Source: Streptomyces sp. SJL17-4
Lineage (GTDB): Bacteria; Actinomycetota; Actinomycetes; Streptomycetales; Streptomycetaceae
NCBI RefSeq assembly: GCF_036826855.1
Contig: NZ_CP104578.1
Coordinates: 3,596,001 to 3,660,000, forward strand
DNA length: 64,000 nucleotides
Direction: 5' to 3'
In this document: piece by piece, positions 1-64,000 of the stretch
How the letters are laid out: the number at the start of each line of letters is the position of its first letter
How positions within the stretch are numbered: the first letter of the stretch is position 1
Notes under the pieces: model-generated
The model's input: the letters and a program-made list of their open reading frames with translations, nothing else
What the model was told of the DNA's origin: nothing
Databases searched by the model: none
Made by a program: the position numbers and the translations under genes

Positions 1-200
1 TCGGTCTGGAGGTTGGCGTCCACGTACTCGCGGATCTTGACGAGGTCTTCCTCGGCAAGGTCGCGGACACGGGTGGACGGGTTCACGCCGGTCGCGGCGA
101 GGATCTCCTCGGACCGGGTACGCCCGATGCCGAAGACGTAGGTGAGTGCGACCACCACACGCTTTTCGCGCGGGATGTCAACACCGGAAACGCGTGCCAT
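1..200 (-). CDS. rpsM: 30S ribosomal protein S13 (N-terminal part, cut by window edge)
   Basis: Small-subunit head protein S13, contacting the P-site tRNA and the inter-subunit bridge. The reading frame opens at an ATG at 198-200 with [14 protein letters not shown], followed by the helix-hairpin-helix-like [12 protein letters not shown] segment typical of S13. About 66 residues are present; the basic C-terminal tail lies beyond the left edge. It follows rpmJ by about 190 bp on the same strand, the usual start of the alpha operon (rpsM-rpsK-rpsD-rpoA-rplQ expected to the left). Identification is secure. Confidence 0.97.
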
Positions 201-391
201 TCAATGGCTCCTGTGTTCTCGGGGGTCTGCTGCAGAACCGTTCCCGGCTGCCGTATGAGGTACAGGTCGGGTCCCCGGCCCCCGCCGGAGGTGCCGTCAA
301 CCGTGCGAACACGGCCCGACGGGCTCTGCGTATGTACGTATTGCTATGCGTCGCGCGAAGAACTGCGAAGTTGCAGGTCGGTCGGCGTGCG

Positions 392-505
392 TCAGCCCTG
401 GCGCTGCTTGTGGCGCAGGTTGTCGCAGATGACCATGACCCGGCCGTGACGGCGGATCACCTTGCACTTGTCGCAGATCTTCTTGACGCTCGGCTTGACC
501 TTCAT
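392..505 (-). CDS. rpmJ: 50S ribosomal protein L36
   Basis: A 37-residue protein, [14 protein letters not shown] at the N-terminus, ending RHKQRQG. It carries the C-x2-C...C...H zinc-ribbon ligands of the zinc-binding L36 type (C11, C14, C27, H33 in order). L36 packs against 23S rRNA near the base of the L7/L12 stalk. It sits between infA and rpsM, its classical place. The gene is short enough to be missed by a length cut-off. Identification is secure. Confidence 0.96.
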
Positions 506-567
506 GGGTGTGAGGTTCTCCGGGTCAGTGCCATCACCCGCGCGTGAAGGCGGGGTGCGGGCAAGAT

Positions 568-789
568 CTACTTGTACCGGTAGACGATCCGGCCACGCGT
601 CAGGTCGTACGGAGAAAGCTCCACGACGACCCGGTCGTCCGGAAGGATTCGGATGTAGTGCATCCGCATCTTGCCGGAGATGTGCGCGAGGACCTTGTGA
701 CCGTTCTGGAGCTCCACCTTGAACATGGCGTTCGGGAGGGACTCGATCACGGTGCCCTCGATTTCGATGGCACCTTGCTTCTTGGCCAC
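568..789 (-). CDS. infA: Translation initiation factor IF-1
   Basis: IF-1 is an S1/OB-fold protein that occupies the ribosomal A site during initiation. The 73-residue product reads (M)[15 protein letters not shown] at the start and ends GRIVYRYK, matching full-length bacterial IF-1. I chose the GTG at 787-789 because the family starts there and an AAAGG ribosome-binding site lies about 8 nt upstream. An in-frame ATG at 846 would add 19 unrelated residues. It is separated from map by about 320 bp, so it probably has its own promoter. Confidence 0.97.
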
Positions 790-1109
790 GCTTCGCCTTT
801 CGAATCGGCTACCTTGATCGACTCTCGCCGCCGCATGCGGACACACGGGTACACGAGAGCCGACGCATCAGTCTACGTCAGGCCCCAGGAAAAGACGAAT
901 CGGGAAGTCTGCCCACCCGAACTGATCCTTACGCAAGGCACCACACCGTAGAAAACTCAAAGCTACTCCTGCGCGAGCGCAGACGCGCCCACTACGCCAA
1001 CGGGACCCAATCCCGACGCCCCTCTCGCGGGCTCGGCGCCCGGGGGCGCCTCACAAGCTTCGAGGAGCTGCGCCGGCCTCCGACCGACGAACCGGGAGCG
1101 GCCCGCTCG
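790..1109. other. Intergenic region between map and infA
   Basis: No gene is visible in these 320 bases. Read on the minus strand, a TAGACT hexamer (870-875) could be the -10 of an infA promoter with a leader of about 75 nt, but no good -35 precedes it. A small GGCGCC-N4-GGCGCC hairpin (1035-1050) lies after the map stop and may weakly terminate map transcription. Nothing else stands out. Confidence 0.4.
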
Positions 1110-1961
1110 CTACGCCAGCGGGTCCGGCGCCGCCGTCACGCCCAGCTCCGCCAGCTTCGCCTTGCCCCCGTCGACCGCGGTCAGGACCAGGGGGCCCTCC
1201 TCGGTCAGGGCGATCGAGTGCTCCCAGTGGGAGGACCAGGTGCCGTCCGTGGTGATGACGGTCCAGTCGTCCTTCAGGACCTCCGTCTGCGGGGTGCCCA
1301 GGGAGACCATCGGCTCGATCGCCAGGCACAGGCCGGGGACCAGCTTCGGGCCCTTGCCGCGCTTGCGGGAGACGTAGTTCAGCAGGTGCGGGTCCATGTG
1401 CATCTCGGTGCCGATGCCGTGGCCGCCGTAGTCCTCGATGATCCCGTACCGGCCCAGGCTGTGGTCGCCCACGGCGGGACGCGGCTGGCGCTTGATGTAC
1501 GTCTCGATCGCCTTCGAGATGTCGACCAGACGGTTGCCGAGCCTCATGGCCGCGATGCCGGCCCACATCGACTCCTCCGTGACACGGGAGAGCTCGACGA
1601 GCTCGGGCGCGTGCCCGGTGCCCACGAAGGCCGTGTAGGCCGCGTCACCGTGCCAGCCGTCCACGATCGCGCCCGCGTCGATGGAGATGATGTCGCCGTC
1701 CTTGAGGACGGTCTTGTCGTCGGGGATGCCGTGGACGACGACCTCGTTCACCGAGGTGCAGATCGTCGCGGGGAACCCGCCGTACCCGAGGAAGTTCGAC
1801 TTCGCCCCGTGGTCGGCGATGACCTTCCGCGCGACCTCGTCGAGATCGCGGGTCGTGGCGCCCGGCACGGCCGCCTCACGGGTCGCCGCGTGAATGGCGG
1901 CGACGACCAGCCCCGCCTCGCGCATCTTCGCGATCTGCTCGGGGGTCTTGATCTGCACCAT
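1110..1961 (-). CDS. map: Methionine aminopeptidase, type I
   Basis: Removes the initiator methionine from nascent proteins. The 283-residue length and pita-bread metallopeptidase fold match the family. The five metal ligands are visible: Asp in SIDAGA, Asp in WHGDAAYT, His in GGHGIGTEMH, Glu in AIEPM and Glu in HWEHSIAL. There is no N-terminal zinc-finger extension, so it is the short housekeeping form. It lies downstream of adk, from which it is separated by a strong hairpin (2003-2045), so its expression may be partly uncoupled from secY-adk. Streptomyces genomes usually carry a second paralog elsewhere; I cannot see that here. Confidence 0.95.
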   Translation of the reverse strand: MVQIKTPEQIAKMREAGLVVAAIHAATREAAVPGATTRDLDEVARKVIADHGAKSNFLGYGGFPATICTSVNEVVVHGIPDDKTVLKDGDIISIDAGAIVDGWHGDAAYTAFVGTGHAPELVELSRVTEESMWAGIAAMRLGNRLVDISKAIETYIKRQPRPAVGDHSLGRYGIIEDYGGHGIGTEMHMDPHLLNYVSRKRGKGPKLVPGLCLAIEPMVSLGTPQTEVLKDDWTVITTDGTWSSHWEHSIALTEEGPLVLTAVDGGKAKLAELGVTAAPDPLA

Positions 1962-2002
1962 CGTGGCCGCGGCCTTTCCATCGAGTACGGGGAACAGAAC
2001 AA

Positions 2003-2045
2003 CGATACGGCCGCGGCGCCCCTGAGGGGCACCGCGGCCGTATCG
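2003..2045 (-). terminator. Long hairpin between adk and map
   Basis: A perfect 14-bp stem (2003-2016 with 2032-2045) is continued by a 5-bp inner stem (2018-2022 with 2026-2030) after a single C/A mismatch, with a TGA loop. There is no clear T-run on the minus strand, so it could be an attenuator, an RNA-processing signal or a stabilising structure, not only a full terminator. It lies 12 bases after the adk stop codon. Confidence 0.7.
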
Positions 2046-2057
2046 GACGAACCAGGG

Positions 2058-2705
2058 CTACTTCTTGAGCGCGGCCATCGCCTTCGCGGTGACCTCGTCC
2101 ACCTTGCCGAGCGCCGAGATCGTCTCCACCAGGTTCTGCGACCGGTAGTAGTCGATGATCGGCTCGGTCTCCGTGTGGTAGACCTCCAGGCGCCGGCGGA
2201 CGGTCTCCTCGGAGTCGTCGTCGCGCTGGTAGAGCTCGCCACCGCAGGCGTCGCAGACGCCCGCGGTCTTCGGAGCGTTGTACGTCACGTGGAAGACGTG
2301 CGCACTGTCGTTGCGGCAGATGCGGCGACCCGCGATCCGCTTCACGACCTCGTCCTCGGGGACCTCCAGGTCCAGGACCGCGTCCAGCTGGACGTGTCCC
2401 GCCTTGAGGATCTCGTCGAGAGCCTCGGCCTGGGCCACGTTGCGCGGGAACCCGTCGAGCAGGAAGCCGTTGACGGCGTCCGGCTGCTCCATACGGTCCT
2501 TGGCCATCCCGATCGTCACGGAGTCCGGCACGAGCTGGCCGGCCTTCATGTACGACTGCGCCTCGAGCCCGAGCGCCGTGCCCTGCGAGATGTTGGCACG
2601 GAACAGGTCACCCGTGGAGATGTGCGGGATTTCCAGGTTCTTGGCAAGGTACGCGGCCTGCGTGCCCTTGCCCGCACCGGGCGGTCCGACGAGGACGATT
2701 CGCAT
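2058..2705 (-). CDS. adk: Adenylate kinase
   Basis: Catalyses ATP + AMP = 2 ADP. The 215-residue protein begins MRIVLVGPPGAGKGTQ, with the P-loop at residues 7-16, then the AMP-binding segment and a long LID domain carrying Cys residues (RRICRND... GVCDAC) suggestive of a zinc-containing LID. The start at 2703-2705 overlaps the secY stop by one base (TGATG), so translation is coupled. A longer frame to 2897 is a readthrough into secY sequence and is rejected. Confidence 0.96.
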   Translation of the reverse strand: MRIVLVGPPGAGKGTQAAYLAKNLEIPHISTGDLFRANISQGTALGLEAQSYMKAGQLVPDSVTIGMAKDRMEQPDAVNGFLLDGFPRNVAQAEALDEILKAGHVQLDAVLDLEVPEDEVVKRIAGRRICRNDSAHVFHVTYNAPKTAGVCDACGGELYQRDDDSEETVRRRLEVYHTETEPIIDYYRSQNLVETISALGKVDEVTAKAMAALKK

Positions 2706-4024
2706 CAGCGGAGGAACCCTTCGTAATTGCGCTGCTGGAGCTGGCTCTCGATCTGCTTCACGGTCTCCAGCCCCACACCCACGATGATGAGGATGCTCGT
2801 CCCACCGAAGGGGAAGTTGGCATTGGCGCCACCGAAGCCTGCCAACGCCATCGTCGGCACAAGAGCGATCAGACCCAAGTACAGCGAGCCCGGCCAAGTG
2901 ATCCGGTTGAGCACGTAGCTCAGATACTCGGCAGTAGGTCGACCAGCCCGGATACCCGGGATGAAGCCACCATACTTCTTCATGTTGTCCGCGACTTCCT
3001 CGGGGTTGAACGAGATCGCCACGTAGAAGAAGGCGAAGAACACGATCAGGAGGAAGTACGTCGCGATGTAGTAGGGGTGGTCACCCTTGACGAAGTGGGC
3101 TTCGATCCAGGTCTTCCACCCTGCGGTGGAGTTCGAGAACTGCGCGATCAAGGCCGGGATGTAGAGCAGCGACGACGCGAAGATGACAGGAATCACACCC
3201 GCCTGGTTCACCTTCAGCGGGATGTACGTGGACGTACCGCCGTAGGAGCGCCGGCCGATCATGCGCTTCGCGTACTGCACCGGGATGCGGCGCTGGGCCT
3301 GCTCGACGAAGACCACGAGGGCCACCATCACGAAGCCGATGAGGATGACGGTGCCGAACTCGATCCAGCCCTTGGCGAGCTTGCCGCTCTCCTTGATGGC
3401 CCACAGGGCGCCCGGGAAGCCGGCGGCGATCGAGATGAACATCAGGATCGACATGCCGTTGCCGATGCCGCGGTCGGTGATGAGCTCACCGAGCCACATG
3501 ACGACACAGGTACCGGCGGTCATGGTGAGGACCATGACGGCGATGGTGAAGACGGACGGGTCGGGTACGACCTGGTTGGCCACGGAGCAGCCACTGAACA
3601 GCGCACCGCTCTTGGCGGTGGCCACGAGACCGGTGCCCTGCAGCACGGCGAGGGCGACCGTCAGGTACCGCGTGTACTGCGTGATCTTGGCAGTACCCGA
3701 CTGGCCCTCCTTCTTGAGGGCTTCGAGGCGCGGGATCACGACGGTCAGCAGCTGCAGGATGATGCTCGCCGTGATGTACGGCATGATGCCGAGCGCGAAG
3801 ATGGTGATCTGGAGCAGCGCCCCGCCACTGAACATGTTGACCAGGCCGAACAGGCTGTTGTTGCCCTCGCTGGCCTGCTTGACACACTGCTGGACGGCCT
3901 CGTACTTGACGCCAGGGACCGGGATGTGGGCCCCGAGGCGGTACAGCACGATGATGGCGAGCGTGAAGAGCAGCTTCTTGCGCAGGTCGGGCGTCTTGAA
4001 CGCCCGGGCGAACGCGGTGAGCAC
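2705..4024 (-). CDS. secY: Preprotein translocase subunit SecY
   Basis: Pore-forming membrane subunit of the Sec translocon, partner of SecE (encoded at 54134) and SecG. It is 439 residues long with ten predicted hydrophobic segments and signature stretches such as YRLGAHIPVPG near the N-terminus and GGFIPGIRAGRPT in the C-terminal half. I chose the GTG at 4022-4024 because a perfect AGGAGG lies 6 nt upstream and the family begins LTAFARAFKTPDLRKK; the ATG at 4057 lacks such support. It is the first gene of the secY-adk-map group. Confidence 0.95.
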   Translation of the reverse strand: MLTAFARAFKTPDLRKKLLFTLAIIVLYRLGAHIPVPGVKYEAVQQCVKQASEGNNSLFGLVNMFSGGALLQITIFALGIMPYITASIILQLLTVVIPRLEALKKEGQSGTAKITQYTRYLTVALAVLQGTGLVATAKSGALFSGCSVANQVVPDPSVFTIAVMVLTMTAGTCVVMWLGELITDRGIGNGMSILMFISIAAGFPGALWAIKESGKLAKGWIEFGTVILIGFVMVALVVFVEQAQRRIPVQYAKRMIGRRSYGGTSTYIPLKVNQAGVIPVIFASSLLYIPALIAQFSNSTAGWKTWIEAHFVKGDHPYYIATYFLLIVFFAFFYVAISFNPEEVADNMKKYGGFIPGIRAGRPTAEYLSYVLNRITWPGSLYLGLIALVPTMALAGFGGANANFPFGGTSILIIVGVGLETVKQIESQLQQRNYEGFLR

Positions 4025-4102
4025 GGTGCCTCCTGCGACCCCCGCGCTATGCGTCAAGGGTGACGGTCTTGAGGTTCGACGATTGGGTATCGGTCATCAA
4101 TC

Positions 4103-4150
4103 CCGTGCGGGCATACCGCACGGAGCCTAGACAGTGCACGCCACCTTACC
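4103..4150 (-). promoter_or_regulatory. secY leader: 8-bp inverted repeat and possible promoter
   Basis: A perfect 8-bp inverted repeat, CCGTGCGG-N5-CCGCACGG, lies at 4103-4123, about 80 nt upstream of secY. Immediately upstream on the minus strand is TAGGCT (4124-4129), which resembles a -10 box. No convincing -35 is seen. The arrangement fits a separate secY promoter after the rplO terminator, with a repeat that could be a leader hairpin or an operator. Confidence 0.35.
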
Positions 4151-4178
4151 GGCGACCATGCCCCCCTAGGAACGACCA

Positions 4179-4212
4179 ATCGGGGATGCCCCTTTTGGGA
4201 GGCATCCCCGAT
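4179..4212 (-). terminator. Hairpin after rplO
   Basis: A 12-bp perfect stem (4179-4190 with 4201-4212; ATCGGGGATGCC arm) encloses a 10-base loop containing TTTT. It starts 26 bases after the rplO stop on the minus strand and probably separates the spc ribosomal transcript from secY-adk-map. Confidence 0.7.
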
Positions 4213-4237
4213 CGGATGTTCAAGCCATCGAGTCGTC

Positions 4238-4693
4238 TCAGACGAGCTCGGTGACGGTGCCGCCGGCGGCGGCGATCTTCTCCTTGGCGGAGCCGGAGAC
4301 GGCGTCGACCGTCACCTGCAGCGCCACGGTGATCTCGCCGGTGCCGAGCACCTTGACGAGCTGGTTCTTGCGAACCGCACCCTTGGCGACCAGATCGGCC
4401 ACCGTGACCTCGCCACCCTGCGGGTAGAGCGCGGTCAGCTTGTCCAGGTTCACGACCTGGTACTCGGTGCGGAACGGGTTCTTGAAGCCCTTGAGCTTCG
4501 GCAGACGCATGTGGAGGGGCATCTGCCCACCCTCGAAGCGCTGCGGAACCTGGTAACGGGCCTTCGTGCCCTTGGTACCACGACCGGCCGTCTTACCCTT
4601 CGACGCCTCACCACGACCGACACGGGTCTTCGCGGTCTTGGCACCGGGGGCGGGACGGAGGTTGTGGGCCTTCAGCGGGTTGGTCTCCGCCAT
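4238..4693 (-). CDS. rplO: 50S ribosomal protein L15
   Basis: Late-assembly large-subunit protein of 151 residues. The N-terminus has the Gly/Lys/Arg-rich extended tail ([16 protein letters not shown]) that penetrates 23S rRNA. This is followed by [21 protein letters not shown], shown here only as its family hallmark, and an L18e-like globular C-terminal domain. The start at 4691-4693 (MAETNPLK) is preferred over an upstream ATG at 4702, which overlaps rpmD. The stop of rpmD lies two bases upstream. Confidence 0.97.
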
Positions 4694-4694
4694 G

Positions 4695-4877
4695 TCAGTC
4701 AACCTCCTCGACCGTCACGAGGTGGCGGACGGTGTGCACCATTCCGCGGAACTCGGGGCGGTCCTCCTTGACAACCACGTCGTTGACCTTCTTGAGGCCA
4801 AGCGAACGCAGGGTGTCGCGGTGGTTCTGCTTGCTGCCGATGTACGACTTCGTCTGCGTGACCTTGAGGCGAGCCAT
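4695..4877 (-). CDS. rpmD: 50S ribosomal protein L30
   Basis: A 60-residue protein ([16 protein letters not shown] ... LVTVEEVD), the short ferredoxin-like fold L30 found in most bacteria. The start overlaps the rpsE stop by one base (TAATG) and the stop lies one base from the rplO start, so rpsE-rpmD-rplO are tightly coupled. Longer frames through this stretch run into rpsE and are not real. Confidence 0.96.
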
Positions 4878-5479
4878 TACGCACCCGCCCCAGCACGCGC
4901 ACGGAGCAGAGCCGCGGGAGCGACGTCCTCGAGGGGCAGACCACGGCGAGCCGCGATCTCCTCGGGACGCTGCAGGCCCTTGAGGGCCGCCACGGTCGCG
5001 TGCACGATGTTGATCGCGTTGTCGGAGCCGAGCGACTTCGACAGGATGTCGTGAACGCCGGCGCACTCGAGCACGGCACGCACCGGGCCACCGGCGATAA
5101 CACCGGTACCGGGGGAAGCCGGCTTGAGCAGGACGACGCCCGCGGCCTTCTCGCCCTGGATCGGGTGAGGGATGGTGCCCTGGATGCGCGGAACCTTGAA
5201 GAAGTTCTTCTTGGCTTCCTCGACACCCTTGGCGATGGCCGCGGGAACTTCCTTGGCCTTGCCGTAACCGACACCTACGGTGCCGTCACCGTCGCCCACC
5301 ACGACCAGCGCGGTGAAGCTGAAGCGGCGACCACCCTTGACAACCTTGGCGACGCGGTTGATCGCGACAACGCGCTCAACGTACGCGGTCTTCTCGGCGG
5401 CAGCGCCACCGTCGCGGCCCTTCCGGTCCCGCCGCTCGCCGCCACCGGCACCGCTTCCGCGGCGCTGGGGTCCAGCCAT
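4877..5479 (-). CDS. rpsE: 30S ribosomal protein S5
   Basis: S5 lies at the small-subunit shoulder and affects decoding fidelity. The 200-residue product has the double-stranded RNA-binding-like N-terminal domain ([18 protein letters not shown]) and the C-terminal S5 domain ([17 protein letters not shown]). A Gly/Arg-rich N-terminal tail of about 25 residues, typical of actinobacteria, precedes them. Frame, length and neighbours (rplR upstream, rpmD overlapping downstream) agree. Confidence 0.97.
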
Positions 5480-5525
5480 TGGATTTACCTCTCTCTGTTA
5501 CGTCCGTTAGTCCCGGAACCGGGGC

Positions 5526-5909
5526 TTAGAACTTCAGCCCGGCTTCGCGGGCGGCGTCAGCCAGAGCGGCAATGCGCCCGGCGTACCTGTTGCCACCACG
5601 GTCGAACACGACAGCCTCGACACCAGCGGCCTTGGCGCGCTCGGCGACGAGAGCTCCGACCTGCTTGGCCTGCGCGGACTTGTCACCCTCGCCACCACGG
5701 ATCGACGCGTCCAGGTTCGACGCGGACGCAAGGGTGTGACCCTTGAGGTCGTCGATGACCTGAGCGGTGATACCGCGGTTCGAACGCGTCACGACGAGGC
5801 GCGGACGCTCCGCCGTACCCGACACGTTCTTGCGGATGCGGATGTGGCGGCGCGCCTTGGCGGCACGCTTGTAAGCGTCGCCCTTGGCGATCTTCACACC
5901 GTATGCCAT
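5526..5909 (-). CDS. rplR: 50S ribosomal protein L18
   Basis: 5S rRNA-binding protein of the central protuberance, 127 residues. The basic N-terminal part ([23 protein letters not shown]) is the 5S-binding segment and the C-terminus ends AREAGLKF as in other L18 proteins. It lies three bases downstream of rplF and about 45 bases upstream of rpsE, in the standard spc order. Confidence 0.97.
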
Positions 5910-5912
5910 GGC

Positions 5913-6452
5913 TTACTTACCAGCCTTTCCGACCTTGCGGCGGATGACCTCGCCGGCGTACTTGACGCCCTTGGCCTTGTACGGGTCGGGCTTCCGCAGC
6001 TTGCGGATGTTCGCCGCGACCTCGCCGACCTTCTGCTTGTCGATGCCCTCGACCGAGAACTTGGTCGGCGACTCGACCTTGAACGAGATGCCCTCGGGCG
6101 CCTCGACCAGGATCGGGTGGCTGTAGCCGAGCTGGAACTCCAGGTTGGAGCCCTTCGCGGCGACGCGGTAACCGACACCGCTGATCTCGAGCGCCTTCAC
6201 GTAACCCTGGGTCACGCCGGTGATCATGTTGGCCACCAGCGTGCGGGACAGGCCGTGAAGGGCCTTGTTCTGACGCTCGTCGTTCGGACGCAGGACGTTG
6301 AGCACGCCCTCCTCGCCCTTAACGATGTCGATCGGCGCGGCGACGGTGTGGGTCAGGGTGCCCTTGGAACCCTTGACCGTGACCGTGCGGCCCTCGATGG
6401 TGACGTCCACGCCGGCGGGAACCTGGATAGGCAGCTTGCCAATACGCGACAT
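5913..6452 (-). CDS. rplF: 50S ribosomal protein L6
   Basis: Large-subunit protein near the factor-binding site and sarcin-ricin loop. The 179 residues begin [17 protein letters not shown] and contain two repeated L6 domains. The family signature [14 protein letters not shown] is near the C-terminus. Standard position between rpsH and rplR. Confidence 0.97.
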
Positions 6453-6473
6453 GAGCTTTCCTTCCTTTCCCGA

Positions 6474-6872
6474 CTACCAGACGTAGGCGAGGACTTCCCC
6501 ACCTACGCCCTTCTTGCCTGCCTGCTGGCCGGTCAGGAGACCGTGGGACGTGGAGATGATCGCCACGCCCAGGCCGCCGAGGACCTTCGGCAGGTTGGTG
6601 GACTTCGCGTAAACCCGGAGACCGGGCTTCGAGATCCGCTTGATGCCCGCGATGGAGCGCTCACGGTTCGGACCGAACTTGAGCTCGAGGACGAGGTTCT
6701 TGCCGACCTCGGCGTCCTCGACCTTCCAGCCCGTGATGAAGCCCTCCTGCTGGAGGATTTCCGCGATGTGAGACTTGATCTTGCTGTGCGGCATCGTCAC
6801 GGAGTCGTGGTATGCCGAGTTCGCGTTACGCAGACGAGTCAGCATGTCCGCGATCGGATCAGTCATGGTCAT
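6474..6872 (-). CDS. rpsH: 30S ribosomal protein S8
   Basis: Primary 16S rRNA-binding protein of 132 residues, starting [18 protein letters not shown] and ending [10 protein letters not shown], with the C-terminal [12 protein letters not shown] signature. Two in-frame ATGs (6872 and 6866) are possible; the first has the better upstream purine tract. S8 is an autoregulator of the spc operon in E. coli. The hairpin region upstream (6984-7034) is a candidate place for such control here, although that is only inference. Confidence 0.97.
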
Positions 6873-6983
6873 GAATTGGCCTTCGGCCTCTCTCGCCGGG
6901 GTTTCCAGTGCGCCATCCCTCTCCCCACACAGGGGCGGGACGGGTGCGGCGCGGGGACCTACGGCGTAGTAAGTCGTACGGGC

Positions 6984-7034
6984 GGCGGACGCCCAACCCT
7001 CCTAGCCTAAGCCATGGAGGCCTGGGCGTCCGCC
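6984..7034 (-). promoter_or_regulatory. Extended hairpin in the rpsN-rpsH gap
   Basis: A perfect 12-bp stem (6984-6995 with 7023-7034) is extended by an inner CCTCC/GGAGG pairing around 6998-7020. It occupies the middle of a 206-base gap between rpsN and rpsH, where spc-operon genes are otherwise nearly contiguous. It has no T-run, so it is more likely an RNA regulatory or processing element than a simple terminator. Confidence 0.55.
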
Positions 7035-7078
7035 AACCCAGTGCTTACCGAGAGACTCCGGTCATCCCAAGTAAGGGA

Positions 7079-7264
7079 TTACCAGGAGCTCTTGGTCACG
7101 CCCGGCAGCTCGCCACGGTGAGCCATCTCACGAAGGCACACGCGGCACAGGCCGAACTTGCGGTACACGGAGTGGGGTCGACCACAACGCTGGCAGCGCG
7201 TGTAGCCACGCACGCCGAACTTGGGCTTGCGGGCAGCCTTCGCGATGAGAGCCTTCTTCGCCAT
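7079..7264 (-). CDS. rpsN: 30S ribosomal protein S14, zinc-binding type
   Basis: A 61-residue S14 ([20 protein letters not shown] ... GVTKSSW) with the CxxC...CxxC zinc ribbon (CQRC and CRVC). This is the zinc-dependent (C+) form. Streptomyces usually also carries a zinc-independent paralog controlled by Zur elsewhere in the genome; it is not in this window. It lies five bases downstream of rplE. Confidence 0.97.
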
Positions 7265-7269
7265 CTCGC

Positions 7270-7824
7270 TTACGCCTCCTTGAACGGGAAGCCGAGGTGA
7301 CGCAGAAGGGCACGGCCCTCGTCGTCGTTGGTCGCCGTGGTCACCACGGTGATGTCCATACCCCGGACACGGTCGATCTTGTCCTGGTCGATCTCGTGGA
7401 ACATGACCTGCTCCGTGAGACCGAAGGTGTAGTTGCCACGCCCGTCGAACTGCTTGGGGGACAGACCACGGAAGTCGCGGATGCGCGGAAGCGCGAGCGA
7501 CAGGGTGCGGTCCAGGAACTCCCACATGCGGTCGCCACGGAGGGTGACGTGCGCACCGATCGGCTGACCCTCACGCAGCTTGAACTGCGCGATGGACTTG
7601 CGAGCCTTGGTGACGGCCGGCTTCTGACCGGTGATCGTGGTCAGGTCACGGACGGCACCGTCCATGAGCTTCGAGTCACGGGCGGCGTCGCCGACACCCA
7701 TGTTGACCACGATCTTCACGAGGCCGGGAACCTGCATGACGTTCTCGTAGGAGAACTCCTCACGCAGCTTGCCCGCGATCTCCTCGCGGTACTTCGTCTT
7801 GAGACGCGGAGTGGTGGTAGCCAT
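7270..7824 (-). CDS. rplE: 50S ribosomal protein L5
   Basis: 5S rRNA-binding protein of the central protuberance, 184 residues. Recognised by [20 protein letters not shown] near the N-terminus and the [16 protein letters not shown] stretch. The start overlaps the rplX stop by one base. Family length and operon position agree. Confidence 0.97.
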
Positions 7825-8135
7825 CAGATGTCCTCACCCGTCCGCTTGGCAACGCGGATCTTGTTGCCCTCGTCGTCGAAGCGGTAGCCGACACGCGTGA
7901 CGACCTTCTTGCCGTCCTTCTCCACGACCAGCTGGACGTTGGAGACGTGGACCGGAGCCTCGGTCGTGACGATGCCACCGGCCTGCGACGGGCCGGCCTT
8001 GGTGTGCTTCTTGACCCGGTTGACACCCTCGACGAGGACGCGGTTCTCACGGGGGAAGGCCGTGATGACCTTGCCCTGCTTGCCCTTGTCCTTACCGGTG
8101 ATGACCTGGACCAGGTCGCCCTTCTTGATCTTCAT
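7824..8135 (-). CDS. rplX: 50S ribosomal protein L24
   Basis: Assembly-initiator protein of the large subunit, 103 residues. It begins [21 protein letters not shown], the KOW motif that binds 23S rRNA. It ends at an overlap with rplE and starts two bases after the rplN stop, so the three genes are coupled. Confidence 0.96.
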
Positions 8136-8137
8136 GC

Positions 8138-8506
8138 TTACAGCACCTCCGGCGCGAGCGAGATGATCTTCATGAACTTCTTCTCGCGCAGCTCACGGCC
8201 CACCGGGCCGAAGATACGGGTGCCACGAGGGTCGCCGTCGTTCTTGAGAATGACAGCGGCGTTCTCGTCGAAGCGGATGTACGAGCCGTCCTGGCGGCGG
8301 CGCTCCTTGACGGTGCGAACGATGACCGCCTTGACGACGTCACCCTTCTTCACGTTGCCACCGGGGATCGCGTCCTTGACGGTGGCGACGATGACGTCAC
8401 CGATGCCCGCGTAGCGGCGACCCGAGCCACCGAGAACACGGATGCAAAGGATCTCCTTGGCACCAGTGTTGTCGGCGACACGCAGTCGCGACTCCTGCTG
8501 GATCAC
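8138..8506 (-). CDS. rplN: 50S ribosomal protein L14
   Basis: A 122-residue protein beginning [19 protein letters not shown], the highly conserved L14 N-terminus, and ending [11 protein letters not shown]. It forms part of an inter-subunit bridge. It is the first spc-type gene after rpsQ and is preceded by a strong hairpin (8536-8566). Confidence 0.97.
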
Positions 8507-8535
8507 GTCTATCTCCTGATTTGTCTGCCGGTTCC

Positions 8536-8566
8536 CGGCCGGGGCTTCACGAGGAAGCCCCGGCCG
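8536..8566 (-). terminator. 13-bp hairpin between rpsQ and rplN
   Basis: A perfect GC-rich 13-bp stem (8536-8548 with 8554-8566) and five-base loop lie in the 100-base gap after rpsQ. No T-run follows on the minus strand. It marks the S10/spc boundary and could act as a partial terminator or an RNA-processing site. Confidence 0.65.
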
Positions 8567-8606
8567 AGCCTGGCGGAACGAACTCGAAGGGTTACCCCTT
8601 CAAGAA

Positions 8607-8888
8607 TTACTTGGCCTTCTCGAGGATCTCGATGACGCGCCAGTGCTTCGTGGCGGACAGCTTCCGGGTCTCCATCAGGAGGACGCGGTCGCCGATGCCG
8701 GCAGCGTTCTGCTCGTCATGAGCCTTGAGCTTGTTCGTACGGCGGATGACCTTGCCGTACAGCGCGTGCTTGACGCGGTCCTCGACGGCGACGACGACGG
8801 TCTTGTCCATCTTGTCGCTGACGACCAGGCCCTCACGGACCTTGCGGGCGTTGCGCTCGGTCTTCTCAGTCACGTTGCTCTCGCTCAT
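8607..8888 (-). CDS. rpsQ: 30S ribosomal protein S17
   Basis: Primary 16S rRNA-binding OB-fold protein of 93 residues. The core [19 protein letters not shown] and the ENAAGIGD-like region are characteristic. A short actinobacterial N-terminal extension ([16 protein letters not shown]) precedes the core. The start overlaps the rpmC stop by one base. Confidence 0.97.
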
Positions 8889-9112
8889 CAGGCGCTCTCC
8901 ACCGTCTCGATGCCCAGCTCGCGCTCACGCATCAGGGTGTAGATCCGCGCGATGTCCTTGCGGACGGACTTGAGCCGCCCGTGGTTCTCGAGCTGACCGG
9001 TCGCCGCCTGGAAGCGGAGGTTGAACAGCTCTTCCTTGGCCTCGCGGAGCTTGTTGAGAAGCTCCTCGTTGCCCAGCTCGCGCAGCTCGGACGCCTTGGT
9101 ACCGGCCGACAT
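8888..9112 (-). CDS. rpmC: 50S ribosomal protein L29
   Basis: A 74-residue two-helix protein near the exit tunnel ([40 protein letters not shown]). I place the start at the ATG 9110-9112, which overlaps the rplP stop (TGATG). A GTG three bases upstream is possible. L29 forms part of the docking site for SRP and trigger factor. Confidence 0.95.
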
Positions 9113-9531
9113 CACAGCTCACCTGCTTCGCGCTTAACGATCTTGCACTTCATCGGCAGCTTGTGGGCCGCACGGGTCAGGGCCTCGCGCGCGATCTTCT
9201 CGTTCGGGTAGGACAGTTCGAACATCACCCGACCCGGCTTGACGTTCGCGATCCACCACTCCGGAGAACCCTTACCGGAACCCATGCGGGTTTCGGCGGG
9301 CTTCTTCGTCAGCGGGCGGTCCGGGTAGATGTTGATCCAGACCTTGCCGCCACGCTTGATGTGGCGGGTCATCGCGATACGAGCCGCCTCGATCTGGCGG
9401 TTGGTCACGTACGCCGGCGTGAGGGCCTGAATGCCGTACTCGCCGAACGCAACCTGCGTACCACCCTTGCTCATACCCGAGCGCTTGGGGTGGTGCTGCT
9501 TGCGGTGCTTGACCCTACGGGGGATCAGCAT
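9112..9531 (-). CDS. rplP: 50S ribosomal protein L16
   Basis: A 139-residue protein beginning [19 protein letters not shown], contacting A-site tRNA and peptidyl-transferase-centre rRNA. The family motif [20 protein letters not shown] and the GSGKG segment are present. Five bases separate it from rpsC. Confidence 0.97.
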
Positions 9532-9536
9532 TTCGG

Positions 9537-10385
9537 TCAGGCCTCCGTTCCGGTGCTCTCAGCCGGAGCGGCAGCGGCGGCGGGAGCGTCGGCCTTGGGG
9601 GCCTCGGCAGCCGGCGCGGACTGCTGCTGCGGCTTGCGGCCGCGGCCGCCACGCTCGCCACCGCGGCCACCACGGCCGGCCGGGCGGTCGCCAGCGCCGG
9701 CACCACGGGCCGGGCGGTTACCCGCACGGGCCGCAGCGTTCTCGGCGCGGACCTCGGCGATGTTCTTGACGTCGCCCTTGTAGATCCAGACCTTCACGCC
9801 GATGCGGCCGAAGGTCGTCTTGGCCTCGAAGAAGCCGTAGTCGACGTTCGCGCGGAGCGTGTGCAGGGGCACGCGGCCCTCGCGGTAGAACTCCGAGCGG
9901 GACATCTCGGCGCCGCCGAGACGACCGCCACACTGGATCTTGATGCCCTTGGCGCCGGCCTTCATCGTGCCCTGCATGCTCTTACGCATGGCGCGACGGA
10001 AGGAGACGCGGGAGGAGAGCTGCTCGGCAACGGCCTGAGCAACCAGCTGAGCGTCCATCTCGGGGTTCTTGACCTCGAGGATGTTCAGCTGGACCTGCTT
10101 GCCCGTGAGCTTCTCGAGGTCGCCGCGGATGCGGTCGGCCTCGGCGCCACGGCGGCCGATGACGATGCCGGGACGCGCGGTGTGGATGTCCACCCGCACG
10201 CGGTCACGGGTGCGCTCGATCTCAACCTTCGAGATGCCGGCGCGCTCCATGCCGGACGTCATCATCCGACGGATGGCGACGTCTTCCTTGACGTAGTCCT
10301 TGTACAGCTTGTCGGCGTACCAGCGGGACTTGAAGTCCGTGGTGATGCCGAGCCGGAACCCATGCGGGTTAACCTTCTGGCCCAT
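9537..10385 (-). CDS. rpsC: 30S ribosomal protein S3
   Basis: Head protein near the mRNA entry channel, 282 residues. The N-terminal KH domain ([20 protein letters not shown]) and the C-terminal S3 domain ([22 protein letters not shown] region) are clear. A C-terminal tail of about 65 residues rich in Gly, Arg, Ala and Pro makes it longer than the E. coli protein, as is usual in Streptomyces. A GGAAGGA ribosome-binding site precedes the start, which overlaps the rplV stop by one base. Confidence 0.97.
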
Positions 10386-10732
10386 TACCGGGTTCCTTCC
10401 TTGCTGCTGACGACCACGGTGATGTGGCTGGTCCGCTTACGGATCCGGTAGGCACGGCCCTGAGCACGCGGACGGAACCGCTTCAGGGTCGGGCCCTCAT
10501 CCACGTACGCCTCGCTGATGACCAGCGAAGAGGCGTCCGTGTGGTCGTAGTTGTGTGCAGCGTTGGCGATGGCGCTGTCCAGCACCTTGCCAACCGGCAC
10601 GCTCGCGGCCTGCGGGGCGAAACGCAGGACCGCCTGAGCCTCCGTGGCGTCCATGCCACGGATAAGGTCCACCACTCGGCGGGCCTTCATGGGCGTGACG
10701 CGGATGTACCGCGCCTGGGCCCTGGCTTCCAT
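10385..10732 (-). CDS. rplV: 50S ribosomal protein L22
   Basis: Tunnel-lining protein; the extended beta-hairpin ([20 protein letters not shown]) reaches the exit tunnel at the macrolide site. I chose the start [12 protein letters not shown] at 10730-10732 because GGAAGGA lies 6-8 nt upstream, giving 115 residues. In-frame ATGs at 10756 and 10768 would add 8-12 residues. Confidence 0.95.
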
Positions 10733-10775
10733 GGTTGTCCTTCCAGTGTCTGTCATGGTCGATTCCACCCCGCTA

Positions 10776-11057
10776 CTAGCGGCGCTTCGACTTCCGGTCG
10801 TCCTTCACGTGACCCCGGAAGGTGCGCGTCGGCGAGAACTCGCCGAGCTTGTGGCCGACCATCGACTCGGTGACAAACACCGGGATGTGGGTCTTGCCGT
10901 TGTGCACCGCGATCGTGTGGCCGAGCATGGCCGGGATGATCATCGAGCGACGGGACCAGGTCTTGATGACGTTCTTGGTACCGGCTTCGTTCTGTACGTC
11001 CACCTTCTTTACGAGGTGTCCGTCGACGAAGGGTCCCTTCTTGAGACTGCGCGGCAT
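10776..11057 (-). CDS. rpsS: 30S ribosomal protein S19
   Basis: A 93-residue head protein, [19 protein letters not shown] at the N-terminus and [17 protein letters not shown] near the C-terminus, both family signatures. Pairs with S13 at the inter-subunit bridge. It is located between rplB and rplV as expected. Confidence 0.97.
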
Positions 11058-11069
11058 CTAAACCCGCTC

Positions 11070-11906
11070 CTAGCGCTTCTTGTTCGTCTTGCGGCGGCGG
11101 ACGATGTACTTGCTCGAAGCCTTCTTCGGCGAGCGAGTACGACCCTCCTTCTGACCCCACGGGGAGACCGGGTGGCGACCACCGGAGGTCTTACCCTCAC
11201 CACCACCGTGCGGGTGGTCAACCGGGTTCATCGCCACACCGCGAACGGTCGGGCGGACGCCCAGCCAGCGCTTACGGCCGGCCTTGCCCCAGTTGATGTT
11301 CGACTGCTCGGCGTTGCCGACCTCGCCGATCGTGGCGCGGCAGCGGGCGTCGACGAGACGGATCTCACCGGACGGCATACGAAGGTGGGCCATCGTGCCC
11401 TCCTTCGCCAGCAGCTGCACGGAGGCACCAGCGGAGCGCGCGAACTTGGCGCCGCCACCGGGACGGATCTCGATCGCGTGGATCGTGGTACCGACCGGGA
11501 TGTTGCGGAGCGCCAGGTTGTTGCCGGGCTTGATGTCAGCGCCGGGGCCGTTCTCGACGCGGTCACCCTGCGTCAGACCCTTGGGGGCGATGATGTAGCG
11601 CTTCTCGCCGTCCACGTAGTGGAGCAGCGCGATGCGCGCGGTGCGGTTGGGGTCGTACTCGATGTGAGCGACCTTGGCCGGCACGCCGTCCTTGTCGTGA
11701 CGACGGAAGTCGATCACACGGTAGGCGCGCTTGTGTCCACCACCCTGGTGGCGAACGGTGATCCGACCGGTGTTGTTACGGCCGCCCTTGCTGTGCAGGG
11801 GGCGAACCAGCGACTTCTCCGGCGTGGACCGCGTGATCTCGACGAAGTCGGCTACGGAGGAGCCACGACGGCCCGGCGTAGTCGGCTTGTACTTGCGGAT
11901 TCCCAT
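11070..11906 (-). CDS. rplB: 50S ribosomal protein L2
   Basis: A 278-residue core protein required for subunit association and peptidyl transfer. It begins [15 protein letters not shown] and carries the C-terminal signature [14 protein letters not shown] with the conserved histidine, followed by the basic tail ending RRRKTNKKR. Full length. Confidence 0.98.
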
Positions 11907-11946
11907 TTCTCAGTCCTCGTCCGATTCCGGACGATCCAGACCGCCG

Positions 11947-12270
11947 TTAGGCGGTCGGACCGCCGAAGATGTCGATACGGTTGCCCTCAGCAAGGGTCAC
12001 GATGGCGCGCTTGGTGTCCTTGCGCTTGCCGAAACCGGCCTTGGTGCGCTTGCGCTTGCCCTGGCGGTTGATCGTGTTGACCCCGGTGACCTTGACCGAG
12101 AAGACCGCCTCGACGGCCTGCTTGATCTGGGTCTTGTTGGAGCCAGGCGCGACGATGAACGTGTACTTGTTCTCGTCCAGCAGTGCGTAGCTCTTCTCCG
12201 AGACAACCGGCTTGACGAGAATGTCGCGCGGGTCCGAGAAGGTCTTGCTGGTGACGACGGCCTCAGTCAT
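11947..12270 (-). CDS. rplW: 50S ribosomal protein L23
   Basis: Exit-tunnel rim protein that docks trigger factor and SRP, 107 residues. [19 protein letters not shown] and [18 protein letters not shown] match the family. Its start abuts the rplD stop (one-base overlap). Confidence 0.97.
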
Positions 12271-12920
12271 CAGGCGTCGCTCCCTTCGGTCTCGTCGGTC
12301 TGGGGGCCAGACACGAAGGACTCGAGGGCGGCCTTGGTGAAGACCACGTCGTCGGAGACGATCACGTCGTACGTGTTGAGCTGGCCCGGCTCCAGGATGT
12401 GCACCTGGGGCAGGTTACGAGCGGACAGCCACGCGGCCTCGTCGGAGCGCTCGACGACCAGGAGCAGGTTCTTGCGCTCCGAGATCTTGCCGAACAGCGT
12501 CTTCGCGGCCTTGGTGGAGATGTCACCCTCGACCACGCCGGTGACGACGTGGATGCGGGAGTGGGTGGCCCGGTCCGAGAGGGCACCGCGGAGGGCGGCG
12601 ACCTTCATCTTCTTGGGGGTCCGCTGCGAGTAGTCACGCGGCTGCGGGCCGTGGACGACACCACCGCCGGCGAACTGCGGGGCGCGGGTCGAACCCTGAC
12701 GGGCGCGGCCGGTGCCCTTCTGGCGGTAAGGCTTCTTGCCACCACCACGGACTTCGCCACGGCGCTTGGTCTTGTGCGTGCCCTGACGGGCCGCGGCCAG
12801 CTGCGCGACGACGACCTGGTGGATCAGCGGAACGCTGACCTTGGCGCCGAAGATCTCCTCGGGGAGCTCGACGGTCCCGGTCTTGTCGCCTGCCGGCGAA
12901 AGGATGTCAATGGTGCTCAT
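12270..12920 (-). CDS. rplD: 50S ribosomal protein L4
   Basis: Tunnel protein of 216 residues (start [15 protein letters not shown] at 12918-12920, GAGGAA upstream). The extended loop [20 protein letters not shown] is the tunnel-lining part. L4 autoregulates the S10 operon in E. coli; whether it does so here cannot be told. A longer frame reaching 13022 overlaps rplC and is rejected. Confidence 0.97.
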
Positions 12921-12927
12921 CGGTTCC

Positions 12928-13572
12928 TCAAACCCCCTTGGCCGCGGTGCGGACCAGGACGAGGCCACCGTTGGGGCCGGGGACGGCGCCCTTGATGAGC
13001 AGCAGACCCTTCTCGGCGTCAACGGCGTGGACGGTCAGGTTCTGGGTGGTCACACGCTCGTTGCCCATGCGACCCGCCATGCGCATGCCCTTGAAGACAC
13101 GGCCCGGGGTGGCGCAGCCACCGATGGAACCGGGCTTGCGGTGCACGCGGTGGGCACCGTGCGACGCCTTGCCACCACGGAAGTTGTGGCGCTTCATGAC
13201 ACCGGCGAAGCCCTTGCCCTTGCTCTTACCGGTGACGTCGACCTTCACGCCGGCCTCGAAGACCTCGGCGGTGATCTCCTGGCCGAGCGTGTACTCGGAG
13301 GCGTCAGCGGTGCGGAGCTCCACCAGGTGGCGGCGCGGGGTGACGTCGGCCTTGGCGAAGTGACCCTTGAGGGGCTTGTTCACCTTGCGAGGGTCGATCT
13401 CGCCGAAGGCGATCTGGACCGACTCGTAGCCGTCGATGTCGTTCGTGCGGACCTGGGTCACGACATTGGGGCCGGCCTTGACGACGGTGACCGGGACAAC
13501 CCGGTTGTTCTCGTCCCAGACCTGCGTCATGCCGAGCTTCTCGCCCAGGATGCCCTTGATGTTCTTAGCCAT
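12928..13572 (-). CDS. rplC: 50S ribosomal protein L3
   Basis: Assembly-initiating large-subunit protein, 214 residues. It begins [19 protein letters not shown] and contains the loop segment [15 protein letters not shown] that reaches the peptidyl transferase centre. Seven bases separate it from rplD and eleven from rpsJ. Confidence 0.97.
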
Positions 13573-13583
13573 CTCGCGCGCCC

Positions 13584-13892
13584 TCAGAGCTTGATCTCGA
13601 TGTCAACGCCCGCCGGGAGGTCGAGACGCATGAGCGAGTCAACCGTCTTCGGCGTGGGGTCGAGGATGTCGATGAGGCGCTTGTGCGTGCGCATCTCGAA
13701 GTGCTCGCGCGAGTCCTTGTACTTGTGCGGCGACTTGATGACGCAGTACACGTTCTTCTCAGTGGGCAGCGGCACCGGGCCTGCGACCGACGCACCAGTG
13801 CGGGTCACCGTCTCGACGATCTTCTTCGCCGAGGAGTCGATGACCTCGTGGTCGTAGGCCTTGAGCCGGATGCGGATCTTCTGTCCCGCCAT
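13584..13892 (-). CDS. rpsJ: 30S ribosomal protein S10
   Basis: Small-subunit head protein and, as NusE, a partner of NusG/NusB in antitermination. The 102 residues run from [19 protein letters not shown] to [10 protein letters not shown]. It is the first gene of the S10 operon. The untranslated leader upstream contains a hairpin element shared with the rpsL leader. An ORF extended to 14207 has no support. Confidence 0.97.
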
Positions 13893-14337
13893 GGCTACTA
13901 GTAGTCCTTTGTCTCGTAACGCTCTGGAACCCGATCGGCTTCGCTTACTGAAAAGCGTTGTCGTGTCTCCGACCCACGCGGTCGGGCGTGTCGCACTCCC
14001 TCTACGCAGAAATCCCTGAGGATTTCCCAACCAAGGGGGCACGGTCGCCATGACCGCAGGCCGGGGGCAAAACACCCACCGGGCGCCTGGTCGGCACCCC
14101 GCTGACGCTTCCCAGAAGATTCCCGTACGTCCGCTCCTGAGAAGGAGCGACGAGTACTGTGGGACTCGCTTCCGGTCCTCCCGACGGGAGGCGCGCAGCA
14201 TCGGCACTCAACCGAGCAACCCCGACAGTCTGCCACACGGGGCCATCCGGCCGCCAATCGGGAGCGAAGACTGTACCCCACGTCACGTACGGGCATGCGC
14301 CGGGGCGCACGCGCCGGGCTCGACCGCCCCCTCCGCC
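13893..14337 (-). promoter_or_regulatory. Long leader/upstream region of the S10 operon
   Basis: These 445 bases contain no credible gene. On the minus strand they should hold the S10-operon promoter and leader. Visible structures are a shared hairpin element (13969-13993), an AAATCC-CTGA-GGATTT hairpin (13012 offset; 14012-14027) and a perfect 7-bp CGCTCCT-GAGA-AGGAGCG stem (14132-14149). I could not find a -35/-10 pair I trust. The sigma-factor gene upstream is transcribed toward this region without an obvious terminator. Confidence 0.5.
13969..13993 (-). promoter_or_regulatory. Shared r-protein leader element, copy 1 (rpsJ)
   Basis: A 25-base segment matches the rpsL leader copy at 22626-22650 at 24 of 25 positions. 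Its core is an inverted repeat, CCGACC-N5/6-GGTCGG on the plus strand. The copy lies 76 bases upstream of the rpsJ start, inside the expected leader RNA. Confidence 0.7.
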
Positions 14338-15579
14338 TCACCCCAAGCGCCGTGCCCGCTCGGTGAGATGACGGCGTTCCGGCGCGCTGGTCGTACGGCG
14401 GGCCGCCTCCCGGTAGGCCTCCGCCGCGGTCCCCTTCTCGCCGAGAAGCTCCAGCAGATGGGCCCGGGTGGCGAGCAGCCGGTGGTGCCGGGCCAGCCGC
14501 TTGTCCCGCGCGAGTTCGTCCAGGAGCGCGAGCCCGGCCGCGGGCCCCTCGACCATCGCGACGGCCACCGCGCGGTTGAGGGTGACCATCGGATTCGGCC
14601 CGGTCCGCTCCAGGAGCTCGTAGAGCGCCAGGATCTGCGGCCAGTCGGTGGCCCCCGCGGTCTCCGCCTCGTCGTGCACGGCCGCGATCGCCGCCTGCAG
14701 CTGGTACGGGCCGACCTGGCCCCGCGGCAGGGTGCGGCTGATCAGCTCGACGCCCTCCGCGACGAGCCGGCCGTCCCACCGCCCCCGGTCCTGCTCCGCG
14801 AGCGGCACCAGTTCGCCGTGCGGGCCGGTGCGCGCCGGTCTGCGGGCGTCGGTGAGCAGCATCAGGGCGAGCAGACCCGCCGCCTCGGTGTCCTCGGGCA
14901 GCAACCGGTGGAGCAGCCGCGCGAGCCGGATCGCCTCCGTGGACAGCTCGGGCGCGGTCAGCTCCTCGCCGCCGCTCGCCGTATAGCCCTCGTTGAAGAT
15001 CAGGTAGAGCACGTGCCGGACCTCGGCGAGCCGGGCCGTACGGTCCTCCCCCGGCGGGAGCGCGAACGAGCCGCCCGCGGCCCTGATCGTCTGCTTGGCC
15101 CGGCTGATGCGCTGCGCCATCGTCGACTCGGGCACCAGGAAGGCTGCGGCGATCTGCGCGGTGGTGAGACCGCCGACGGCGCGCAGGGTGAGCGCGATCC
15201 GGCTGGGCGGGGACAGCTCCGGGTGACAACAGAGGAACAGCAGGGAGAGCGAGTCGTCCCGGTCGCCGCCGGGAACCTCGTCCGCGGCACCGGCGAGGAG
15301 CTCCGCGTCCGGGGTGGCCAGGGCCACGGCGTCCTCGCGGCGCCTGCGGGCGGCCTCGCTGCGCACCAGGTCGACGAACCTGCGGGTGGCGACGGTGACC
15401 AGCCAGCCGCGCGGGTTGTCGGGGACGCCGTCCGCGGGCCACTGCTGGGCCGCGGCGATCAGGGCCTCCTGGACGGCGTCCTCGCAGAGGTCGAAGGTGC
15501 CGTAGCGGCGGACGAGCGCGCCGAGGACCTGCGGCGCGTAGGTGCGCAGCAGGCCCTCGACCTCGGCGGAGCCGCTCAC
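14338..15579 (-). CDS. ECF-type RNA polymerase sigma factor with C-terminal TPR-like extension (ECF42-like)
   Basis: A 413-residue sigma factor. The N-terminal third has sigma region 2 (FDLCEDAVQEALIAAAQQW, NPRGWLVTVATRRFVD), followed by region 4 (AQIAAAFLVPESTMAQRISRAK, a helix-turn-helix). The remaining roughly 230 residues are helical and TPR-like, ending in an AEAYREAARR helix. This architecture plus the neighbouring DGPF protein is the hallmark of the ECF42 group, where the extension replaces an anti-sigma factor. I chose the GTG at 15577-15579, which overlaps the DGPF stop (GTGA), so the pair is translationally coupled. The targets are unknown. Confidence 0.9.
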   Translation of the reverse strand: MSGSAEVEGLLRTYAPQVLGALVRRYGTFDLCEDAVQEALIAAAQQWPADGVPDNPRGWLVTVATRRFVDLVRSEAARRRREDAVALATPDAELLAGAADEVPGGDRDDSLSLLFLCCHPELSPPSRIALTLRAVGGLTTAQIAAAFLVPESTMAQRISRAKQTIRAAGGSFALPPGEDRTARLAEVRHVLYLIFNEGYTASGGEELTAPELSTEAIRLARLLHRLLPEDTEAAGLLALMLLTDARRPARTGPHGELVPLAEQDRGRWDGRLVAEGVELISRTLPRGQVGPYQLQAAIAAVHDEAETAGATDWPQILALYELLERTGPNPMVTLNRAVAVAMVEGPAAGLALLDELARDKRLARHHRLLATRAHLLELLGEKGTAAEAYREAARRTTSAPERRHLTERARRLG

Positions 15580-15938
15580 ACGTCCGCCGCGGACTCGTGC
15601 AGGACCGGCCACAGCTCGACGGGATCGGTGTCCGCGAAGGGCATGTCCGCGGCGATCTCCTGGGCCCGCTCCTGGCTGTCGCAGTCGAGCAGGTAGAAGC
15701 TGGCCAGGTACTCCTTGGTCTCCAGGTACGGGCCGTCGGTGACCGCGGGGGCGCCGCCCTCTCGCCGTACGAGCTGGGCGGCGGCCGCGTCGGCGAGTCC
15801 GTACGCGCCGATCAGCTCGCCGCTCTCGCGGTACTTCCTGTTGAAGGCCTCCTGGCGGGCGATCGCCTCGGGCCAGGCCTCGGCCGGGAACGCGTCCCAC
15901 TTGGCCTGGTTGCCGTAGATCATCGCGACGTACTTCAC
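15576..15938 (-). CDS. YCII-related DGPF-domain protein
   Basis: A 120-residue ferredoxin-like-fold protein beginning (M)KYVAMIYGNQAKWDAF and containing the DGPF-type motif in VTDGPYLETKEYLASF. Genes of this family are characteristically linked to ECF42 sigma factors; their biochemical role is not established. The GTG at 15936-15938 is chosen because GGAGG lies about 8 nt upstream. It is the promoter-proximal gene of a two-gene operon with the sigma factor. Confidence 0.88.
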   Translation of the reverse strand: MKYVAMIYGNQAKWDAFPAEAWPEAIARQEAFNRKYRESGELIGAYGLADAAAAQLVRREGGAPAVTDGPYLETKEYLASFYLLDCDSQERAQEIAADMPFADTDPVELWPVLHESAADV

Positions 15939-16025
15939 GTGGTGTTCCTCCCCGTCCCGCGCGCCCCTGCGGCGTGCTGTCACCCCTCGGTCGGAGCCGG
16001 TGGCCGGTCCTCGACATGATCGGCG

Positions 16026-16043
16026 GAGATCTTCGAAGATCTC
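16026..16043. promoter_or_regulatory. 18-bp perfect palindrome between divergent genes
   Basis: GAGATCTTCGAAGATCTC is an uninterrupted 18-bp palindrome. It lies 88 bases upstream of the DGPF start (minus) and 84 bases upstream of the PIG-L deacetylase start (plus), the middle of the divergent promoter region. It may be an operator; no recognised family motif was identified. Confidence 0.4.
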
Positions 16044-16126
16044 TTTCCGGTGGCCGAATCCTGCCAGGCGGGGGGCCGTCCGCACACAACCCCGGGAACC
16101 GGATATCCGTCTTGCAGAGGACCGCA

Positions 16127-18130
16127 ATGCCCAGGGGACGGACCGTGTACGTGACCACAGCACCCCGCCGACGGGCGGTTCTCGCCGCGGCCCTCGCCGT
16201 CACCTCGGCCGTCGCCGGGTGTTCCGTGCCGGAGCCGCGCAGGACCGCGCCGACCGCCGACCCCGCGCCCGGCAAGCCGATCGCCTCCGCGCGGACCCGG
16301 CGGGCGCTGCTCCTCCAGGTCGCCGCGCACCCGGACGACGACCTGTACTTCATGAACCCCGACACCCAGCGCCTCCTCGACGCCGGGGTCCCGCTCGTCT
16401 CCGTGTACGTGACCGCCGGCGAGCACACCGGCCGGAACCGGATCAAGGGGATGCCGGAGACTCCCCCGGACCGCGCCGCCTACTCCTCGGCGCGCCACCA
16501 GGGCCTGCGCCAGTCGTACGCGGCGGCGCTCGGCCTGCCGATGTTCACGCCCTGGCGGCGCGAGGTGCTCACGCTCCCCGGTGGCCGGCGGGCGGAGATC
16601 GACACCCTCGTCCACGGCAGGAACCGGATCGAGCTGGTCTTCCTCAATCTGCCGATGCACACCAACCGGCGCTACATGGCCCTGCCGGCCCTCTGGCACG
16701 ACCGTGCCCTGGAGCTGCGGACCCATCTGTCGACCGGTTCGCCCGTGACCCGCTCGGACACCTACGACTACGACCGACTGGTCGGCGTCCTCGTCGGACT
16801 GCTCGGCCGCTACCGGCCCACCGTCGTGCACACCCTGGACCCCGACCCGGACATCCAGCTCAGCGACGAGGCCACCCGCAAGCGTGACTCGGAGCAGCCC
16901 GGCTACTCGGACCACGGCGACCACACGGCCGTCGCGTCCTTCACCTGGGCCGCGCTGAGCCGCTGGGTCTCGGACGCGGTCCGGGACGGCGAACCGATAC
17001 CGGCGTTCACGACCACGGCCTTCCGCGGCTACTACAACCGGCACTGGCCCAAGAACCTCCCGCCCCAGGTGCTCGAGGCGAAGGCCGCCCGCCTCGTCCC
17101 GTACGGCGGCGACCCCTCCTGGGAGTGCGGCAACCCCTCGGGCTGCGGCGACTACGGCGTCGGCGGCGAACGGCCGCTCACCAACCGCAAGGGCTGGGTC
17201 CGCTCCACCCACCACCGCTGGCCCACCGCCGGCCCCGCGCTCGCCGAGCAGCCGGACGGCCGCCTCGCCGCGTACGGGGTGCTGGGTCTGCGCGCGGTCC
17301 GCTGGCGGGAGACGGCTCCCGGGGTCTGGGGCGAGCCGACGGATCTCGGCGGCGGCCCGCTCGCTCCCGCGCTCGGCTCGGCGGTGCTCGGCGACGGCCG
17401 GGTGCTGCTCTTCGGGGTGCGGTTCTCCGCGATCGACGGCCACGGCGGACGGAACCGGCGCGAGCTGGTGCTCCTGGAGCAGCGCTCCCCCGGCGGCCCG
17501 TTCCTCGCCTGGCGCGGACTCGGGAGTCCGGAGCGCACGGACGACCGGGGGCGCCGGGTCGGTGCGCCGGTGGCCGTCGCGGCCCCCGACGGCCGGGTCC
17601 ATCTCTTCGTACGGAACGCGGACAGGAACGTCTCGACCCGGGTGCGGGCGGCGGACGGCTCCTGGAGCCCGTGGCGGACGCTCCCCGGGGCGGCGGAGGT
17701 CCAGGACGGACTCGCCGTGTCCCTCGACGCGAGGGGCCGGGTGCACCTCCACGCGGCGGGACGGGAGTCCGTACGGCACTGGGTGGACGGGGTCGCGCAG
17801 CCGGAGCAGCTGCCGCTCTCCGGGTCCACGGTGGCGTCGGCCGGCGGCGACCTCTACTACCGGCGCCCGGCGGCCGGGGAGCTCCTCGGGCCCGGGGGCG
17901 ACGCGGGTCTGGACGGGTACGGGGGTGTGGTCGCCGCGCGGTCCGCGGCGCTGGGGACCGTGCTCCTGGGCACGGATCCGGACGGCCGGGTGCGGGTGCG
18001 GTCCGGGGACCGGGTGCGGACCCGTACGACGGGGGTGCCGGCGGTGTCGGCGGCCCTGCACCTGCGCGCGGACGGGGCGACCGTGGTGGGCCTCGGCGCG
18101 GACGGGCACCCCTGGAGCTGGCGGCCGTAA
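16127..18130 (+). CDS. PIG-L family deacetylase, lipoprotein, with C-terminal beta-propeller-like region
   Basis: A 667-residue exported protein. The N-terminus has Arg residues, a hydrophobic stretch and a lipobox ending AVAGC, so C32 is the probable lipidated residue. The PIG-L (N-acetylglucosaminyl-type deacetylase) domain follows, with the zinc motif HPDDD at residues 68-72 and HGDH at 263-266. After about residue 380 the sequence changes to Gly/Arg-rich repeats of the form L-x-D-GRV-x-LF, which resemble a lectin-like beta-propeller. The domain combination suggests a surface-anchored deacetylase acting on an amino-sugar substrate, but the substrate is unknown. The start is chosen at ATG 16127 with AGAGG upstream. 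Confidence 0.85.
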
Positions 18131-18146
18131 CGCCTCCCGGCATGCG

Positions 18147-18180
18147 AGAAGGCCCCGCACCGAAAGGTGCGGGGCCTTCT
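18147..18180. terminator. Bidirectional terminator between PIG-L gene and tuf
   Basis: A perfect 15-bp stem (18147-18161 with 18166-18180) with a GAAA tetraloop lies between the convergent stop codons. It should terminate both the plus-strand deacetylase transcript and the minus-strand str operon. Confidence 0.9.
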
Positions 18181-18216
18181 GCTTGCAGCTCGTGGAGCTA
18201 CCGGGTCACTTCAAGA

Positions 18217-19410
<1,194 letters not shown>

Positions 19411-19561
19411 TGGGTCCTCCTGTGGAGTGGTTCTGTACGCCTTGCTTCATCGGCGCCAGGTGATCTTTGCTGGGATGCCAGTCGGCCGGGGCCCGTTCCT
19501 CGGGTTTCGGGGGCTGAGCCCCGACGACTGGTGTCAAGCCTAAAGCGTCAACTCGGGAGAG

Positions 19562-21691
<2,130 letters not shown>

Positions 21692-21730
21692 ATCGGCTCA
21701 GTCTTCTCTCGGTCTCGATGTGGGTTGCGA

Positions 21731-22201
21731 CTACCAGCGGTAGTGCGCGAAGGCCTTGTTGGACTCGGCCATCTTGTGCGTGTCCTCACGCTTCTTGACG
21801 GCCGCACCGAGGCCGTTCGAGGCGTCGAGGAGCTCGTTCATGAGGCGCTCGGTCATGGTCTTCTCGCGACGGGCGCGGGAGTAACCGACGAGCCAGCGGA
21901 GGGCCAGCGTGGACGCGCGGCCCGGCTTGACCTCGATCGGCACCTGGTAGGTGGCGCCACCGACACGGCGGGACTTGACCTCGAGGGCCGGCTTGACGTT
22001 CTCGAGAGCGCGCTTCAGCGTGATGACGGGGTCCTGGCCGGTCTTCTCACGAAGACCCTCCATGGCGCCGTACACGATGCGCTCGGCGGTGGAACGCTTG
22101 CCGTCCAGCAGGATCTTGTTGATCAGCGAGGTGACAAGAGGAGAGCTGTAGACCGGGTCGATGATGACCGGGCGCTTCGGGGCGGGGCCCTTACGAGGCA
22201 T
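21731..22201 (-). CDS. rpsG: 30S ribosomal protein S7
   Basis: Primary 16S-binding head protein, 156 residues, starting [20 protein letters not shown] and ending NKAFAHYRW. It lies two bases downstream of rpsL. Translational coupling within the str operon is likely. Confidence 0.97.
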
Positions 22202-22203
22202 TC

Positions 22204-22575
22204 TTACTTCTCCTTCTTGGCGCCGTAGCGGCTGCGAGCCTGCTTACGGTTCTTGACGCCCTGCGTGTCGAGGGAACCGCGGATGATCTTGTAGCGAACA
22301 CCCGGCAGGTCCTTCACACGGCCACCGCGCACGAGCACGATGGAGTGCTCCTGCAGGTTGTGACCCTCACCCGGGATGTAGGCCGTGACCTCGATGCCGG
22401 AGGTCAGACGCACACGCGCGACCTTACGGAGGGCCGAGTTCGGCTTCTTCGGGGTGGTCGTGAACACACGCGTGCAGACGCCGCGACGCTGAGGGGAACC
22501 CTCGAGTGCGGGCGTCTTGTTCTTCTCGACCTTGTCCTGCCGGCCCTTCCGGACCAGCTGCTGGATCGTAGGCAC
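22204..22575 (-). CDS. rpsL: 30S ribosomal protein S12
   Basis: Decoding-site protein of 123 residues. The start is a GTG at 22573-22575 with GGAGAAG upstream. Both streptomycin-relevant lysines appear wild type: the one in TPKKPNSAL (K43 region) and the one in [12 protein letters not shown] (K88 region). It is the first gene of the str operon. Transcription comes from the promoter at 22769-22797, giving a leader of about 185 nt. Confidence 0.98.
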
Positions 22576-22625
22576 TACTTCTCCGGTTTCTGTGTGCCGT
22601 CGGTGAAACTAACCTGGAACATTCG

Positions 22626-22650
22626 CCGACCCACGCGGTCGGGTGTGTCG
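22626..22650 (-). promoter_or_regulatory. Shared r-protein leader element, copy 2 (rpsL)
   Basis: The same 25-base hairpin element as at 13969-13993, with one substitution. It lies 51 bases upstream of the rpsL GTG, inside the leader RNA of the str operon. A second small TCCGCC/GGCGGA hairpin (22666-22678) precedes it in the transcript. Confidence 0.7.
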
Positions 22651-22768
22651 AATCTCGCGGACCTCTCCGCCAGGCGGAAAAGGCGCGGATCACGGTGGCC
22701 GATATATGACTCGCCTTGCGGTTGAGGACACGCACGCGAGCCCAGGCACACCCCAGGCACAAGGCTTG

Positions 22769-22797
22769 AGCGTACCTATCGCATGGACTCCGGTCAA
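22769..22797 (-). promoter_or_regulatory. str operon promoter
   Basis: Minus strand: TTGACC (22792-22797) and TACGCT (22769-22774) separated by 17 bases, a good match to the housekeeping (HrdB-type) consensus. It lies about 190 bases upstream of rpsL, downstream of the hairpin that ends the XRE gene. Confidence 0.75.
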
Positions 22798-22818
22798 AAC
22801 AAATGCCCGCGCGCACGT

Positions 22819-22844
22819 GGTCCCGGCCGGGGAAGGCCGGGACC
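22819..22844 (-). terminator. Hairpin after the XRE regulator gene
   Basis: A perfect 10-bp stem (GGTCCCGGCC with GGCCGGGACC) and six-base loop, 45 bases past the XRE stop. It has no T-run but is well placed to isolate the regulator transcript from the str promoter just downstream. Confidence 0.6.
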
Positions 22845-22889
22845 AGGCAAGATCGCATCGGCCCGGGGCCGGCCCCGGGCCGTTCCGGG

Positions 22890-23342
22890 TCAGTCCCGGG
22901 CCGTGCGGCGGGGTTCGGGGGCCTCTGCGGACCCCACCGCCTCCGTATCGTCGGGCTCCAGGAACTGGTTCACGACCTTGACGAAGACGCCCATGCGCTC
23001 GTCGGGGACCCCCAGCCAGCGCGCGAAGTCCTCCATGGACGGCTGCCAGTCGCTCGGCGGCAGCAGATCCGCCGCCATCGGGAGCTCCTCCGGGCTCACC
23101 CGGCCGGACCGGATCAGCATGTCGCGGACCGAGACCCCAAGGAGCGGGGCGATCCTGCGCATGGTCTCCAGGTCGGGCATGCTCTGCCGCTGCAGCAGGC
23201 GCGTCACGGCGGCCCGGTGCACCCCGGCCTCGTCCGCGATCCGGGACTTGCCGCCGCCGCGCGGGCTGTCGATGTCGTAGCCGCGCTGTCGCATCAGGCC
23301 TTCGACCCAGCCTGCGAACTCGTCCAGCCCACGAGTGGTCAT
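22890..23342 (-). CDS. XRE/HTH-type transcriptional regulator of the tail cluster
   Basis: A 150-residue protein with a single N-terminal helix-turn-helix (IADEAGVHRAAVTRLLQRQ, residues about 35-55) followed by LETMRRIAPLLGVSVRDML, the typical layout of phage-type repressors. The C-terminal half is acidic and lacks a LexA/CI-type self-cleavage Ser/Lys pair that I can recognise. It is divergent from the WhiB-like gene and sits at the edge of the phage-tail cluster, so it is the obvious candidate repressor or activator of that cluster. The target is inferred, not shown. MTTRGLDEF is taken as the start. Confidence 0.85.
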   Translation of the reverse strand: MTTRGLDEFAGWVEGLMRQRGYDIDSPRGGGKSRIADEAGVHRAAVTRLLQRQSMPDLETMRRIAPLLGVSVRDMLIRSGRVSPEELPMAADLLPPSDWQPSMEDFARWLGVPDERMGVFVKVVNQFLEPDDTEAVGSAEAPEPRRTARD

Positions 23343-23468
23343 GTACAGCTCCTCACTCCACTCCTCCAGGCGCCCAACTCTAGCGTGCTTGCGCGCACAG
23401 AATTACTTGGTTTCGGGTACGCAACGTGTCGAAACGATGAAGGCCACTCCAGGAGCGCCCAACAAAGT

Positions 23469-23490
23469 TGTTGCGCGCCCGCACGCAACA
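23469..23490. promoter_or_regulatory. Candidate operator ahead of the WhiB-like gene
   Basis: An inverted repeat TGTTGCG-N8-CGCAACA spans 23469-23490 in the XRE/WhiB divergent region. Fifteen of the 17 bases starting at GTTGCG match a site at 25856-25872 ahead of the tail operon (GTTGCGYGCSCGCACGC). A further half-site CGCAACGTG lies near 23417. A TTGTTG hexamer overlapping the left arm could be a -35 for the WhiB gene. Confidence 0.5.
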
Positions 23491-23552
23491 TGTAAGTCTG
23501 GCTCGCCGCCGCACTCGTCGGCCCCCCGAGCCCCAACGGCCCCATCGGTCCC

Positions 23553-23876
23553 ATGGAGTTCGGGGAGCCCCGGACCGTGGAGAACCTCTTGCTCCAGCCC
23601 GACCCCACCCCTTGGCAGGCCGCCGCCGCGTGCGCCGACCTCTCCCCGTCCGTCGTCTTCGCCCGCCGCGCCAAGGAGGCGGCCCCGGCGCTGCGCGCCT
23701 GCGCCGGCTGCGCCGTCCGCCGCGAGTGCGAGACGGCGGTGGCCCCTGCCGAGAGCTACTTCGACGGCGTCTGCGCGGGCCGCCTCTGGCGCAACGGCCG
23801 CCCGGCGGACGCGGCCCGCGTGGCGAAGGCGGTCGCCCTCACCCCGACGCTCACGCGGGGCGGACGCCGTGGCTGA
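23553..23876 (+). CDS. WhiB-like (Wbl) iron-sulfur transcriptional regulator, divergent
   Basis: A 107-residue protein with the four-cysteine pattern of Wbl proteins: C27, C50, C53 and C59 (C-x22-C-x2-C-x5-C), expected to bind a 4Fe-4S cluster. The usual G-[IV]-W-G-G turn is replaced by DGVCAGRLW (residues 71-79). A basic, Arg-rich C-terminus follows (LWRNGRP...GGRRG). Wbl proteins also occur on actinophages, where they help repress host functions. Its location next to the XRE gene suggests a role in controlling the tail genes. It overlaps the next gene by eight bases. Confidence 0.85.
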   Translation: MEFGEPRTVENLLLQPDPTPWQAAAACADLSPSVVFARRAKEAAPALRACAGCAVRRECETAVAPAESYFDGVCAGRLWRNGRPADAARVAKAVALTPTLTRGGRRG

Positions 23877-24612
23877 CCGCACGTCCCCCGCCGCCTCCGT
23901 CGAGCTCGTGCTGCGCGACATCGCGCTCTGGACCGCTTCCCTCGTACGCCAGTTCCCCGAGCTCGCCGAAGAGCTCGCGCCCGGCCGCCGCGGCCCCGCC
24001 GGGACCGCCCCCGCCCCCTCGCCCGCGGGCCGTGACGAGCAGATCCGCGAGGAGCGCCGCGAGGCGTTGCTCCTCCAGCAGCGGCACGGTCTCTCCGTCC
24101 CCGGCCACGGCGCCGCCCCGATCCGGCTGCACGTCTCCGACGCGATCCGCGACATCACCGACGGGGTGGTGGAGCTGGAGGAGGCCGTGTGCGCCCGGCT
24201 CGCGCTGCCCCGGCCGCCCCGCGCCGGGGTGATCGACCGGCTCCGCCGGATCGTGGGGCTGCTCGACACGATCGCCGCCGACCCCGACCTCGCCCGGCAC
24301 GTACGGGACGAGATCCGCCGGATGGCCCGGCGCTGCGCCCGGACGCTCGGCGACTCGGAGACGGTCGTACGGGTATCGGGCCGCTGTCCCTGGTGCGACT
24401 CGGTGTCGTTGCGGGCCTTCCCCGACCGGCGCGCGGTGCTCTGCGTGAACCCCGCCTGTGTGTGCGTGGACGAGGCGTGCGGCTGTCAGGACGACCCCGC
24501 CTACCGGCACGTGTGGCCGGAGCGGGAGTGGGCGGACCTCGCGGCCGCCTCCGGTTCCCGCACCGAGGAGATCGAGGCGGCGATGGACGACCCGAAGGAG
24601 ACCTCATGCTGA
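23869..24612 (+). CDS. Cys-rich protein of unknown function in the regulatory cassette
   Basis: A 247-residue protein not recognised as a named family. The first 170 residues are mostly helical (VELVLRDIALWTASLVRQF; AIRDITDGVVELEEAV; LDTIAADPDLARHVRDEIRR). A Cys-rich segment follows, with CPWC, then CVNPACVCVDEACGC, which looks like one or two zinc knuckles. The start is a GTG at 23869 overlapping the WhiB-like stop, and its stop overlaps the next gene's ATG. The order WhiB / Cys-rich / MerR suggests one regulatory transcript. Similar Cys-rich proteins occur in actinobacteriophage-derived regions, but this is only a resemblance. Confidence 0.65.
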   Translation: MADRTSPAASVELVLRDIALWTASLVRQFPELAEELAPGRRGPAGTAPAPSPAGRDEQIREERREALLLQQRHGLSVPGHGAAPIRLHVSDAIRDITDGVVELEEAVCARLALPRPPRAGVIDRLRRIVGLLDTIAADPDLARHVRDEIRRMARRCARTLGDSETVVRVSGRCPWCDSVSLRAFPDRRAVLCVNPACVCVDEACGCQDDPAYRHVWPEREWADLAAASGSRTEEIEAAMDDPKETSC

Positions 24613-24809
24613 GCTCGCCCGTGCTGCCGGCCCTGATCCCCGGACCGCTCGCCGCCGAGGAGGCCGGCGTCGCCCCCGCGACCATCCGCAAGTGGGTCCA
24701 GCTCGGCCATCTGCGGGCCGCGGGGAAGGCGGGCCGGGCGCAGCTCTTCCGCCTGGAGGACGTGTTCGCCGCCGAGCGCGTGGCCCGCCGCCGTCCCCGT
24801 ACCGCCTGA
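24606..24809 (+). CDS. Small MerR/excisionase-like helix-turn-helix protein
   Basis: A 67-residue DNA-binding protein. AAEEAGVAPATIRKWVQLGH forms a winged-helix HTH start and GRAQLFRLEDVFAAERVARR its wing and helix, as in MerR-like and excisionase-type proteins. It lacks an effector or dimerisation domain. The ATG at 24606 overlaps the preceding gene by seven bases. No integrase accompanies it, so a role as a transcription factor is more likely than as an excisionase. Confidence 0.75.
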   Translation: MLSSPVLPALIPGPLAAEEAGVAPATIRKWVQLGHLRAAGKAGRAQLFRLEDVFAAERVARRRPRTA

Positions 24810-24812
24810 CCG

Positions 24813-24839
24813 CCCCTCGTACCCCTCGTACCCCTCGTA
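24813..24839. repeat. Tandem 9-bp repeat
   Basis: Three perfect copies of CCCCTCGTA lie just after the MerR-like stop, followed by a TCTCGTACGAGA palindrome (24852-24863). Probably non-coding spacer. Confidence 0.8.
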
Positions 24840-24880
24840 CCCCCGCGCACCTCTCGTACGAGAAGCGCCCCCGTGCGAGA

Positions 24881-24913
24881 AGCACCCCCCGTCCGTGCAG
24901 GACGGGGGGCGCT
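24881..24913. terminator. Bidirectional terminator
   Basis: A 14-bp stem with one mismatch (24881-24894 with 24900-24913), followed by TTTCT on the plus strand. It sits between the convergent MerR-like and ATP-grasp genes and ends both transcripts. Confidence 0.8.
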
Positions 24914-24916
24914 TTC

Positions 24917-25744
24917 TCATGCCCTCAGGAAGCGGTCGAGCGAGGCGGTGAGGGCGGCGACGAAGCGGTCGCGGGTCTCCTCGGGGACACGGTCGAGGGA
25001 GAGATAGGGGTTGAGGTCCTCCAGCTCGACGAGGAGCAGCTCGCCGCCCGGGGCGCGGCAGGCGTCCACGCGCTGGATGCCGTGGTCGAGGGTGTTCCAG
25101 TCGACGAAGCGGCGGGCGAACGCGAGGTCGTCCTCGGTGGGCTCGTACGGCTCCAGGACCCAGCGGCGCCCGGGGTCGGGGGCGTGGAGGGCGTACTGGA
25201 AGAGGTCGTCGACGAAGTAGAAGGAGACCTCGTACCGGAAGTCGACGCGCGGCTGGACGAGGAGGTCGTCGTACGCGAGGCCGGCGAGCTCCTCGTACGC
25301 CAGGAAGCGCAGGCCTATCGAGTCGGCCCCGGCCTTGGGCTTGACCGCGTACTCGGCGGCTTCGGGGAGCCGGTGGAGGTCCTCGGGCCGGTCGACGGTG
25401 GGGATGACCGGGTACCCGGCGGCGGTCAGGTCGAGCAGGTACTGCTTGCCGGCCATGTCGCCGCGGCCGTGGAGCGGGTTGTAGACGCGGGTGCCCTCGG
25501 CCAGGGCGCGCTCGCGGAAGGCGTCGTACTCCTTCTGGTAGCCGATGACCGGGCCGCTGTTGCGTACGACGACGGCGTCGAAGCCGTTCATGAGGGCGGC
25601 GGCGTCGAGCGGGTGACAGAGCGCCAGGTCGAAGGAGGCGCGGAGCCGGGCGGTGAGGTGGATGTCCTCGTCGCAGTAGCGCCGTCCGCGGGCCGGGTAG
25701 GCGAGGTCGGTGACGTACAGCAGGCGGGGGCGGGCGGCGGGCAC
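24917..25744 (-). CDS. ATP-grasp domain protein
   Basis: A 275-residue protein with an ATP-grasp layout. An N-terminal alpha/beta part (FDAVVVRNSGPVIGY) is followed by the ATP-binding lysine region EYAVKPKAGADSIGL. The C-terminal metal-binding stretch is LLLVELEDLNPYLSLD, with the Glu-x-Asn arrangement. ATP-grasp enzymes ligate a carboxylate to an amine or thiol; the substrate here cannot be predicted. It is on the opposite strand to the tail genes, between the regulatory cassette and the tail operon, and may be a passenger or a host gene flanking the insertion. The start is a GTG at 25742-25744 with GAGGAG upstream. Confidence 0.7.
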   Translation of the reverse strand: MPAARPRLLYVTDLAYPARGRRYCDEDIHLTARLRASFDLALCHPLDAAALMNGFDAVVVRNSGPVIGYQKEYDAFRERALAEGTRVYNPLHGRGDMAGKQYLLDLTAAGYPVIPTVDRPEDLHRLPEAAEYAVKPKAGADSIGLRFLAYEELAGLAYDDLLVQPRVDFRYEVSFYFVDDLFQYALHAPDPGRRWVLEPYEPTEDDLAFARRFVDWNTLDHGIQRVDACRAPGGELLLVELEDLNPYLSLDRVPEETRDRFVAALTASLDRFLRA

Positions 25745-25855
25745 GGGGCGGCTCCTCGGTCGGTGGCCGCCAACCTATCGGCCGTCCGCGCGGGCCCGTA
25801 CGGAAGGACGTACGGAGGGGTGCGCGCACGCCGGGCCGTCGACCGCACCGAACTA

Positions 25856-25885
25856 GTTGCGTGCGCGCACGCTCTCTGTCACAGT
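25856..25885 (+). promoter_or_regulatory. Candidate tail-operon promoter with operator-like site
   Basis: TTGCGT (25857-25862) and CACAGT (25880-25885) are 17 bases apart. The -35 is embedded in GTTGCGTGCGCGCACGC (25856-25872), which matches the site near the WhiB-like gene at 15 of 17 bases. A second GTGCGCGCAC palindrome lies at 25820-25829. The remaining gap (25745-26027) shows no gene. The expected leader to the first tail gene is about 135 bases. Confidence 0.45.
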
Positions 25886-26027
25886 TGGTGCAGCGGCGGA
25901 GCTGCGCCCGAACAACGGGCGGCGGCTTCGCCGTTGGCCGTCCGGGCGCGCTGCCGCGCCCCGCCCCCTCCCGCCGGAGCGTCCCGGGCGGCCCCGTCCC
26001 GCACCCCTCACCCGAGGAGAAACCGTC

Positions 26028-26438
26028 ATGACCACTCCCCCGAGTGCGTTCCCGGACGTCGAGAAGCTGGTCGTCGACGTCCTCAAGGCCGATCCGGCGC
26101 TGGCCGGCGCGACCATCGCGGTCCACGCGCCGGCCGGCTTCGACGGCACCCAGCTCGCCGTCCTGGTGAACCGCCGCGGCGGTGCCTGGATCGGCGACCT
26201 GCACGTCGACATGCCGCTGATCGAGTTCGAGGTGTACGGGCCGACCAAGAACGCCGCCCACGTCCTCGCCAACGGCGCCCGCCGGGCCCTGCTCGCCACC
26301 ATCGGCAAGCAGATCGGCGCCGACAACGTCGTCCACGACGTCGAGGAGCAGGACGGGCCGCGCTGGCTGCCCGACTACCTCTACCGGGGCGCCAACCGCT
26401 ACCTGTGCGTCATCCGCCTCTCCCTGAGCGTCTTCTAG
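26028..26438 (+). CDS. Phage tail terminator/completion-like protein
   Basis: A 136-residue protein with the position and length of siphophage tail terminator proteins, immediately before the tail tube gene. It starts MTTPPSAFPDVEKLVVDVLK. The middle has an alpha/beta pattern (LHVDMPLIEFEVYGPTKNAA) seen in this fold. It would cap the tail tube after assembly. In a phage this surface meets the head connector, and no connector genes precede it here. The RBS is GAGGAGAAA, with ATG at 26028. Assignment rests on context and length more than on a diagnostic motif. Confidence 0.65.
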   Translation: MTTPPSAFPDVEKLVVDVLKADPALAGATIAVHAPAGFDGTQLAVLVNRRGGAWIGDLHVDMPLIEFEVYGPTKNAAHVLANGARRALLATIGKQIGADNVVHDVEEQDGPRWLPDYLYRGANRYLCVIRLSLSVF

Positions 26439-26539
26439 ACCTGAGACACGGCCCAGCCGCTCGCCGAGCGTGTTCCAGCCGCTCGCCGTGCCTCCCGGGC
26501 CCGCACCGAGCGGCCCCCGGGCGCTCGCCCCACAGACCA

Positions 26540-26561
26540 GGCCTCGCCGTCCGGCGGGGCC
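26540..26561 (+). terminator. Weak hairpin before the tail tube gene
   Basis: GGCCTCGCCG pairs with CGGCGGGGCC (one G-U pair) and is followed by TTT. It may be an attenuator that changes the relative amounts of terminator and tube transcript, or the upstream end of a separate transcript. Confidence 0.5.
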
Positions 26562-26620
26562 TTTGCCGTACCCGGACCGACGTCCGGGGCGGCAGCCCTC
26601 TCACCAAGGAGAAACCCACC

Positions 26621-27226
26621 ATGGCAGGAAACAACTCGTCCGAGATCCGCGTCGCCGGTACCGGCAAGCTCTACGTGGCCGATGTCGGCACCAACGCCCC
26701 CGCCTTCGGCACCGGCGAGCCCTCCGCCGACTGGACGGGCTGGACGGACCTCGGCTTCACCACCGGCGACGGTGTCACCTTCTCCAAGAAGGACAAGCTG
26801 GAGCCCATCGACTCGTGGCAGTCGGTCTCCCCGATCCACTACATCTACTCGGCCCGTGACCTCTCGCTGAAGTTCTCCATGCTCCAGTTCAACGAGAACA
26901 CGCTGCCGTTCTTCATGGGCGGCGGGAAGGTCGAGGCCGACCCGGCCGCGTCGACGGAGACCTTCAAGTACGAGATCGCCGAGCGTCCGTACGCGGACGC
27001 CCGCGCCCTCGGCCTGGAGTTCACCGACGTCAAGGCCGGCACCACCAACGCGGTCACGTACCGCTTCATCATCCCGCGCGGCCAGGTCACCGCGTCCGAC
27101 GACATCAAGCTGGCCCGCAAGGCGGCGTCCACCCTGGGCATCACCTTCAGCGCCATGTCGAGCGCGGACGGCAAGCCGCTGGCGACCTTCCTCATGAAGG
27201 ACAGCCAGTACGGCGCGGCGGTCTGA
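26621..27226 (+). CDS. Major tail tube protein
   Basis: A 201-residue protein matching the siphophage tail tube family in length and pattern. It has an N-terminal strand-rich part (IRVAGTGKLYVADVG; WTDLGFTTGDGVTFSKK), a SPIHYIYSARDLSLKFSMLQ loop region, and a C-terminal strand pair after RFIIPRGQVTAS. Many copies would stack as hexameric rings to form the tail tube. It has a good AAGGAGA RBS. It is followed by the tape-measure chaperones in the canonical order, which strengthens the call. Confidence 0.85.
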   Translation: MAGNNSSEIRVAGTGKLYVADVGTNAPAFGTGEPSADWTGWTDLGFTTGDGVTFSKKDKLEPIDSWQSVSPIHYIYSARDLSLKFSMLQFNENTLPFFMGGGKVEADPAASTETFKYEIAERPYADARALGLEFTDVKAGTTNAVTYRFIIPRGQVTASDDIKLARKAASTLGITFSAMSSADGKPLATFLMKDSQYGAAV

Positions 27227-27323
27227 TCCAGCTCCACCCGGGGCGGGACGGCCCACCGCCGTCCCGCCCCGCTCCCTCTCCGATCTCCCCTTCTTTCACC
27301 CGAAACAAGGAGTACGCGTCACC

Positions 27324-27614
27324 ATGGCCCGTTTCGACGTCAACGCCGCCCGCGCCCAGCGACAGGAGGCCCACGGCCGCGCCTGGTCCTTCGAGCTGGA
27401 CGGCGAGAGCTACACCCTTCCGACCGAACTGAGCCGTGCGACGGCCAAGGCGCTGCGCAAGCTCGACGACAACGACGTGGACGGGCTGCTCGGACTCCTC
27501 ATGGGTGAGGAGCAGTTCGCCCGCTTCGAGCAGCACGACATCACCATGCAGGACATCGCCGCCGTCCTGGAGGCCTACGGCAAGGAGACCGGGCTCGGCC
27601 TGGGGGAAGACTGA
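27324..27614 (+). CDS. Tail assembly chaperone (G-like protein)
   Basis: A 96-residue protein between the tail tube and the tape-measure genes, the standard place of lambda gpG-type chaperones. It contains the FELDGESYTLPTELSRATAK and LLGLLMGEEQFARFEQ segments typical of actinophage versions. Translation normally stops at the TGA at 27612-27614, but a slippery G-run just before allows a -1 shift into the downstream frame (see 27602-27648). It binds the tape measure protein during assembly. AAGGAG precedes the ATG. Confidence 0.85.
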   Translation: MARFDVNAARAQRQEAHGRAWSFELDGESYTLPTELSRATAKALRKLDDNDVDGLLGLLMGEEQFARFEQHDITMQDIAAVLEAYGKETGLGLGED

Positions 27615-27648
27615 GCCTCGTCGAGTTCGTCGACGAACACGCCGAGGC
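27602..27648 (+). promoter_or_regulatory. Programmed -1 frameshift site with downstream stem-loop
   Basis: A GGGGGAA run (27602-27608) immediately precedes the G-chaperone stop. Slipping back one base at the GGG codon enters the frame that continues to 28078. Six bases downstream a hairpin forms: GCCTCG (27615-27620) pairs with CGAGGC (27643-27648), enclosing the 14-bp palindrome GTTCGTCGACGAAC. That is the usual spacing of a stimulatory structure. Confidence 0.75.
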
Positions 27649-28078
27649 CCTTGAGGCGGACTTCCTCCGCTACTACTCCACCGATCTCCTCGACTGGCAC
27701 CGCGGCACGCTCTCCAGCCGCCGGGTCCTGGCGCTGATCAAGCATCTGCCGCGGGACAGCGCCGTCCAGCGGGAGATCCACGGCGAGTCCGCCGAGTGGT
27801 CGGTCAGCGATCATCTGCTGGCGGCCACGGTGGACCATCTGGCCGTCGCCAACTGGATGTTCATGTGCGTCAACAGCGGCGAGGACGGCGACCAGCCCGA
27901 TCCGCCGGCGCCCGTTCCCCGGCCGGCCGTCCCGGACCGGGACGCCGACGCCTCCGCCTCCGCCTTCGACAGGGTGGCCGGGGCAGGCGGCGCGGACACC
28001 GACGGACACGGGGGGAGCACGCCTGCCGAGGAGAGCGCGGCGGTGTCTCCCCACGCCCTCGCCCGTTTCTTCGGGTGA
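27605..28078 (+). CDS. T-extension of tail assembly chaperone GT (made by -1 frameshift)
   Basis: The frame from 27605 to 28078 has no ATG, GTG or TTG near its beginning but encodes a family-like segment (EALEADFLRYYSTDLLDWHRG; RRVLALIKHLPRDSAVQ). It resembles the second half of actinophage GT chaperones. Fused to 94 residues of the G protein it gives a GT protein of about 251 residues. A hydrophilic Pro/Asp/Ala-rich C-terminus follows. GT is made at a low ratio to G and recruits tube subunits to the tape measure. I place the slip at 27602-27605; the exact codon is inferred. Confidence 0.75.
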   Translation, partial: GRLSLVEFVDEHAEALEADFLRYYSTDLLDWHRGTLSSRRVLALIKHLPRDSAVQREIHGESAEWSVSDHLLAATVDHLAVANWMFMCVNSGEDGDQPDPPAPVPRPAVPDRDADASASAFDRVAGAGGADTDGHGGSTPAEESAAVSPHALARFFG

Positions 28079-28105
28079 CCCCGCGGCCCCCGGAGGCCGT
28101 TCCCG

Positions 28106-28870
28106 TCAGGGAGCGGATTCCGGGGGCGCTTCCCGTGCTCGCTCGGCGGAGAGCTCCTTCTCCAGGGCCTTGGCCCGCTCGGACAGGGAGCCCCGGCGCC
28201 CCTTCCCCGGACGCGTGTCGGCCTCGGTGGCCTCGTGCTCGCGCCGGTCGGCGTTCGGGCCGTTCTGTACGGGGACCCCGGCGAGCGGTGGCACGATCGG
28301 GCGTCCGCCCTTGCCGCGTACGACCTTACGCACCGGCTGGCCGCCTCTGCGGGTCCGGCGCTCCTGGGCGGTCGGCAGGACGTCGGGGTCCGCGCCCGGT
28401 TCGGGGCCCGAGGCGTGTTCGGGTTCCGGTTCGGGCCGCTGTTCGAACAGTTCGCGTTCCCTGCGGACGCGTTCCTCGGCCTCGACCACGACGGCGGGCG
28501 GTTCGAGGAGCCGGGCGAAGGGCAGTGCGATGACCCGGGCGCCGTCCTGTCCGCCGTCGATCCGCCGCTCGGGCCGGCGGATGCCCCGCGCGTCGCCCTG
28601 ACCCTGGGTGTAGGCGTCGGCGACGCGCTTCTCGTACTCCCGTCGTATGCGCGGGAGTTCGTCCGACACAGCCTCGGCCCAGCCCGCGGTGAACGCGGCC
28701 GTCTCCCGGCGGTCGACCTCGGCCCGGGGGATCACGACGAGGTCCTCGGTGGCGTATCCGTGGACCAGGACGAGCTCGGAGAGGCGTGCGAAGAGATGGG
28801 GCAGATCGGGGTGGGCCGCGAGCCAGTCGACGACTCGCTCCCGCCGGTTGGCACCCGGCTCCGTGTCCAT
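28106..28870 (-). CDS. Unknown protein with AGW motif, opposite strand
   Basis: A 254-residue hydrophilic protein not recognised. The first 110 residues look folded (VVDWLAAHPDLPHLFARLSE; YATEDLVVIPRAEVDRRE). They contain TAAFTAGWAEAVSDELPR, which resembles AYKAGWNDALVELRR in the small gene at 29171. The C-terminal half is low-complexity, with many Glu, Arg, Pro and Gly residues, and ends in a coiled-coil-like AKALEKELSAERA helix. It is the only minus-strand gene inside the tail module and is divergent from 29171, with an SOS box in the shared intergenic region. A regulatory or immunity role is possible but unproven. Confidence 0.6.
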   Translation of the reverse strand: MDTEPGANRRERVVDWLAAHPDLPHLFARLSELVLVHGYATEDLVVIPRAEVDRRETAAFTAGWAEAVSDELPRIRREYEKRVADAYTQGQGDARGIRRPERRIDGGQDGARVIALPFARLLEPPAVVVEAEERVRRERELFEQRPEPEPEHASGPEPGADPDVLPTAQERRTRRGGQPVRKVVRGKGGRPIVPPLAGVPVQNGPNADRREHEATEADTRPGKGRRGSLSERAKALEKELSAERAREAPPESAP

Positions 28871-29170
28871 GCGCAGTACTGCCTTCCAGCCCCCTGGGGT
28901 CCCCGCGCGCCCCTCGCGCCCCCGGCGCCCCGAGGTGGTCCGGTCCGGAGAGCGCCTTCCAGGTTACCCGGTCGAACGCAAGAGCCCTTCAGTCGCCAAC
29001 CCGTTCGGGAAACACGCAGGAAGACACGCCGTCAGATGTTTCCGGCTCGACAAACCTCGAACCCGTGTTCGACAATGCATCGCACACCAGTTCGATCCAG
29101 CCGGGGAGTCGACCACGGGCCCAGCCCATCACCGGCCCCACGACGGCAAGCAATCGGAAGGCAGGGCACC
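28871..29170. other. Divergent intergenic region containing an SOS box
   Basis: A 300-base gap between the minus-strand 28106 gene and the plus-strand 29171 gene. The main feature is a perfect LexA-type box at 29057-29072. TCGACA (29047-29052) and GACAAT (29071-29076) flank it as a possible plus-strand promoter with an 18-base spacer, which would give a leader of about 88 bases. No second gene is seen. Confidence 0.6.
29057..29072. promoter_or_regulatory. SOS (LexA) box
   Basis: TCGAACCCGTGTTCGA matches the TCGAAC-N4-GTTCGA LexA-binding consensus of mycobacteria, Bacillus and other Gram-positives at all 12 specified bases. It lies in the spacer of the candidate promoter for the 29171 gene, where bound LexA would block transcription. 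Confidence 0.8.
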
Positions 29171-29365
29171 ATGACGTCCCAGACCGGGGGAAGCCGCATA
29201 CCGAACACGCTCCACGATCGCGTCGACGCCTTGCTGCACCGCCCCGGTCCCCTCGACAAGCGCGCACTGCTCGCCACCCTCGACGCCGAGGTCGCGGCTC
29301 GCGAGATCCACGCGTACAAGGCCGGCTGGAACGACGCCCTCGTCGAACTCCGCCGCGCCTCGTAA
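29171..29365 (+). CDS. Small protein under a candidate SOS promoter
   Basis: A 64-residue protein, mostly helical (LHDRVDALLHRPGPLDKRAL; VAAREIHAYKAGWNDALVELR). No known domain. It shares the A-[FY]-x-AGW-x-[DE]-A pattern with the divergent 28106 product. A good terminator (29399-29433) follows at once, so it is probably transcribed alone from the SOS-box promoter. A role as an SOS-induced switch (anti-repressor or activator) is attractive because of its position, but it is an inference. GGAAGGCAGGG precedes the ATG. Confidence 0.65.
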   Translation: MTSQTGGSRIPNTLHDRVDALLHRPGPLDKRALLATLDAEVAAREIHAYKAGWNDALVELRRAS

Positions 29366-29398
29366 CCCCTTCCGTCCGCACACTCCGCTCCCCGCACG

Positions 29399-29433
29399 AA
29401 GGCCCCCGCCGGCCCCTCTCCGGCAGGGGCCTT
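29399..29433 (+). terminator. Terminator after the small SOS-linked gene
   Basis: Arms at 29399-29412 and 29420-29433 pair over the AAGGCCCC/GGGGCCTT and GCCGG/CCGGC segments with one bulge each. It isolates the short 29171 transcript from the coiled-coil and tape-measure genes. Confidence 0.75.
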
Positions 29434-29488
29434 CGCCGTGCGCGGGGTGTCCGGCGGAACGCGAAGCCCTCCGAGAAAGGGAGACAAC

Positions 29489-30256
29489 GTGAGCGACCAG
29501 CCGGAGCAGACTCCCCAGCAGATGATCGCCACCCTCCGCGGCGACATGGTCAAGGCGGACAACGGCCTCGTCGAGCAGATCAAGGCGAAGCTGGATGCGC
29601 AGTCCCTGGACTTCGTCCTCAAGGAGAAGGACGAACAGGGCAAGACCAAGAGCACCTTCAAGACCTACGACGAGGGCCTCAAGGCCTACGTCAAGCAGGA
29701 GATCGAAACCGCTGGGGAGATGACCTGGGAGCCCCAGAAGGAGTGGTACAAGACCCCCGAGTTCATGGGGTTCGTCACCGGTCTCACCGCCGCGATGATC
29801 GGCATGACGCTCGTCAAGGTCGATGTCGCCATGTTCGATTTCAGCGAGCAGGTCGCCAACTACGTGCGCCGCCCGGTCTACAAGCACCTCGTCAGCAGGA
29901 TCGCCAAGCGCGAGATCATGACGCCGCTGGACAAGGCCAACCACGAGGCCAAGCTCCTCGACACCCGGATCCAGAACATCGAGACCCGGATCAAGCGGAT
30001 GGTCCCGCTCCTCAGGAACGCGCGCAACAGGATCCGGGCGCTCGAAAGCCGGGACGAGCTCATCGAGACGCGGATCCGGCGGATGACGCCCCTCCTCAGG
30101 AACGCGCGCGACCGGATCCGGGCACTCGAAAGCCGGGACAGGAACGTCCGCCAGGCCGTGCAGAACATCCCCAACGACTCCTCCGTCACCAACAGCACCA
30201 ACCGGATCACGAAACTCCGTGCCGAGGTCGACCTGCTGAGGGCCGCACTGGCCTGA
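29489..30256 (+). CDS. Coiled-coil protein with a possible membrane segment, unknown
   Basis: A 255-residue protein upstream of the tape-measure genes, not recognised. It has an acidic/helical N-terminus (IKAKLDAQSLDFVLKEKDEQ), then a moderately hydrophobic stretch (FMGFVTGLTAAMIGMTLVKV) around residues 90-112. A long C-terminal coiled coil follows, containing two near-identical 26-residue repeats (ETRIKRMVPLLRNARNRI and ETRIRRMTPLLRNARDRI, each ending RALESRD). The start is a GTG at 29489 with AAAGGGAG upstream. It could be a tail component, a fibre-like rod or a membrane-linked accessory; the sequence does not decide. Confidence 0.65.
   Translation: MSDQPEQTPQQMIATLRGDMVKADNGLVEQIKAKLDAQSLDFVLKEKDEQGKTKSTFKTYDEGLKAYVKQEIETAGEMTWEPQKEWYKTPEFMGFVTGLTAAMIGMTLVKVDVAMFDFSEQVANYVRRPVYKHLVSRIAKREIMTPLDKANHEAKLLDTRIQNIETRIKRMVPLLRNARNRIRALESRDELIETRIRRMTPLLRNARDRIRALESRDRNVRQAVQNIPNDSSVTNSTNRITKLRAEVDLLRAALA
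29978..30139 (+). repeat. Direct repeat inside the coiled-coil gene
   Basis: Two 78-base copies (29978-30055 and 30062-30139), 84 bases apart in phase, identical at about 68 of 78 positions by my count. They encode the repeated coiled-coil unit, so the protein length could change by unequal recombination in steps of 28 residues. Confidence 0.85.
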
Positions 30257-30306
30257 CAGCCGCTCGCCATGTCCTACCCGAATCCAGTCAGCAGAGGTGG
30301 ACGAGC

Positions 30307-31521
30307 ATGTCCCTCGTACGTTCTCTGAACAGCTCCTCAGGAGCCCTCAGGCAGTTCAAGTCCGCTTCGGACACCGCCCAGCGCGCCGCGTCGACCCTCG
30401 GTCAGCGCGCCTCGTCGGCGGGCCGCGGCATCAGTGGAATCAAGGGCGCGGCGCAAGGCTCCGCCAAGGAGCTCAAGGGCCTCAAGACCGCGAGCGACCA
30501 GGCCGAGCGCTCCATGGCCAAGGCCGGCCGGACCGCGCAGTCCGCGGGCACCAAGCTCGGCAGGTACGAGTCCGGCGCCGGCAAGGCGGCGAAGGGCCAG
30601 GACAAGCTCAACAAGTCCATGAAGGGCAACTTCCTGGTCCGGCTGCTCGAACTCTTCATGCCGCTCATCGAGACGATCGTCGAGATGGCCTCCCGCTCGA
30701 AGACGATGCAGAACGTCCTGAAGAAGGCGTTCAGCGCCATCAAGTCGGTGATCAGCTCCGTCATGAAGGCCGTCGGGCCGATCATGAAGAAGGCCGGATC
30801 GCTGATCAAGACGGTCTGGAACGGCATCAAGAAGGCCATCTCCACCGTCGTCAAGGCCGTCGCGACCGTCATCAAGACCTACGTGAAGATCTGGAAGACG
30901 GTCATCACCACGGTCATGAAGGCGATCAAGACCGTGATCAGCACGGTCTGGAACGGCATCAAGGCCGTCATCACCCCGGTGGTGAACTGGATCAAGTCCG
31001 CGATCCCGAAGGCCTTCAGCGCCGTCAAGGACAAGATGTCGTCCATCTGGAACGGCCTCAAGGACATCGCGTCCCGGGCGTTCAACGGCATCAAGGACAG
31101 CGTGAAGTCCCCGATCAACGCCGTCATCAGCTTGATCAACGGCATGATCGGCAGCCTGAACAGGGTCAAGGTCAGCGTCCCCGGCTGGGTCCCGGTCGTC
31201 GGCGGCAAGACCTTCGGCGTCAACATCCCGACCATCCCGATGCTCGCCACCGGCGGTGTCGTCATGCCCCGCCACGGAGGTGTCCCGGCGATCCTCGCCG
31301 AGGCCGGCGAGGCCGAGGCCGTCCTCCCGCTCTCCAAGCTGGACCGGCTGCTCGCCCAGACCGCCCGCCGCGCCCGCGCGGCCCAGGGCGCCCGGGCCAT
31401 GGGCACCGGCGCCGGCGGCGGGCTGCACATCGAGCACTACCACGCGGCCCGGAACAGCGACCCGCACGCCACCGCCGACGCGCTGATGTACCTCGTGAAG
31501 GCGCGCGGAGCCCGGGCATGA
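30307..31521 (+). CDS. Tail tape measure protein 1
   Basis: A 404-residue protein with classic tape-measure features. It has a helical N-terminal region, a long amphipathic middle built from repeats such as TVWNGIKKAIS, TVWNGIKAVIT, SIWNGLKDIAS and AFNGIKDSV, and a C-terminus with Gly-rich FGVNIPTIPMLATGGVV. It would set tube length and occupy the tube lumen. By the usual rule of about 1.5 angstrom per residue it would specify roughly 60 nm. It is short for a phage tape measure. Its stop overlaps the start of a second tape-measure-like gene (ATGA). Confidence 0.85.
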   Translation: MSLVRSLNSSSGALRQFKSASDTAQRAASTLGQRASSAGRGISGIKGAAQGSAKELKGLKTASDQAERSMAKAGRTAQSAGTKLGRYESGAGKAAKGQDKLNKSMKGNFLVRLLELFMPLIETIVEMASRSKTMQNVLKKAFSAIKSVISSVMKAVGPIMKKAGSLIKTVWNGIKKAISTVVKAVATVIKTYVKIWKTVITTVMKAIKTVISTVWNGIKAVITPVVNWIKSAIPKAFSAVKDKMSSIWNGLKDIASRAFNGIKDSVKSPINAVISLINGMIGSLNRVKVSVPGWVPVVGGKTFGVNIPTIPMLATGGVVMPRHGGVPAILAEAGEAEAVLPLSKLDRLLAQTARRARAAQGARAMGTGAGGGLHIEHYHAARNSDPHATADALMYLVKARGARA

Positions 31522-32771
31522 GTGCCGCCGCGATGCCGCTGCACCCCCTCGCGGGGAGTGCGTCGGCCTTCTCCGGCCTCGCGCTGAGCGCCGGCGGGGC
31601 GGCCGACACCGTCCGCCGGGTCAAACAAGCCGTCGTCAAGGCGGCCGGCGGCGCCGAACGGCTCGGCACCATGGCCCGGACGGCCGCCGCGCCCGTCCGC
31701 GCCTTCGGCGCGAACGCCGGTGCCGCCGCCACCGCGGCCGCGAAGCTCGGCCGGTCCCGCGCGGACGCCGGAGTCCGCGGCTTCGGCGGCAGGGCGTCCA
31801 GGGCCGGGTCCGCCGCCGCGAAGATCGGCACCGGCGGCGCCGCGATCCTCGGCCTCCTCCTGCCGCTGCTGCCCATCACCGACCTCATCACCGGTCTCAT
31901 GGGCACCTTCGGCACGGTCATGACCATCGCCTCCATCGCCATGACAGCCATCAACGTCGCCATGCGGGCCAACCCGCTCGGCTTCCTCGTCGGCCTGATC
32001 GTGCCCATCGCGGCGTATCTGATCGAGCTCGCGATCAACTCCGAGACCGGTCAGCGGTTCATCAAGCAGGCCATGCAGCAGGCGCTGAAGGGCTTCCAGG
32101 CGATCTGGAAGTTCCTCCAGCCGATCATGAAGCTCCTCGGCGAGGCCGTGGGCACCTACTTCAAGGCCTATCTGACGCTGTTCAAGACCGCGCTGAAGAT
32201 CGTCGGCGCGGCCGTCGGCGGGATCTCCAGGGTCCGCGCCGCCGTCTCCTCCGCCACGAACGCGCTGCGCGGCATCGCCTCGCGCACGATCGGCGGCGTC
32301 AAGAGCGCCGTCCGGCCGGTCGTCACCTGGGTCACCGACAAGGTGCCCGGCTTCTTCCGTACCGCCAAGGACGCCGTGAGCAAGGCCCTGCGGGGCATCG
32401 GAGACCTGGTCAAGGGCGGCCTCAGCGCCGTCATCGGTGTCGTCAAGGGGCCGATCAACGGCCTGATCGCCTTCGCCAACTGGATCATCGACGGGCTCAA
32501 CAAGCTCAGCTTCGACATCCCCCTCACCGGCAAGAAGTTCGGCGTCGAACTCGACAAGATCCCGATGCTCGCCGACGGCGGCATCGTCTCCCCCGGCTCC
32601 GCGGACGACTACCGCATCGACTCGCTCGCGCAGCTGGAGAACCGCCGCGTCCCGGCGCTCACCGAGACGCCCCGGCCGCCGCACCGCGTCCGGGACTTCC
32701 ACGAGGAGCCCGGCGCCGGCCCCCGGTCGACCGCCGAGGACCTGCTCTTCCTCGCGACCGCCCATGCCTGA
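31518..32771 (+). CDS. Tail tape measure-like protein 2
   Basis: A 417-residue protein with the same architecture as TMP1. It has an Ala/Gly-rich N-terminus, a strongly hydrophobic stretch (AAILGLLLPLLPITDLITGL, then FGTVMTIASIAMTAIN) and a helical middle. The C-terminal FGVELDKIPMLADGGIVSPG aligns with TMP1's FGVNIPTIPMLATGGVVMP. The two are therefore paralogs and are translationally coupled. Two tape measures in one tail module are unusual. Either they act together or one is a variant. The stop is at 32771. Confidence 0.8.
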   Translation: MSAAAMPLHPLAGSASAFSGLALSAGGAADTVRRVKQAVVKAAGGAERLGTMARTAAAPVRAFGANAGAAATAAAKLGRSRADAGVRGFGGRASRAGSAAAKIGTGGAAILGLLLPLLPITDLITGLMGTFGTVMTIASIAMTAINVAMRANPLGFLVGLIVPIAAYLIELAINSETGQRFIKQAMQQALKGFQAIWKFLQPIMKLLGEAVGTYFKAYLTLFKTALKIVGAAVGGISRVRAAVSSATNALRGIASRTIGGVKSAVRPVVTWVTDKVPGFFRTAKDAVSKALRGIGDLVKGGLSAVIGVVKGPINGLIAFANWIIDGLNKLSFDIPLTGKKFGVELDKIPMLADGGIVSPGSADDYRIDSLAQLENRRVPALTETPRPPHRVRDFHEEPGAGPRSTAEDLLFLATAHA

Positions 32772-32807
32772 CCGGGACCACCCGCCCGCGCCGCTCCTGG
32801 CAGCCCG

Positions 32808-32850
32808 TCCGAAGCGCGCGCCCCATCCGAAGCGTGCGCCCCATCCGAAG
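32808..32850 (+). repeat. 18-bp tandem repeat upstream of Dit gene
   Basis: Two full copies of TCCGAAGCGYGCGCCCCA and a partial third copy precede the distal tail gene. The last partial copy runs into TGAGGTGA, which serves as part of the ribosome-binding region. Confidence 0.8.
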
Positions 32851-32866
32851 TGAGGTGACGGCCCCC

Positions 32867-33790
32867 ATGGCCGAGACCACGACCCCCTACGCCGGAAGCA
32901 ACTTCACCGCCGACCTCGCGCCCGGCTCACTCATCACCCAGGACGGGCAGATGCAGTGGGCCGGGCTCCTCATCGGGCCCGGCACGCCGTTCGCCGTCGA
33001 CAAGTCCGGCCTGTCGGGCTGGGAGGACCTGCCCGAGTACGACACCTCCGACGCCGACCGGCCGACCTCCCACGGCGCCTGGCCGGGCTCCCGGTACGCC
33101 AAGCCGCGCAAGGTCGGCGGCACCATCGTGCTGATGCCGGAGTGGAACCAGGCCACCGAGGCCGTCCGCGCGCTGCGCCAGTCGCTCGCCCTGCTCGACG
33201 AGGAACGGTGGCTGACCGTCCGGCTGCACGGCGAGATGCTCACCGTGCGCGCCCGGATCGCTCAGCGCGTCGTCCCCGCCGACCAGGGTTTCGCCACCCA
33301 GGGCAGCTCGCGCATGTCGATCCAGTGGCTGGCCTCCGACCCGCGCCGGTACGTCGTCAACGAGCAGCTCGCCACCGCCAACCCGCCGCAGCCGGAGTCG
33401 GGCCTCACCTGGCCGCTGACCTGGCCGCTCTCCTGGGGCGAGGCGAAGAGCACGGGTGACGTCGTCGCCGAGAACATCGGTTCCGCCCCGGCGCACCCGG
33501 TGATCGTCTTCCGCGGCCCCTGCTCCATGCCGAGCGTCACCGAGCGGACCAGCCGACGCCGGCTGCGGTACGCGATCGACCTGGCCGCGGGCGACGAACT
33601 CGTCATCGACACGCGCGCGGGCACGGTCCTGCTGAACAACTCCGCCTCCCGGCTGCACACCGCGATGGCCGACTCCAGCCCGGAGGAGCTGTTCGTGCTC
33701 GACCCCGGCCGTACGGAGCTGTCCTTCCGGCCCGACGAGGCGACCGCGGACGCGCTGATGACGGTGCGCTGGCGCAGCGCCGAATGGTGA
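32867..33790 (+). CDS. Distal tail protein (Dit-like)
   Basis: A 307-residue protein directly after the tape measure genes, where siphophages encode Dit, the hexameric adaptor at the tail tip. It is strand-rich. The N-terminal half has segments such as VGGTIVLMPEWNQATEAVRA and SRMSIQWLASDPRRYV, the latter typical of the siphovirus tail-component family. The C-terminal half looks like a galectin-like or jelly-roll sandwich. It should connect tube, hub and the receptor-binding proteins encoded next. GAGGTGA upstream supports the ATG at 32867. Confidence 0.8.
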   Translation: MAETTTPYAGSNFTADLAPGSLITQDGQMQWAGLLIGPGTPFAVDKSGLSGWEDLPEYDTSDADRPTSHGAWPGSRYAKPRKVGGTIVLMPEWNQATEAVRALRQSLALLDEERWLTVRLHGEMLTVRARIAQRVVPADQGFATQGSSRMSIQWLASDPRRYVVNEQLATANPPQPESGLTWPLTWPLSWGEAKSTGDVVAENIGSAPAHPVIVFRGPCSMPSVTERTSRRRLRYAIDLAAGDELVIDTRAGTVLLNNSASRLHTAMADSSPEELFVLDPGRTELSFRPDEATADALMTVRWRSAEW

Positions 33791-33893
33791 CCGGTGCCCG
33801 GTGACCCGCCGGCGGCCGGTCACCGCGCGGTGACCGGTCGCCGAACCGTTCCTTCCCCCGCCGTCACGACCCCCTTCTCGGAGAGGTGACCCC

Positions 33894-35084
33894 ATGACCG
33901 TACGCGCCGCTTGGCTCCAGCCCACCGGACAGACCCGCGAGGACACCCGTCTGACCCTCGCCACCCTGCTCACCCCCAGCGGGCAGAGCCCCGAGGAGAC
34001 CCCGCTGCGGTCGCGGCCGGGCATCGTGCCCGGCGGCTTCGTCCTCGCCGGCTCGACGCCCATGCAGTGCACGATCGGCACCGGTCGCGCGATCGTCCAG
34101 GGCAAGGACACCTCCCAGGGCGCCTACCTCGTCGCCGTCACCGCGCCGGAGGTCCTCACCCTCGCGGACGGCGACCCGCAGTACGACCGGATCGACCTGA
34201 TCGAGCTGGCCGTGGTGGACGACGCCTACGACCGTACGGGCGCCACCGAGGCGGTCGTCCGGCTGGTCAGGGGCACCCCCGCGGCCTCCCCCACCGCCCC
34301 GGCGAGCGGCCCCGGCAGCGCCATCCCGCTGTACACGGTCCTGGTGCGCAAGGGCACGTCCGCCGGCACCGGCGGCGTCCAGTGGACCACCCCCGACGTC
34401 ACCACCATGCACTGGCCGGTGGTCGCCCTCGGCGGCATCCTGCCGACCAGCGGCTTCAAGGGCGCGTACGTCGGCCAGTACCGCGACGCCGCGGGCCTCC
34501 TCCAGCGCTGGGACGGCACGACCTGGGTGTCGTACCCGAAGCCCCTCGGCGGCATCGCCCCCAACGGCACGGTGAGCACCGGGAGTTACACCGGTCAGTA
34601 CCGGGACAACGCCGGCCTGCTCCAGCGCTGGGACGGCTCGGCCTGGCAGTTCGTCGAGGGCAGGTCGTCGATCCTGTTCAGCGTCTCGCAGACGGCACAG
34701 TCGACCGTCCCGCCCAACACCTGGTACACGCTCCCCTTCCAGTCCGTCGACGTCGACGACGCCGCCGGCTGGTCCGGCCTCTCCTCCTACCGCGTCCCGC
34801 GGACCGGCTGGTGGCGCGTCTCCGCCCACGTCGTCTGGTCCGGCGACTCCTCGGCCGGCATGCGCGGTGCCCGGCTGCTGGTCGACAGCGTCGGCGTACC
34901 GCGCTGCACCTGGCTGACGCCGGCCGGTGACGGCGCCGTCGTGGTCGGCGGCCAGGGCCTGATCAAGCTCACCGCGGGCAGCACCCTCCAGGTCGCCGCG
35001 TACCAGACCCACAGCGTGGCGGTGAAGACCCTCGGCGGCTCCGGCTACGCCGGCAACCTCTCCGCCGAGTGGATCAAGTCCTGA
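33894..35084 (+). CDS. Receptor-binding/tail-tip protein 1 with C1q-like C-terminus
   Basis: A 396-residue protein, the first of three tandem paralogs. The N-terminal 160 residues (start MTVRAAWLQPTGQTREDTRL) are shared with the next two genes and probably attach to the baseplate. Two repeats of YxGQYRDxAGLLQRWDGxxW (about residues 193-250) follow. The C-terminal 140 residues are unique and look like a C1q/TNF-type jelly roll (YRVPRTGWWRVSAHVVWSGD; GMRGARLLVDSVGV), a fold used by phages for cell-surface binding. It likely forms trimers. The target is unknown. Confidence 0.75.
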   Translation: MTVRAAWLQPTGQTREDTRLTLATLLTPSGQSPEETPLRSRPGIVPGGFVLAGSTPMQCTIGTGRAIVQGKDTSQGAYLVAVTAPEVLTLADGDPQYDRIDLIELAVVDDAYDRTGATEAVVRLVRGTPAASPTAPASGPGSAIPLYTVLVRKGTSAGTGGVQWTTPDVTTMHWPVVALGGILPTSGFKGAYVGQYRDAAGLLQRWDGTTWVSYPKPLGGIAPNGTVSTGSYTGQYRDNAGLLQRWDGSAWQFVEGRSSILFSVSQTAQSTVPPNTWYTLPFQSVDVDDAAGWSGLSSYRVPRTGWWRVSAHVVWSGDSSAGMRGARLLVDSVGVPRCTWLTPAGDGAVVVGGQGLIKLTAGSTLQVAAYQTHSVAVKTLGGSGYAGNLSAEWIKS

Positions 35085-35118
35085 CCCCCACCCCCTCCCT
35101 TCCGATCGGAGAAACCCC

Positions 35119-36309
35119 ATGAACCTGCGCAGCAGCTGGGTCGCCGAGACCGGCCAGACCCGCGAGGACACCCGCCTCACCCAGACCGGCGTGACCACCC
35201 TGACCAACCCCGTCCAGGTCCGCTCCGGCGTCCTGCCCGGCTCGTACGAGGGCCTGCACCGGCTGGCCGGCTTCTGGACCTACGGCTCCTCGGCGATGAC
35301 CGCGACCGTCTCCGAGGGCCGGGCCGTCATCCAGGGCGAGATCTCCCAGGGCGTCTACCCGGTGACCCTGCCGACGTCCGAGGCGATCACCTTCGCGCCG
35401 GGCGACGCCCAGTACGGCCGGATCGACCTGCTCGTCGTGAAGGTCTACGACAACCTCTACGACTCCTCGAACCGCAACGAGGTGAAGATCGAGATCATCC
35501 AGGGCATCCCGGGGCAGACCCCGCAGGCCCCGGCGGTCCCGCCGCGCAGCCTCCCGCTGTACGAGGTCACCGTCCCGGCCGGCGTCAGCGCGGGCAACGG
35601 CGGCATCCCGTGGAACTCCGCGCTCAAGGACCTGCGCACCCCGGTCGTCTCGCTCGGCGGCATCCTCCCCGTCGAGGGCCCCGTCCTGCCGGGCGCCTAC
35701 CCGGGGCAGTACCAGGACGCCGGCGGCGCGCTCCAGCGCTGGGACGGCGGCGCCTGGGTGTCGTACCCGTCCGTGCTCGGCGGCATCGTCCCGAACTCCG
35801 CCTCCACCACCCCCGCCAGCTACACCGGCCAGTACCGCGACTCGGCGGACGGCCGGCTCCAGCGCTGGAACGGCTCCGTCTGGGTCCCGGTCGTGCCGGG
35901 CCCGTACTTCGTCGACAACGGCGACTACGGCGACACCACGTCCACCACCTACACCCCGACGCTCCAGGCCCGAGCCACCAACCCGCTCGCGCTCAGCTTC
36001 GTCGCCCCGCCGTCGAAGGCGATCGTCGTCAGCTTCGGCTGCCGCATGAAGTCGACCAGCCCCGACCACTACGCGTTCATGGCCCTCAAGCTCACCCAGG
36101 GCTCCACGGTCGTCAACGACCTCGACGACGAGTACGCGACGCTCGCCGCCAGCAAGCACCTGATCTCGGCCTCCACCACCCGCCGTCTGTCGGGACTCAC
36201 CCCGGGCGCCACCTACACCCTCACGGCGTACTTCCGCGTCGTCGCCGACACCCCCGCGCTCAAGGCGGGCTTCGACAACACCTTCATCAAGGTCGACCCA
36301 CTGCCGTAG
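35119..36309 (+). CDS. Receptor-binding/tail-tip protein 2
   Basis: A 396-residue paralog of the proteins at 33894 and 36342. The N-terminal domain begins MNLRSSWVAETGQTREDTRL. It contains AITFAPGDAQYGRIDLLVVK, which matches the same stretch in the other two. Two YPGQYQDAGGALQRWDGG-type repeats come next. The C-terminal domain is different: a beta-sandwich-like sequence with NGDYGDTTSTTYTPTLQA and RRLSGLTPGATYTLTAYFRV. The shared N-terminus with a swapped C-terminus suggests modular evolution of specificity. Confidence 0.75.
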   Translation: MNLRSSWVAETGQTREDTRLTQTGVTTLTNPVQVRSGVLPGSYEGLHRLAGFWTYGSSAMTATVSEGRAVIQGEISQGVYPVTLPTSEAITFAPGDAQYGRIDLLVVKVYDNLYDSSNRNEVKIEIIQGIPGQTPQAPAVPPRSLPLYEVTVPAGVSAGNGGIPWNSALKDLRTPVVSLGGILPVEGPVLPGAYPGQYQDAGGALQRWDGGAWVSYPSVLGGIVPNSASTTPASYTGQYRDSADGRLQRWNGSVWVPVVPGPYFVDNGDYGDTTSTTYTPTLQARATNPLALSFVAPPSKAIVVSFGCRMKSTSPDHYAFMALKLTQGSTVVNDLDDEYATLAASKHLISASTTRRLSGLTPGATYTLTAYFRVVADTPALKAGFDNTFIKVDPLP

Positions 36310-36341
36310 CCCGGCCCCCACCCACCCGACAGGAGAAAACC

Positions 36342-37481
36342 ATGGCACTCCGCAGCGGCTGGCTCCCGCCGACCGGGCAGACCCGTGTCACCACCCGTCT
36401 CACCGCGCTCGGCGCGACCACACCCGTCAACCCCGTCGTCTCGCGCTCCGGCATCCTGCCCGGCTCGGTCGACGGCAAGTACCGGGTCGGCGGTCTCTCG
36501 ATGAGCTCCAACGGCCCGATGACCGCGACCGTCCACCACGGGCGCGCGGTCGTCCAGGGAGCGCACAACCAGGGCGCCTACCCCATCACCCTCGACGAGG
36601 ACACCGTCGTCACCTTCGGCGACGGCGACCCGCTCAACCCCCGCCTCGACCTGGTCGTCCTGCGCGTGTACGACGACGAGTTCGACACCCTGACCAGGAA
36701 CGAAGCCGTCCTGGAGGTCGTACGGGGCGAACCGGGGGCGACGCCGGTCGCCCCCGCCACGCCCCCGCTGTCCCTCCCCCTCTTCCTGGTGAGGGTGAAG
36801 ACCGGCGCCTCCGCCGGCACCGGCGGCATCGACTGGGCGGGCGGCGCCCTCACCGACCTGCGGACCACCCTCGTCGGCGTCGGCGGCATCCTGCCCGTCT
36901 ACAACAACTCCGGTGTGCCGGGCTCCTACCCGGGTCAGTACCAGGACAACGACAACTCCCACTTCCTCCAGCGCTGGGACGGCACCTCCTGGGTCGCCTA
37001 CCCCAAGGAGATCGGCGGCATCGTCCCCACCGGGACGACCCTCACGACCGGGAGTTACGCCGGCCAGTTCCGGGACAACGCGGGCGTGCTCCAGCGCTGG
37101 AACGGCAGCGCCTGGGCGAACTACCAGCCGCCCGTGGAGGTGGAGACCCTCACGACGGGCGCCACCGCGCTCACCGGCTGGACCCTGATCGCGTTCAACG
37201 CCCGGCGCACCCGCGGCATCGCCACCGTCACCGCCACCGTCACCCGCAACGGCGCCGACATCTACGCCAACAGCGCGGGCAACATCACCGACGAACCGCT
37301 GCTCACGCTGCCCACCGGCTGGCGCTCCCCGCTCGACCTGGAGGCGGCCGCGGGCGACGGCTTCGCGTCCGGAGGCGCCTACTTCTCCCCCAACGGACAG
37401 GTGGTGCTGCGCACCTGGTCGCCGAACGGGGCCCTCGTGGCCGGCCGAAACGTCCGCGTCTCCGCCACCTACGTGCTGTGA
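36342..37481 (+). CDS. Receptor-binding/tail-tip protein 3
   Basis: A 379-residue third paralog, starting MALRSGWLPPTGQTRVTTRL and keeping the TFGDGDPLNPRLDLVVLRVY core and two YxGQY/F...LQRWDG/NG repeats. The C-terminal 115 residues are unrelated to those of genes 1 and 2 (GWTLIAFNARRTRGIATVTA ... RNVRVSATYVL), again strand-rich. AGGAGAAAA lies upstream of the ATG. The three genes are spaced by about 30 bases, each with its own ribosome-binding site. Confidence 0.75.
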   Translation: MALRSGWLPPTGQTRVTTRLTALGATTPVNPVVSRSGILPGSVDGKYRVGGLSMSSNGPMTATVHHGRAVVQGAHNQGAYPITLDEDTVVTFGDGDPLNPRLDLVVLRVYDDEFDTLTRNEAVLEVVRGEPGATPVAPATPPLSLPLFLVRVKTGASAGTGGIDWAGGALTDLRTTLVGVGGILPVYNNSGVPGSYPGQYQDNDNSHFLQRWDGTSWVAYPKEIGGIVPTGTTLTTGSYAGQFRDNAGVLQRWNGSAWANYQPPVEVETLTTGATALTGWTLIAFNARRTRGIATVTATVTRNGADIYANSAGNITDEPLLTLPTGWRSPLDLEAAAGDGFASGGAYFSPNGQVVLRTWSPNGALVAGRNVRVSATYVL

Positions 37482-37491
37482 GGTCCCCCCG

Positions 37492-38586
37492 ATGACACTC
37501 GACACGCCCTACCGGGCGATCTTCTGCGACCTGCTGACCGACACGACCCTGGACATCCTGCCGCTGCGGGACGTCCAGTGCGACGACTACATCGGCCGGG
37601 CCGGCTCCCTGTCCGGCACCATCCCCCTCCCGGACCGGACCATCGCCGAACGGGCCCACAAGGTCCGGGCGGGCCGCACCGCGGTCTACCTGGAGCGCGG
37701 CGGCGACCTGTGGTGGGGCGGCATCGTCTGGACGACCAACCTGCAGAGCAGCGACCGCGGGGTGATGACCCTGGGCATCCAGGCCGCCACCTTCGACTCG
37801 TACGCGACCCGGCGCCGGATCCGCAGGCCGATCACGTTCACCCAGCCGACCGACCAGCTCGACATCGCCCGCACGCTCTGGGCGGACCTCTCGGCCGGCC
37901 TGGGCAAGAGCGCCGTCGAAGCCGGCAAGGAGACCTCCGAGGTGCTGCGCACGGCGTCCTGGCGGCTCGGCGACGAGACCGTCTACCAGGAGGCGCTCGA
38001 CCAGCTCGGCGCCCAGGAGAACGGCTTCGAGTACCAGATCCTCGTCTACCGCGACCCGGTCGACGGGCGGCGGCTGCGCCAGCTGCGGCTCGGCTGGCCC
38101 AAGATCCGTACCGGCGCGACCGACATGGTCTTCGACCGGCCCGGCGCCATCCTCAGCTACTCGTTCCCCGACGACGCGACCCGCGGCGGCACCACCGCCC
38201 TGGCCCGCGGCGCCTCCACCAACAGCAACGCGGCCGCCGAGTCCCGGCCGACCGTCTCCGAGGAGATGCTCAGCCCCGACCTCGGCGAATGGCCGCGGGT
38301 CGACCTCTCGTCCGACCACAACGAGATCAGCGACGTCGCCACCCTCGACTCGCTGGCCACGGCGCAGCTCAAGGCGGCGAGCGGCTCCGTGCTGATCCCC
38401 GAGATCAGCATCCGCCTCGGCGGCATCGTCCCGCCCGCGCTCCTCGGCCGTACGGCCAGGATCCGGATCACCGACGAGTGGCACCCCCAGGGGCTCGACG
38501 CCCGCTACCGGATCGTCGGCGTCAAGTTCCGGCCGCCGGAGCGCGGCCGGCCCGACACCGCCGAGCTCAGCCTTGAGGAGGCCTGA
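37492..38586 (+). CDS. Tail hub / Gp37-like minor tail protein
   Basis: A 364-residue protein resembling the siphovirus Gp37-like (hub, gp27-type) minor tail proteins. It has an N-terminal strand-rich domain (LSGTIPLPDRTIAERAHKVR; GGDLWWGGIVWTTNLQSSDR), a central helical insert (QLDIARTLWADLSAGLGKSA) and a C-terminal OB-like region (LLGRTARIRITDEWHP; DARYRIVGVKF). It would form the central hub at the tail tip. In most siphophages the hub gene directly follows Dit; here three receptor-binding genes are inserted between them. The stop overlaps the next ATG. Confidence 0.8.
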   Translation: MTLDTPYRAIFCDLLTDTTLDILPLRDVQCDDYIGRAGSLSGTIPLPDRTIAERAHKVRAGRTAVYLERGGDLWWGGIVWTTNLQSSDRGVMTLGIQAATFDSYATRRRIRRPITFTQPTDQLDIARTLWADLSAGLGKSAVEAGKETSEVLRTASWRLGDETVYQEALDQLGAQENGFEYQILVYRDPVDGRRLRQLRLGWPKIRTGATDMVFDRPGAILSYSFPDDATRGGTTALARGASTNSNAAAESRPTVSEEMLSPDLGEWPRVDLSSDHNEISDVATLDSLATAQLKAASGSVLIPEISIRLGGIVPPALLGRTARIRITDEWHPQGLDARYRIVGVKFRPPERGRPDTAELSLEEA

Positions 38587-39227
38587 TGGCCCAGCTGCCC
38601 GAGGACATCATCGACCGGCTCATCCAGATGGAACGCCGGATCCAGGCCCTGTCCACCGCCGTGAACACCCGCCCGCCGATCACCGAGGTCGTCAACGGCT
38701 CGCTCACCGTGCGCCGCCAGCCCGACCCCGCCGACCCGACGACCTCCGTCACGCTCGCCCAGATCAACAGCAGCGGCCCCGGCGCCTCCAAGCCGGTCCT
38801 GCGGGTGAGCGACGCCTACGGCCACGAGATCCTCTCCGACGACATCCTCACCGGCGGCCTCGCCCGGCCCTGGCTGCCGATGCTCCCGCCGCAGGACTGG
38901 GCCTCCGCGAACTGGCCGGCCACCAGCGCCACCACCTGGACCACGATCGCCCACTCGCAGAACCCGATCTGGCAGCCCAAGCTGCGCCTGCGCATGGCCA
39001 CCCGGGTCTCCAGCGGGGCGACCGGCCAGATCCGGGTGATGGTCAACGGCGTCCAGTTCGGCACGACCGTCGCCGCCGGCACCATCTTCGACCACACCGA
39101 CCTGGCCACCGCGGACATGCAGGCCAACTTCGGCAAGGACCTGACGGTGGAGATCCACGGCATCGTCACCAGCGCCTCCGGCACGGTCTACGCCAAGCCG
39201 ATCCTGATGCACGGCCGCCAGACCTGA
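38586..39227 (+). CDS. Minor tail/tip protein with coiled-coil N-terminus
   Basis: A 213-residue protein starting MAQLPEDIIDRLIQMERRIQ, a short coiled coil of the sort that trimerises tail fibres. A linker follows, then a strand-rich C-terminal domain (WTTIAHSQNPIWQPKLRLRM; QIRVMVNGVQFGTTVAAGTI) similar to carbohydrate-binding sandwiches. It is translationally coupled to the hub gene. It could be a fourth, structurally distinct receptor-binding protein. Confidence 0.65.
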   Translation: MAQLPEDIIDRLIQMERRIQALSTAVNTRPPITEVVNGSLTVRRQPDPADPTTSVTLAQINSSGPGASKPVLRVSDAYGHEILSDDILTGGLARPWLPMLPPQDWASANWPATSATTWTTIAHSQNPIWQPKLRLRMATRVSSGATGQIRVMVNGVQFGTTVAAGTIFDHTDLATADMQANFGKDLTVEIHGIVTSASGTVYAKPILMHGRQT

Positions 39228-39260
39228 CCCACCCCACCCCCCTCCCCGAGAGGAGCCACC

Positions 39261-39725
39261 ATGATCCCCGACCCGCTCCACCCCTGGGGCCTGGCCATCG
39301 ACTACGCGGGCCGCGGCACCCTCACCGAGAACGGCCACACGATCGGCGTCCGCCTGTACGACAACACCCTCGGCGGCCCGCTGGAACGCGACCCGATGAC
39401 CGGCGAGTATCCGGCCGTGTACGTCACCGCGCAGATCGGCGAGACCGGCGAGAGCGGCGCCTTCCTGCGCGGCTACGGCGTCGTCACGGTCAACCCGGCG
39501 AACGGCAACCCGGCCGTGCCCGACCCGACCGCCGTCCAACGCGCCGTCGAGGCCTCGCTCGCCGACTTCGAGACCCGCCGCCTCGCCTACGCCGCACTGT
39601 GCGCCACCTGGACCCCGCCCGCCCCGGCACCGGACCCGGAACCCGAGCCGACTCCGGAACCGACTCCGGGCCCGACTCCGGAACCGACTCCGGAACCGAC
39701 ACCCGAGCCGACCCCGGAGCCGTAA
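39261..39725 (+). CDS. Unknown tail-associated protein with Pro-Thr-Glu repeat tail
   Basis: A 154-residue protein. The N-terminal 115 residues look folded (AIDYAGRGTLTENGHTIGVR; YPAVYVTAQIGETGESGAFL; ASLADFETRRLAYAALCATW). The last roughly 35 residues are Pro-rich with tandem E-P-T-P units, encoded by repeated CCGACTCCGGAA-type DNA. It is not recognised. The extended tail could be a spacer or a flexible attachment between tail tip and another part. Confidence 0.55.
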   Translation: MIPDPLHPWGLAIDYAGRGTLTENGHTIGVRLYDNTLGGPLERDPMTGEYPAVYVTAQIGETGESGAFLRGYGVVTVNPANGNPAVPDPTAVQRAVEASLADFETRRLAYAALCATWTPPAPAPDPEPEPTPEPTPGPTPEPTPEPTPEPTPEP

Positions 39726-39744
39726 CCACCGCGGCCGACTCCCG

Positions 39745-39842
39745 CACCACACCCCGTAGGCCCGCCCCACCCCGTACGTCCGCCCCACCCGTACGCCCCG
39801 CCCCACCCCGTATGCCCGCCCGCCCACCGCGCGGGCCTTTTT
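39745..39842 (+). terminator. GC-rich repeats and terminator before the lysis genes
   Basis: Imperfect repeats of GCCCCACCCCGTA-type sequence run from about 39745 to 39813. A GCCCGC/GCGGGC stem (39814-39819 with 39831-39836) followed by CTTTTTC makes an intrinsic-terminator-like element. It may limit readthrough from the tail genes into the lysis cassette. Confidence 0.65.
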
Positions 39843-39861
39843 CATGTCCGGAGGACACCAG

Positions 39862-40773
39862 ATGGCCACTCCCCTCCCCGCGGACCGGCTCCTCGCCGCA
39901 CTCCGCGCCGAAGGCGTCACCGTCGTCGAACACCCCGGCTGGCGCTCCCACAACCGCAACCACACCGGCGCCTGGGGCCCGGTCACCGGCGTGATGATCC
40001 ACCACACCGTCAGCTCCGGCACCAGGTCCACCGTCGAGATGTGCTTCAACGGCTACGAAGGCCTGCCCGGACCGCTCTGCCACGGCGTCATCGCCAAGGA
40101 CGGCACCGTCCACCTCGTTGCCGACGGACGCGCCAACCACGCCGGCGGCGGCGACCCGTCCGTCCTCCAGGCCGTGATCACCGAGACGTACGGGGACCGG
40201 CCGCCGGCCCCGCGCGAACACCAGGGCAGCCACAGCGCCGTCGACGGCAACTCCCGCTTCTACGGCTTCGAGTGCGTCAACCTCGGCAACGGCACCGATC
40301 CCTGGCCGGCCGCCCAGCTCGACGCCATCGAACGGGTCTCCGCCGCCCTCTGCCGGGCCCACGGCTGGGGCGCCAAGTCCGTCATCGGCCACCTGGAGTG
40401 GTCCGACTGGAAGAGCGACCCCAAGGGCTTCGGCATGCCGACCCTCCGGCAGCGCGTCCAGACCCGGCTCGCCAAGGCCCCCGCCAGGCCCACCCCCGGC
40501 AGCGGCAAGCCCGCCACCCCCCGCCTCCAGCCGTTCCCGGGCACCTCGTTCTTCCGCAAGGAGACGAGCTCCCCGGTCATCACGGCCATGGGACGCCGTC
40601 TCGTCGCCGAGGGCTGCGCCGCGTACACCGTCGGCCCCGGCCCCCGCTGGAGCGAGGCCGACCGGCTCAGCTACGCGAAGTGGCAGCGCAAGCTCGGCTT
40701 CCGCGGCTCCGACGCCGACGGCATCCCCGGCGCCGCGTCCTGGAACGCGCTGAAGGTCCCGTACACGAAGTAA
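39862..40773 (+). CDS. N-acetylmuramoyl-L-alanine amidase (endolysin)
   Basis: A 303-residue enzyme with an N-terminal amidase_2 (PGRP/T7 lysozyme-like) domain. Metal ligands are visible in GVMIHHTVSS (His), in the His of HLEWSDWK and in the zinc-region residues around SDWKSDPKG. A Pro-rich linker follows residue 205. The C-terminal 75 residues form a peptidoglycan-binding domain (RRLVAEGCAAYTVG; LSYAKWQRKLGFRGSDADGI). It cleaves the amide between MurNAc and the stem peptide. No signal peptide, so export needs the adjacent holin. The start is chosen at 39862 with GGAGG 7 nt upstream. Confidence 0.88.
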   Translation: MATPLPADRLLAALRAEGVTVVEHPGWRSHNRNHTGAWGPVTGVMIHHTVSSGTRSTVEMCFNGYEGLPGPLCHGVIAKDGTVHLVADGRANHAGGGDPSVLQAVITETYGDRPPAPREHQGSHSAVDGNSRFYGFECVNLGNGTDPWPAAQLDAIERVSAALCRAHGWGAKSVIGHLEWSDWKSDPKGFGMPTLRQRVQTRLAKAPARPTPGSGKPATPRLQPFPGTSFFRKETSSPVITAMGRRLVAEGCAAYTVGPGPRWSEADRLSYAKWQRKLGFRGSDADGIPGAASWNALKVPYTK

Positions 40774-40813
40774 CCACCGCACACGAGTAACCACCGCACC
40801 AGAGGAGACCCCG

Positions 40814-41053
40814 ATGTCCGATGCCGCCCAGCGCACGGCCCGTACCGTCCTCCAGACCGCCGTCGGCATCGCCGTCGTGCTCCCCGCGATCGTCGACGCC
40901 TCCGGCATCCCCGCGACCCTCCCCTGGGTCGCCGGCGCGCTGGCCGTCGCCGGCGGACTCACCCGGGTGATGGCACTGGACGCGGTGCAGAACCTGCTCC
41001 CGTCCTGGCTCCGCAGCACCCCGGCCCGGGGCGGTGCCGATGACCGAGCCTGA
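40814..41053 (+). CDS. Holin-like small membrane protein
   Basis: A 79-residue protein with two hydrophobic segments (TVLQTAVGIAVVLPAIVDA and LPWVAGALAVAGGLTRVMAL). A short positively charged N-terminus and a polar C-terminus flank them. It sits directly after the endolysin gene. This matches class II holins of actinophages. It overlaps the next gene by about 14 bases. Confidence 0.78.
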   Translation: MSDAAQRTARTVLQTAVGIAVVLPAIVDASGIPATLPWVAGALAVAGGLTRVMALDAVQNLLPSWLRSTPARGGADDRA

Positions 41054-41303
41054 TCCGAACGACCCCGTGGCCGTCGCCCTCGAACTGGAACGGCTCCGCG
41101 GCACCCTGGAGGCCGGCTTCGCCCGCGTCGACGGCGCGCTCGCGCTCCTCGTCCAGCGCAGCGACCAGACCGACCGGCAGCTCGCCGACCACGAGGCCCG
41201 CCTCGACGGTCTCGAACGCGCCCGCTGGCCGCTGACCAGCATCCTCGCGCTCGCCGCGAGCGCCGGAGCGCTCGTCGCGGTGTGGGAGCTGGCCGCCAGG
41301 TAA
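41040..41303 (+). CDS. Second small membrane protein of the lysis cassette
   Basis: An 87-residue protein with a coiled-coil N-terminal half (LELERLRGTLEAGFARVDGA; LADHEARLDGLERARW) and a single C-terminal hydrophobic segment (PLTSILALAASAGALVAVWE). It overlaps the holin-like gene. Proteins of this layout follow holins in actinophage lysis modules and may modulate the holin. ATG 41040 is chosen; a GTG at 41034 is possible. Confidence 0.7.
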   Translation: MTEPDPNDPVAVALELERLRGTLEAGFARVDGALALLVQRSDQTDRQLADHEARLDGLERARWPLTSILALAASAGALVAVWELAAR

Positions 41304-41323
41304 CCCCTTCGGGGGAGCGCACG

Positions 41324-41365
41324 CCGAAGGGCGGCCACCCCGTTTCCGGGGTGACCGCCCTTCGG
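41324..41365. terminator. Bidirectional terminator between lysis genes and rpoC
   Basis: A 19-bp stem with one mismatch (41324-41342 with 41347-41365) and a TTTC loop. The mismatch becomes a G-U pair in the minus-strand transcript, so it may be tuned for rpoC. It ends both the tail/lysis operon and rpoBC. Confidence 0.9.
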
Positions 41366-41379
41366 TTCAAGCGACTCGC

Positions 41380-45294
<3,915 letters not shown>

Positions 45295-45401
45295 TATGCG
45301 TCAATCCCTCTCAGGGTTGTAAGGCTTGGGGTCTGATACGGGGGTCCTGGGGCCGGCCGGGGACTCAGCGGTGAAACGCCGAGCCCCCGACCGAACTCCC
45401 G

Positions 45402-48400
45402 TCAGACCTCTTCGACGCTGCTCGGCTCGCGCCGGGACAGGTCGATGCCGAGCTCCTCCGCTGCGCGGAAGACGTCCTCGTCGGTGTCGCGCATCTCGAT
45501 GGACATGCCGTCCGAGGACAGCACCTCCACGTTGAGGCACAGGGACTGCATCTCCTTGATGAGCACCTTGAAGGACTCGGGGATGCCGGGCTCAGGGATG
45601 TTCTCGCCCTTGACGATGGCCTCGTAGACCTTCACGCGGCCGGTCACGTCGTCGGACTTGATCGTCAGCAGCTCCTGGAGGGCGTAAGCGGCGCCGTACG
45701 CCTCCAGCGCCCACACCTCCATCTCACCGAAGCGCTGGCCACCGAACTGGGCCTTACCACCCAGCGGCTGCTGGGTGATCATCGAGTACGGGCCGGTCGA
45801 CCGGGCGTGGAGCTTGTCGTCGACCAGGTGGTGGAGCTTGAGGATGTACATGTACCCGACGGAGATCGGGTCCGGGAACGGCTCGCCGGAGCGGCCGTCG
45901 AACAGCCTCGCCTTACCGGTCGGGAGCACCATGCGCTCGCCGTCGCGGTTCGGGATGGTGTGGTTCAGCAGACCCGCGAGCTCGTCCTCACGCGCACCGT
46001 CGAAGACCGGGGTGGCGACGTTGGTGCCGGGGGCGACCTTGTCGGCGCCGATCACCTGGAGGCGCTGCGCCCACTCGTCCGCGAGACCGGAGACGTCCCA
46101 GCCGCGGCTGGCGAGCCAGCCGAGGTGGATCTCCAGGACCTGTCCCGGGTTCATTCGGGACGGGACACCCAGCGGGTTGAGGATGATGTCGACCGGGGTG
46201 CCGTCCTCCAGGAACGGCATGTCCTCGATCGGCAGGATCTTCGAGATGACGCCCTTGTTGCCGTGACGGCCGGCGAGCTTGTCACCGTCGGTGATCTTGC
46301 GCTTCTGGGCGACGTAGACGCGGACCAGCTGGTTCACGCCCGGGGGAAGCTCGTCGCCCTCCTCGCGGTCGAAGACGCGGACGCCGATGATCTTGCCGAT
46401 CTCGCCGTGCGGCACCTTCAGCGAGGTGTCACGGACCTCACGGGCCTTCTCACCGAAGATCGCGCGGAGCAGGCGCTCCTCCGGGGTCAGCTCGGTCTCA
46501 CCCTTGGGCGTGACCTTGCCGACCAGGATGTCGCCGGCGACGACCTCGGCACCGATACGGATGATGCCGCGCTCGTCGAGGTCCGCGAGGACCTCCTCGG
46601 AGACGTTCGGGATGTCCCGGGTGATCTCCTCCGGGCCGAGCTTGGTGTCACGGGCGTCGACCTCGTGCTCCTCGATGTGGATCGAGGAGAGGACGTCGTC
46701 CTGCACGAGGCGCTGCGACAGGATGATCGCGTCCTCGTAGTTGTGACCCTCCCACGGCATGAACGCCACGAGCAGGTTCTTGCCGAGCGCCATCTCGCCG
46801 TCTTCGGTGGCGGGACCGTCGGCGAGGACCTGGCCCTCGATCACGCGGTCGCCCTCGTCGACGACGACCTTCTGGTTGACCGAGGTGCCCTGGTTCGAGC
46901 GCGAGAACTTGTGCAGGCGGTACGTGATGTACGTGCCGTCGTCGTTGGCGACGGTGACGTAGTCCGCGGAGAGCTCCTGGACGACACCGTCCTTCTCGGC
47001 CTTGAGCACGTCGCCGGCGTCGGTGGCACAGCGGTACTCCATGCCGGTGCCGACGAGCGGGGCCTCCGACTTGATCAGCGGCACCGCCTGGCGCATCATG
47101 TTCGCGCCCATGAGGGCACGGTTGGCGTCGTCGTGCTCGAGGAACGGGATCATGGCGGTCGCGACCGACACCATCTGGCGCGGCGAGACGTCCATGTAGT
47201 CCACGTCCGACGGCTCGACGTAGTCGACCTCGCCGCCACGCTTACGCACCAGGACACGGGGCTCGGTGAACTGCAGGTCGTCGTTGAGCGCGGCGTTGGC
47301 CTGCGCGATGACGAAGCGGTCCTCCTCGTCGGCGGTGACGTAGTCGACCTCGTCGGTGACCTGGCCGTCGACGACCTTGCGGTACGGCGTCTCGATGAAG
47401 CCGAACGCGTTGACGCGGCCGTACGAGGCGAGCGAACCGATCAGACCGATGTTCGGGCCTTCGGGGGTCTCGATCGGGCACATGCGTCCGTAGTGGGACG
47501 GGTGCACGTCTCGGACCTCGAAGCCGGCCCGCTCACGGGACAGACCACCAGGGCCCAGCGCCGAGAGACGACGCTTGTGCGTCAGACCCGACAGCGGGTT
47601 GTTCTGGTCCATGAACTGCGACAGCTGGCTGGTGCCGAAGAACTCCTTGATGGAGGCGACGACCGGCCGGATGTTGATCAGGGTCTGCGGCGTGATCGCC
47701 TCGACGTCCTGGGTGGTCATGCGCTCACGCACGACGCGCTCCATACGAGCCAGACCCGTGCGGACCTGGTTCTGGATGAGCTCGCCGACGTTGCGCAGAC
47801 GACGGTTGCCGAAGTGGTCGATGTCGTCGGTCTCGACGACGATCTCGTTGCCGTTCTCGCCGATCGTCTCGGTCTCGCCCGCGTGGAGCTTGACCAGGTA
47901 CTTGATCGTGGCGATGACGTCATCGGTGGTGAGCACGCCGGCGTCCAGCGGCTCGTCGGCGCCGAGCTTCTTGTTCACCTTGTAGCGGCCGACCTTGGCG
48001 AGGTCGTAGCGCTTCGGGTTGAAGTAGAGGTTCTCGAGCAGCGTCTGAGCGGCCTCACGGGTCGGCGGCTCGCCCGGACGCAGCTTGCGGTAGATGTCGA
48101 GCAGCGCGTCGTCCTGGCCCTGGGTGTGGTCCTTCTCCAGGGTGGCGCGCATGGACTCGTACTCGCCGAACTCCTGCAGGATCTGCTCGGTGGTCCAGCC
48201 GAGAGCCTTGAGGAGGACGGTGACGGACTGCTTGCGCTTGCGGTCGATGCGGACACCGACCAGGTCGCGCTTGTCGATCTCCATCTCCAGCCAGGCACCC
48301 CGGGACGGGATGATCTTGGCCGAGAAGATGTCCTTGTCGGACGTCTTGTCGATGGAGGAGTCGAAGTAGACACCCGGCGAACGGACCAGCTGCGACACCA

Positions 48401-48884
48401 CGACACGCTCGGTGCCGTTGATGACGAAGGTGCCCTTGTTCGTCATGAGCGGGAAGTCGCCCATGAAGACCGTCTGGGACTTGATCTCGCCGGTCTCGTT
48501 GTTGGTGAACTCTGCGGTGACGAAGAGCGGGGCACCGTACGTGAAGTCACGGTCCTTGCACTCGTCGATCGAGTTCTTCGGCGGCTCGAAGCGGTGGTCG
48601 CGGAAGGTCAGCGACATCGACCCGGAGAAGTCCTCGATCGGAGAGATCTCCTCGAAGATCTCCTCCAGACCGGACTTCCTGGGGACGTCCTGTCCCGACT
48701 CAAGGGCAGCCTCGACGCGAGCCTTCCAGGCGGCGTTACCGAGCAGCCAGTCAAAGCTCTCGGTCTGCAGCGCGAGGAGGTTCGGAACCTCGAGGGGCTC
48801 CTTGATCTTTGCAAAGGAGATGCGCAGCGGGGCGGTGCTTGCGCCGTTGTTCGTATTGGTCGAGGCGTTGCGCGAGGCGGCCAA
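45402..48884 (-). CDS. rpoB: DNA-directed RNA polymerase subunit beta
   Basis: A 1160-residue subunit. I chose the TTG at 48882-48884 ((M)[19 protein letters not shown]) because the Streptomyces family begins there and AAGGA lies about 9 nt upstream. An in-frame ATG at 48935 and a GTG further upstream would add 17-29 residues with no conservation. The rifampicin region reads [16 protein letters not shown] then [13 protein letters not shown], with wild-type His and Ser, so no resistance substitution is present. rpoC follows after about 107 bases. Confidence 0.97.
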
Positions 48885-49344
48885 GAGGGGGTCCTTCCGA
48901 GGGCTCGGACTCACTACGCGCGTACCGGTCCCCTGCATCGCTTCACGGCAGACTTTTCCTGATACGACCAAAAGGCCAGCTCAGACAGGGTCGGTCCACG
49001 AAGCGGATGCGAAGGTATGCCCCTGGTGACGGGCAGGGGGCAGCTAACAGGCAGCGCAAAGGGTCAGTGTAGCCACTCGGCTCACTGATGTCCAGGGCGA
49101 ATAATTCGCGACCCTCGTTGCTCTCAACTCCGCGGTACCTCGCGCCGTGCGGCGCACCTCGATACTGCCCGTTCAGCCGTCGATCCATGCCTCGGAAACG
49201 GATCGTTGTGACGACGCGTCCTGAGAATTGCGCGCTGCGTGCGGTTCGTCAAGGCCCCCCGGTCTGCGGGGCGCACGGCGAAGATCACCATACTCCGCTC
49301 CCGGCGGCCCTCGGGTCCTCCGCCACGCCCTTCCCGGGGAACGC
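48885..49344 (-). other. Leader and upstream region of rpoB
   Basis: This 460-base stretch between the rplL terminator and rpoB has no gene. It contains the rpoB promoter at 49066-49094 and a leader of about 175 bases. The remainder is AT-richer than its surroundings but shows no other element I can name. Confidence 0.6.
49066..49094 (-). promoter_or_regulatory. rpoB promoter
   Basis: Minus strand: TGGACA (49089-49094) and TACACT (49066-49071) with a 17-base spacer, a close match to the HrdB-type consensus. The expected start of transcription is near 49059. Confidence 0.7.
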
Positions 49345-49382
49345 CGAAAGGCGACCACCCACAAGGGTGATCGCCTTTCGGT
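49345..49382 (-). terminator. rplL terminator/attenuator
   Basis: A 17-bp stem with one mismatch (49345-49361 with 49366-49382) and an ACAA loop, 50 bases after the rplL stop. No T-run. It probably reduces readthrough from rplJL into rpoBC. Confidence 0.8.
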
Positions 49383-49432
49383 GCCTCCGCGTTACACGGG
49401 GGCAGGAGTCAGCTCAGCGAGCCGAAACGGTC

Positions 49433-49813
49433 TTACTTGACCGTGACGGAGGCACCGGCGGCCTTGAGGGACTCGGCGGCCTTCTCGGCAACGTCCTTCG
49501 CGACCTTCTCGAGGACCGGCTTCGGGGTGCCGTCGACGAGGTCCTTGGCCTCCTTGAGGCCCAGGGAGGTGAGCTCACGCACGACCTTGATGACCTGGAT
49601 CTTCTTGTCGCCGGCACCCTCGAGGATGACGTCGAACTCGTCCTGCTCGGCAGCCTCTTCGGCGGCAACCGGGGCGCCCGGGCCGGCAACGGCGACGGCC
49701 GCGGCGGCGGTGACGTCGAACTTCTCCTCGAAGGCCTTCACGAACTCGGAGAGCTCGATGAGGGTCATCTCCTCGAACTGGGCGAGGAGGTCGTCCTGAG
49801 AGAGCTTCGCCAT
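49433..49813 (-). CDS. rplL: 50S ribosomal protein L7/L12
   Basis: The stalk protein, 126 residues, that recruits and activates translation GTPases. It has the N-terminal dimerisation region ([20 protein letters not shown]), an Ala-rich hinge and the C-terminal domain ([24 protein letters not shown] region with [15 protein letters not shown]). I chose ATG 49813 with GGAAGGA upstream. Confidence 0.97.
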
Positions 49814-49922
49814 GATGGGCGATCCTTCCACTAATTCGGCAGGTGCCGGATGTATAGAGAGGCGGGCGTTACGGCCCGCTACGACCTGTGCCTAGGCGGC
49901 ACAGATCATGACGCGAGCCGAA

Positions 49923-50453
49923 TTACTCGGCACCGCCCTGCTCGGCGAGCTTGACGCGAAGCGCCTCCGCGGTGCGGACGAACTTCGACGGCAGCGCCTG
50001 CAGGAGCGAGGCAGTCTGGGACTGCTTGCCCTTGAACGCGCCGGCCAGCTTGCTGAGCAGAACCTCGCGGGACTCGAGGTCCGCGAGCTTCTTGAACTCG
50101 TCGGCGGACAGCGCCTTGCCATCAAGGACACCGCCCTTGATGACGAGGTTCGGGTTCTCCTTGGCGAAGTCACGCAGAGCCTTCGCCGACTCCACCGGGT
50201 CACCGGTGACGAAGGCGGCCGCGGTCGAACCAGCAAGCTGGTCGTCCAGCGCGGAGATGCCGGCCTGGTTGGCCGCAATCTTGGTCAGCGTGTTCTTCAC
50301 CACGGCGTACTGGGCGTTCTCACCGAGCGAACGACGCAGCGTCTTCAGCTGCGCCACGGTGAGCCCCGTGTACGAGGTCAGCACGACGGCGTTCGAGCTG
50401 CGGAACTTGTCCTCAAGCTCGGCTACCGCGGCAGCCTTGTCGGGCCTTGCCAT
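49923..50453 (-). CDS. rplJ: 50S ribosomal protein L10
   Basis: A 176-residue stalk-base protein that binds L7/L12 dimers via its C-terminal helix. It starts [20 protein letters not shown]; the conserved [19 protein letters not shown] follows. AAGGAGG lies 11 bases upstream of the ATG. Its leader carries an attenuator-like hairpin (50503-50537), the expected place for L10-L7/L12 autoregulation. Confidence 0.97.
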
Positions 50454-50502
50454 AGAGCGTCGGCCTCCTTCCGGGTGATGAGGACCGCTCAGAAGGCACT
50501 GA

Positions 50503-50537
50503 CAAAACAAAACGCCCCGGGCGCAGGCGCTCGGGGC
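50503..50537 (-). promoter_or_regulatory. rplJ leader hairpin (L10 leader-like) with T-run
   Basis: In the minus-strand transcript GCCCCG-AGCGC pairs with the GCGC-CGGGGC arm (50514-50537), followed by GTTTTGTTTTG (50503-50513), so it looks like an attenuator. Bacterial rplJL operons are commonly controlled by L10 binding to their leader. I infer the same here; the specific L10-binding kink-turn was not mapped. Confidence 0.6.
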
Positions 50538-50671
50538 TCAGCTCAACCGCATCACGAAGATCCGGGAACTCATCCACAATCACCTGCGCGGGTCGTTCGC
50601 GTCGCAGCGAATCCTTCGGCCACCGCACCTTGACGGCACAGTGACGACCAGCGGTCTTTGGCTTCCTCGGA

Positions 50672-50701
50672 AGAGTACGCGACCGACGCGCCCGGGGGCA
50701 A
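50672..50701 (-). promoter_or_regulatory. Candidate rplJ promoter
   Basis: Minus strand: TTGCCC (50696-50701) and TACTCT (50672-50677) with an 18-base spacer, giving a leader of about 210 bases before rplJ that includes the L10-type hairpin. Confidence 0.5.
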
Positions 50702-50736
50702 ATCAGGCCTGACCACCCCCGGACGCCCGGCTCACC

Positions 50737-51657
50737 TCAGGCCTGACCGCCCTCGGCGCCGAGGCCCTTCAGCATCTCGAAGAAGTCGACGGTCTCCTCG
50801 GCCGGCGGGGCCTGGACGGTGGCCTTGGCGCCGTAGTCGGAGAAGTGCATCCCCATCTTCACGGTGCCCTGCGCCGACTTCATCCCGAGGTCCATCCGGG
50901 CCGGGTAGCCGTCCTCGCGGACCCAGACCTCGGTGTCGTACGCCGTGATGCCGGCCTTCTTGACGCCCTCGACCAGCTCCGCGCGGTCCTTCTCGGACAG
51001 CACGTCCAGGGACTTGTTGGCGGCGACCATCTGCTCCAGGGTCAGCGTGCCCTTGTAGTGCTGGGCCTCGACGCCGTCGACCTTCTCGGCACCGAGGTGC
51101 TTGAGGTTGGGCGAGTCGAGGAGCAGGGCGAGCTGCTTGGCCGGGTCCTGGTTCATGTTCTCCAGGCCGCCGGCCATCGTCTTCGACAGAACCTTGTCGC
51201 CGGAGGCCTCCGAGGCCGCCTGCATGTCGAGCTTCAGCCAGCGCTTGCCGTCCATCTCGGCGGCCTGCTTGGCACCCATGTCCATGTACATGACGTCACC
51301 GAGGGTGATCATGCGCATCGAGTCGGCGCCCCCGGCGCCGGCCGCGCCCAGCATCGAGCCCTTGACGGTGATGTCCATGACCGTCGGATCCCAGCCCTGG
51401 ACTCCGGTCATCTCCATGGTGCCGCCGCCCTCGAGACCGGTCGGCAGCTCCATCGTCATCCGGATCTTCGCGGACTTGGCGGCCGAGGTCTTCTCGTACG
51501 CGGTCCTGATGACCTTCGTGATGTCGCCGAGGCTCTGCGTCTGCGCCTTGTCGGCGCCCGCGGCCTTCCCGTCGCCGTCCTGGCACCCCGCGACTCCGGT
51601 GACGACGGCCGCGGCCGCCACGGCGACACCGGCGCGCTTCCATACGGACACGTTCAT
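50737..51657 (-). CDS. LppX/LprG-like lipoprotein
   Basis: A 306-residue exported lipoprotein, starting MNVSVWKRAGVAVAAAAVVT with a lipobox ending VAGC; C25 is the lipidated residue. The mature part has the strand-rich pattern of LolA/LppX-fold proteins (IRTAYEKTSAAKSAKIRMTM; HYKGTLTLEQMV; YDTEVWVREDGYPARMDLGM), a family that carries or binds lipids at the membrane. It lies between the rplKA terminator and the rplJ promoter, transcribed in the same direction as its neighbours. The start is placed at ATG 51655-51657; a longer frame to 51753 lacks conservation. Confidence 0.8.
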   Translation of the reverse strand: MNVSVWKRAGVAVAAAAVVTGVAGCQDGDGKAAGADKAQTQSLGDITKVIRTAYEKTSAAKSAKIRMTMELPTGLEGGGTMEMTGVQGWDPTVMDITVKGSMLGAAGAGGADSMRMITLGDVMYMDMGAKQAAEMDGKRWLKLDMQAASEASGDKVLSKTMAGGLENMNQDPAKQLALLLDSPNLKHLGAEKVDGVEAQHYKGTLTLEQMVAANKSLDVLSEKDRAELVEGVKKAGITAYDTEVWVREDGYPARMDLGMKSAQGTVKMGMHFSDYGAKATVQAPPAEETVDFFEMLKGLGAEGGQA

Positions 51658-51709
51658 CTGTTCCCCCACCCTCGAGCAGCGTCGTACGGTCCCTCGCACC
51701 GTAACAAAA

Positions 51710-51747
51710 AGCCGGCCCCGCTCCTCCGAAGAGGCGCGGGGCCGGCT
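51710..51747 (-). terminator. rplKA intrinsic terminator
   Basis: A 12-bp stem (AGCCGGCCCCGC with GCGGGGCCGGCT) with an inner CCT/AGG pairing, followed on the minus strand by TTTTTG. It lies 24 bases past the rplA stop. Confidence 0.92.
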
Positions 51748-51771
51748 GACCACTCAGTGAACCCTTGGGGT

Positions 51772-52500
51772 TCAGACCGCGGCCGGGTCCTCCTCGACGA
51801 GGAGGTTGCGGGTGCGGTTGGAGTCCAGCGGGATGCCGGGGCCCATCGTCGTCGTGATGGTCGCCTTCTTGATGTAGCGACCCTTGGCGGCGGACGGCTT
51901 CAGACGGAGGATCTCCTCGAGCGCCGCGGCGTAGTTCTCGACCAGCTTCGTGTCATCGAAAGAGACCTTGCCGATGATGAAGTGCAGGTTCGAGTGCTTG
52001 TCGACGCGGAACTCGATCTTGCCGCCCTTGATGTCGTTGACAGCCTTGGCGACATCGGGGGTGACGGTGCCGACCTTGGGGTTCGGCATGAGACCACGCG
52101 GGCCGAGGACGCGGCCGAGGCGGCCGACCTTGCCCATGAGGTCCGGGGTGGCGACAACGGCGTCGAACTCGTTCAGGCGGTTGCCCTTGGAGATCTCGTC
52201 GATGAGCTCGTCGGAGCCGACGATGTCGGCGCCCGCGGCGATCGCGGCCTCGGCACGGTCACCGGTCGCGAAGACCAGGACCCGGGCGGTCTTGCCGGTG
52301 CCGTGCGGAAGGTTCACGGTGCCACGGACCATCTGGTCGGCCTTGCGCGGGTCGACGCCCAGGCGGAAGGCGACCTCGACGGTGCCGTCGAACTTCGTGC
52401 TGGAGGTGTCCTTGGCGAGACGGACGGCCTCGAGAGGAGCGTAGAGCTTCTCGCTGTCGATCTTGGCGTCCGCTGCGCGGAGGGTCTTGCTGCGCTTCAC
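51772..52500 (-). CDS. rplA: 50S ribosomal protein L1
   Basis: A 242-residue stalk protein that binds 23S rRNA and helps E-site tRNA release. The two-domain L1 signature is visible, with [20 protein letters not shown] in domain II. L1 is also the translational repressor of its own operon in many bacteria. It follows rplK by 78 bases. Confidence 0.97.
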
Positions 52501-52578
52501 TGCTTCTCCTGTTTGTTCAGGTGTGGAGTCGTGGTGCGGGCCGGCGCTGGCCCTACCACTAGGTCACGAGGGGGCTGA

Positions 52579-53013
52579 TCAGCCCTCGACCGTGATGCCC
52601 ATGGAACGGGCGGTGCCAGCGATGATCTTGGACGCGGCGTCCAGGTCGTTGGCGTTCAGGTCGGGGAGCTTGACCGTGGCGATCTCGCGGACCTGGGCAG
52701 CCGTGAGCTTGGCGACCTTGGTCTTGTGCGGCTCGCCGGAGCCCTTGTCCACACCAGCGGCCTTGAGGATCAGCTTGGCGGCCGGCGGAGTCTTGGTGAT
52801 GAAGGTGAAGGAACGGTCTTCGTAGACCGTGATCTCCACCGGCACGACCATGCCACGCTGCGACTCGGTCGCGGCGTTGTAGGCCTTGCAGAACTCCATG
52901 ATGTTGACGCCGTGCTGGCCCAGCGCGGGACCGACCGGCGGGGCCGGGTTGGCCGCACCAGCGTTGATCTGGAGCTTGATAAGCCCCGTGACCTTCTTCT
53001 TCTTGGGAGGCAT
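52579..53013 (-). CDS. rplK: 50S ribosomal protein L11
   Basis: A 144-residue protein of the GTPase-associated centre and target region of thiostrepton. The N-terminal domain has the proline-rich [20 protein letters not shown] and the C-terminal domain binds the 1067 rRNA region. It starts [15 protein letters not shown]. It precedes rplA and is preceded by a hairpin leader (53050-53069). Confidence 0.97.
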
Positions 53014-53049
53014 TGCTCTCTCCGGGTCCTAGTGAGAGTGTTCAGCCCG

Positions 53050-53069
53050 CCATCCGGTCATCCGGATGG
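53050..53069 (-). promoter_or_regulatory. rplK leader hairpin (possible L1-binding site)
   Basis: A perfect 8-bp stem, CCATCCGG with CCGGATGG, and a four-base loop lie 36 bases upstream of rplK. Many rplKA operons are autoregulated by L1 through a leader hairpin; this is the best candidate, by position only. Confidence 0.45.
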
Positions 53070-53083
53070 AGGCATACCGCACA

Positions 53084-53111
53084 ACGATAACGGGTATAGA
53101 CGCGCGGCCAA
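53084..53111 (-). promoter_or_regulatory. Candidate rplK promoter
   Basis: Minus strand: TTGGCC (53106-53111) and TATCGT (53084-53089) with a 16-base spacer. The -35 overlaps the T-run of the nusG terminator. Confidence 0.4.
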
Positions 53112-53114
53112 AAA

Positions 53115-53159
53115 CCGAGCAGGTCAGAGCGGCTGTGAGAGCCACTCTGACCTGGTCGG
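53115..53159 (-). terminator. nusG intrinsic terminator
   Basis: A stem of about 19 bp with two mismatches (53115-53133 with 53141-53159) followed on the minus strand by TTTTTGG, 13 bases past the nusG stop. It ends the secE-nusG transcript. Confidence 0.92.
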
Positions 53160-53171
53160 AAACTTGTGAGA

Positions 53172-54089
53172 TCAGTTCTTCTGGATCTGGTCGAAGCTGA
53201 GCTCGACCGGGGTCTCGCGACCGAAGATCTCGACGAGGCCCTTGACCTTCTTCGAGTCGGGGTTGATCTCGTTGATGGTCGCCTGGAGGGTGGCGAAGGG
53301 GCCGTCGGTGACGGTGACCGAGTCGCCGACCTCGAAGTCCAGCACCTGGACCTCGAGCTTGCGGGCCGGAGCCGGCTTGCCCTCGGCCTCGGCGGCCTCA
53401 CGGGCGGCCTTCTCCTCGGCCTCCGGGGCGAGCATCTTGACGATCTCGTCCAGGGTCAGCGGGTACGGGTCGTAGGCGTTGCCCACGAAGCCGGTGACGC
53501 CGGGGGTGTTGCGGACGACGCCCCAGGACTCGTTCGTCAGGTCCATGCGGACGAGAACGTAGCCGGGAAGCTTGTTCTGCTTGACGTTCTTCCGCTCGCC
53601 GCCCTTGATCTGGACGATCTCTTCCTCGGGGACCTCGGCCTGGTAGATGAAGTCCTCGACGTTGAGCGAGACGGCACGCTGCTCGAGGTTGGCCTTCACG
53701 CGCTTCTCGTAGCCCGCGTAGGTGTGGATGACGTACCACTCGCCGGGCAGGGTGCGCAGCTCCTCGCGGAGCGCGGCGACCGGGTCGACCGGGGCGGCCG
53801 GCTCGGCCTCCTCGTCGGTCTCTTCCTCGGCGTCCTCGACCTCGTCGGCGACGGCGTCGACGGTCTCGTCGTCCTCGTCACCCTCGGCGTCGGTGTCCTC
53901 GTCGGTCTCCGCCTCGGCCTCGTCGTCGTCCTGGTCCTCGTCCTCGACCTGGAGAGCGGCTTCCTCGGCGGCCTCGCCGGCAACGTCGTCAGCAGCGTCG
54001 GCCTGGTCCTCGTCGGCGGCCTCGACGATGTCCAGCTCGTCCTCGACGGACTCGGACTCGAAGGCGTCGTTCAGGTTCGCGTCAGACAC
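53172..54089 (-). CDS. nusG: Transcription termination/antitermination factor NusG
   Basis: A 305-residue NusG, longer than the roughly 180-residue E. coli protein. Residues 1-105 form a highly acidic Asp/Glu/Ala-rich extension. The NGN domain follows ([36 protein letters not shown]), a linker, then the KOW domain ([20 protein letters not shown]) at the C-terminus. NusG binds RNA polymerase and couples it to Rho or the ribosome. Acidic extensions are common in Streptomyces NusG. Preceded by secE in one transcript. Confidence 0.97.
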
Positions 54090-54133
54090 GGTGGCTGCTT
54101 CTTCCTGCGATACAGATGGGGTGGAACAAAAAG

Positions 54134-54421
54134 TCAGCCGAAGACGTACTTGACTGCTTCCTGGAAGCCATAGTCAATCACGGTGACAAGGCCGATCATG
54201 ATGACGACGAAGACAATCACCACGGTGGTGTACGTCGAAAGCTGGCTGCGCGTGGGCCAGACGACCTTGCGGAGCTCCGCGACGATCTGACGGTAGAAGA
54301 GCGCGAGACGGCCCAGGGGGCCCTTCTTGCCGCGCTTGCCGCCCTTGCGGGACTTCTTCTTCGACTCGGAGGCCTCGTCATCGGCATCAGGCATGTCGAT
54401 GGAGCCTACGGCGTCCGTCAC
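54134..54421 (-). CDS. secE: Preprotein translocase subunit SecE
   Basis: A 95-residue protein with one C-terminal membrane span ([20 protein letters not shown]) and the conserved cytoplasmic amphipathic segment [20 protein letters not shown]. The N-terminal part is rich in Lys/Gly. It stabilises SecY. It lies about 100 bases downstream of tRNA-Trp and immediately before nusG. Confidence 0.96.
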
Positions 54422-54524
54422 GATCTCTCACCTGATTCCGGGTCGGCCGTGCCGCGCCCGGGTGGAGCCGCACGGCGGTGCAATGAAGTACGTACATGCG
54501 CACAACACCTGGCGGTGTGTGTAG

Positions 54525-54597
54525 CAGGGCCGGAGGGACTTGAACCCCCAACCGCCGGTTTTGGAGACCGGTGCTCTACCAATTGAGCTACGACCCT
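54525..54597 (-). tRNA. tRNA-Trp (CCA)
   Basis: A 73-base cloverleaf. Acceptor AGGGTCG pairs with CGGCCCT (one G-U). D-arm GCTC...GAGC. Anticodon loop CTCCAAA gives CCA for tryptophan. T-arm contains GTTCAAG. The CCA end is not encoded. The discriminator base is G. It lies immediately upstream of secE. Confidence 0.96.
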
Positions 54598-54804
54598 TTG
54601 CTGGTGCCCCTCAACGTACCGCATCGTGAGATGTGGTCGGTGCGGGCCAACGAGGAGTGAGCATACGTGGTCAGGGGCCCCCGCGTCGAACAGAAACCAC
54701 GACCGACCTGCCGTCGGACGCGCGTACGACCGGGAATGACCGTTCCTGTCCGGTCCGTGAAACCTGTGTGCCGGGCCTTGAAGAGGTCTGGGACGATGGG
54801 CCGT

Positions 54805-56031
54805 ATGAGCGCTGCTACCCCTCCCACCGAGCGTCGGGTCTCCGCCCGGATCGGTGCGATCTCCGAGTCCGCCACCCTCGCCGTCGACGCCAAGGCCAAG
54901 GCCCTCAAGGCCGCCGGGCGCCCGGTGATCGGTTTCGGCGCGGGTGAGCCCGACTTCCCGACCCCGGACTACATCGTCGACGCGGCCGTCGAGGCCTGCA
55001 AGAACCCGAAGTACCACCGCTACACGCCGGCCGGCGGTCTGCCGGAGCTGAAGGCCGCCATCGCCGCCAAGACGCTGCGCGACTCCGGCTACGAGGTCGA
55101 CGCCTCCCAGGTCCTGGTGACCAACGGCGGCAAGCAGGCCATCTACGAGGCGTTCGCCGCGATCCTCGACCCGGGCGACGAGGTCATCGTCCCGGCGCCG
55201 TACTGGACGACGTACCCGGAGTCGATCCGCCTCGCGGGCGGTGTCCCGGTGGAGGTCGTGGCCGACGAGACCACCGGCTACCGGGTCTCGGTGGAGCAGC
55301 TGGAGGCGGCCCGTACGGAGCGGACCAAGGTCGTCCTCTTCGTGTCGCCGTCGAACCCGACCGGCGCCGTCTACAGCGAGGCCGAGACCGAGGCGATCGG
55401 CCGCTGGGCCGTCGAGCACGGTCTGTGGGTCCTCACGGACGAGATCTACGAACACCTCGTCTACGGCGGCGCCTCCGCGGTCTCCCTCCCGGCGGTCATG
55501 CCGGAGCTGCGCGACAAGTGCATCGTCGTCAACGGTGTCGCCAAGACGTACGCGATGACGGGCTGGCGCGTGGGCTGGATCATCGGCCCGAAGGACGTCG
55601 TGAAGGCCGCGACGAACCTCCAGTCGCACGCCACGTCCAACGTGAGCAACGTCGCGCAGATCGCCGCCCTCGCCGCCGTCTCCGGCAACCTGGACGCCGT
55701 CGCGGAGATGGGGCGCGCCTTCGACCGTCGCCGCCAGACGATCGTGCGGATGCTCAACGAGATCGACGGTGTCCTCTGCCCGACGCCCGAGGGCGCGTTC
55801 TACGTGTACCCCTCGGTGAAGGGGCTGCTCGGCAAGGAGATCCGCGGCAAGCGCCCGCAGACCTCGGTCGAGCTGGCCGCCCTGATCCTGGACGAGGCCG
55901 AGGTCGCGGTCGTCCCGGGCGAGGCCTTCGGCACGCCGGGATACCTGCGTCTGTCGTACGCGCTGGGTGACGACGACCTGGTGGAGGGCGTGTCCCGCCT
56001 CCAGAAGCTCCTCGCCGAGGCGACGGACTGA
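54805..56031 (+). CDS. Aspartate/aromatic aminotransferase family (class I/II PLP)
   Basis: A 408-residue pyridoxal-phosphate enzyme. The PLP lysine is in [17 protein letters not shown]. Other signatures are [24 protein letters not shown] and VYPSVKGLL near the C-terminus, as in subgroup Ib aspartate aminotransferases. It transfers amino groups between aspartate or aromatic amino acids and 2-oxo acids. The start [15 protein letters not shown] at 54805 is likely, though ATG 54796 and an upstream frame to 54667 also exist. A terminator follows. Confidence 0.88.
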
Positions 56032-56061
56032 GCGGACCGCCCAGCGGCGTCACCAGGTCAT

Positions 56062-56098
56062 CGGGCCCCCGGTTCTTCGGAGCCGGGGGCCCGTTTTT
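56062..56098 (+). terminator. Aminotransferase terminator
   Basis: CGGGCCCCCGGT pairs with GCCGGGGGCCCG (one wobble) and is followed by TTTTTG. Confidence 0.92.
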
Positions 56099-56167
56099 GC
56101 GTTCTAGCAAGGTCCCGATCGGGGAAACGGGGTGCCTTCGTCCGTTCGGGTGCGGCAGGATCGGCCA

Positions 56168-57199
56168 ATGGAGCACGTTCACCGCGATCTCACCCAGCTG
56201 CCCAAGGCCCATCTGCACCTGCACTTCACCGGATCGATGCGGCCCACCACCCTCATCGAGCTGGCCGACAAGTACGGGGTGCACCTCCCCGAGGCGCTGA
56301 GCAGCGGGACGCCGCCGAAGCTGCGGGCGACCGACGAGCGCGGCTGGTTCCGCTTCCAGCGGCTGTACGACATCGCCCGGTCCTGTCTGCGCTCCCCCGA
56401 GGACATCCAGCGGCTCGTCCGCGAGGCGGCCCAGGAGGACGTCCGGGACGGCTCGGGCTGGCTGGAGATCCAGGTCGACCCCACCTCGTACGCCCCGCAC
56501 CTGGGCGGACTCATCCCCGCCCTGGAGATCATCCTCGACGCGGTCGACGCGGCCTCGCGGGAGACCGGGCTCGGGATGCGGGTGCTCGTCGCGGCGAACC
56601 GGATGAAGCATCCGCTGGAGGCGCGGACGCTCGCCCGGCTCGCGGTGCGGTTCGCGGACCGGGGCGTGGTCGGCTTCGGGCTCTCCAACGACGAGCGGCG
56701 CGGCCTGGCGCGCGACTTCGACCGGGCCTTCGCCATCGCGCGCGAGGGCGGCCTGCTCGCGGCCCCGCACGGCGGCGAGCTGACGGGTCCGGCGTCCGTA
56801 CGGGACTGTCTGGACGATCTGCGGGCGTCCCGGGTCGGCCACGGGGTCCGGTCGGCGGAGGACCCGCGGCTGCTGCGCAAGCTCGCGGAGCGGGGGGTGA
56901 CCTGCGAGGTCTGCCCGGCGTCCAATGTGGCCCTCGGGGTGTACGAGAAGCACGAGGACGTACCGCTGCGGACGCTCTTCGAGGCGGGGGTGCCGATGGC
57001 ACTCGGCGCGGACGACCCCCTGCTCTTCGGCTCCCGTCTGGCGGCGCAGTACGAGATCGCCCGCAGGCACCACGGCTTCACGGACCCGGAACTGGCGGAG
57101 CTGGCCCGGCAGTCGGTACGGGGCTCGGCGGCGCCGGAGGACATCAGGGAGAAGCTGCTGGCCGGGATCGACGACTGGCTGGCCGTCCCGGTGGGGTGA
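56168..57199 (+). CDS. add: Adenosine deaminase-like metal-dependent hydrolase
   Basis: A 343-residue member of the adenosine/AMP deaminase family. Zinc ligands and catalytic residues are visible: HLHLHFTG (HxH), APHGGELTG (His and catalytic Glu; the usual A-G-E is G-G-E here), RVGHGVRS and ALGADDPLLF (Asp-Asp). It would deaminate adenosine to inosine; altered motif residues leave the exact substrate open. Start MEHVHRDLTQL at ATG 56168. Its 3' end overlaps the convergent 57144 gene by 56 bases. Confidence 0.8.
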   Translation: MEHVHRDLTQLPKAHLHLHFTGSMRPTTLIELADKYGVHLPEALSSGTPPKLRATDERGWFRFQRLYDIARSCLRSPEDIQRLVREAAQEDVRDGSGWLEIQVDPTSYAPHLGGLIPALEIILDAVDAASRETGLGMRVLVAANRMKHPLEARTLARLAVRFADRGVVGFGLSNDERRGLARDFDRAFAIAREGGLLAAPHGGELTGPASVRDCLDDLRASRVGHGVRSAEDPRLLRKLAERGVTCEVCPASNVALGVYEKHEDVPLRTLFEAGVPMALGADDPLLFGSRLAAQYEIARRHHGFTDPELAELARQSVRGSAAPEDIREKLLAGIDDWLAVPVG

Positions 57200-57857
57200 A
57201 GCGGTGCAGCGGGGGCCGGGCCTGGAAGCCGATGTCCACCTCGGTGCGGTCCCACCCGGACGCGGGTTGTTCCAGGAACGGGGTCAGCGAGGCGAGCAGG
57301 ACGTCGTGGCCGTGTGGAGCCCGCTCGTGCAGCGGCCCGTGTCCGGCCGCGACGGCGAGCTCCCCGGCGGCGGCGCAGAGCACGTCCCGGTCGCCGAAGA
57401 GGAAGAGCGTGCGGGCGTGCACGGCGGGCCGGAGCCGTCCGGCGATCCGCTCGGGGGCCGCCTCCCAGGCGGCGGCGCGGTCGGCGGTGCGCCGCTCGTC
57501 GGTACGGAGGGTCAGCGGCCGCCCGTCGCGGAGCCGGCCGCGCAGCGCGGGCCAGGCGGAGGGGCGCAGGCCGCCGGTGTCCCGGTGGGCGAGGACGAGG
57601 TCGACGGGGGTGCCCGGCGCGTAGGCGCGCGGCAGGCTGTCGCGCAGGGGGACGTGGACGAGGGTGTGCCGGGAGAACGCGGCGAAGGAGAAGAGCGCGG
57701 CGAGCCGGGCGAGGCCGTCGTGGTCGCCGACGAGATAGCCCCAGCGGTCGTGGACGGGCGAGTTGACCGTGGTGTGCCGCAGCGGGGGCCACGGCCGGAC
57801 GACGCGGTGCTCGCGCTCCCCCGCGCGGATCCGGTACTCCCGGGCCTTGAGACGCAT
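57144..57857 (-). CDS. Hypothetical protein, convergent with and overlapping add
   Basis: A 237-residue protein of unknown function, starting MRLKAREYRIRAGEREHRVV. Readable stretches include RHTTVNSPVHDRWGYLVGDH, FSFAAFSRHTLVHVPLRDSL and DRDVLCAAAGELAVAAG. It is hydrophilic with several His residues. The last 19 codons lie inside the end of the adenosine deaminase gene on the other strand. The stop could be real or the true protein may end earlier than I assume; overlap of this length is unusual. Confidence 0.55.
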   Translation of the reverse strand: MRLKAREYRIRAGEREHRVVRPWPPLRHTTVNSPVHDRWGYLVGDHDGLARLAALFSFAAFSRHTLVHVPLRDSLPRAYAPGTPVDLVLAHRDTGGLRPSAWPALRGRLRDGRPLTLRTDERRTADRAAAWEAAPERIAGRLRPAVHARTLFLFGDRDVLCAAAGELAVAAGHGPLHERAPHGHDVLLASLTPFLEQPASGWDRTEVDIGFQARPPLHRFTPPGRPASRRSRPAASP

Positions 57858-57898
57858 CCCGACAGCCTGCGGCCCCGCGCGGGTCCCGCACAAACGTT

Positions 57899-58957
57899 TT
57901 AGAGGCTGACGCCGACCGTCACGGGCTCGTTGACCAGGGTGATCCCGAACGCCTCGTGGACCCCGGCGACGACCTCTCGGGCCAGCGCGAGCAGGTCCTC
58001 GGTGGTCGCCTCGCCCCGGTTGGTCAGGGCGAGCGTGTGCTTGGTCGAGATCCGCGCCGGTCCGGAGCCGTATCCCTTGGTGAATCCGGCCCTGTCGATC
58101 AGCCAGGCGGCGGAGGTCTTCACCGCGCCGTCCCCGCCCGCGGGGAAGGCCGGCGGGGTGACGTCCGCGCCGAGGCGCCCGGCCACGCGCGTGAGGAAGG
58201 TCTCGTACTCCCCCGCCGTGAGGATCGGGTTGGTGAAGAAGGAGCCGGCCGACCAGGTGTCGTGGTCCGCCGGGTCCAGGACCATGCCCTTGCCGGCCCG
58301 CAGCCGCAGGACGGTCTCGCGGGCCTGCGCGAGCGGTACCCGGTCGCCCGCCTCGACGCCGAGGGCGCGGGCGGTCTCGGGGTACTTGATCGGGGCGGAC
58401 AGACCGTCCGCGTCCTCCAGCTCGAACCGGACCCGGAGCACCACGTACCGCTCGGGGTGCTCCTTGAAGAGGCTGTGGCGGTACGAGAAGGCGCACTCGG
58501 CGTTGGTGAGGGTGACGGTCTCCTCGGCGCGCCGGTCGTAGGCGAGGACCTCGGTGACGGTGGCGGAGACGTCCTGCCCGTAGGCGCCGACGTTCTGGAT
58601 CGGGGTCGCGCCGGCCGAGCCCGGGATGCCTGCCAGGCACTCGATCCCGGCGAGTCCGGCCTCGACGGTGCGGGCGACGGCGTCCGTCCAGACCTCGCCG
58701 GCGGCGAGCTCCAGCCTCGTCCCGTCGAGCGCGAAGCCCTGGGTGGCGATCCGCAGAGCGGTGCCGTCGAAGCCCTTGTCGCCGATGACGAGGTTGGATC
58801 CGCCGCCGATGATCAGCAGCGGCGTCCCCGTGGCGTCGGCCTCGCGAACGGCCGCGACCACCTCGTCGTCCGTGGTGGCGGTGACGAGCCGGGCCGCGGG
58901 ACCGCCGAGCCGGAAGGTGGTCAGGGGCGCGAGGGGGGCGTCGAGAAGAGGCTGCAC
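57899..58957 (-). CDS. murB: UDP-N-acetylenolpyruvoylglucosamine reductase
   Basis: Second step of peptidoglycan precursor synthesis: reduces UDP-GlcNAc-enolpyruvate to UDP-MurNAc with NADPH and FAD. The 352 residues have the FAD-binding PCMH region (LIIGGGSNLVIGDKG; CLAGIPGSAGATPIQNVGAY), the catalytic serine region SAGSFFTNP and the C-terminal substrate-binding fold. I chose the GTG at 58955-58957 ((M)QPLLDAPLAPLTTFRLGG). It has no recognisable Shine-Dalgarno, and TACTCT lies just 7 bases upstream, so the transcript may be leaderless. Confidence 0.9.
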   Translation of the reverse strand: MQPLLDAPLAPLTTFRLGGPAARLVTATTDDEVVAAVREADATGTPLLIIGGGSNLVIGDKGFDGTALRIATQGFALDGTRLELAAGEVWTDAVARTVEAGLAGIECLAGIPGSAGATPIQNVGAYGQDVSATVTEVLAYDRRAEETVTLTNAECAFSYRHSLFKEHPERYVVLRVRFELEDADGLSAPIKYPETARALGVEAGDRVPLAQARETVLRLRAGKGMVLDPADHDTWSAGSFFTNPILTAGEYETFLTRVAGRLGADVTPPAFPAGGDGAVKTSAAWLIDRAGFTKGYGSGPARISTKHTLALTNRGEATTEDLLALAREVVAGVHEAFGITLVNEPVTVGVSL

Positions 58958-58972
58958 GGGCTCAAGAGTACG

Positions 58973-59019
58973 GGGCCGTCCCGGCCGGAAGACGTTTCGT
59001 CTTCCGGCCGGGACGGCCC
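58973..59019 (-). terminator. 22-bp perfect hairpin between MFS gene and murB
   Basis: A perfect 22-bp stem (58973-58994 with 58998-59019) with a three-base loop lies between the MFS stop (59029) and murB start (58957). It is probably a strong terminator for the exporter transcript. Confidence 0.9.
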
Positions 59020-59028
59020 GGGATCCGG

Positions 59029-60477
59029 TCACGCGGCGATCAGGTCCTTCTCCCCGGCCTCCGCCTCGGCCGCCCCCTCCGCCTTCCGTCGGGCCTCCTG
59101 GCGCCGCGACGGCGCGAACAGCACCGCCACCGCGCCGAGCGCCACCGCCGCCGCGCCGACCCACAGCGCGGGCAGCAGCCCGTCGACGAAGCTCTGGCCG
59201 GTCTGGTAGCCGCCCTGGGCGGCGAAGATCGAGGCCATCACGGCGACGCCGAGCGCGCCGCCGACCTCGCGCAGCGCGTTGTTGGCGCCGGACGCGATGC
59301 CCTGCTCGGAGGGGCGGACGCTGGACATCACGAGGTTGGCCGCCGGTGCGAAGTACAGCGCCATGCCGACGCCGCTCACGACGAGGGCGGGGAGCTGGGC
59401 GGCGTACGAGGCGTCGGGGGTCAGGACGAGCGCGAACCAGGCGAGGCCGATCGCCTGGAGGGCGAGGCCCGCGGCGACGACCGGGCGGCCGCCGATCCGG
59501 TCGGAGAGGGCGCCCGCGAGCGGCGCGACGATCATCGGCATGCCGGTCCAGGGCAGCATCCGCAGTCCGGCCTCGGTGGGCGAGTAGCCGAGTACGCCCT
59601 GCATGTACTGGCTGAGCAGGAAGATCGAGCCGAACATGCCGAGGAACATCAGCAGGCTGGCGGCGTTGATCCCGGAGAAGGCGCGGTTGCGGAAGAGCCG
59701 CATGGGCAGCATCGGGGCCTTGGCGCGGATGCCGTGGTGGATGAATCCGCCGATGAGCGCCGTGCCGGCGATCAGTCCGGTGAGGACGGTCAGGGAGGTC
59801 CAGCCGTCGATCGGGCCGCGGATCAGCCCGTACACGATGCCGAACAGGCCGCCGCTGGCGAGGAGTGTGCCGGCGATGTCGAGGCGGGCGCCGGTGCCGT
59901 GCGACTCGGCCAGGCGCAGCCGGGCGAGCGGGAGCAGGGCGAGGCCGAGCGGGACGTTCAGCCAGAAGATCCACTGCCAGGAGAGGTGCTCGGTGAGGGT
60001 GCCGCCGATGAGCGGGCCGGAGGCGACGGCGAGTCCCTGGACGGCGCCCCAGATGCCGAAGGCCGTGCCGCGCTTGGCGGCCGGGACGGCGGCGGTGAGC
60101 AGGGTGAGTGTGAGCGGCATCATGATCGCGGCGCCGACGCCCTGGACGGCGCGGGCGGCGATCAGGGCGTCGATGCCGGGGGCGAGGGCGGCCGCGGCGG
60201 AGGCGCCGGTGAAGACGGTGAGTCCGACCATGAAGAGCCGGCGGCGGCCGAAGCGGTCGCCGAGGGCCGCGCCGAACATGAGCAGGACGGCGAACGTGAG
60301 GGTGTAGGCGCTCACCGTCCATTCGAGGTCGTGCAGCGCTCCTCCGAGGTCCTCGCGGATCGAGGGGAGGGCGGTGGTGACGACGAGGTTGTCGAGGGCC
60401 GCCATGAAGCCGGCGACGCTGGTGATGACGAGTGCCCAGGCTGCGGAACCGCGGCGGGCTGCTGCTGGCTGTTGCAT
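59029..60477 (-). CDS. MFS drug efflux transporter (DHA2, EmrB/QacA type)
   Basis: A 482-residue membrane protein with 14 predicted hydrophobic segments. The family motif DRFGRRRLFMVGL lies between TM2 and TM3 and the motif C-like VQGVGAAIMMPLTLTLLTAA region is present. These transporters export drugs or lipophilic compounds with proton antiport. The operator GTTAGT-N8-ACTAAC lies just upstream and the TetR gene follows, so it is repressed by that protein. Start MQQPAAARRGSAAW. Confidence 0.9.
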   Translation of the reverse strand: MQQPAAARRGSAAWALVITSVAGFMAALDNLVVTTALPSIREDLGGALHDLEWTVSAYTLTFAVLLMFGAALGDRFGRRRLFMVGLTVFTGASAAAALAPGIDALIAARAVQGVGAAIMMPLTLTLLTAAVPAAKRGTAFGIWGAVQGLAVASGPLIGGTLTEHLSWQWIFWLNVPLGLALLPLARLRLAESHGTGARLDIAGTLLASGGLFGIVYGLIRGPIDGWTSLTVLTGLIAGTALIGGFIHHGIRAKAPMLPMRLFRNRAFSGINAASLLMFLGMFGSIFLLSQYMQGVLGYSPTEAGLRMLPWTGMPMIVAPLAGALSDRIGGRPVVAAGLALQAIGLAWFALVLTPDASYAAQLPALVVSGVGMALYFAPAANLVMSSVRPSEQGIASGANNALREVGGALGVAVMASIFAAQGGYQTGQSFVDGLLPALWVGAAAVALGAVAVLFAPSRRQEARRKAEGAAEAEAGEKDLIAA

Positions 60478-60497
60478 GACTGCCCCTCAGATCTCAG

Positions 60498-60517
60498 GTT
60501 AGTTATTGCTGACTAAC
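60498..60517. promoter_or_regulatory. TetR operator 1 (MFS side)
   Basis: GTTAGT-N8-ACTAAC lies 21 bases upstream of the MFS start. The same half-sites and spacing recur at 61167-61186. Confidence 0.8.
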
Positions 60518-60588
60518 TTTCGCGCCCATGAAAGAGCCGGTGACAGAGCCGGCGAAGGAGCCGGGACATACGAGGGCGGGCGGCGGCG

Positions 60589-61158
60589 CTACTTCTCCAG
60601 ACGGCCGAGGCTGCGGGCGGCGGGGTAGAACCCCTCCCAGACCCGATGCTCGGGCGGAAAGCCCATGGCGACGAGGGTGTTGATGAGCATCCCGTACGCC
60701 AGGAAGGTCGTGGTCTCGTCGACATCGGCGCCGAGCGCGAGGTGGACGGTCTCCCAGAGCCGCATCCAGCCGGCCCGAACGGCCTCGCCGAACTCGTGGT
60801 CGCCGGCCGCCTCGGCGGCGGCGACGGTCACGTACACCTGCATCTGCATGAGGAGCCGGTCGGGGTCCTCGGCGATGATCCGCGTGTACGCGTTGGCCAT
60901 GGAGCGGAGGGCCTCCTCGCCGGACAGCCCCTCCGAGGCCTCCTCGAAGACACGGATCGTGTCGCGGATGCAGCGCTCGGAGGCGGCCAGGAAGATGGCC
61001 TTCTTGCCCGGGAAGAGCCGGAAGAGGTACGGCTGCGAGACACCCACGCGCTTGGCGATCGCCTCGGTGGACGTGCCGTAGTAGCCGCCGCGGCTGAACT
61101 CGCTCATCGCCGCGCGAATGACGCTCTCGCGCCGCTCCTCCGCACTCATCCTGACCAT
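60589..61158 (-). CDS. TetR-family transcriptional repressor
   Basis: A 189-residue TetR-type regulator. N-terminal DNA-binding domain: IRAAMSEFSRGGYYGTSTEA followed by IAKRVGVSQPYLFRLFPGKK, the HTH. The C-terminal ligand pocket is helical. It is encoded upstream of the MFS gene on the same strand, with a 28-bp operator at its own promoter, so it autoregulates and controls the exporter. MVRMSAEERRES is the annotated start; an inner ATG (MSAEE) is possible. Confidence 0.9.
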   Translation of the reverse strand: MVRMSAEERRESVIRAAMSEFSRGGYYGTSTEAIAKRVGVSQPYLFRLFPGKKAIFLAASERCIRDTIRVFEEASEGLSGEEALRSMANAYTRIIAEDPDRLLMQMQVYVTVAAAEAAGDHEFGEAVRAGWMRLWETVHLALGADVDETTTFLAYGMLINTLVAMGFPPEHRVWEGFYPAARSLGRLEK

Positions 61159-61162
61159 GAGA

Positions 61163-61190
61163 CCAAGTTAGTACTCAATCACTAACTTGG
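61163..61190. promoter_or_regulatory. TetR operator 2 (own promoter)
   Basis: A 28-bp perfect inverted repeat with 10-bp arms, CCAAGTTAGT-N8-ACTAACTTGG, immediately upstream of the TetR start. It contains the GTTAGT-N8-ACTAAC core shared with operator 1. Confidence 0.85.
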
Positions 61191-61256
61191 CAAGGGGAAG
61201 GAACGGCGGCCGCTCTCCGCGGCCGCCCGCCCCTGATCGGCGATCGATCGGTGCGA

Positions 61257-61685
61257 CTACGCGAGCCGGACCACGGCCCGGGACATGCCCAGAACCTTCT
61301 GGCCCGCGCACATCGCGGTGAGGTCGACCCGCACCTGCTGGTCGTCCAGCTTGGCGGCGACCTTGGCGCTGACCTCGATCAGCGCACCGGCCTCGTCGTT
61401 GGGGACGACGACGGGCTTGGTGAAGCGGACGCCGTACTCGACGACGGCCGCGGGGTCGCCGGCCCAGTCGGTGACGACGCGGATCGCCTCGGCCATGGTG
61501 AACATGCCGTGGGCGATGACGTCGGGGAGGCCGACCTCCACCGCGAACTTCTCGTTCCAGTGGATGGGGTTGAAGTCCCCGGAGGCGCCGGCGTACCGGA
61601 CGAGCGTGGCGCGACTCACAGGGAAGGTCTGCGCGGGCAGCTCGGTGCCGACCTCGACCTCGTCGTAGGCGATCTTCGCGGTCAT
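61257..61685 (-). CDS. MaoC-family (R)-hydratase/dehydratase, HadB-like
   Basis: A 142-residue hot-dog-fold protein. The hydratase motif with catalytic Asp and His is visible as YAGASGDFNPIHWNEKFAVE. Starts MTAKIAYDEVEVGTELP. In mycobacteria HadB is the catalytic half of the 3-hydroxyacyl-ACP dehydratase of FAS-II-type elongation. The partner half is encoded immediately upstream (61688). Function in Streptomyces is not settled. The order with rpmG is conserved in actinobacteria. Confidence 0.85.
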   Translation of the reverse strand: MTAKIAYDEVEVGTELPAQTFPVSRATLVRYAGASGDFNPIHWNEKFAVEVGLPDVIAHGMFTMAEAIRVVTDWAGDPAAVVEYGVRFTKPVVVPNDEAGALIEVSAKVAAKLDDQQVRVDLTAMCAGQKVLGMSRAVVRLA

Positions 61686-61687
61686 GG

Positions 61688-62140
61688 TCAGGCCCCCTCG
61701 GGTGCGCGGGAGACGAGCTTCGTCCAGGCGGTCACGACGTGCTCGCCGGACTCGTCGTGGACCTCGCCGCGGATGTCCAGGATGTCGTTGCCGGCGAGGG
61801 ACTTGATCGCCTCGATGGTGGAGGTGACCGAGAGTCGGTCCCCGGCGCGCACGGGCCGGGTGTAGACGAACTTCTGGTCGCCGTGGACGACCCGGCTGTA
61901 GTCGAGACCCAGCTGGGGGTCCTCGATGACCGCGCCGGCCGCCTTGAACGTGATGGCGAACACAAAAGTCGGCGGAGCGATCACATCGGGATGCCCGAGC
62001 TCCTTGGCCGCTTCCTGGTCGACGTACGCGGGATTCGCGTCCCCGATCGCCTCGGCGAACTCGCGGATCTTCTCGCGGCCGACCTCGTAGGCAGGGGTGG
62101 GCGGATAGGTCCGGCCCACGAAGGACTGGTCGAGCGCCAT
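61688..62140 (-). CDS. MaoC-like N-terminal dehydratase partner, HadA-like
   Basis: A 150-residue hot-dog protein (MALDQSFVGRTYPPTPAYEV; ANPAYVDQEAAKELGHPDVI) lacking the catalytic Asp-His pair of its neighbour, which is the HadA/UPF0336 pattern. It is expected to form a heterodimer with the 61257 product and to bind the acyl chain. Two bases separate it from the partner gene. Start at ATG 62140. Confidence 0.82.
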   Translation of the reverse strand: MALDQSFVGRTYPPTPAYEVGREKIREFAEAIGDANPAYVDQEAAKELGHPDVIAPPTFVFAITFKAAGAVIEDPQLGLDYSRVVHGDQKFVYTRPVRAGDRLSVTSTIEAIKSLAGNDILDIRGEVHDESGEHVVTAWTKLVSRAPEGA

Positions 62141-62178
62141 GGACTCGATACCTCCTGGATTTGTTGCCGACAAACGAC

Positions 62179-62211
62179 ACGAGGCCGCCCCCGAGTGGGG
62201 ACGGCCTCGTG
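62179..62211 (-). terminator. rpmG terminator
   Basis: CACGAGGCCGTCCCC-type arm (62197-62211) pairs with GGGGGCGGCCTCGTG-type arm (62179-62192), with one mismatch. It is located 12 bases past the rpmG stop. Confidence 0.8.
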
Positions 62212-62222
62212 TACGAGCCTGA

Positions 62223-62387
62223 TTAGCGCGTCTCGCGGTGTGCAGTGTGCGAGTTGCAGCGGGGGCAGTGCTTCTTCATCTCAAGACGGTCCGGGTTGTT
62301 ACGCCGGTTCTTCTTGGTGATGTAGTTCCGCTCCTTGCACTCCACGCAGGCCAGCGTGATCTTCGGGCGGACGTCGGTGGCAGCCAC
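62223..62387 (-). CDS. rpmG: 50S ribosomal protein L33
   Basis: A 54-residue L33 of the zinc-ribbon type: CVECKERNY with one CxxC pair and CPRCNSH with the second. The GTG at 62385-62387 ((M)[11 protein letters not shown]) is taken as start. A zinc-free paralog is usually present elsewhere in Streptomyces. Confidence 0.94.
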
Positions 62388-62473
62388 GTGAGTGCTCCTT
62401 GGACGGATGGGACGGATGAACGCATAAAAGAGTAGCCGATCGAAGGACCGACCCCACAATCGGCTACCGTGTG

Positions 62474-62546
62474 TAGCGGTGACCGGACTTGAACCGGTGA
62501 CACAGCGATTATGAGCCGCTTGCTCTACCGACTGAGCTACACCGCT
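62474..62546 (-). tRNA. tRNA-Met (CAT), elongator type
   Basis: A 73-base cloverleaf with acceptor AGCGGTG paired to CACCGCT, anticodon loop CTCATAA (CAT) and T-loop TTCAAGT. It lacks the GGG/CCC anticodon stem of the initiator, so it is elongator Met (or a lysidine-modified Ile tRNA, which I cannot exclude). CCA is not encoded. Confidence 0.92.
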
Positions 62547-62591
62547 TTGATGATCCGGATCCCGCCCGAAGGCGGGGGTCCTTCTCACCAG

Positions 62592-62664
62592 AGCCCCAAT
62601 ACGGAATCGAACCGTAGACCTTCTCCTTACCATGGAGACGCTCTACCGACTGAGCTATTGGGGC
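62592..62664 (-). tRNA. tRNA-Thr (GGT)
   Basis: A 73-base cloverleaf with acceptor GCCCCAA paired to TTGGGGC, D-arm GCTC...GAGC, anticodon loop ATGGTAA (GGT) and T-loop TTCGATT. CCA is not encoded. It lies 45 bases from tRNA-Met. Confidence 0.95.
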
Positions 62665-62870
62665 GAGCGAGGAAGACATTACACGGTCTCCGGCCCATCA
62701 CCCAAATCCGTTTCGCAGCGCCCTCCCGACGGCCCTCACCAGGCGTCACGTACGCCACTCGTGGCCTCATCGGTACGACTATTGCGCTCCTCCTCGAAGC
62801 TCGCTCCGAGCGCCCCTAGGCTCTGCCCCACCCTTCGTGATCTTGATCCTGAGGAGCCTTGAGGAGACCG

Positions 62871-64000
62871 ATGTCAGCCGACAGCAAGCAGCCCCAGCCG
62901 CCCGAGGACGGGGCCGCCACCACGGCCGACTCGACCTCGCTCCTGCTCTCCCACGCACGGCTCACCGACGGGCGGACCGTGGACGTACGGCTCGTCGGCG
63001 GCCGGATCGAGGCGGTCGGCACGGCCGGCAGCCTCACCGCCGTGGGCGCCCGCGTGGACCTCGCCGGCTATCTGCTGCTGCCCGCCGCCGCCGAACCCCA
63101 CGCCCACTCCGACACCGCGCTCTCCGCCGACTCCCCCGGGCCCGTCTCGTACGCCCCCGAGGAGGTGCAGCGCCGGGCCACCGAGGCCGCGCTGCTCCAG
63201 CTCGGCCACGGCGCGACCGCGCTCCGCGCGCACGTACGGATCGGCGACGTGCACGGACTCGGCCCGCTCGAAGCCGTCCTCCAGGCCCGGCGCTCCCTGC
63301 GCGGACTCGTGGACCTGACCACGGTCGCGGTGCCCCGGCTGCTCACCGGGGTGGCGGGCGCGGACGGGCTCGCGATGCTGCGGGACGCGGTGAAGATGGG
63401 CGCCGGGGTGGTGGGCGGCTGCCCGGACGTCGACCCTGACCCGGCGGGGTACGTGGAGGCGGTCCTGGAGGTCGCGGCCGAGCACGGCGTACCGGTCGAC
63501 CTGCACACGGACGGGGACGACCCCGCCCGGCTCGCCCGGCTCGCGGCGATGGCCGGCGGGCTGCGGCCCGGGGTCACGATCGGCCCGTGCGCGGGCCTCG
63601 GCCGGCTCCCCTCCGACGTGGCGCGGCGGGCGGCGGACGGGCTCGCGGCGGCCGGGGTGACCGTGGTCTGCCTGCCGCAGGGCGGCTGCGGGGGTACGGA
63701 GCCGCGCGGCGCGGCGCCGGTACGGCTGCTGCGGGCGGCCGGGGTGCGGGTCGCGGCGGGCAGCGGGGCGATGCGGGACGTGGCCAACCCGGTCGGACGC
63801 GGCGATCCGCTGGAGGCGGCGTACCTCCTCGCCTCGCTCGGCGGGCTGCCGGCCGAGGAGGCGTACGCGGTGGTGAGCGCGGAGGCGCGGGCGGTGATGG
63901 GGCTGCCGGAGGTCCGGGTCGAGGCCGGTTTCCCGGCGGATCTGCTCGCGGTGCGCGGCGAGCGCCTGTCGGGCGTGCTGTCCCTCGCGTACAGCCGGAT
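62871..64000 (+). CDS. Amidohydrolase-family protein (3' end beyond window)
   Basis: At least 376 residues of a metal-dependent amidohydrolase of the cytosine-deaminase/imidazolonepropionase type. The N-terminal HxH ligand pair is in AEPHAHSDT, a later His is in PVDLHTDGDD, and a Ser/Gly-rich motif near VAAGSGAMRDV occupies the site where the catalytic Asp usually is. A terminal region LPEVRVEAGFPADLLAVRGE resembles the family C-terminus. The substrate is unknown. GAGGAG lies 5 bases upstream of ATG 62871. Cut by the window end. Confidence 0.75.
   Translation, partial: MSADSKQPQPPEDGAATTADSTSLLLSHARLTDGRTVDVRLVGGRIEAVGTAGSLTAVGARVDLAGYLLLPAAAEPHAHSDTALSADSPGPVSYAPEEVQRRATEAALLQLGHGATALRAHVRIGDVHGLGPLEAVLQARRSLRGLVDLTTVAVPRLLTGVAGADGLAMLRDAVKMGAGVVGGCPDVDPDPAGYVEAVLEVAAEHGVPVDLHTDGDDPARLARLAAMAGGLRPGVTIGPCAGLGRLPSDVARRAADGLAAAGVTVVCLPQGGCGGTEPRGAAPVRLLRAAGVRVAAGSGAMRDVANPVGRGDPLEAAYLLASLGGLPAEEAYAVVSAEARAVMGLPEVRVEAGFPADLLAVRGERLSGVLSLAYSR

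Follow-up and report, generated by a model that had tools for sequence, protein, structure and literature searches.

Phage-tail and lysis genes without recognisable head genes between rpsL and rpoC of Streptomyces sp. SJL17-4: a probable SOS-induced F-type tailocin family

What could siphophage-type tail genes and lysis genes do for a Streptomyces when no recognisable head genes accompany them? Pfam and PHROGs profile scans place both gene sets in the interval between rpsL and rpoC of Streptomyces sp. SJL17-4, in agreement with an initial annotation that had put a phage-tail cluster with lysis genes between rpsL and the RNA polymerase genes. The features are listed below by their position in the window, i.e., the whole stretch of 64,000 nt that was analysed.

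22204-22575, -, rpsL (flank; Pfam)
22890-23342, -, XRE/HTH repressor-like regulator, 150 aa (PF01381, 1.1e-05; phrog_3949, repressor, 2.2e-11)
23553-23876, +, WhiB-like regulator, 107 aa (PF02467, 1.6e-06)
23869-24612, +, Cys-rich protein, 247 aa, cluster marker (no curated family match)
24606-24809, +, MerR/excisionase-like HTH protein, 67 aa (phrog_2474, 6.4e-13)
24917-25744, -, ATP-grasp-like enzyme (weak NF058666, 4.6e-11)
26028-26438, +, tail terminator (phrog_123, 8.3e-19)
26621-27226, +, major tail tube protein (PF25681, 1.5e-56)
27324-27614, +, tail assembly chaperone G (phrog_10551, 1.1e-27)
27602-27608, +, -1 frameshift slippery site G GGG GAA (conserved in relatives)
27602-28078, +, chaperone T frame, via -1 frameshift, start placed by hand (phrog_3656, 4.3e-29)
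28106-28870, -, gene of 254 aa, divergent from the predicted SOS promoter (dN/dS 0.20-0.30)
29047-29076, +, sigma-70-like promoter overlapping the LexA box (promoter pattern match)
29057-29072, no strand, predicted LexA/SOS box TCGAACCCGTGTTCGA (exact core match)
29171-29365, +, small ORF, 64 aa, shortly 3' of the predicted SOS promoter (homolog detected in relatives)
29489-30256, +, hypervariable coiled-coil protein with a central hydrophobic stretch (comparison across related loci)
30307-31521, +, tape measure 1, 404 aa (phrog_3981, 1.6e-27)
31518-32771, +, tape measure 2, 417 aa, paralog of tape measure 1 (phrog_3981, 1.2e-24)
32867-33790, +, distal tail protein Dit (PF22768, 2.4e-09; phrog_5577, 1.6e-80)
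33894-35084, +, probable receptor-binding paralog 1 (phrog_3398, 1.6e-54; predicted C1q/TNF-like C-terminal domain)
35119-36309, +, probable receptor-binding paralog 2 (phrog_3398, 1e-61)
36342-37481, +, probable receptor-binding paralog 3 (phrog_3398, 1e-66; phrog_9468, 1.1e-24)
37492-38586, +, tail hub/minor tail protein (phrog_1885, 4e-55)
38586-39227, +, minor tail protein candidate (phrog_9849, unknown function, 4e-37; weakly like Raleigh gp20)
39261-39725, +, protein with a Pro-rich end (sequence and position; no phrog match)
39862-40773, +, endolysin, N-acetylmuramoyl-L-alanine amidase (PF01510, Amidase_2, 5.6e-22; phrog_880, 2.3e-75)
40814-41053, +, small hydrophobic protein, holin candidate (phrog_4316, unknown function, 5.5e-25)
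41040-41303, +, small protein with a hydrophobic end, holin/antiholin candidate (phrog_5225, unknown function, 2.3e-27)
41380-45294, -, rpoC (flank; Pfam)

Tail, lysis and regulatory genes

The cluster combines a siphophage tail module (terminator, tube, chaperones, tape measure, Dit, hub and receptor-binding proteins) with lysis genes of its own, an amidase endolysin and two small hydrophobic proteins. The gene list of the initial annotation (terminator, tube, G/GT, two tape measures, Dit, three paralogs, hub, endolysin, small proteins) is borne out by profile matches, and its regulator calls (XRE, WhiB-like, Cys-rich, MerR-like) hold as well, the Cys-rich protein having no curated family; the ORF at 29171-29365, the hypervariable gene at 29489-30256, the slippery site at 27602-27608 and the LexA box at 29057-29072 are additions to it. 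Three genes of the interval lie on the minus strand, i.e., xre, the ATP-grasp-like gene at 24917-25744 and the gene at 28106-28870. The GC content is 71.7% in the interval and 68.9% in the whole window. Control of the cluster by bldA was rejected on the grounds that the 24 listed reading frames contain no TTA codon.

The slippery site G GGG GAA is identical in the window and in all 24 related loci with a G match, and the two tape measures share 26% identity over 301 columns. Neither the hub nor the receptor-binding profile gave a match in a PDB sequence search. The three phrog_3398 paralogs are probably receptor-binding proteins, judging from their position, variability and predicted fold; the PHROGs category of this family, 'head and packaging: virion structural protein', is taken as a database label and not as a sign of a head gene. 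The structure model of the 33894-35084 protein has a pTM of 0.48 and residues 8-38 fall below pLDDT 50, so only its C-terminal domain was used. Structural relatives of this modelled domain include C1q and TNF domains, a predicted likeness that by itself proves no function. Related loci encode one to three such proteins with variable heads, these copy numbers being lower bounds for loci that end early. The two small proteins after the endolysin, whose membrane nature was assessed by eye, would act as holins.

Among the best 80 of 118 related loci confirmed with one query (a set overlapping an earlier sample by at least seven loci), homologs of the XRE/HTH, WhiB-like, Cys-rich and MerR-like proteins occur in 69, 56, 70 and 71 loci, respectively, and a homolog of the small ORF at 29171-29365 was detected in 48. 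The Cys-rich protein also has homologs in 26 of 150 sampled genomes. Weak matches of the MerR-like protein to terminase-small-subunit (0.0014, 0.018) and excisionase (0.0032) profiles are taken as probable mere HTH similarity. The ATP-grasp-like gene, present in 3 of 32 loci of the first sample and in 20 of the named 80 (best 80 of 118), the closer relatives, is probably a passenger outside the core. The 254-aa gene at 28106-28870 had no family match in Pfam, PHROGs or a further curated-family scan; a rough alignment revealed a short motif common to it and the small ORF.

The LexA box and its surroundings

The LexA box at 29057-29072, a new observation, overlaps the one place in the cluster that resembles a sigma-70 promoter. 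This match, at 29047-29076, is the sole promoter-like one between 22560 and 41400, and shuffled sequences gave a mean of 0.4. The exact box core occurs at eight places in the genome and the backward control pattern at four; with one mismatch allowed, sites are no commoner than expected, six in the window versus 4.4 by chance. The core is about 100-fold enriched at the same place in relatives, counted in a 330-bp promoter region that was picked after the box had been seen in the first sample and with gene starts taken from best hits, and the exact palindrome is absent from 26 of 48 such regions (loci from the best 80 of 118). The predicted box and its positional enrichment together point to a LexA/SOS operator at the cluster.

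The orthologous 'predicted prophage cluster' of S. venezuelae is, in the portions of PMC9380542 drawn on here, targeted by LexA, and mitomycin C raises its expression 190- to 526-fold. Both published SOS-box 14-mers are present in locus L032, which identifies it as the ortholog. They lie about 105-118 and 200 bp from the gene starts as measured by hand, which does not exactly match the positions -123 and -182 given in the same portions of PMC9380542. LexA control fits tailocins.

Distribution, decay and alternative readings

A full-length tail tube at least 44% identical to that of SJL17-4 was found in 25 of 150 sampled genomes, own included; the count was drawn from 31 genomes with any tube match and excludes G008, whose match is in two pieces. 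In 139 sampled genomes rpsL and rpoC share a contig, and ten of these have the cluster between the two genes; three further genomes have it on the rpoC contig. The cluster had been described as fixed between two essential operons, and this holds only in part, as other genomes carry it elsewhere or retain relics only. The clusters outside this site do not all have a flank in common; shared flanks are confined to some pairs (best L129/L140), and a light look for an integration site found no exact word of 10 or more bases, direct or inverted, shared by the outer spacers. Nine genomes (L153-L160, L163) have rpsL-rpoC intervals of 6-17 kb without a cluster-gene match at E 1e-3, so length alone does not indicate the cluster.

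In most relatives, the majority of the cluster genes have close to their full length. The dN/dS values, simple NG86 estimates without a significance test for 21 genes in the four nearest loci (T, the small ORF and 29489-30256 omitted), are below 1 across the cluster and near 1 in a few genes, reaching 0.93 and 0.96 for 39261-39725. A Mantel test drew on 42 of the 80 loci (best 80 of 118), namely those in which the matches to fusA, tube, G and Dit covered 90% or more. Decay is seen as well: G011 and G018 retain only regulators and small end genes at the same site, the cluster is truncated to a relic in G008 and split in G012, and 3 of the 25 genomes (L045, L049, L051) have no lysis-gene match in the fetched 20 kb, two of them also lacking regulators. 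Being absent from most of the 150 genomes and relic or split in these four, the cluster is dispensable and decays.

These relics, the truncated copy and the clear origin from a phage tail module speak for a decaying prophage remnant whose tail and lysis genes were retained by chance and are without function. We consider such a remnant improbable. A similar head-less set recurs in many species with genes near full length and dN/dS below 1, none of the 24 loci with a G match has lost the slippery site, the LexA boxes are positionally conserved, and the S. venezuelae cluster responds 190- to 526-fold to mitomycin C in the cited part of PMC9380542. Gene length, dN/dS and slippery site point to maintenance by purifying selection, with relics in some genomes, and the inactivated genes that the initial annotation had named as the mark of a broken prophage were not found.

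In 60 of the 76 loci examined, the position immediately 5' of the tape measures is taken by a rapidly evolving gene that often has a hydrophobic stretch; the ORFs in relatives were chosen mechanically, and a few of them are clearly too long. This arrangement is compatible with a device for injection or self-lysis, used in development or under stress, that would be a CIS counterpart lacking a sheath and carrying the 29489-30256 protein as cargo, and cell death mediated by Streptomyces CIS is described in the consulted part of PMC10066040. The likelihood of such a device is nevertheless small, since the scanned interval proteins include no contractile-sheath or contractile-baseplate family, as already noted for the sheath in the initial annotation, the one to three receptor-binding copies with variable heads point outward to varied targets, and the hypervariable protein, apparently a coiled coil, yielded nothing beyond weak matches that are hard to interpret, one of them to phrog_1193 with its hemolysin label. 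The only Baseplate_J match of the genome lies at 122919, 3.5 Mb from the interval, and a contractile injection system or R-type tailocin was rejected.

The retained terminator, the head-joining end of a tail, is compatible with a split system in which the tails would join heads of a satellite, gene transfer agent or phage and serve DNA transfer instead of killing, and 11 of the 25 cluster genomes have some head-family match elsewhere. A tail donor is, however, improbable: searches for PF05065, PF03354, PF05133 and PF04860 found nothing in the genome of SJL17-4 or in 13 further cluster genomes, and sheath-less tailocins would need a terminator too, to close the tail. Divergent head proteins would escape this search with four Pfam families, and several relatives are fragmented assemblies. 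The scanned interval proteins include no capsid, portal or large-terminase family (PHROGs label and weak HTH matches aside) and no integrase family beyond the weak excisionase match. The lack of portal, capsid and terminase genes asserted in the initial annotation is thus upheld by the interval scans and, for the four families, genome-wide, where such genes, had they been present, were to count against its tailocin reading. An intact prophage was rejected, as head, packaging and integration genes were not found with the tail in the interval scans or, for the four head families, anywhere in the genome.

A lysis-released weapon and its known counterparts

The cluster is intact in related species, under predicted DNA-damage control and without a recognisable head, and therefore it most likely encodes a lysis-released protein weapon, a tailocin. 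We assign a probability of about 0.77 to an SOS-induced F-type (non-contractile) tailocin family that arose by domestication of the tail and lysis genes of a Streptomyces siphophage similar to Raleigh; the F-type tailocin proposed initially gains support from the lack of the four head families and of inactivation, and from LexA control. Upon DNA damage, LexA would leave the box at the promoter near 29060, the XRE, WhiB, Cys-rich and MerR-like regulators possibly acting together with it. Tail proteins would then build on the two short tape measures and be capped by the terminator, the tip bearing receptor-binding proteins, one to three in number, whose C1q/TNF-like heads vary. The endolysin and the small hydrophobic proteins would lyse the producing hyphal compartment, and the freed tails would attach to related actinomycetes and, most likely, open their membranes and so kill them. 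It is possible but unlikely that, as a variant for SOS-fired sheath-less tail weapons, the hypervariable protein with its membrane stretch travels within the tail to the target and acts there as a lethal pore; if so, both the aim (receptor-binding heads) and the warhead vary among strains.

Streptomyces are known mainly as producers of small-molecule antibiotics. If the tailocin reading is correct, about one in six sampled species (25/150) would hold a conserved, lysis-released protein weapon under DNA-damage control, a second killing strategy in soil paid for by cell bursting. Some of the LexA targets with the strongest induction in S. venezuelae, presented only as a predicted prophage cluster in the cited portions of PMC9380542, would also acquire a role that can be tested. 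There, the orthologous genes are listed only as LexA targets, without a head-less or tailocin reading, and our literature text searches found no description of the cluster family as a tailocin.

Phage Raleigh (NC_047795) has the same order of Dit, receptor-binding protein, hub, endolysin and two small genes; its gp19 is 47% identical to the hub, gp23 66% to the 40814-41053 protein and gp24 50% to the 41040-41303 protein. Unlike the cluster, Raleigh encodes a head, a terminase and an integrase; its single tape measure is 802 aa long, it has only one receptor-binding-type protein, and there is an additional gene for a tail fibre. F-pyocins and Listeria monocins combine a head-less flexible siphophage tail module, lysis genes and regulators, and are SOS-linked. 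The Streptomyces cluster resembles them in its gene content and probable SOS control, but differs in its Raleigh-like ancestry, actinomycete host, WhiB-like and Cys-rich regulators, two short tape measures and one to three receptor-binding paralogs. According to the part of PMC8910223 consulted, F-type tailocins are non-contractile and flexible, and the CIS/SLP are likewise a phage-tail-derived device in Streptomyces; the latter is contractile, whereas the interval scans revealed no sheath family.

Gene layout and the search for head genes

The rpsL-rpoC interval of the 8.54-Mb chromosome that carries the window holds a siphophage tail module together with a lysis cassette, every tail and lysis gene being on the plus strand. 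Gene calls for this interval, made by GC frame analysis and family searches, bear out the gene list of the initial annotation nearly throughout. The interval encodes four regulators, XRE-like (minus strand), WhiB-like, Cys-rich, and MerR/excisionase-like, and xre is one of three minus-strand genes amid the cluster. The other two are listed here with the flanks:

22204-22575, minus strand: rpsL, flank of the cluster
24917-25744, minus strand: ATP-grasp-like gene
28106-28870, minus strand: gene amid the cluster
41380-45294, minus strand: rpoC, flank of the cluster

The ATP-grasp-like gene, a probable passenger or perhaps a self-protection enzyme, shows weak similarity to the D-cycloserine synthetase DcsG (NF058666, 4.6e-11) and is confined to the clusters of closer relatives (20 of the 80 named loci). 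A 718-aa PIG-L de-N-acetylase-like ORF (15974-18130, plus strand) is found near minus-strand ribosomal genes.

Two database labels conflict with these assignments. PHROGs describes phrog_3398, to which the three receptor-binding paralogs belong, as 'head and packaging: virion structural protein'; we read them as tail proteins because the gene for their counterpart in the Streptomyces siphophage Raleigh (NC_047795), gp18, sits between those for Dit and the hub. The MerR-like HTH protein, at odds with its place in the initial list, gives weak matches to terminase-small-subunit profiles.

The absence of capsid, portal, and terminase genes, first noticed in the cluster, holds genome-wide for the Pfam families searched: HK97 capsid, the terminase ATPase, the SPP1 portal, and the phage portal family have no match in the own genome. 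The search covered these four families in 27 genomes, several of them drafts. Among the 25 genomes with a full-length tube gene (≥44% identity), 14, the own genome among them, lack matches to all four families; in six of the other 11, the closest match on the cluster contig is more than 500 kb away (at the shortest, about 536 kb in G108), and in five the matches are confined to other contigs. Two divergent tube homologs served as a positive control: in G016 and for the second copy in G041, a capsid gene adjoined by portal and terminase genes lies 2.5 and 3.4 kb away, respectively. At E 1e-3, none of the 80 related loci matched the terminase, portal, or capsid proteins of Raleigh. Close to the end of its chromosome, the own genome has a Baseplate_J match (122919-123446), which suggests that it also carries a separate contractile system.

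Distribution and conservation in Streptomyces

Tube matches (E ≤ 1e-10) occur in 31 of 150 genus members including the own genome, and 25 are full length with 44-100% identity. The Cys-rich regulator is present in 26 of the 150, 24 of which are among the 25 with full-length tubes; in G011 it lies within a relic, separate from the tube. Five of these 26 matches (G003, G032, G068, G119, G125) carry one in-frame TGA, reflecting decay, a sequencing error, or a split gene. When named genomes were scanned with chaperone G, 118 places were confirmed; among the best 80, which overlap the 150-genome sample by at least seven loci, 78 are titled Streptomyces, xre matches in 69, Cys-rich in 70, MerR-like in 71, and WhiB in 56, two tape measures at distinct places are found in 61 and one in 15, and rpsL or rpoC is present in 55 of the 64 full-length loci.

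Both rpsL and rpoC were found in 148 of the 150 genomes, on the same contig in 139. Their interval is below 2 kb in 80 of the 139 and above 16 kb in 12, of which ten hold the cluster, G127 does not, and G012 carries a megabase rearrangement that splits it. The location between rpsL and rpoC, initially regarded as fixed, thus stands for ten of 139 genomes, but the cluster also sits elsewhere. G114, G116, and G119 have it on the same contig as rpoC, reversed in G114 and G119. Clusters elsewhere in the genome mostly keep the regulators and lysis genes and differ in the middle (L048, L050, L052-L055). Within the 20 kb extracted, L045, L049, and L051 have no lysis-gene match, and the regulators too went unmatched in L045 and L049. 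In G012 (L039, L164-L167), 3.8 Mb separate rpsL from rpoC, the cluster genes are spread over three distant places, and the Cys-rich gene matches in two parts; the breakpoint of this large rearrangement appears to be inside the cluster. Intervals of 6-17 kb in G127 and others (L153-L160, L163) gave no tail-cluster gene match, and in Streptomyces the rpsL-rpoC gap seems to be a hot spot for insertions in general.

In most loci, most cluster genes keep nearly their full length; among the exceptions are L057, a relic, L039, which is partial, and L037, whose first tape measure is broken. The dN/dS was below 1 for all 21 genes and all pairs tested (window against its four nearest loci); low values were seen for xre, MerR-like, chaperone G, and the last small protein, and the highest ones for the receptor-binding and minor tail genes. 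All 24 loci with a G match share an identical chaperone frameshift site, G GGG GAA. Judged from these sequence comparisons, the cluster genes are maintained by selection. Tube distance tracks fusA distance across 42 loci (Mantel r 0.69, a value reached by 0 of 2000 permutations), and the distances of Dit and G behave alike (r 0.59 and 0.57), so the cluster has largely diversified together with its neighbourhood. It can also be lost, since relics in G011 and G018 retain regulators and small end genes and no tail.

A LexA box at the putative cluster promoter

The palindrome TCGAACCCGTGTTCGA at 29057-29072 matches the S. venezuelae LexA consensus, tCGAAC-N4-GNNCGa (PMC9380542). It occupies most of the spacer in the sole sigma-70-like promoter match within 22560-41400 and shares two bases with the second hexamer. 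The pattern CGAACN4GTTCG occurs at eight places genome-wide including this one, and the backward control pattern at four. Mere occurrence of the putative box is weak evidence, because one-mismatch sites number 6 in the window against 4.4 expected, whereas its position is strong evidence. In the 80 related loci, the core GAACN4GTTC precedes the small ORF in 22 of 48 regions (1.39 per kb) and lies in 5 of 68 xre-whiB regions (0.30 per kb), against 21 in 1.457 Mb elsewhere (0.014 per kb). In S. venezuelae, the ortholog is published as a 'predicted prophage cluster' and a LexA target with 190- to 526-fold induction by mitomycin C (PMC9380542). Both 14-base SOS boxes given in PMC9380542 are present in L032 and in none of 152 other sequences compared, from which we infer that L032 is S. 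venezuelae. One is flanked by the small ORF and the ortholog of 28106-28870; the second lies immediately ahead of Dit, close to the end of tape measure 2. In L032, an exact palindrome is 87 bp from the published box.

The cluster as a probable tailocin and its paired tape measures

Taken together, a tail without a recognisable head, own lysis genes, control by LexA, conservation over the long term, and receptor-binding heads that vary are what one would expect of an F-type tailocin, a class assigned here by anatomy and regulation; we consider this reading probable, at roughly 77%. Literature text searches, with most subscription-journal papers and bioRxiv preprints outside their scope, surfaced contractile Streptomyces systems and the S. 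venezuelae LexA paper, and no account of the cluster as a tailocin.

An ORF with a hardly conserved product directly precedes the tape measures in 60 of 76 loci examined. The protein of the window (29489-30256) is 10-27% identical to nine aligned relatives, and among 61 sequences compared, including it, one homolog group holds 33 and its own group six. Its position and coiled coils, and often a hydrophobic stretch as well, are found again across loci, and the protein may serve as cargo or as a third part of the tape measure. The two tape measures are paralogs of 404 and 417 residues whose genes overlap by 4 bases, whereas Raleigh has a single tape measure of 802 residues.
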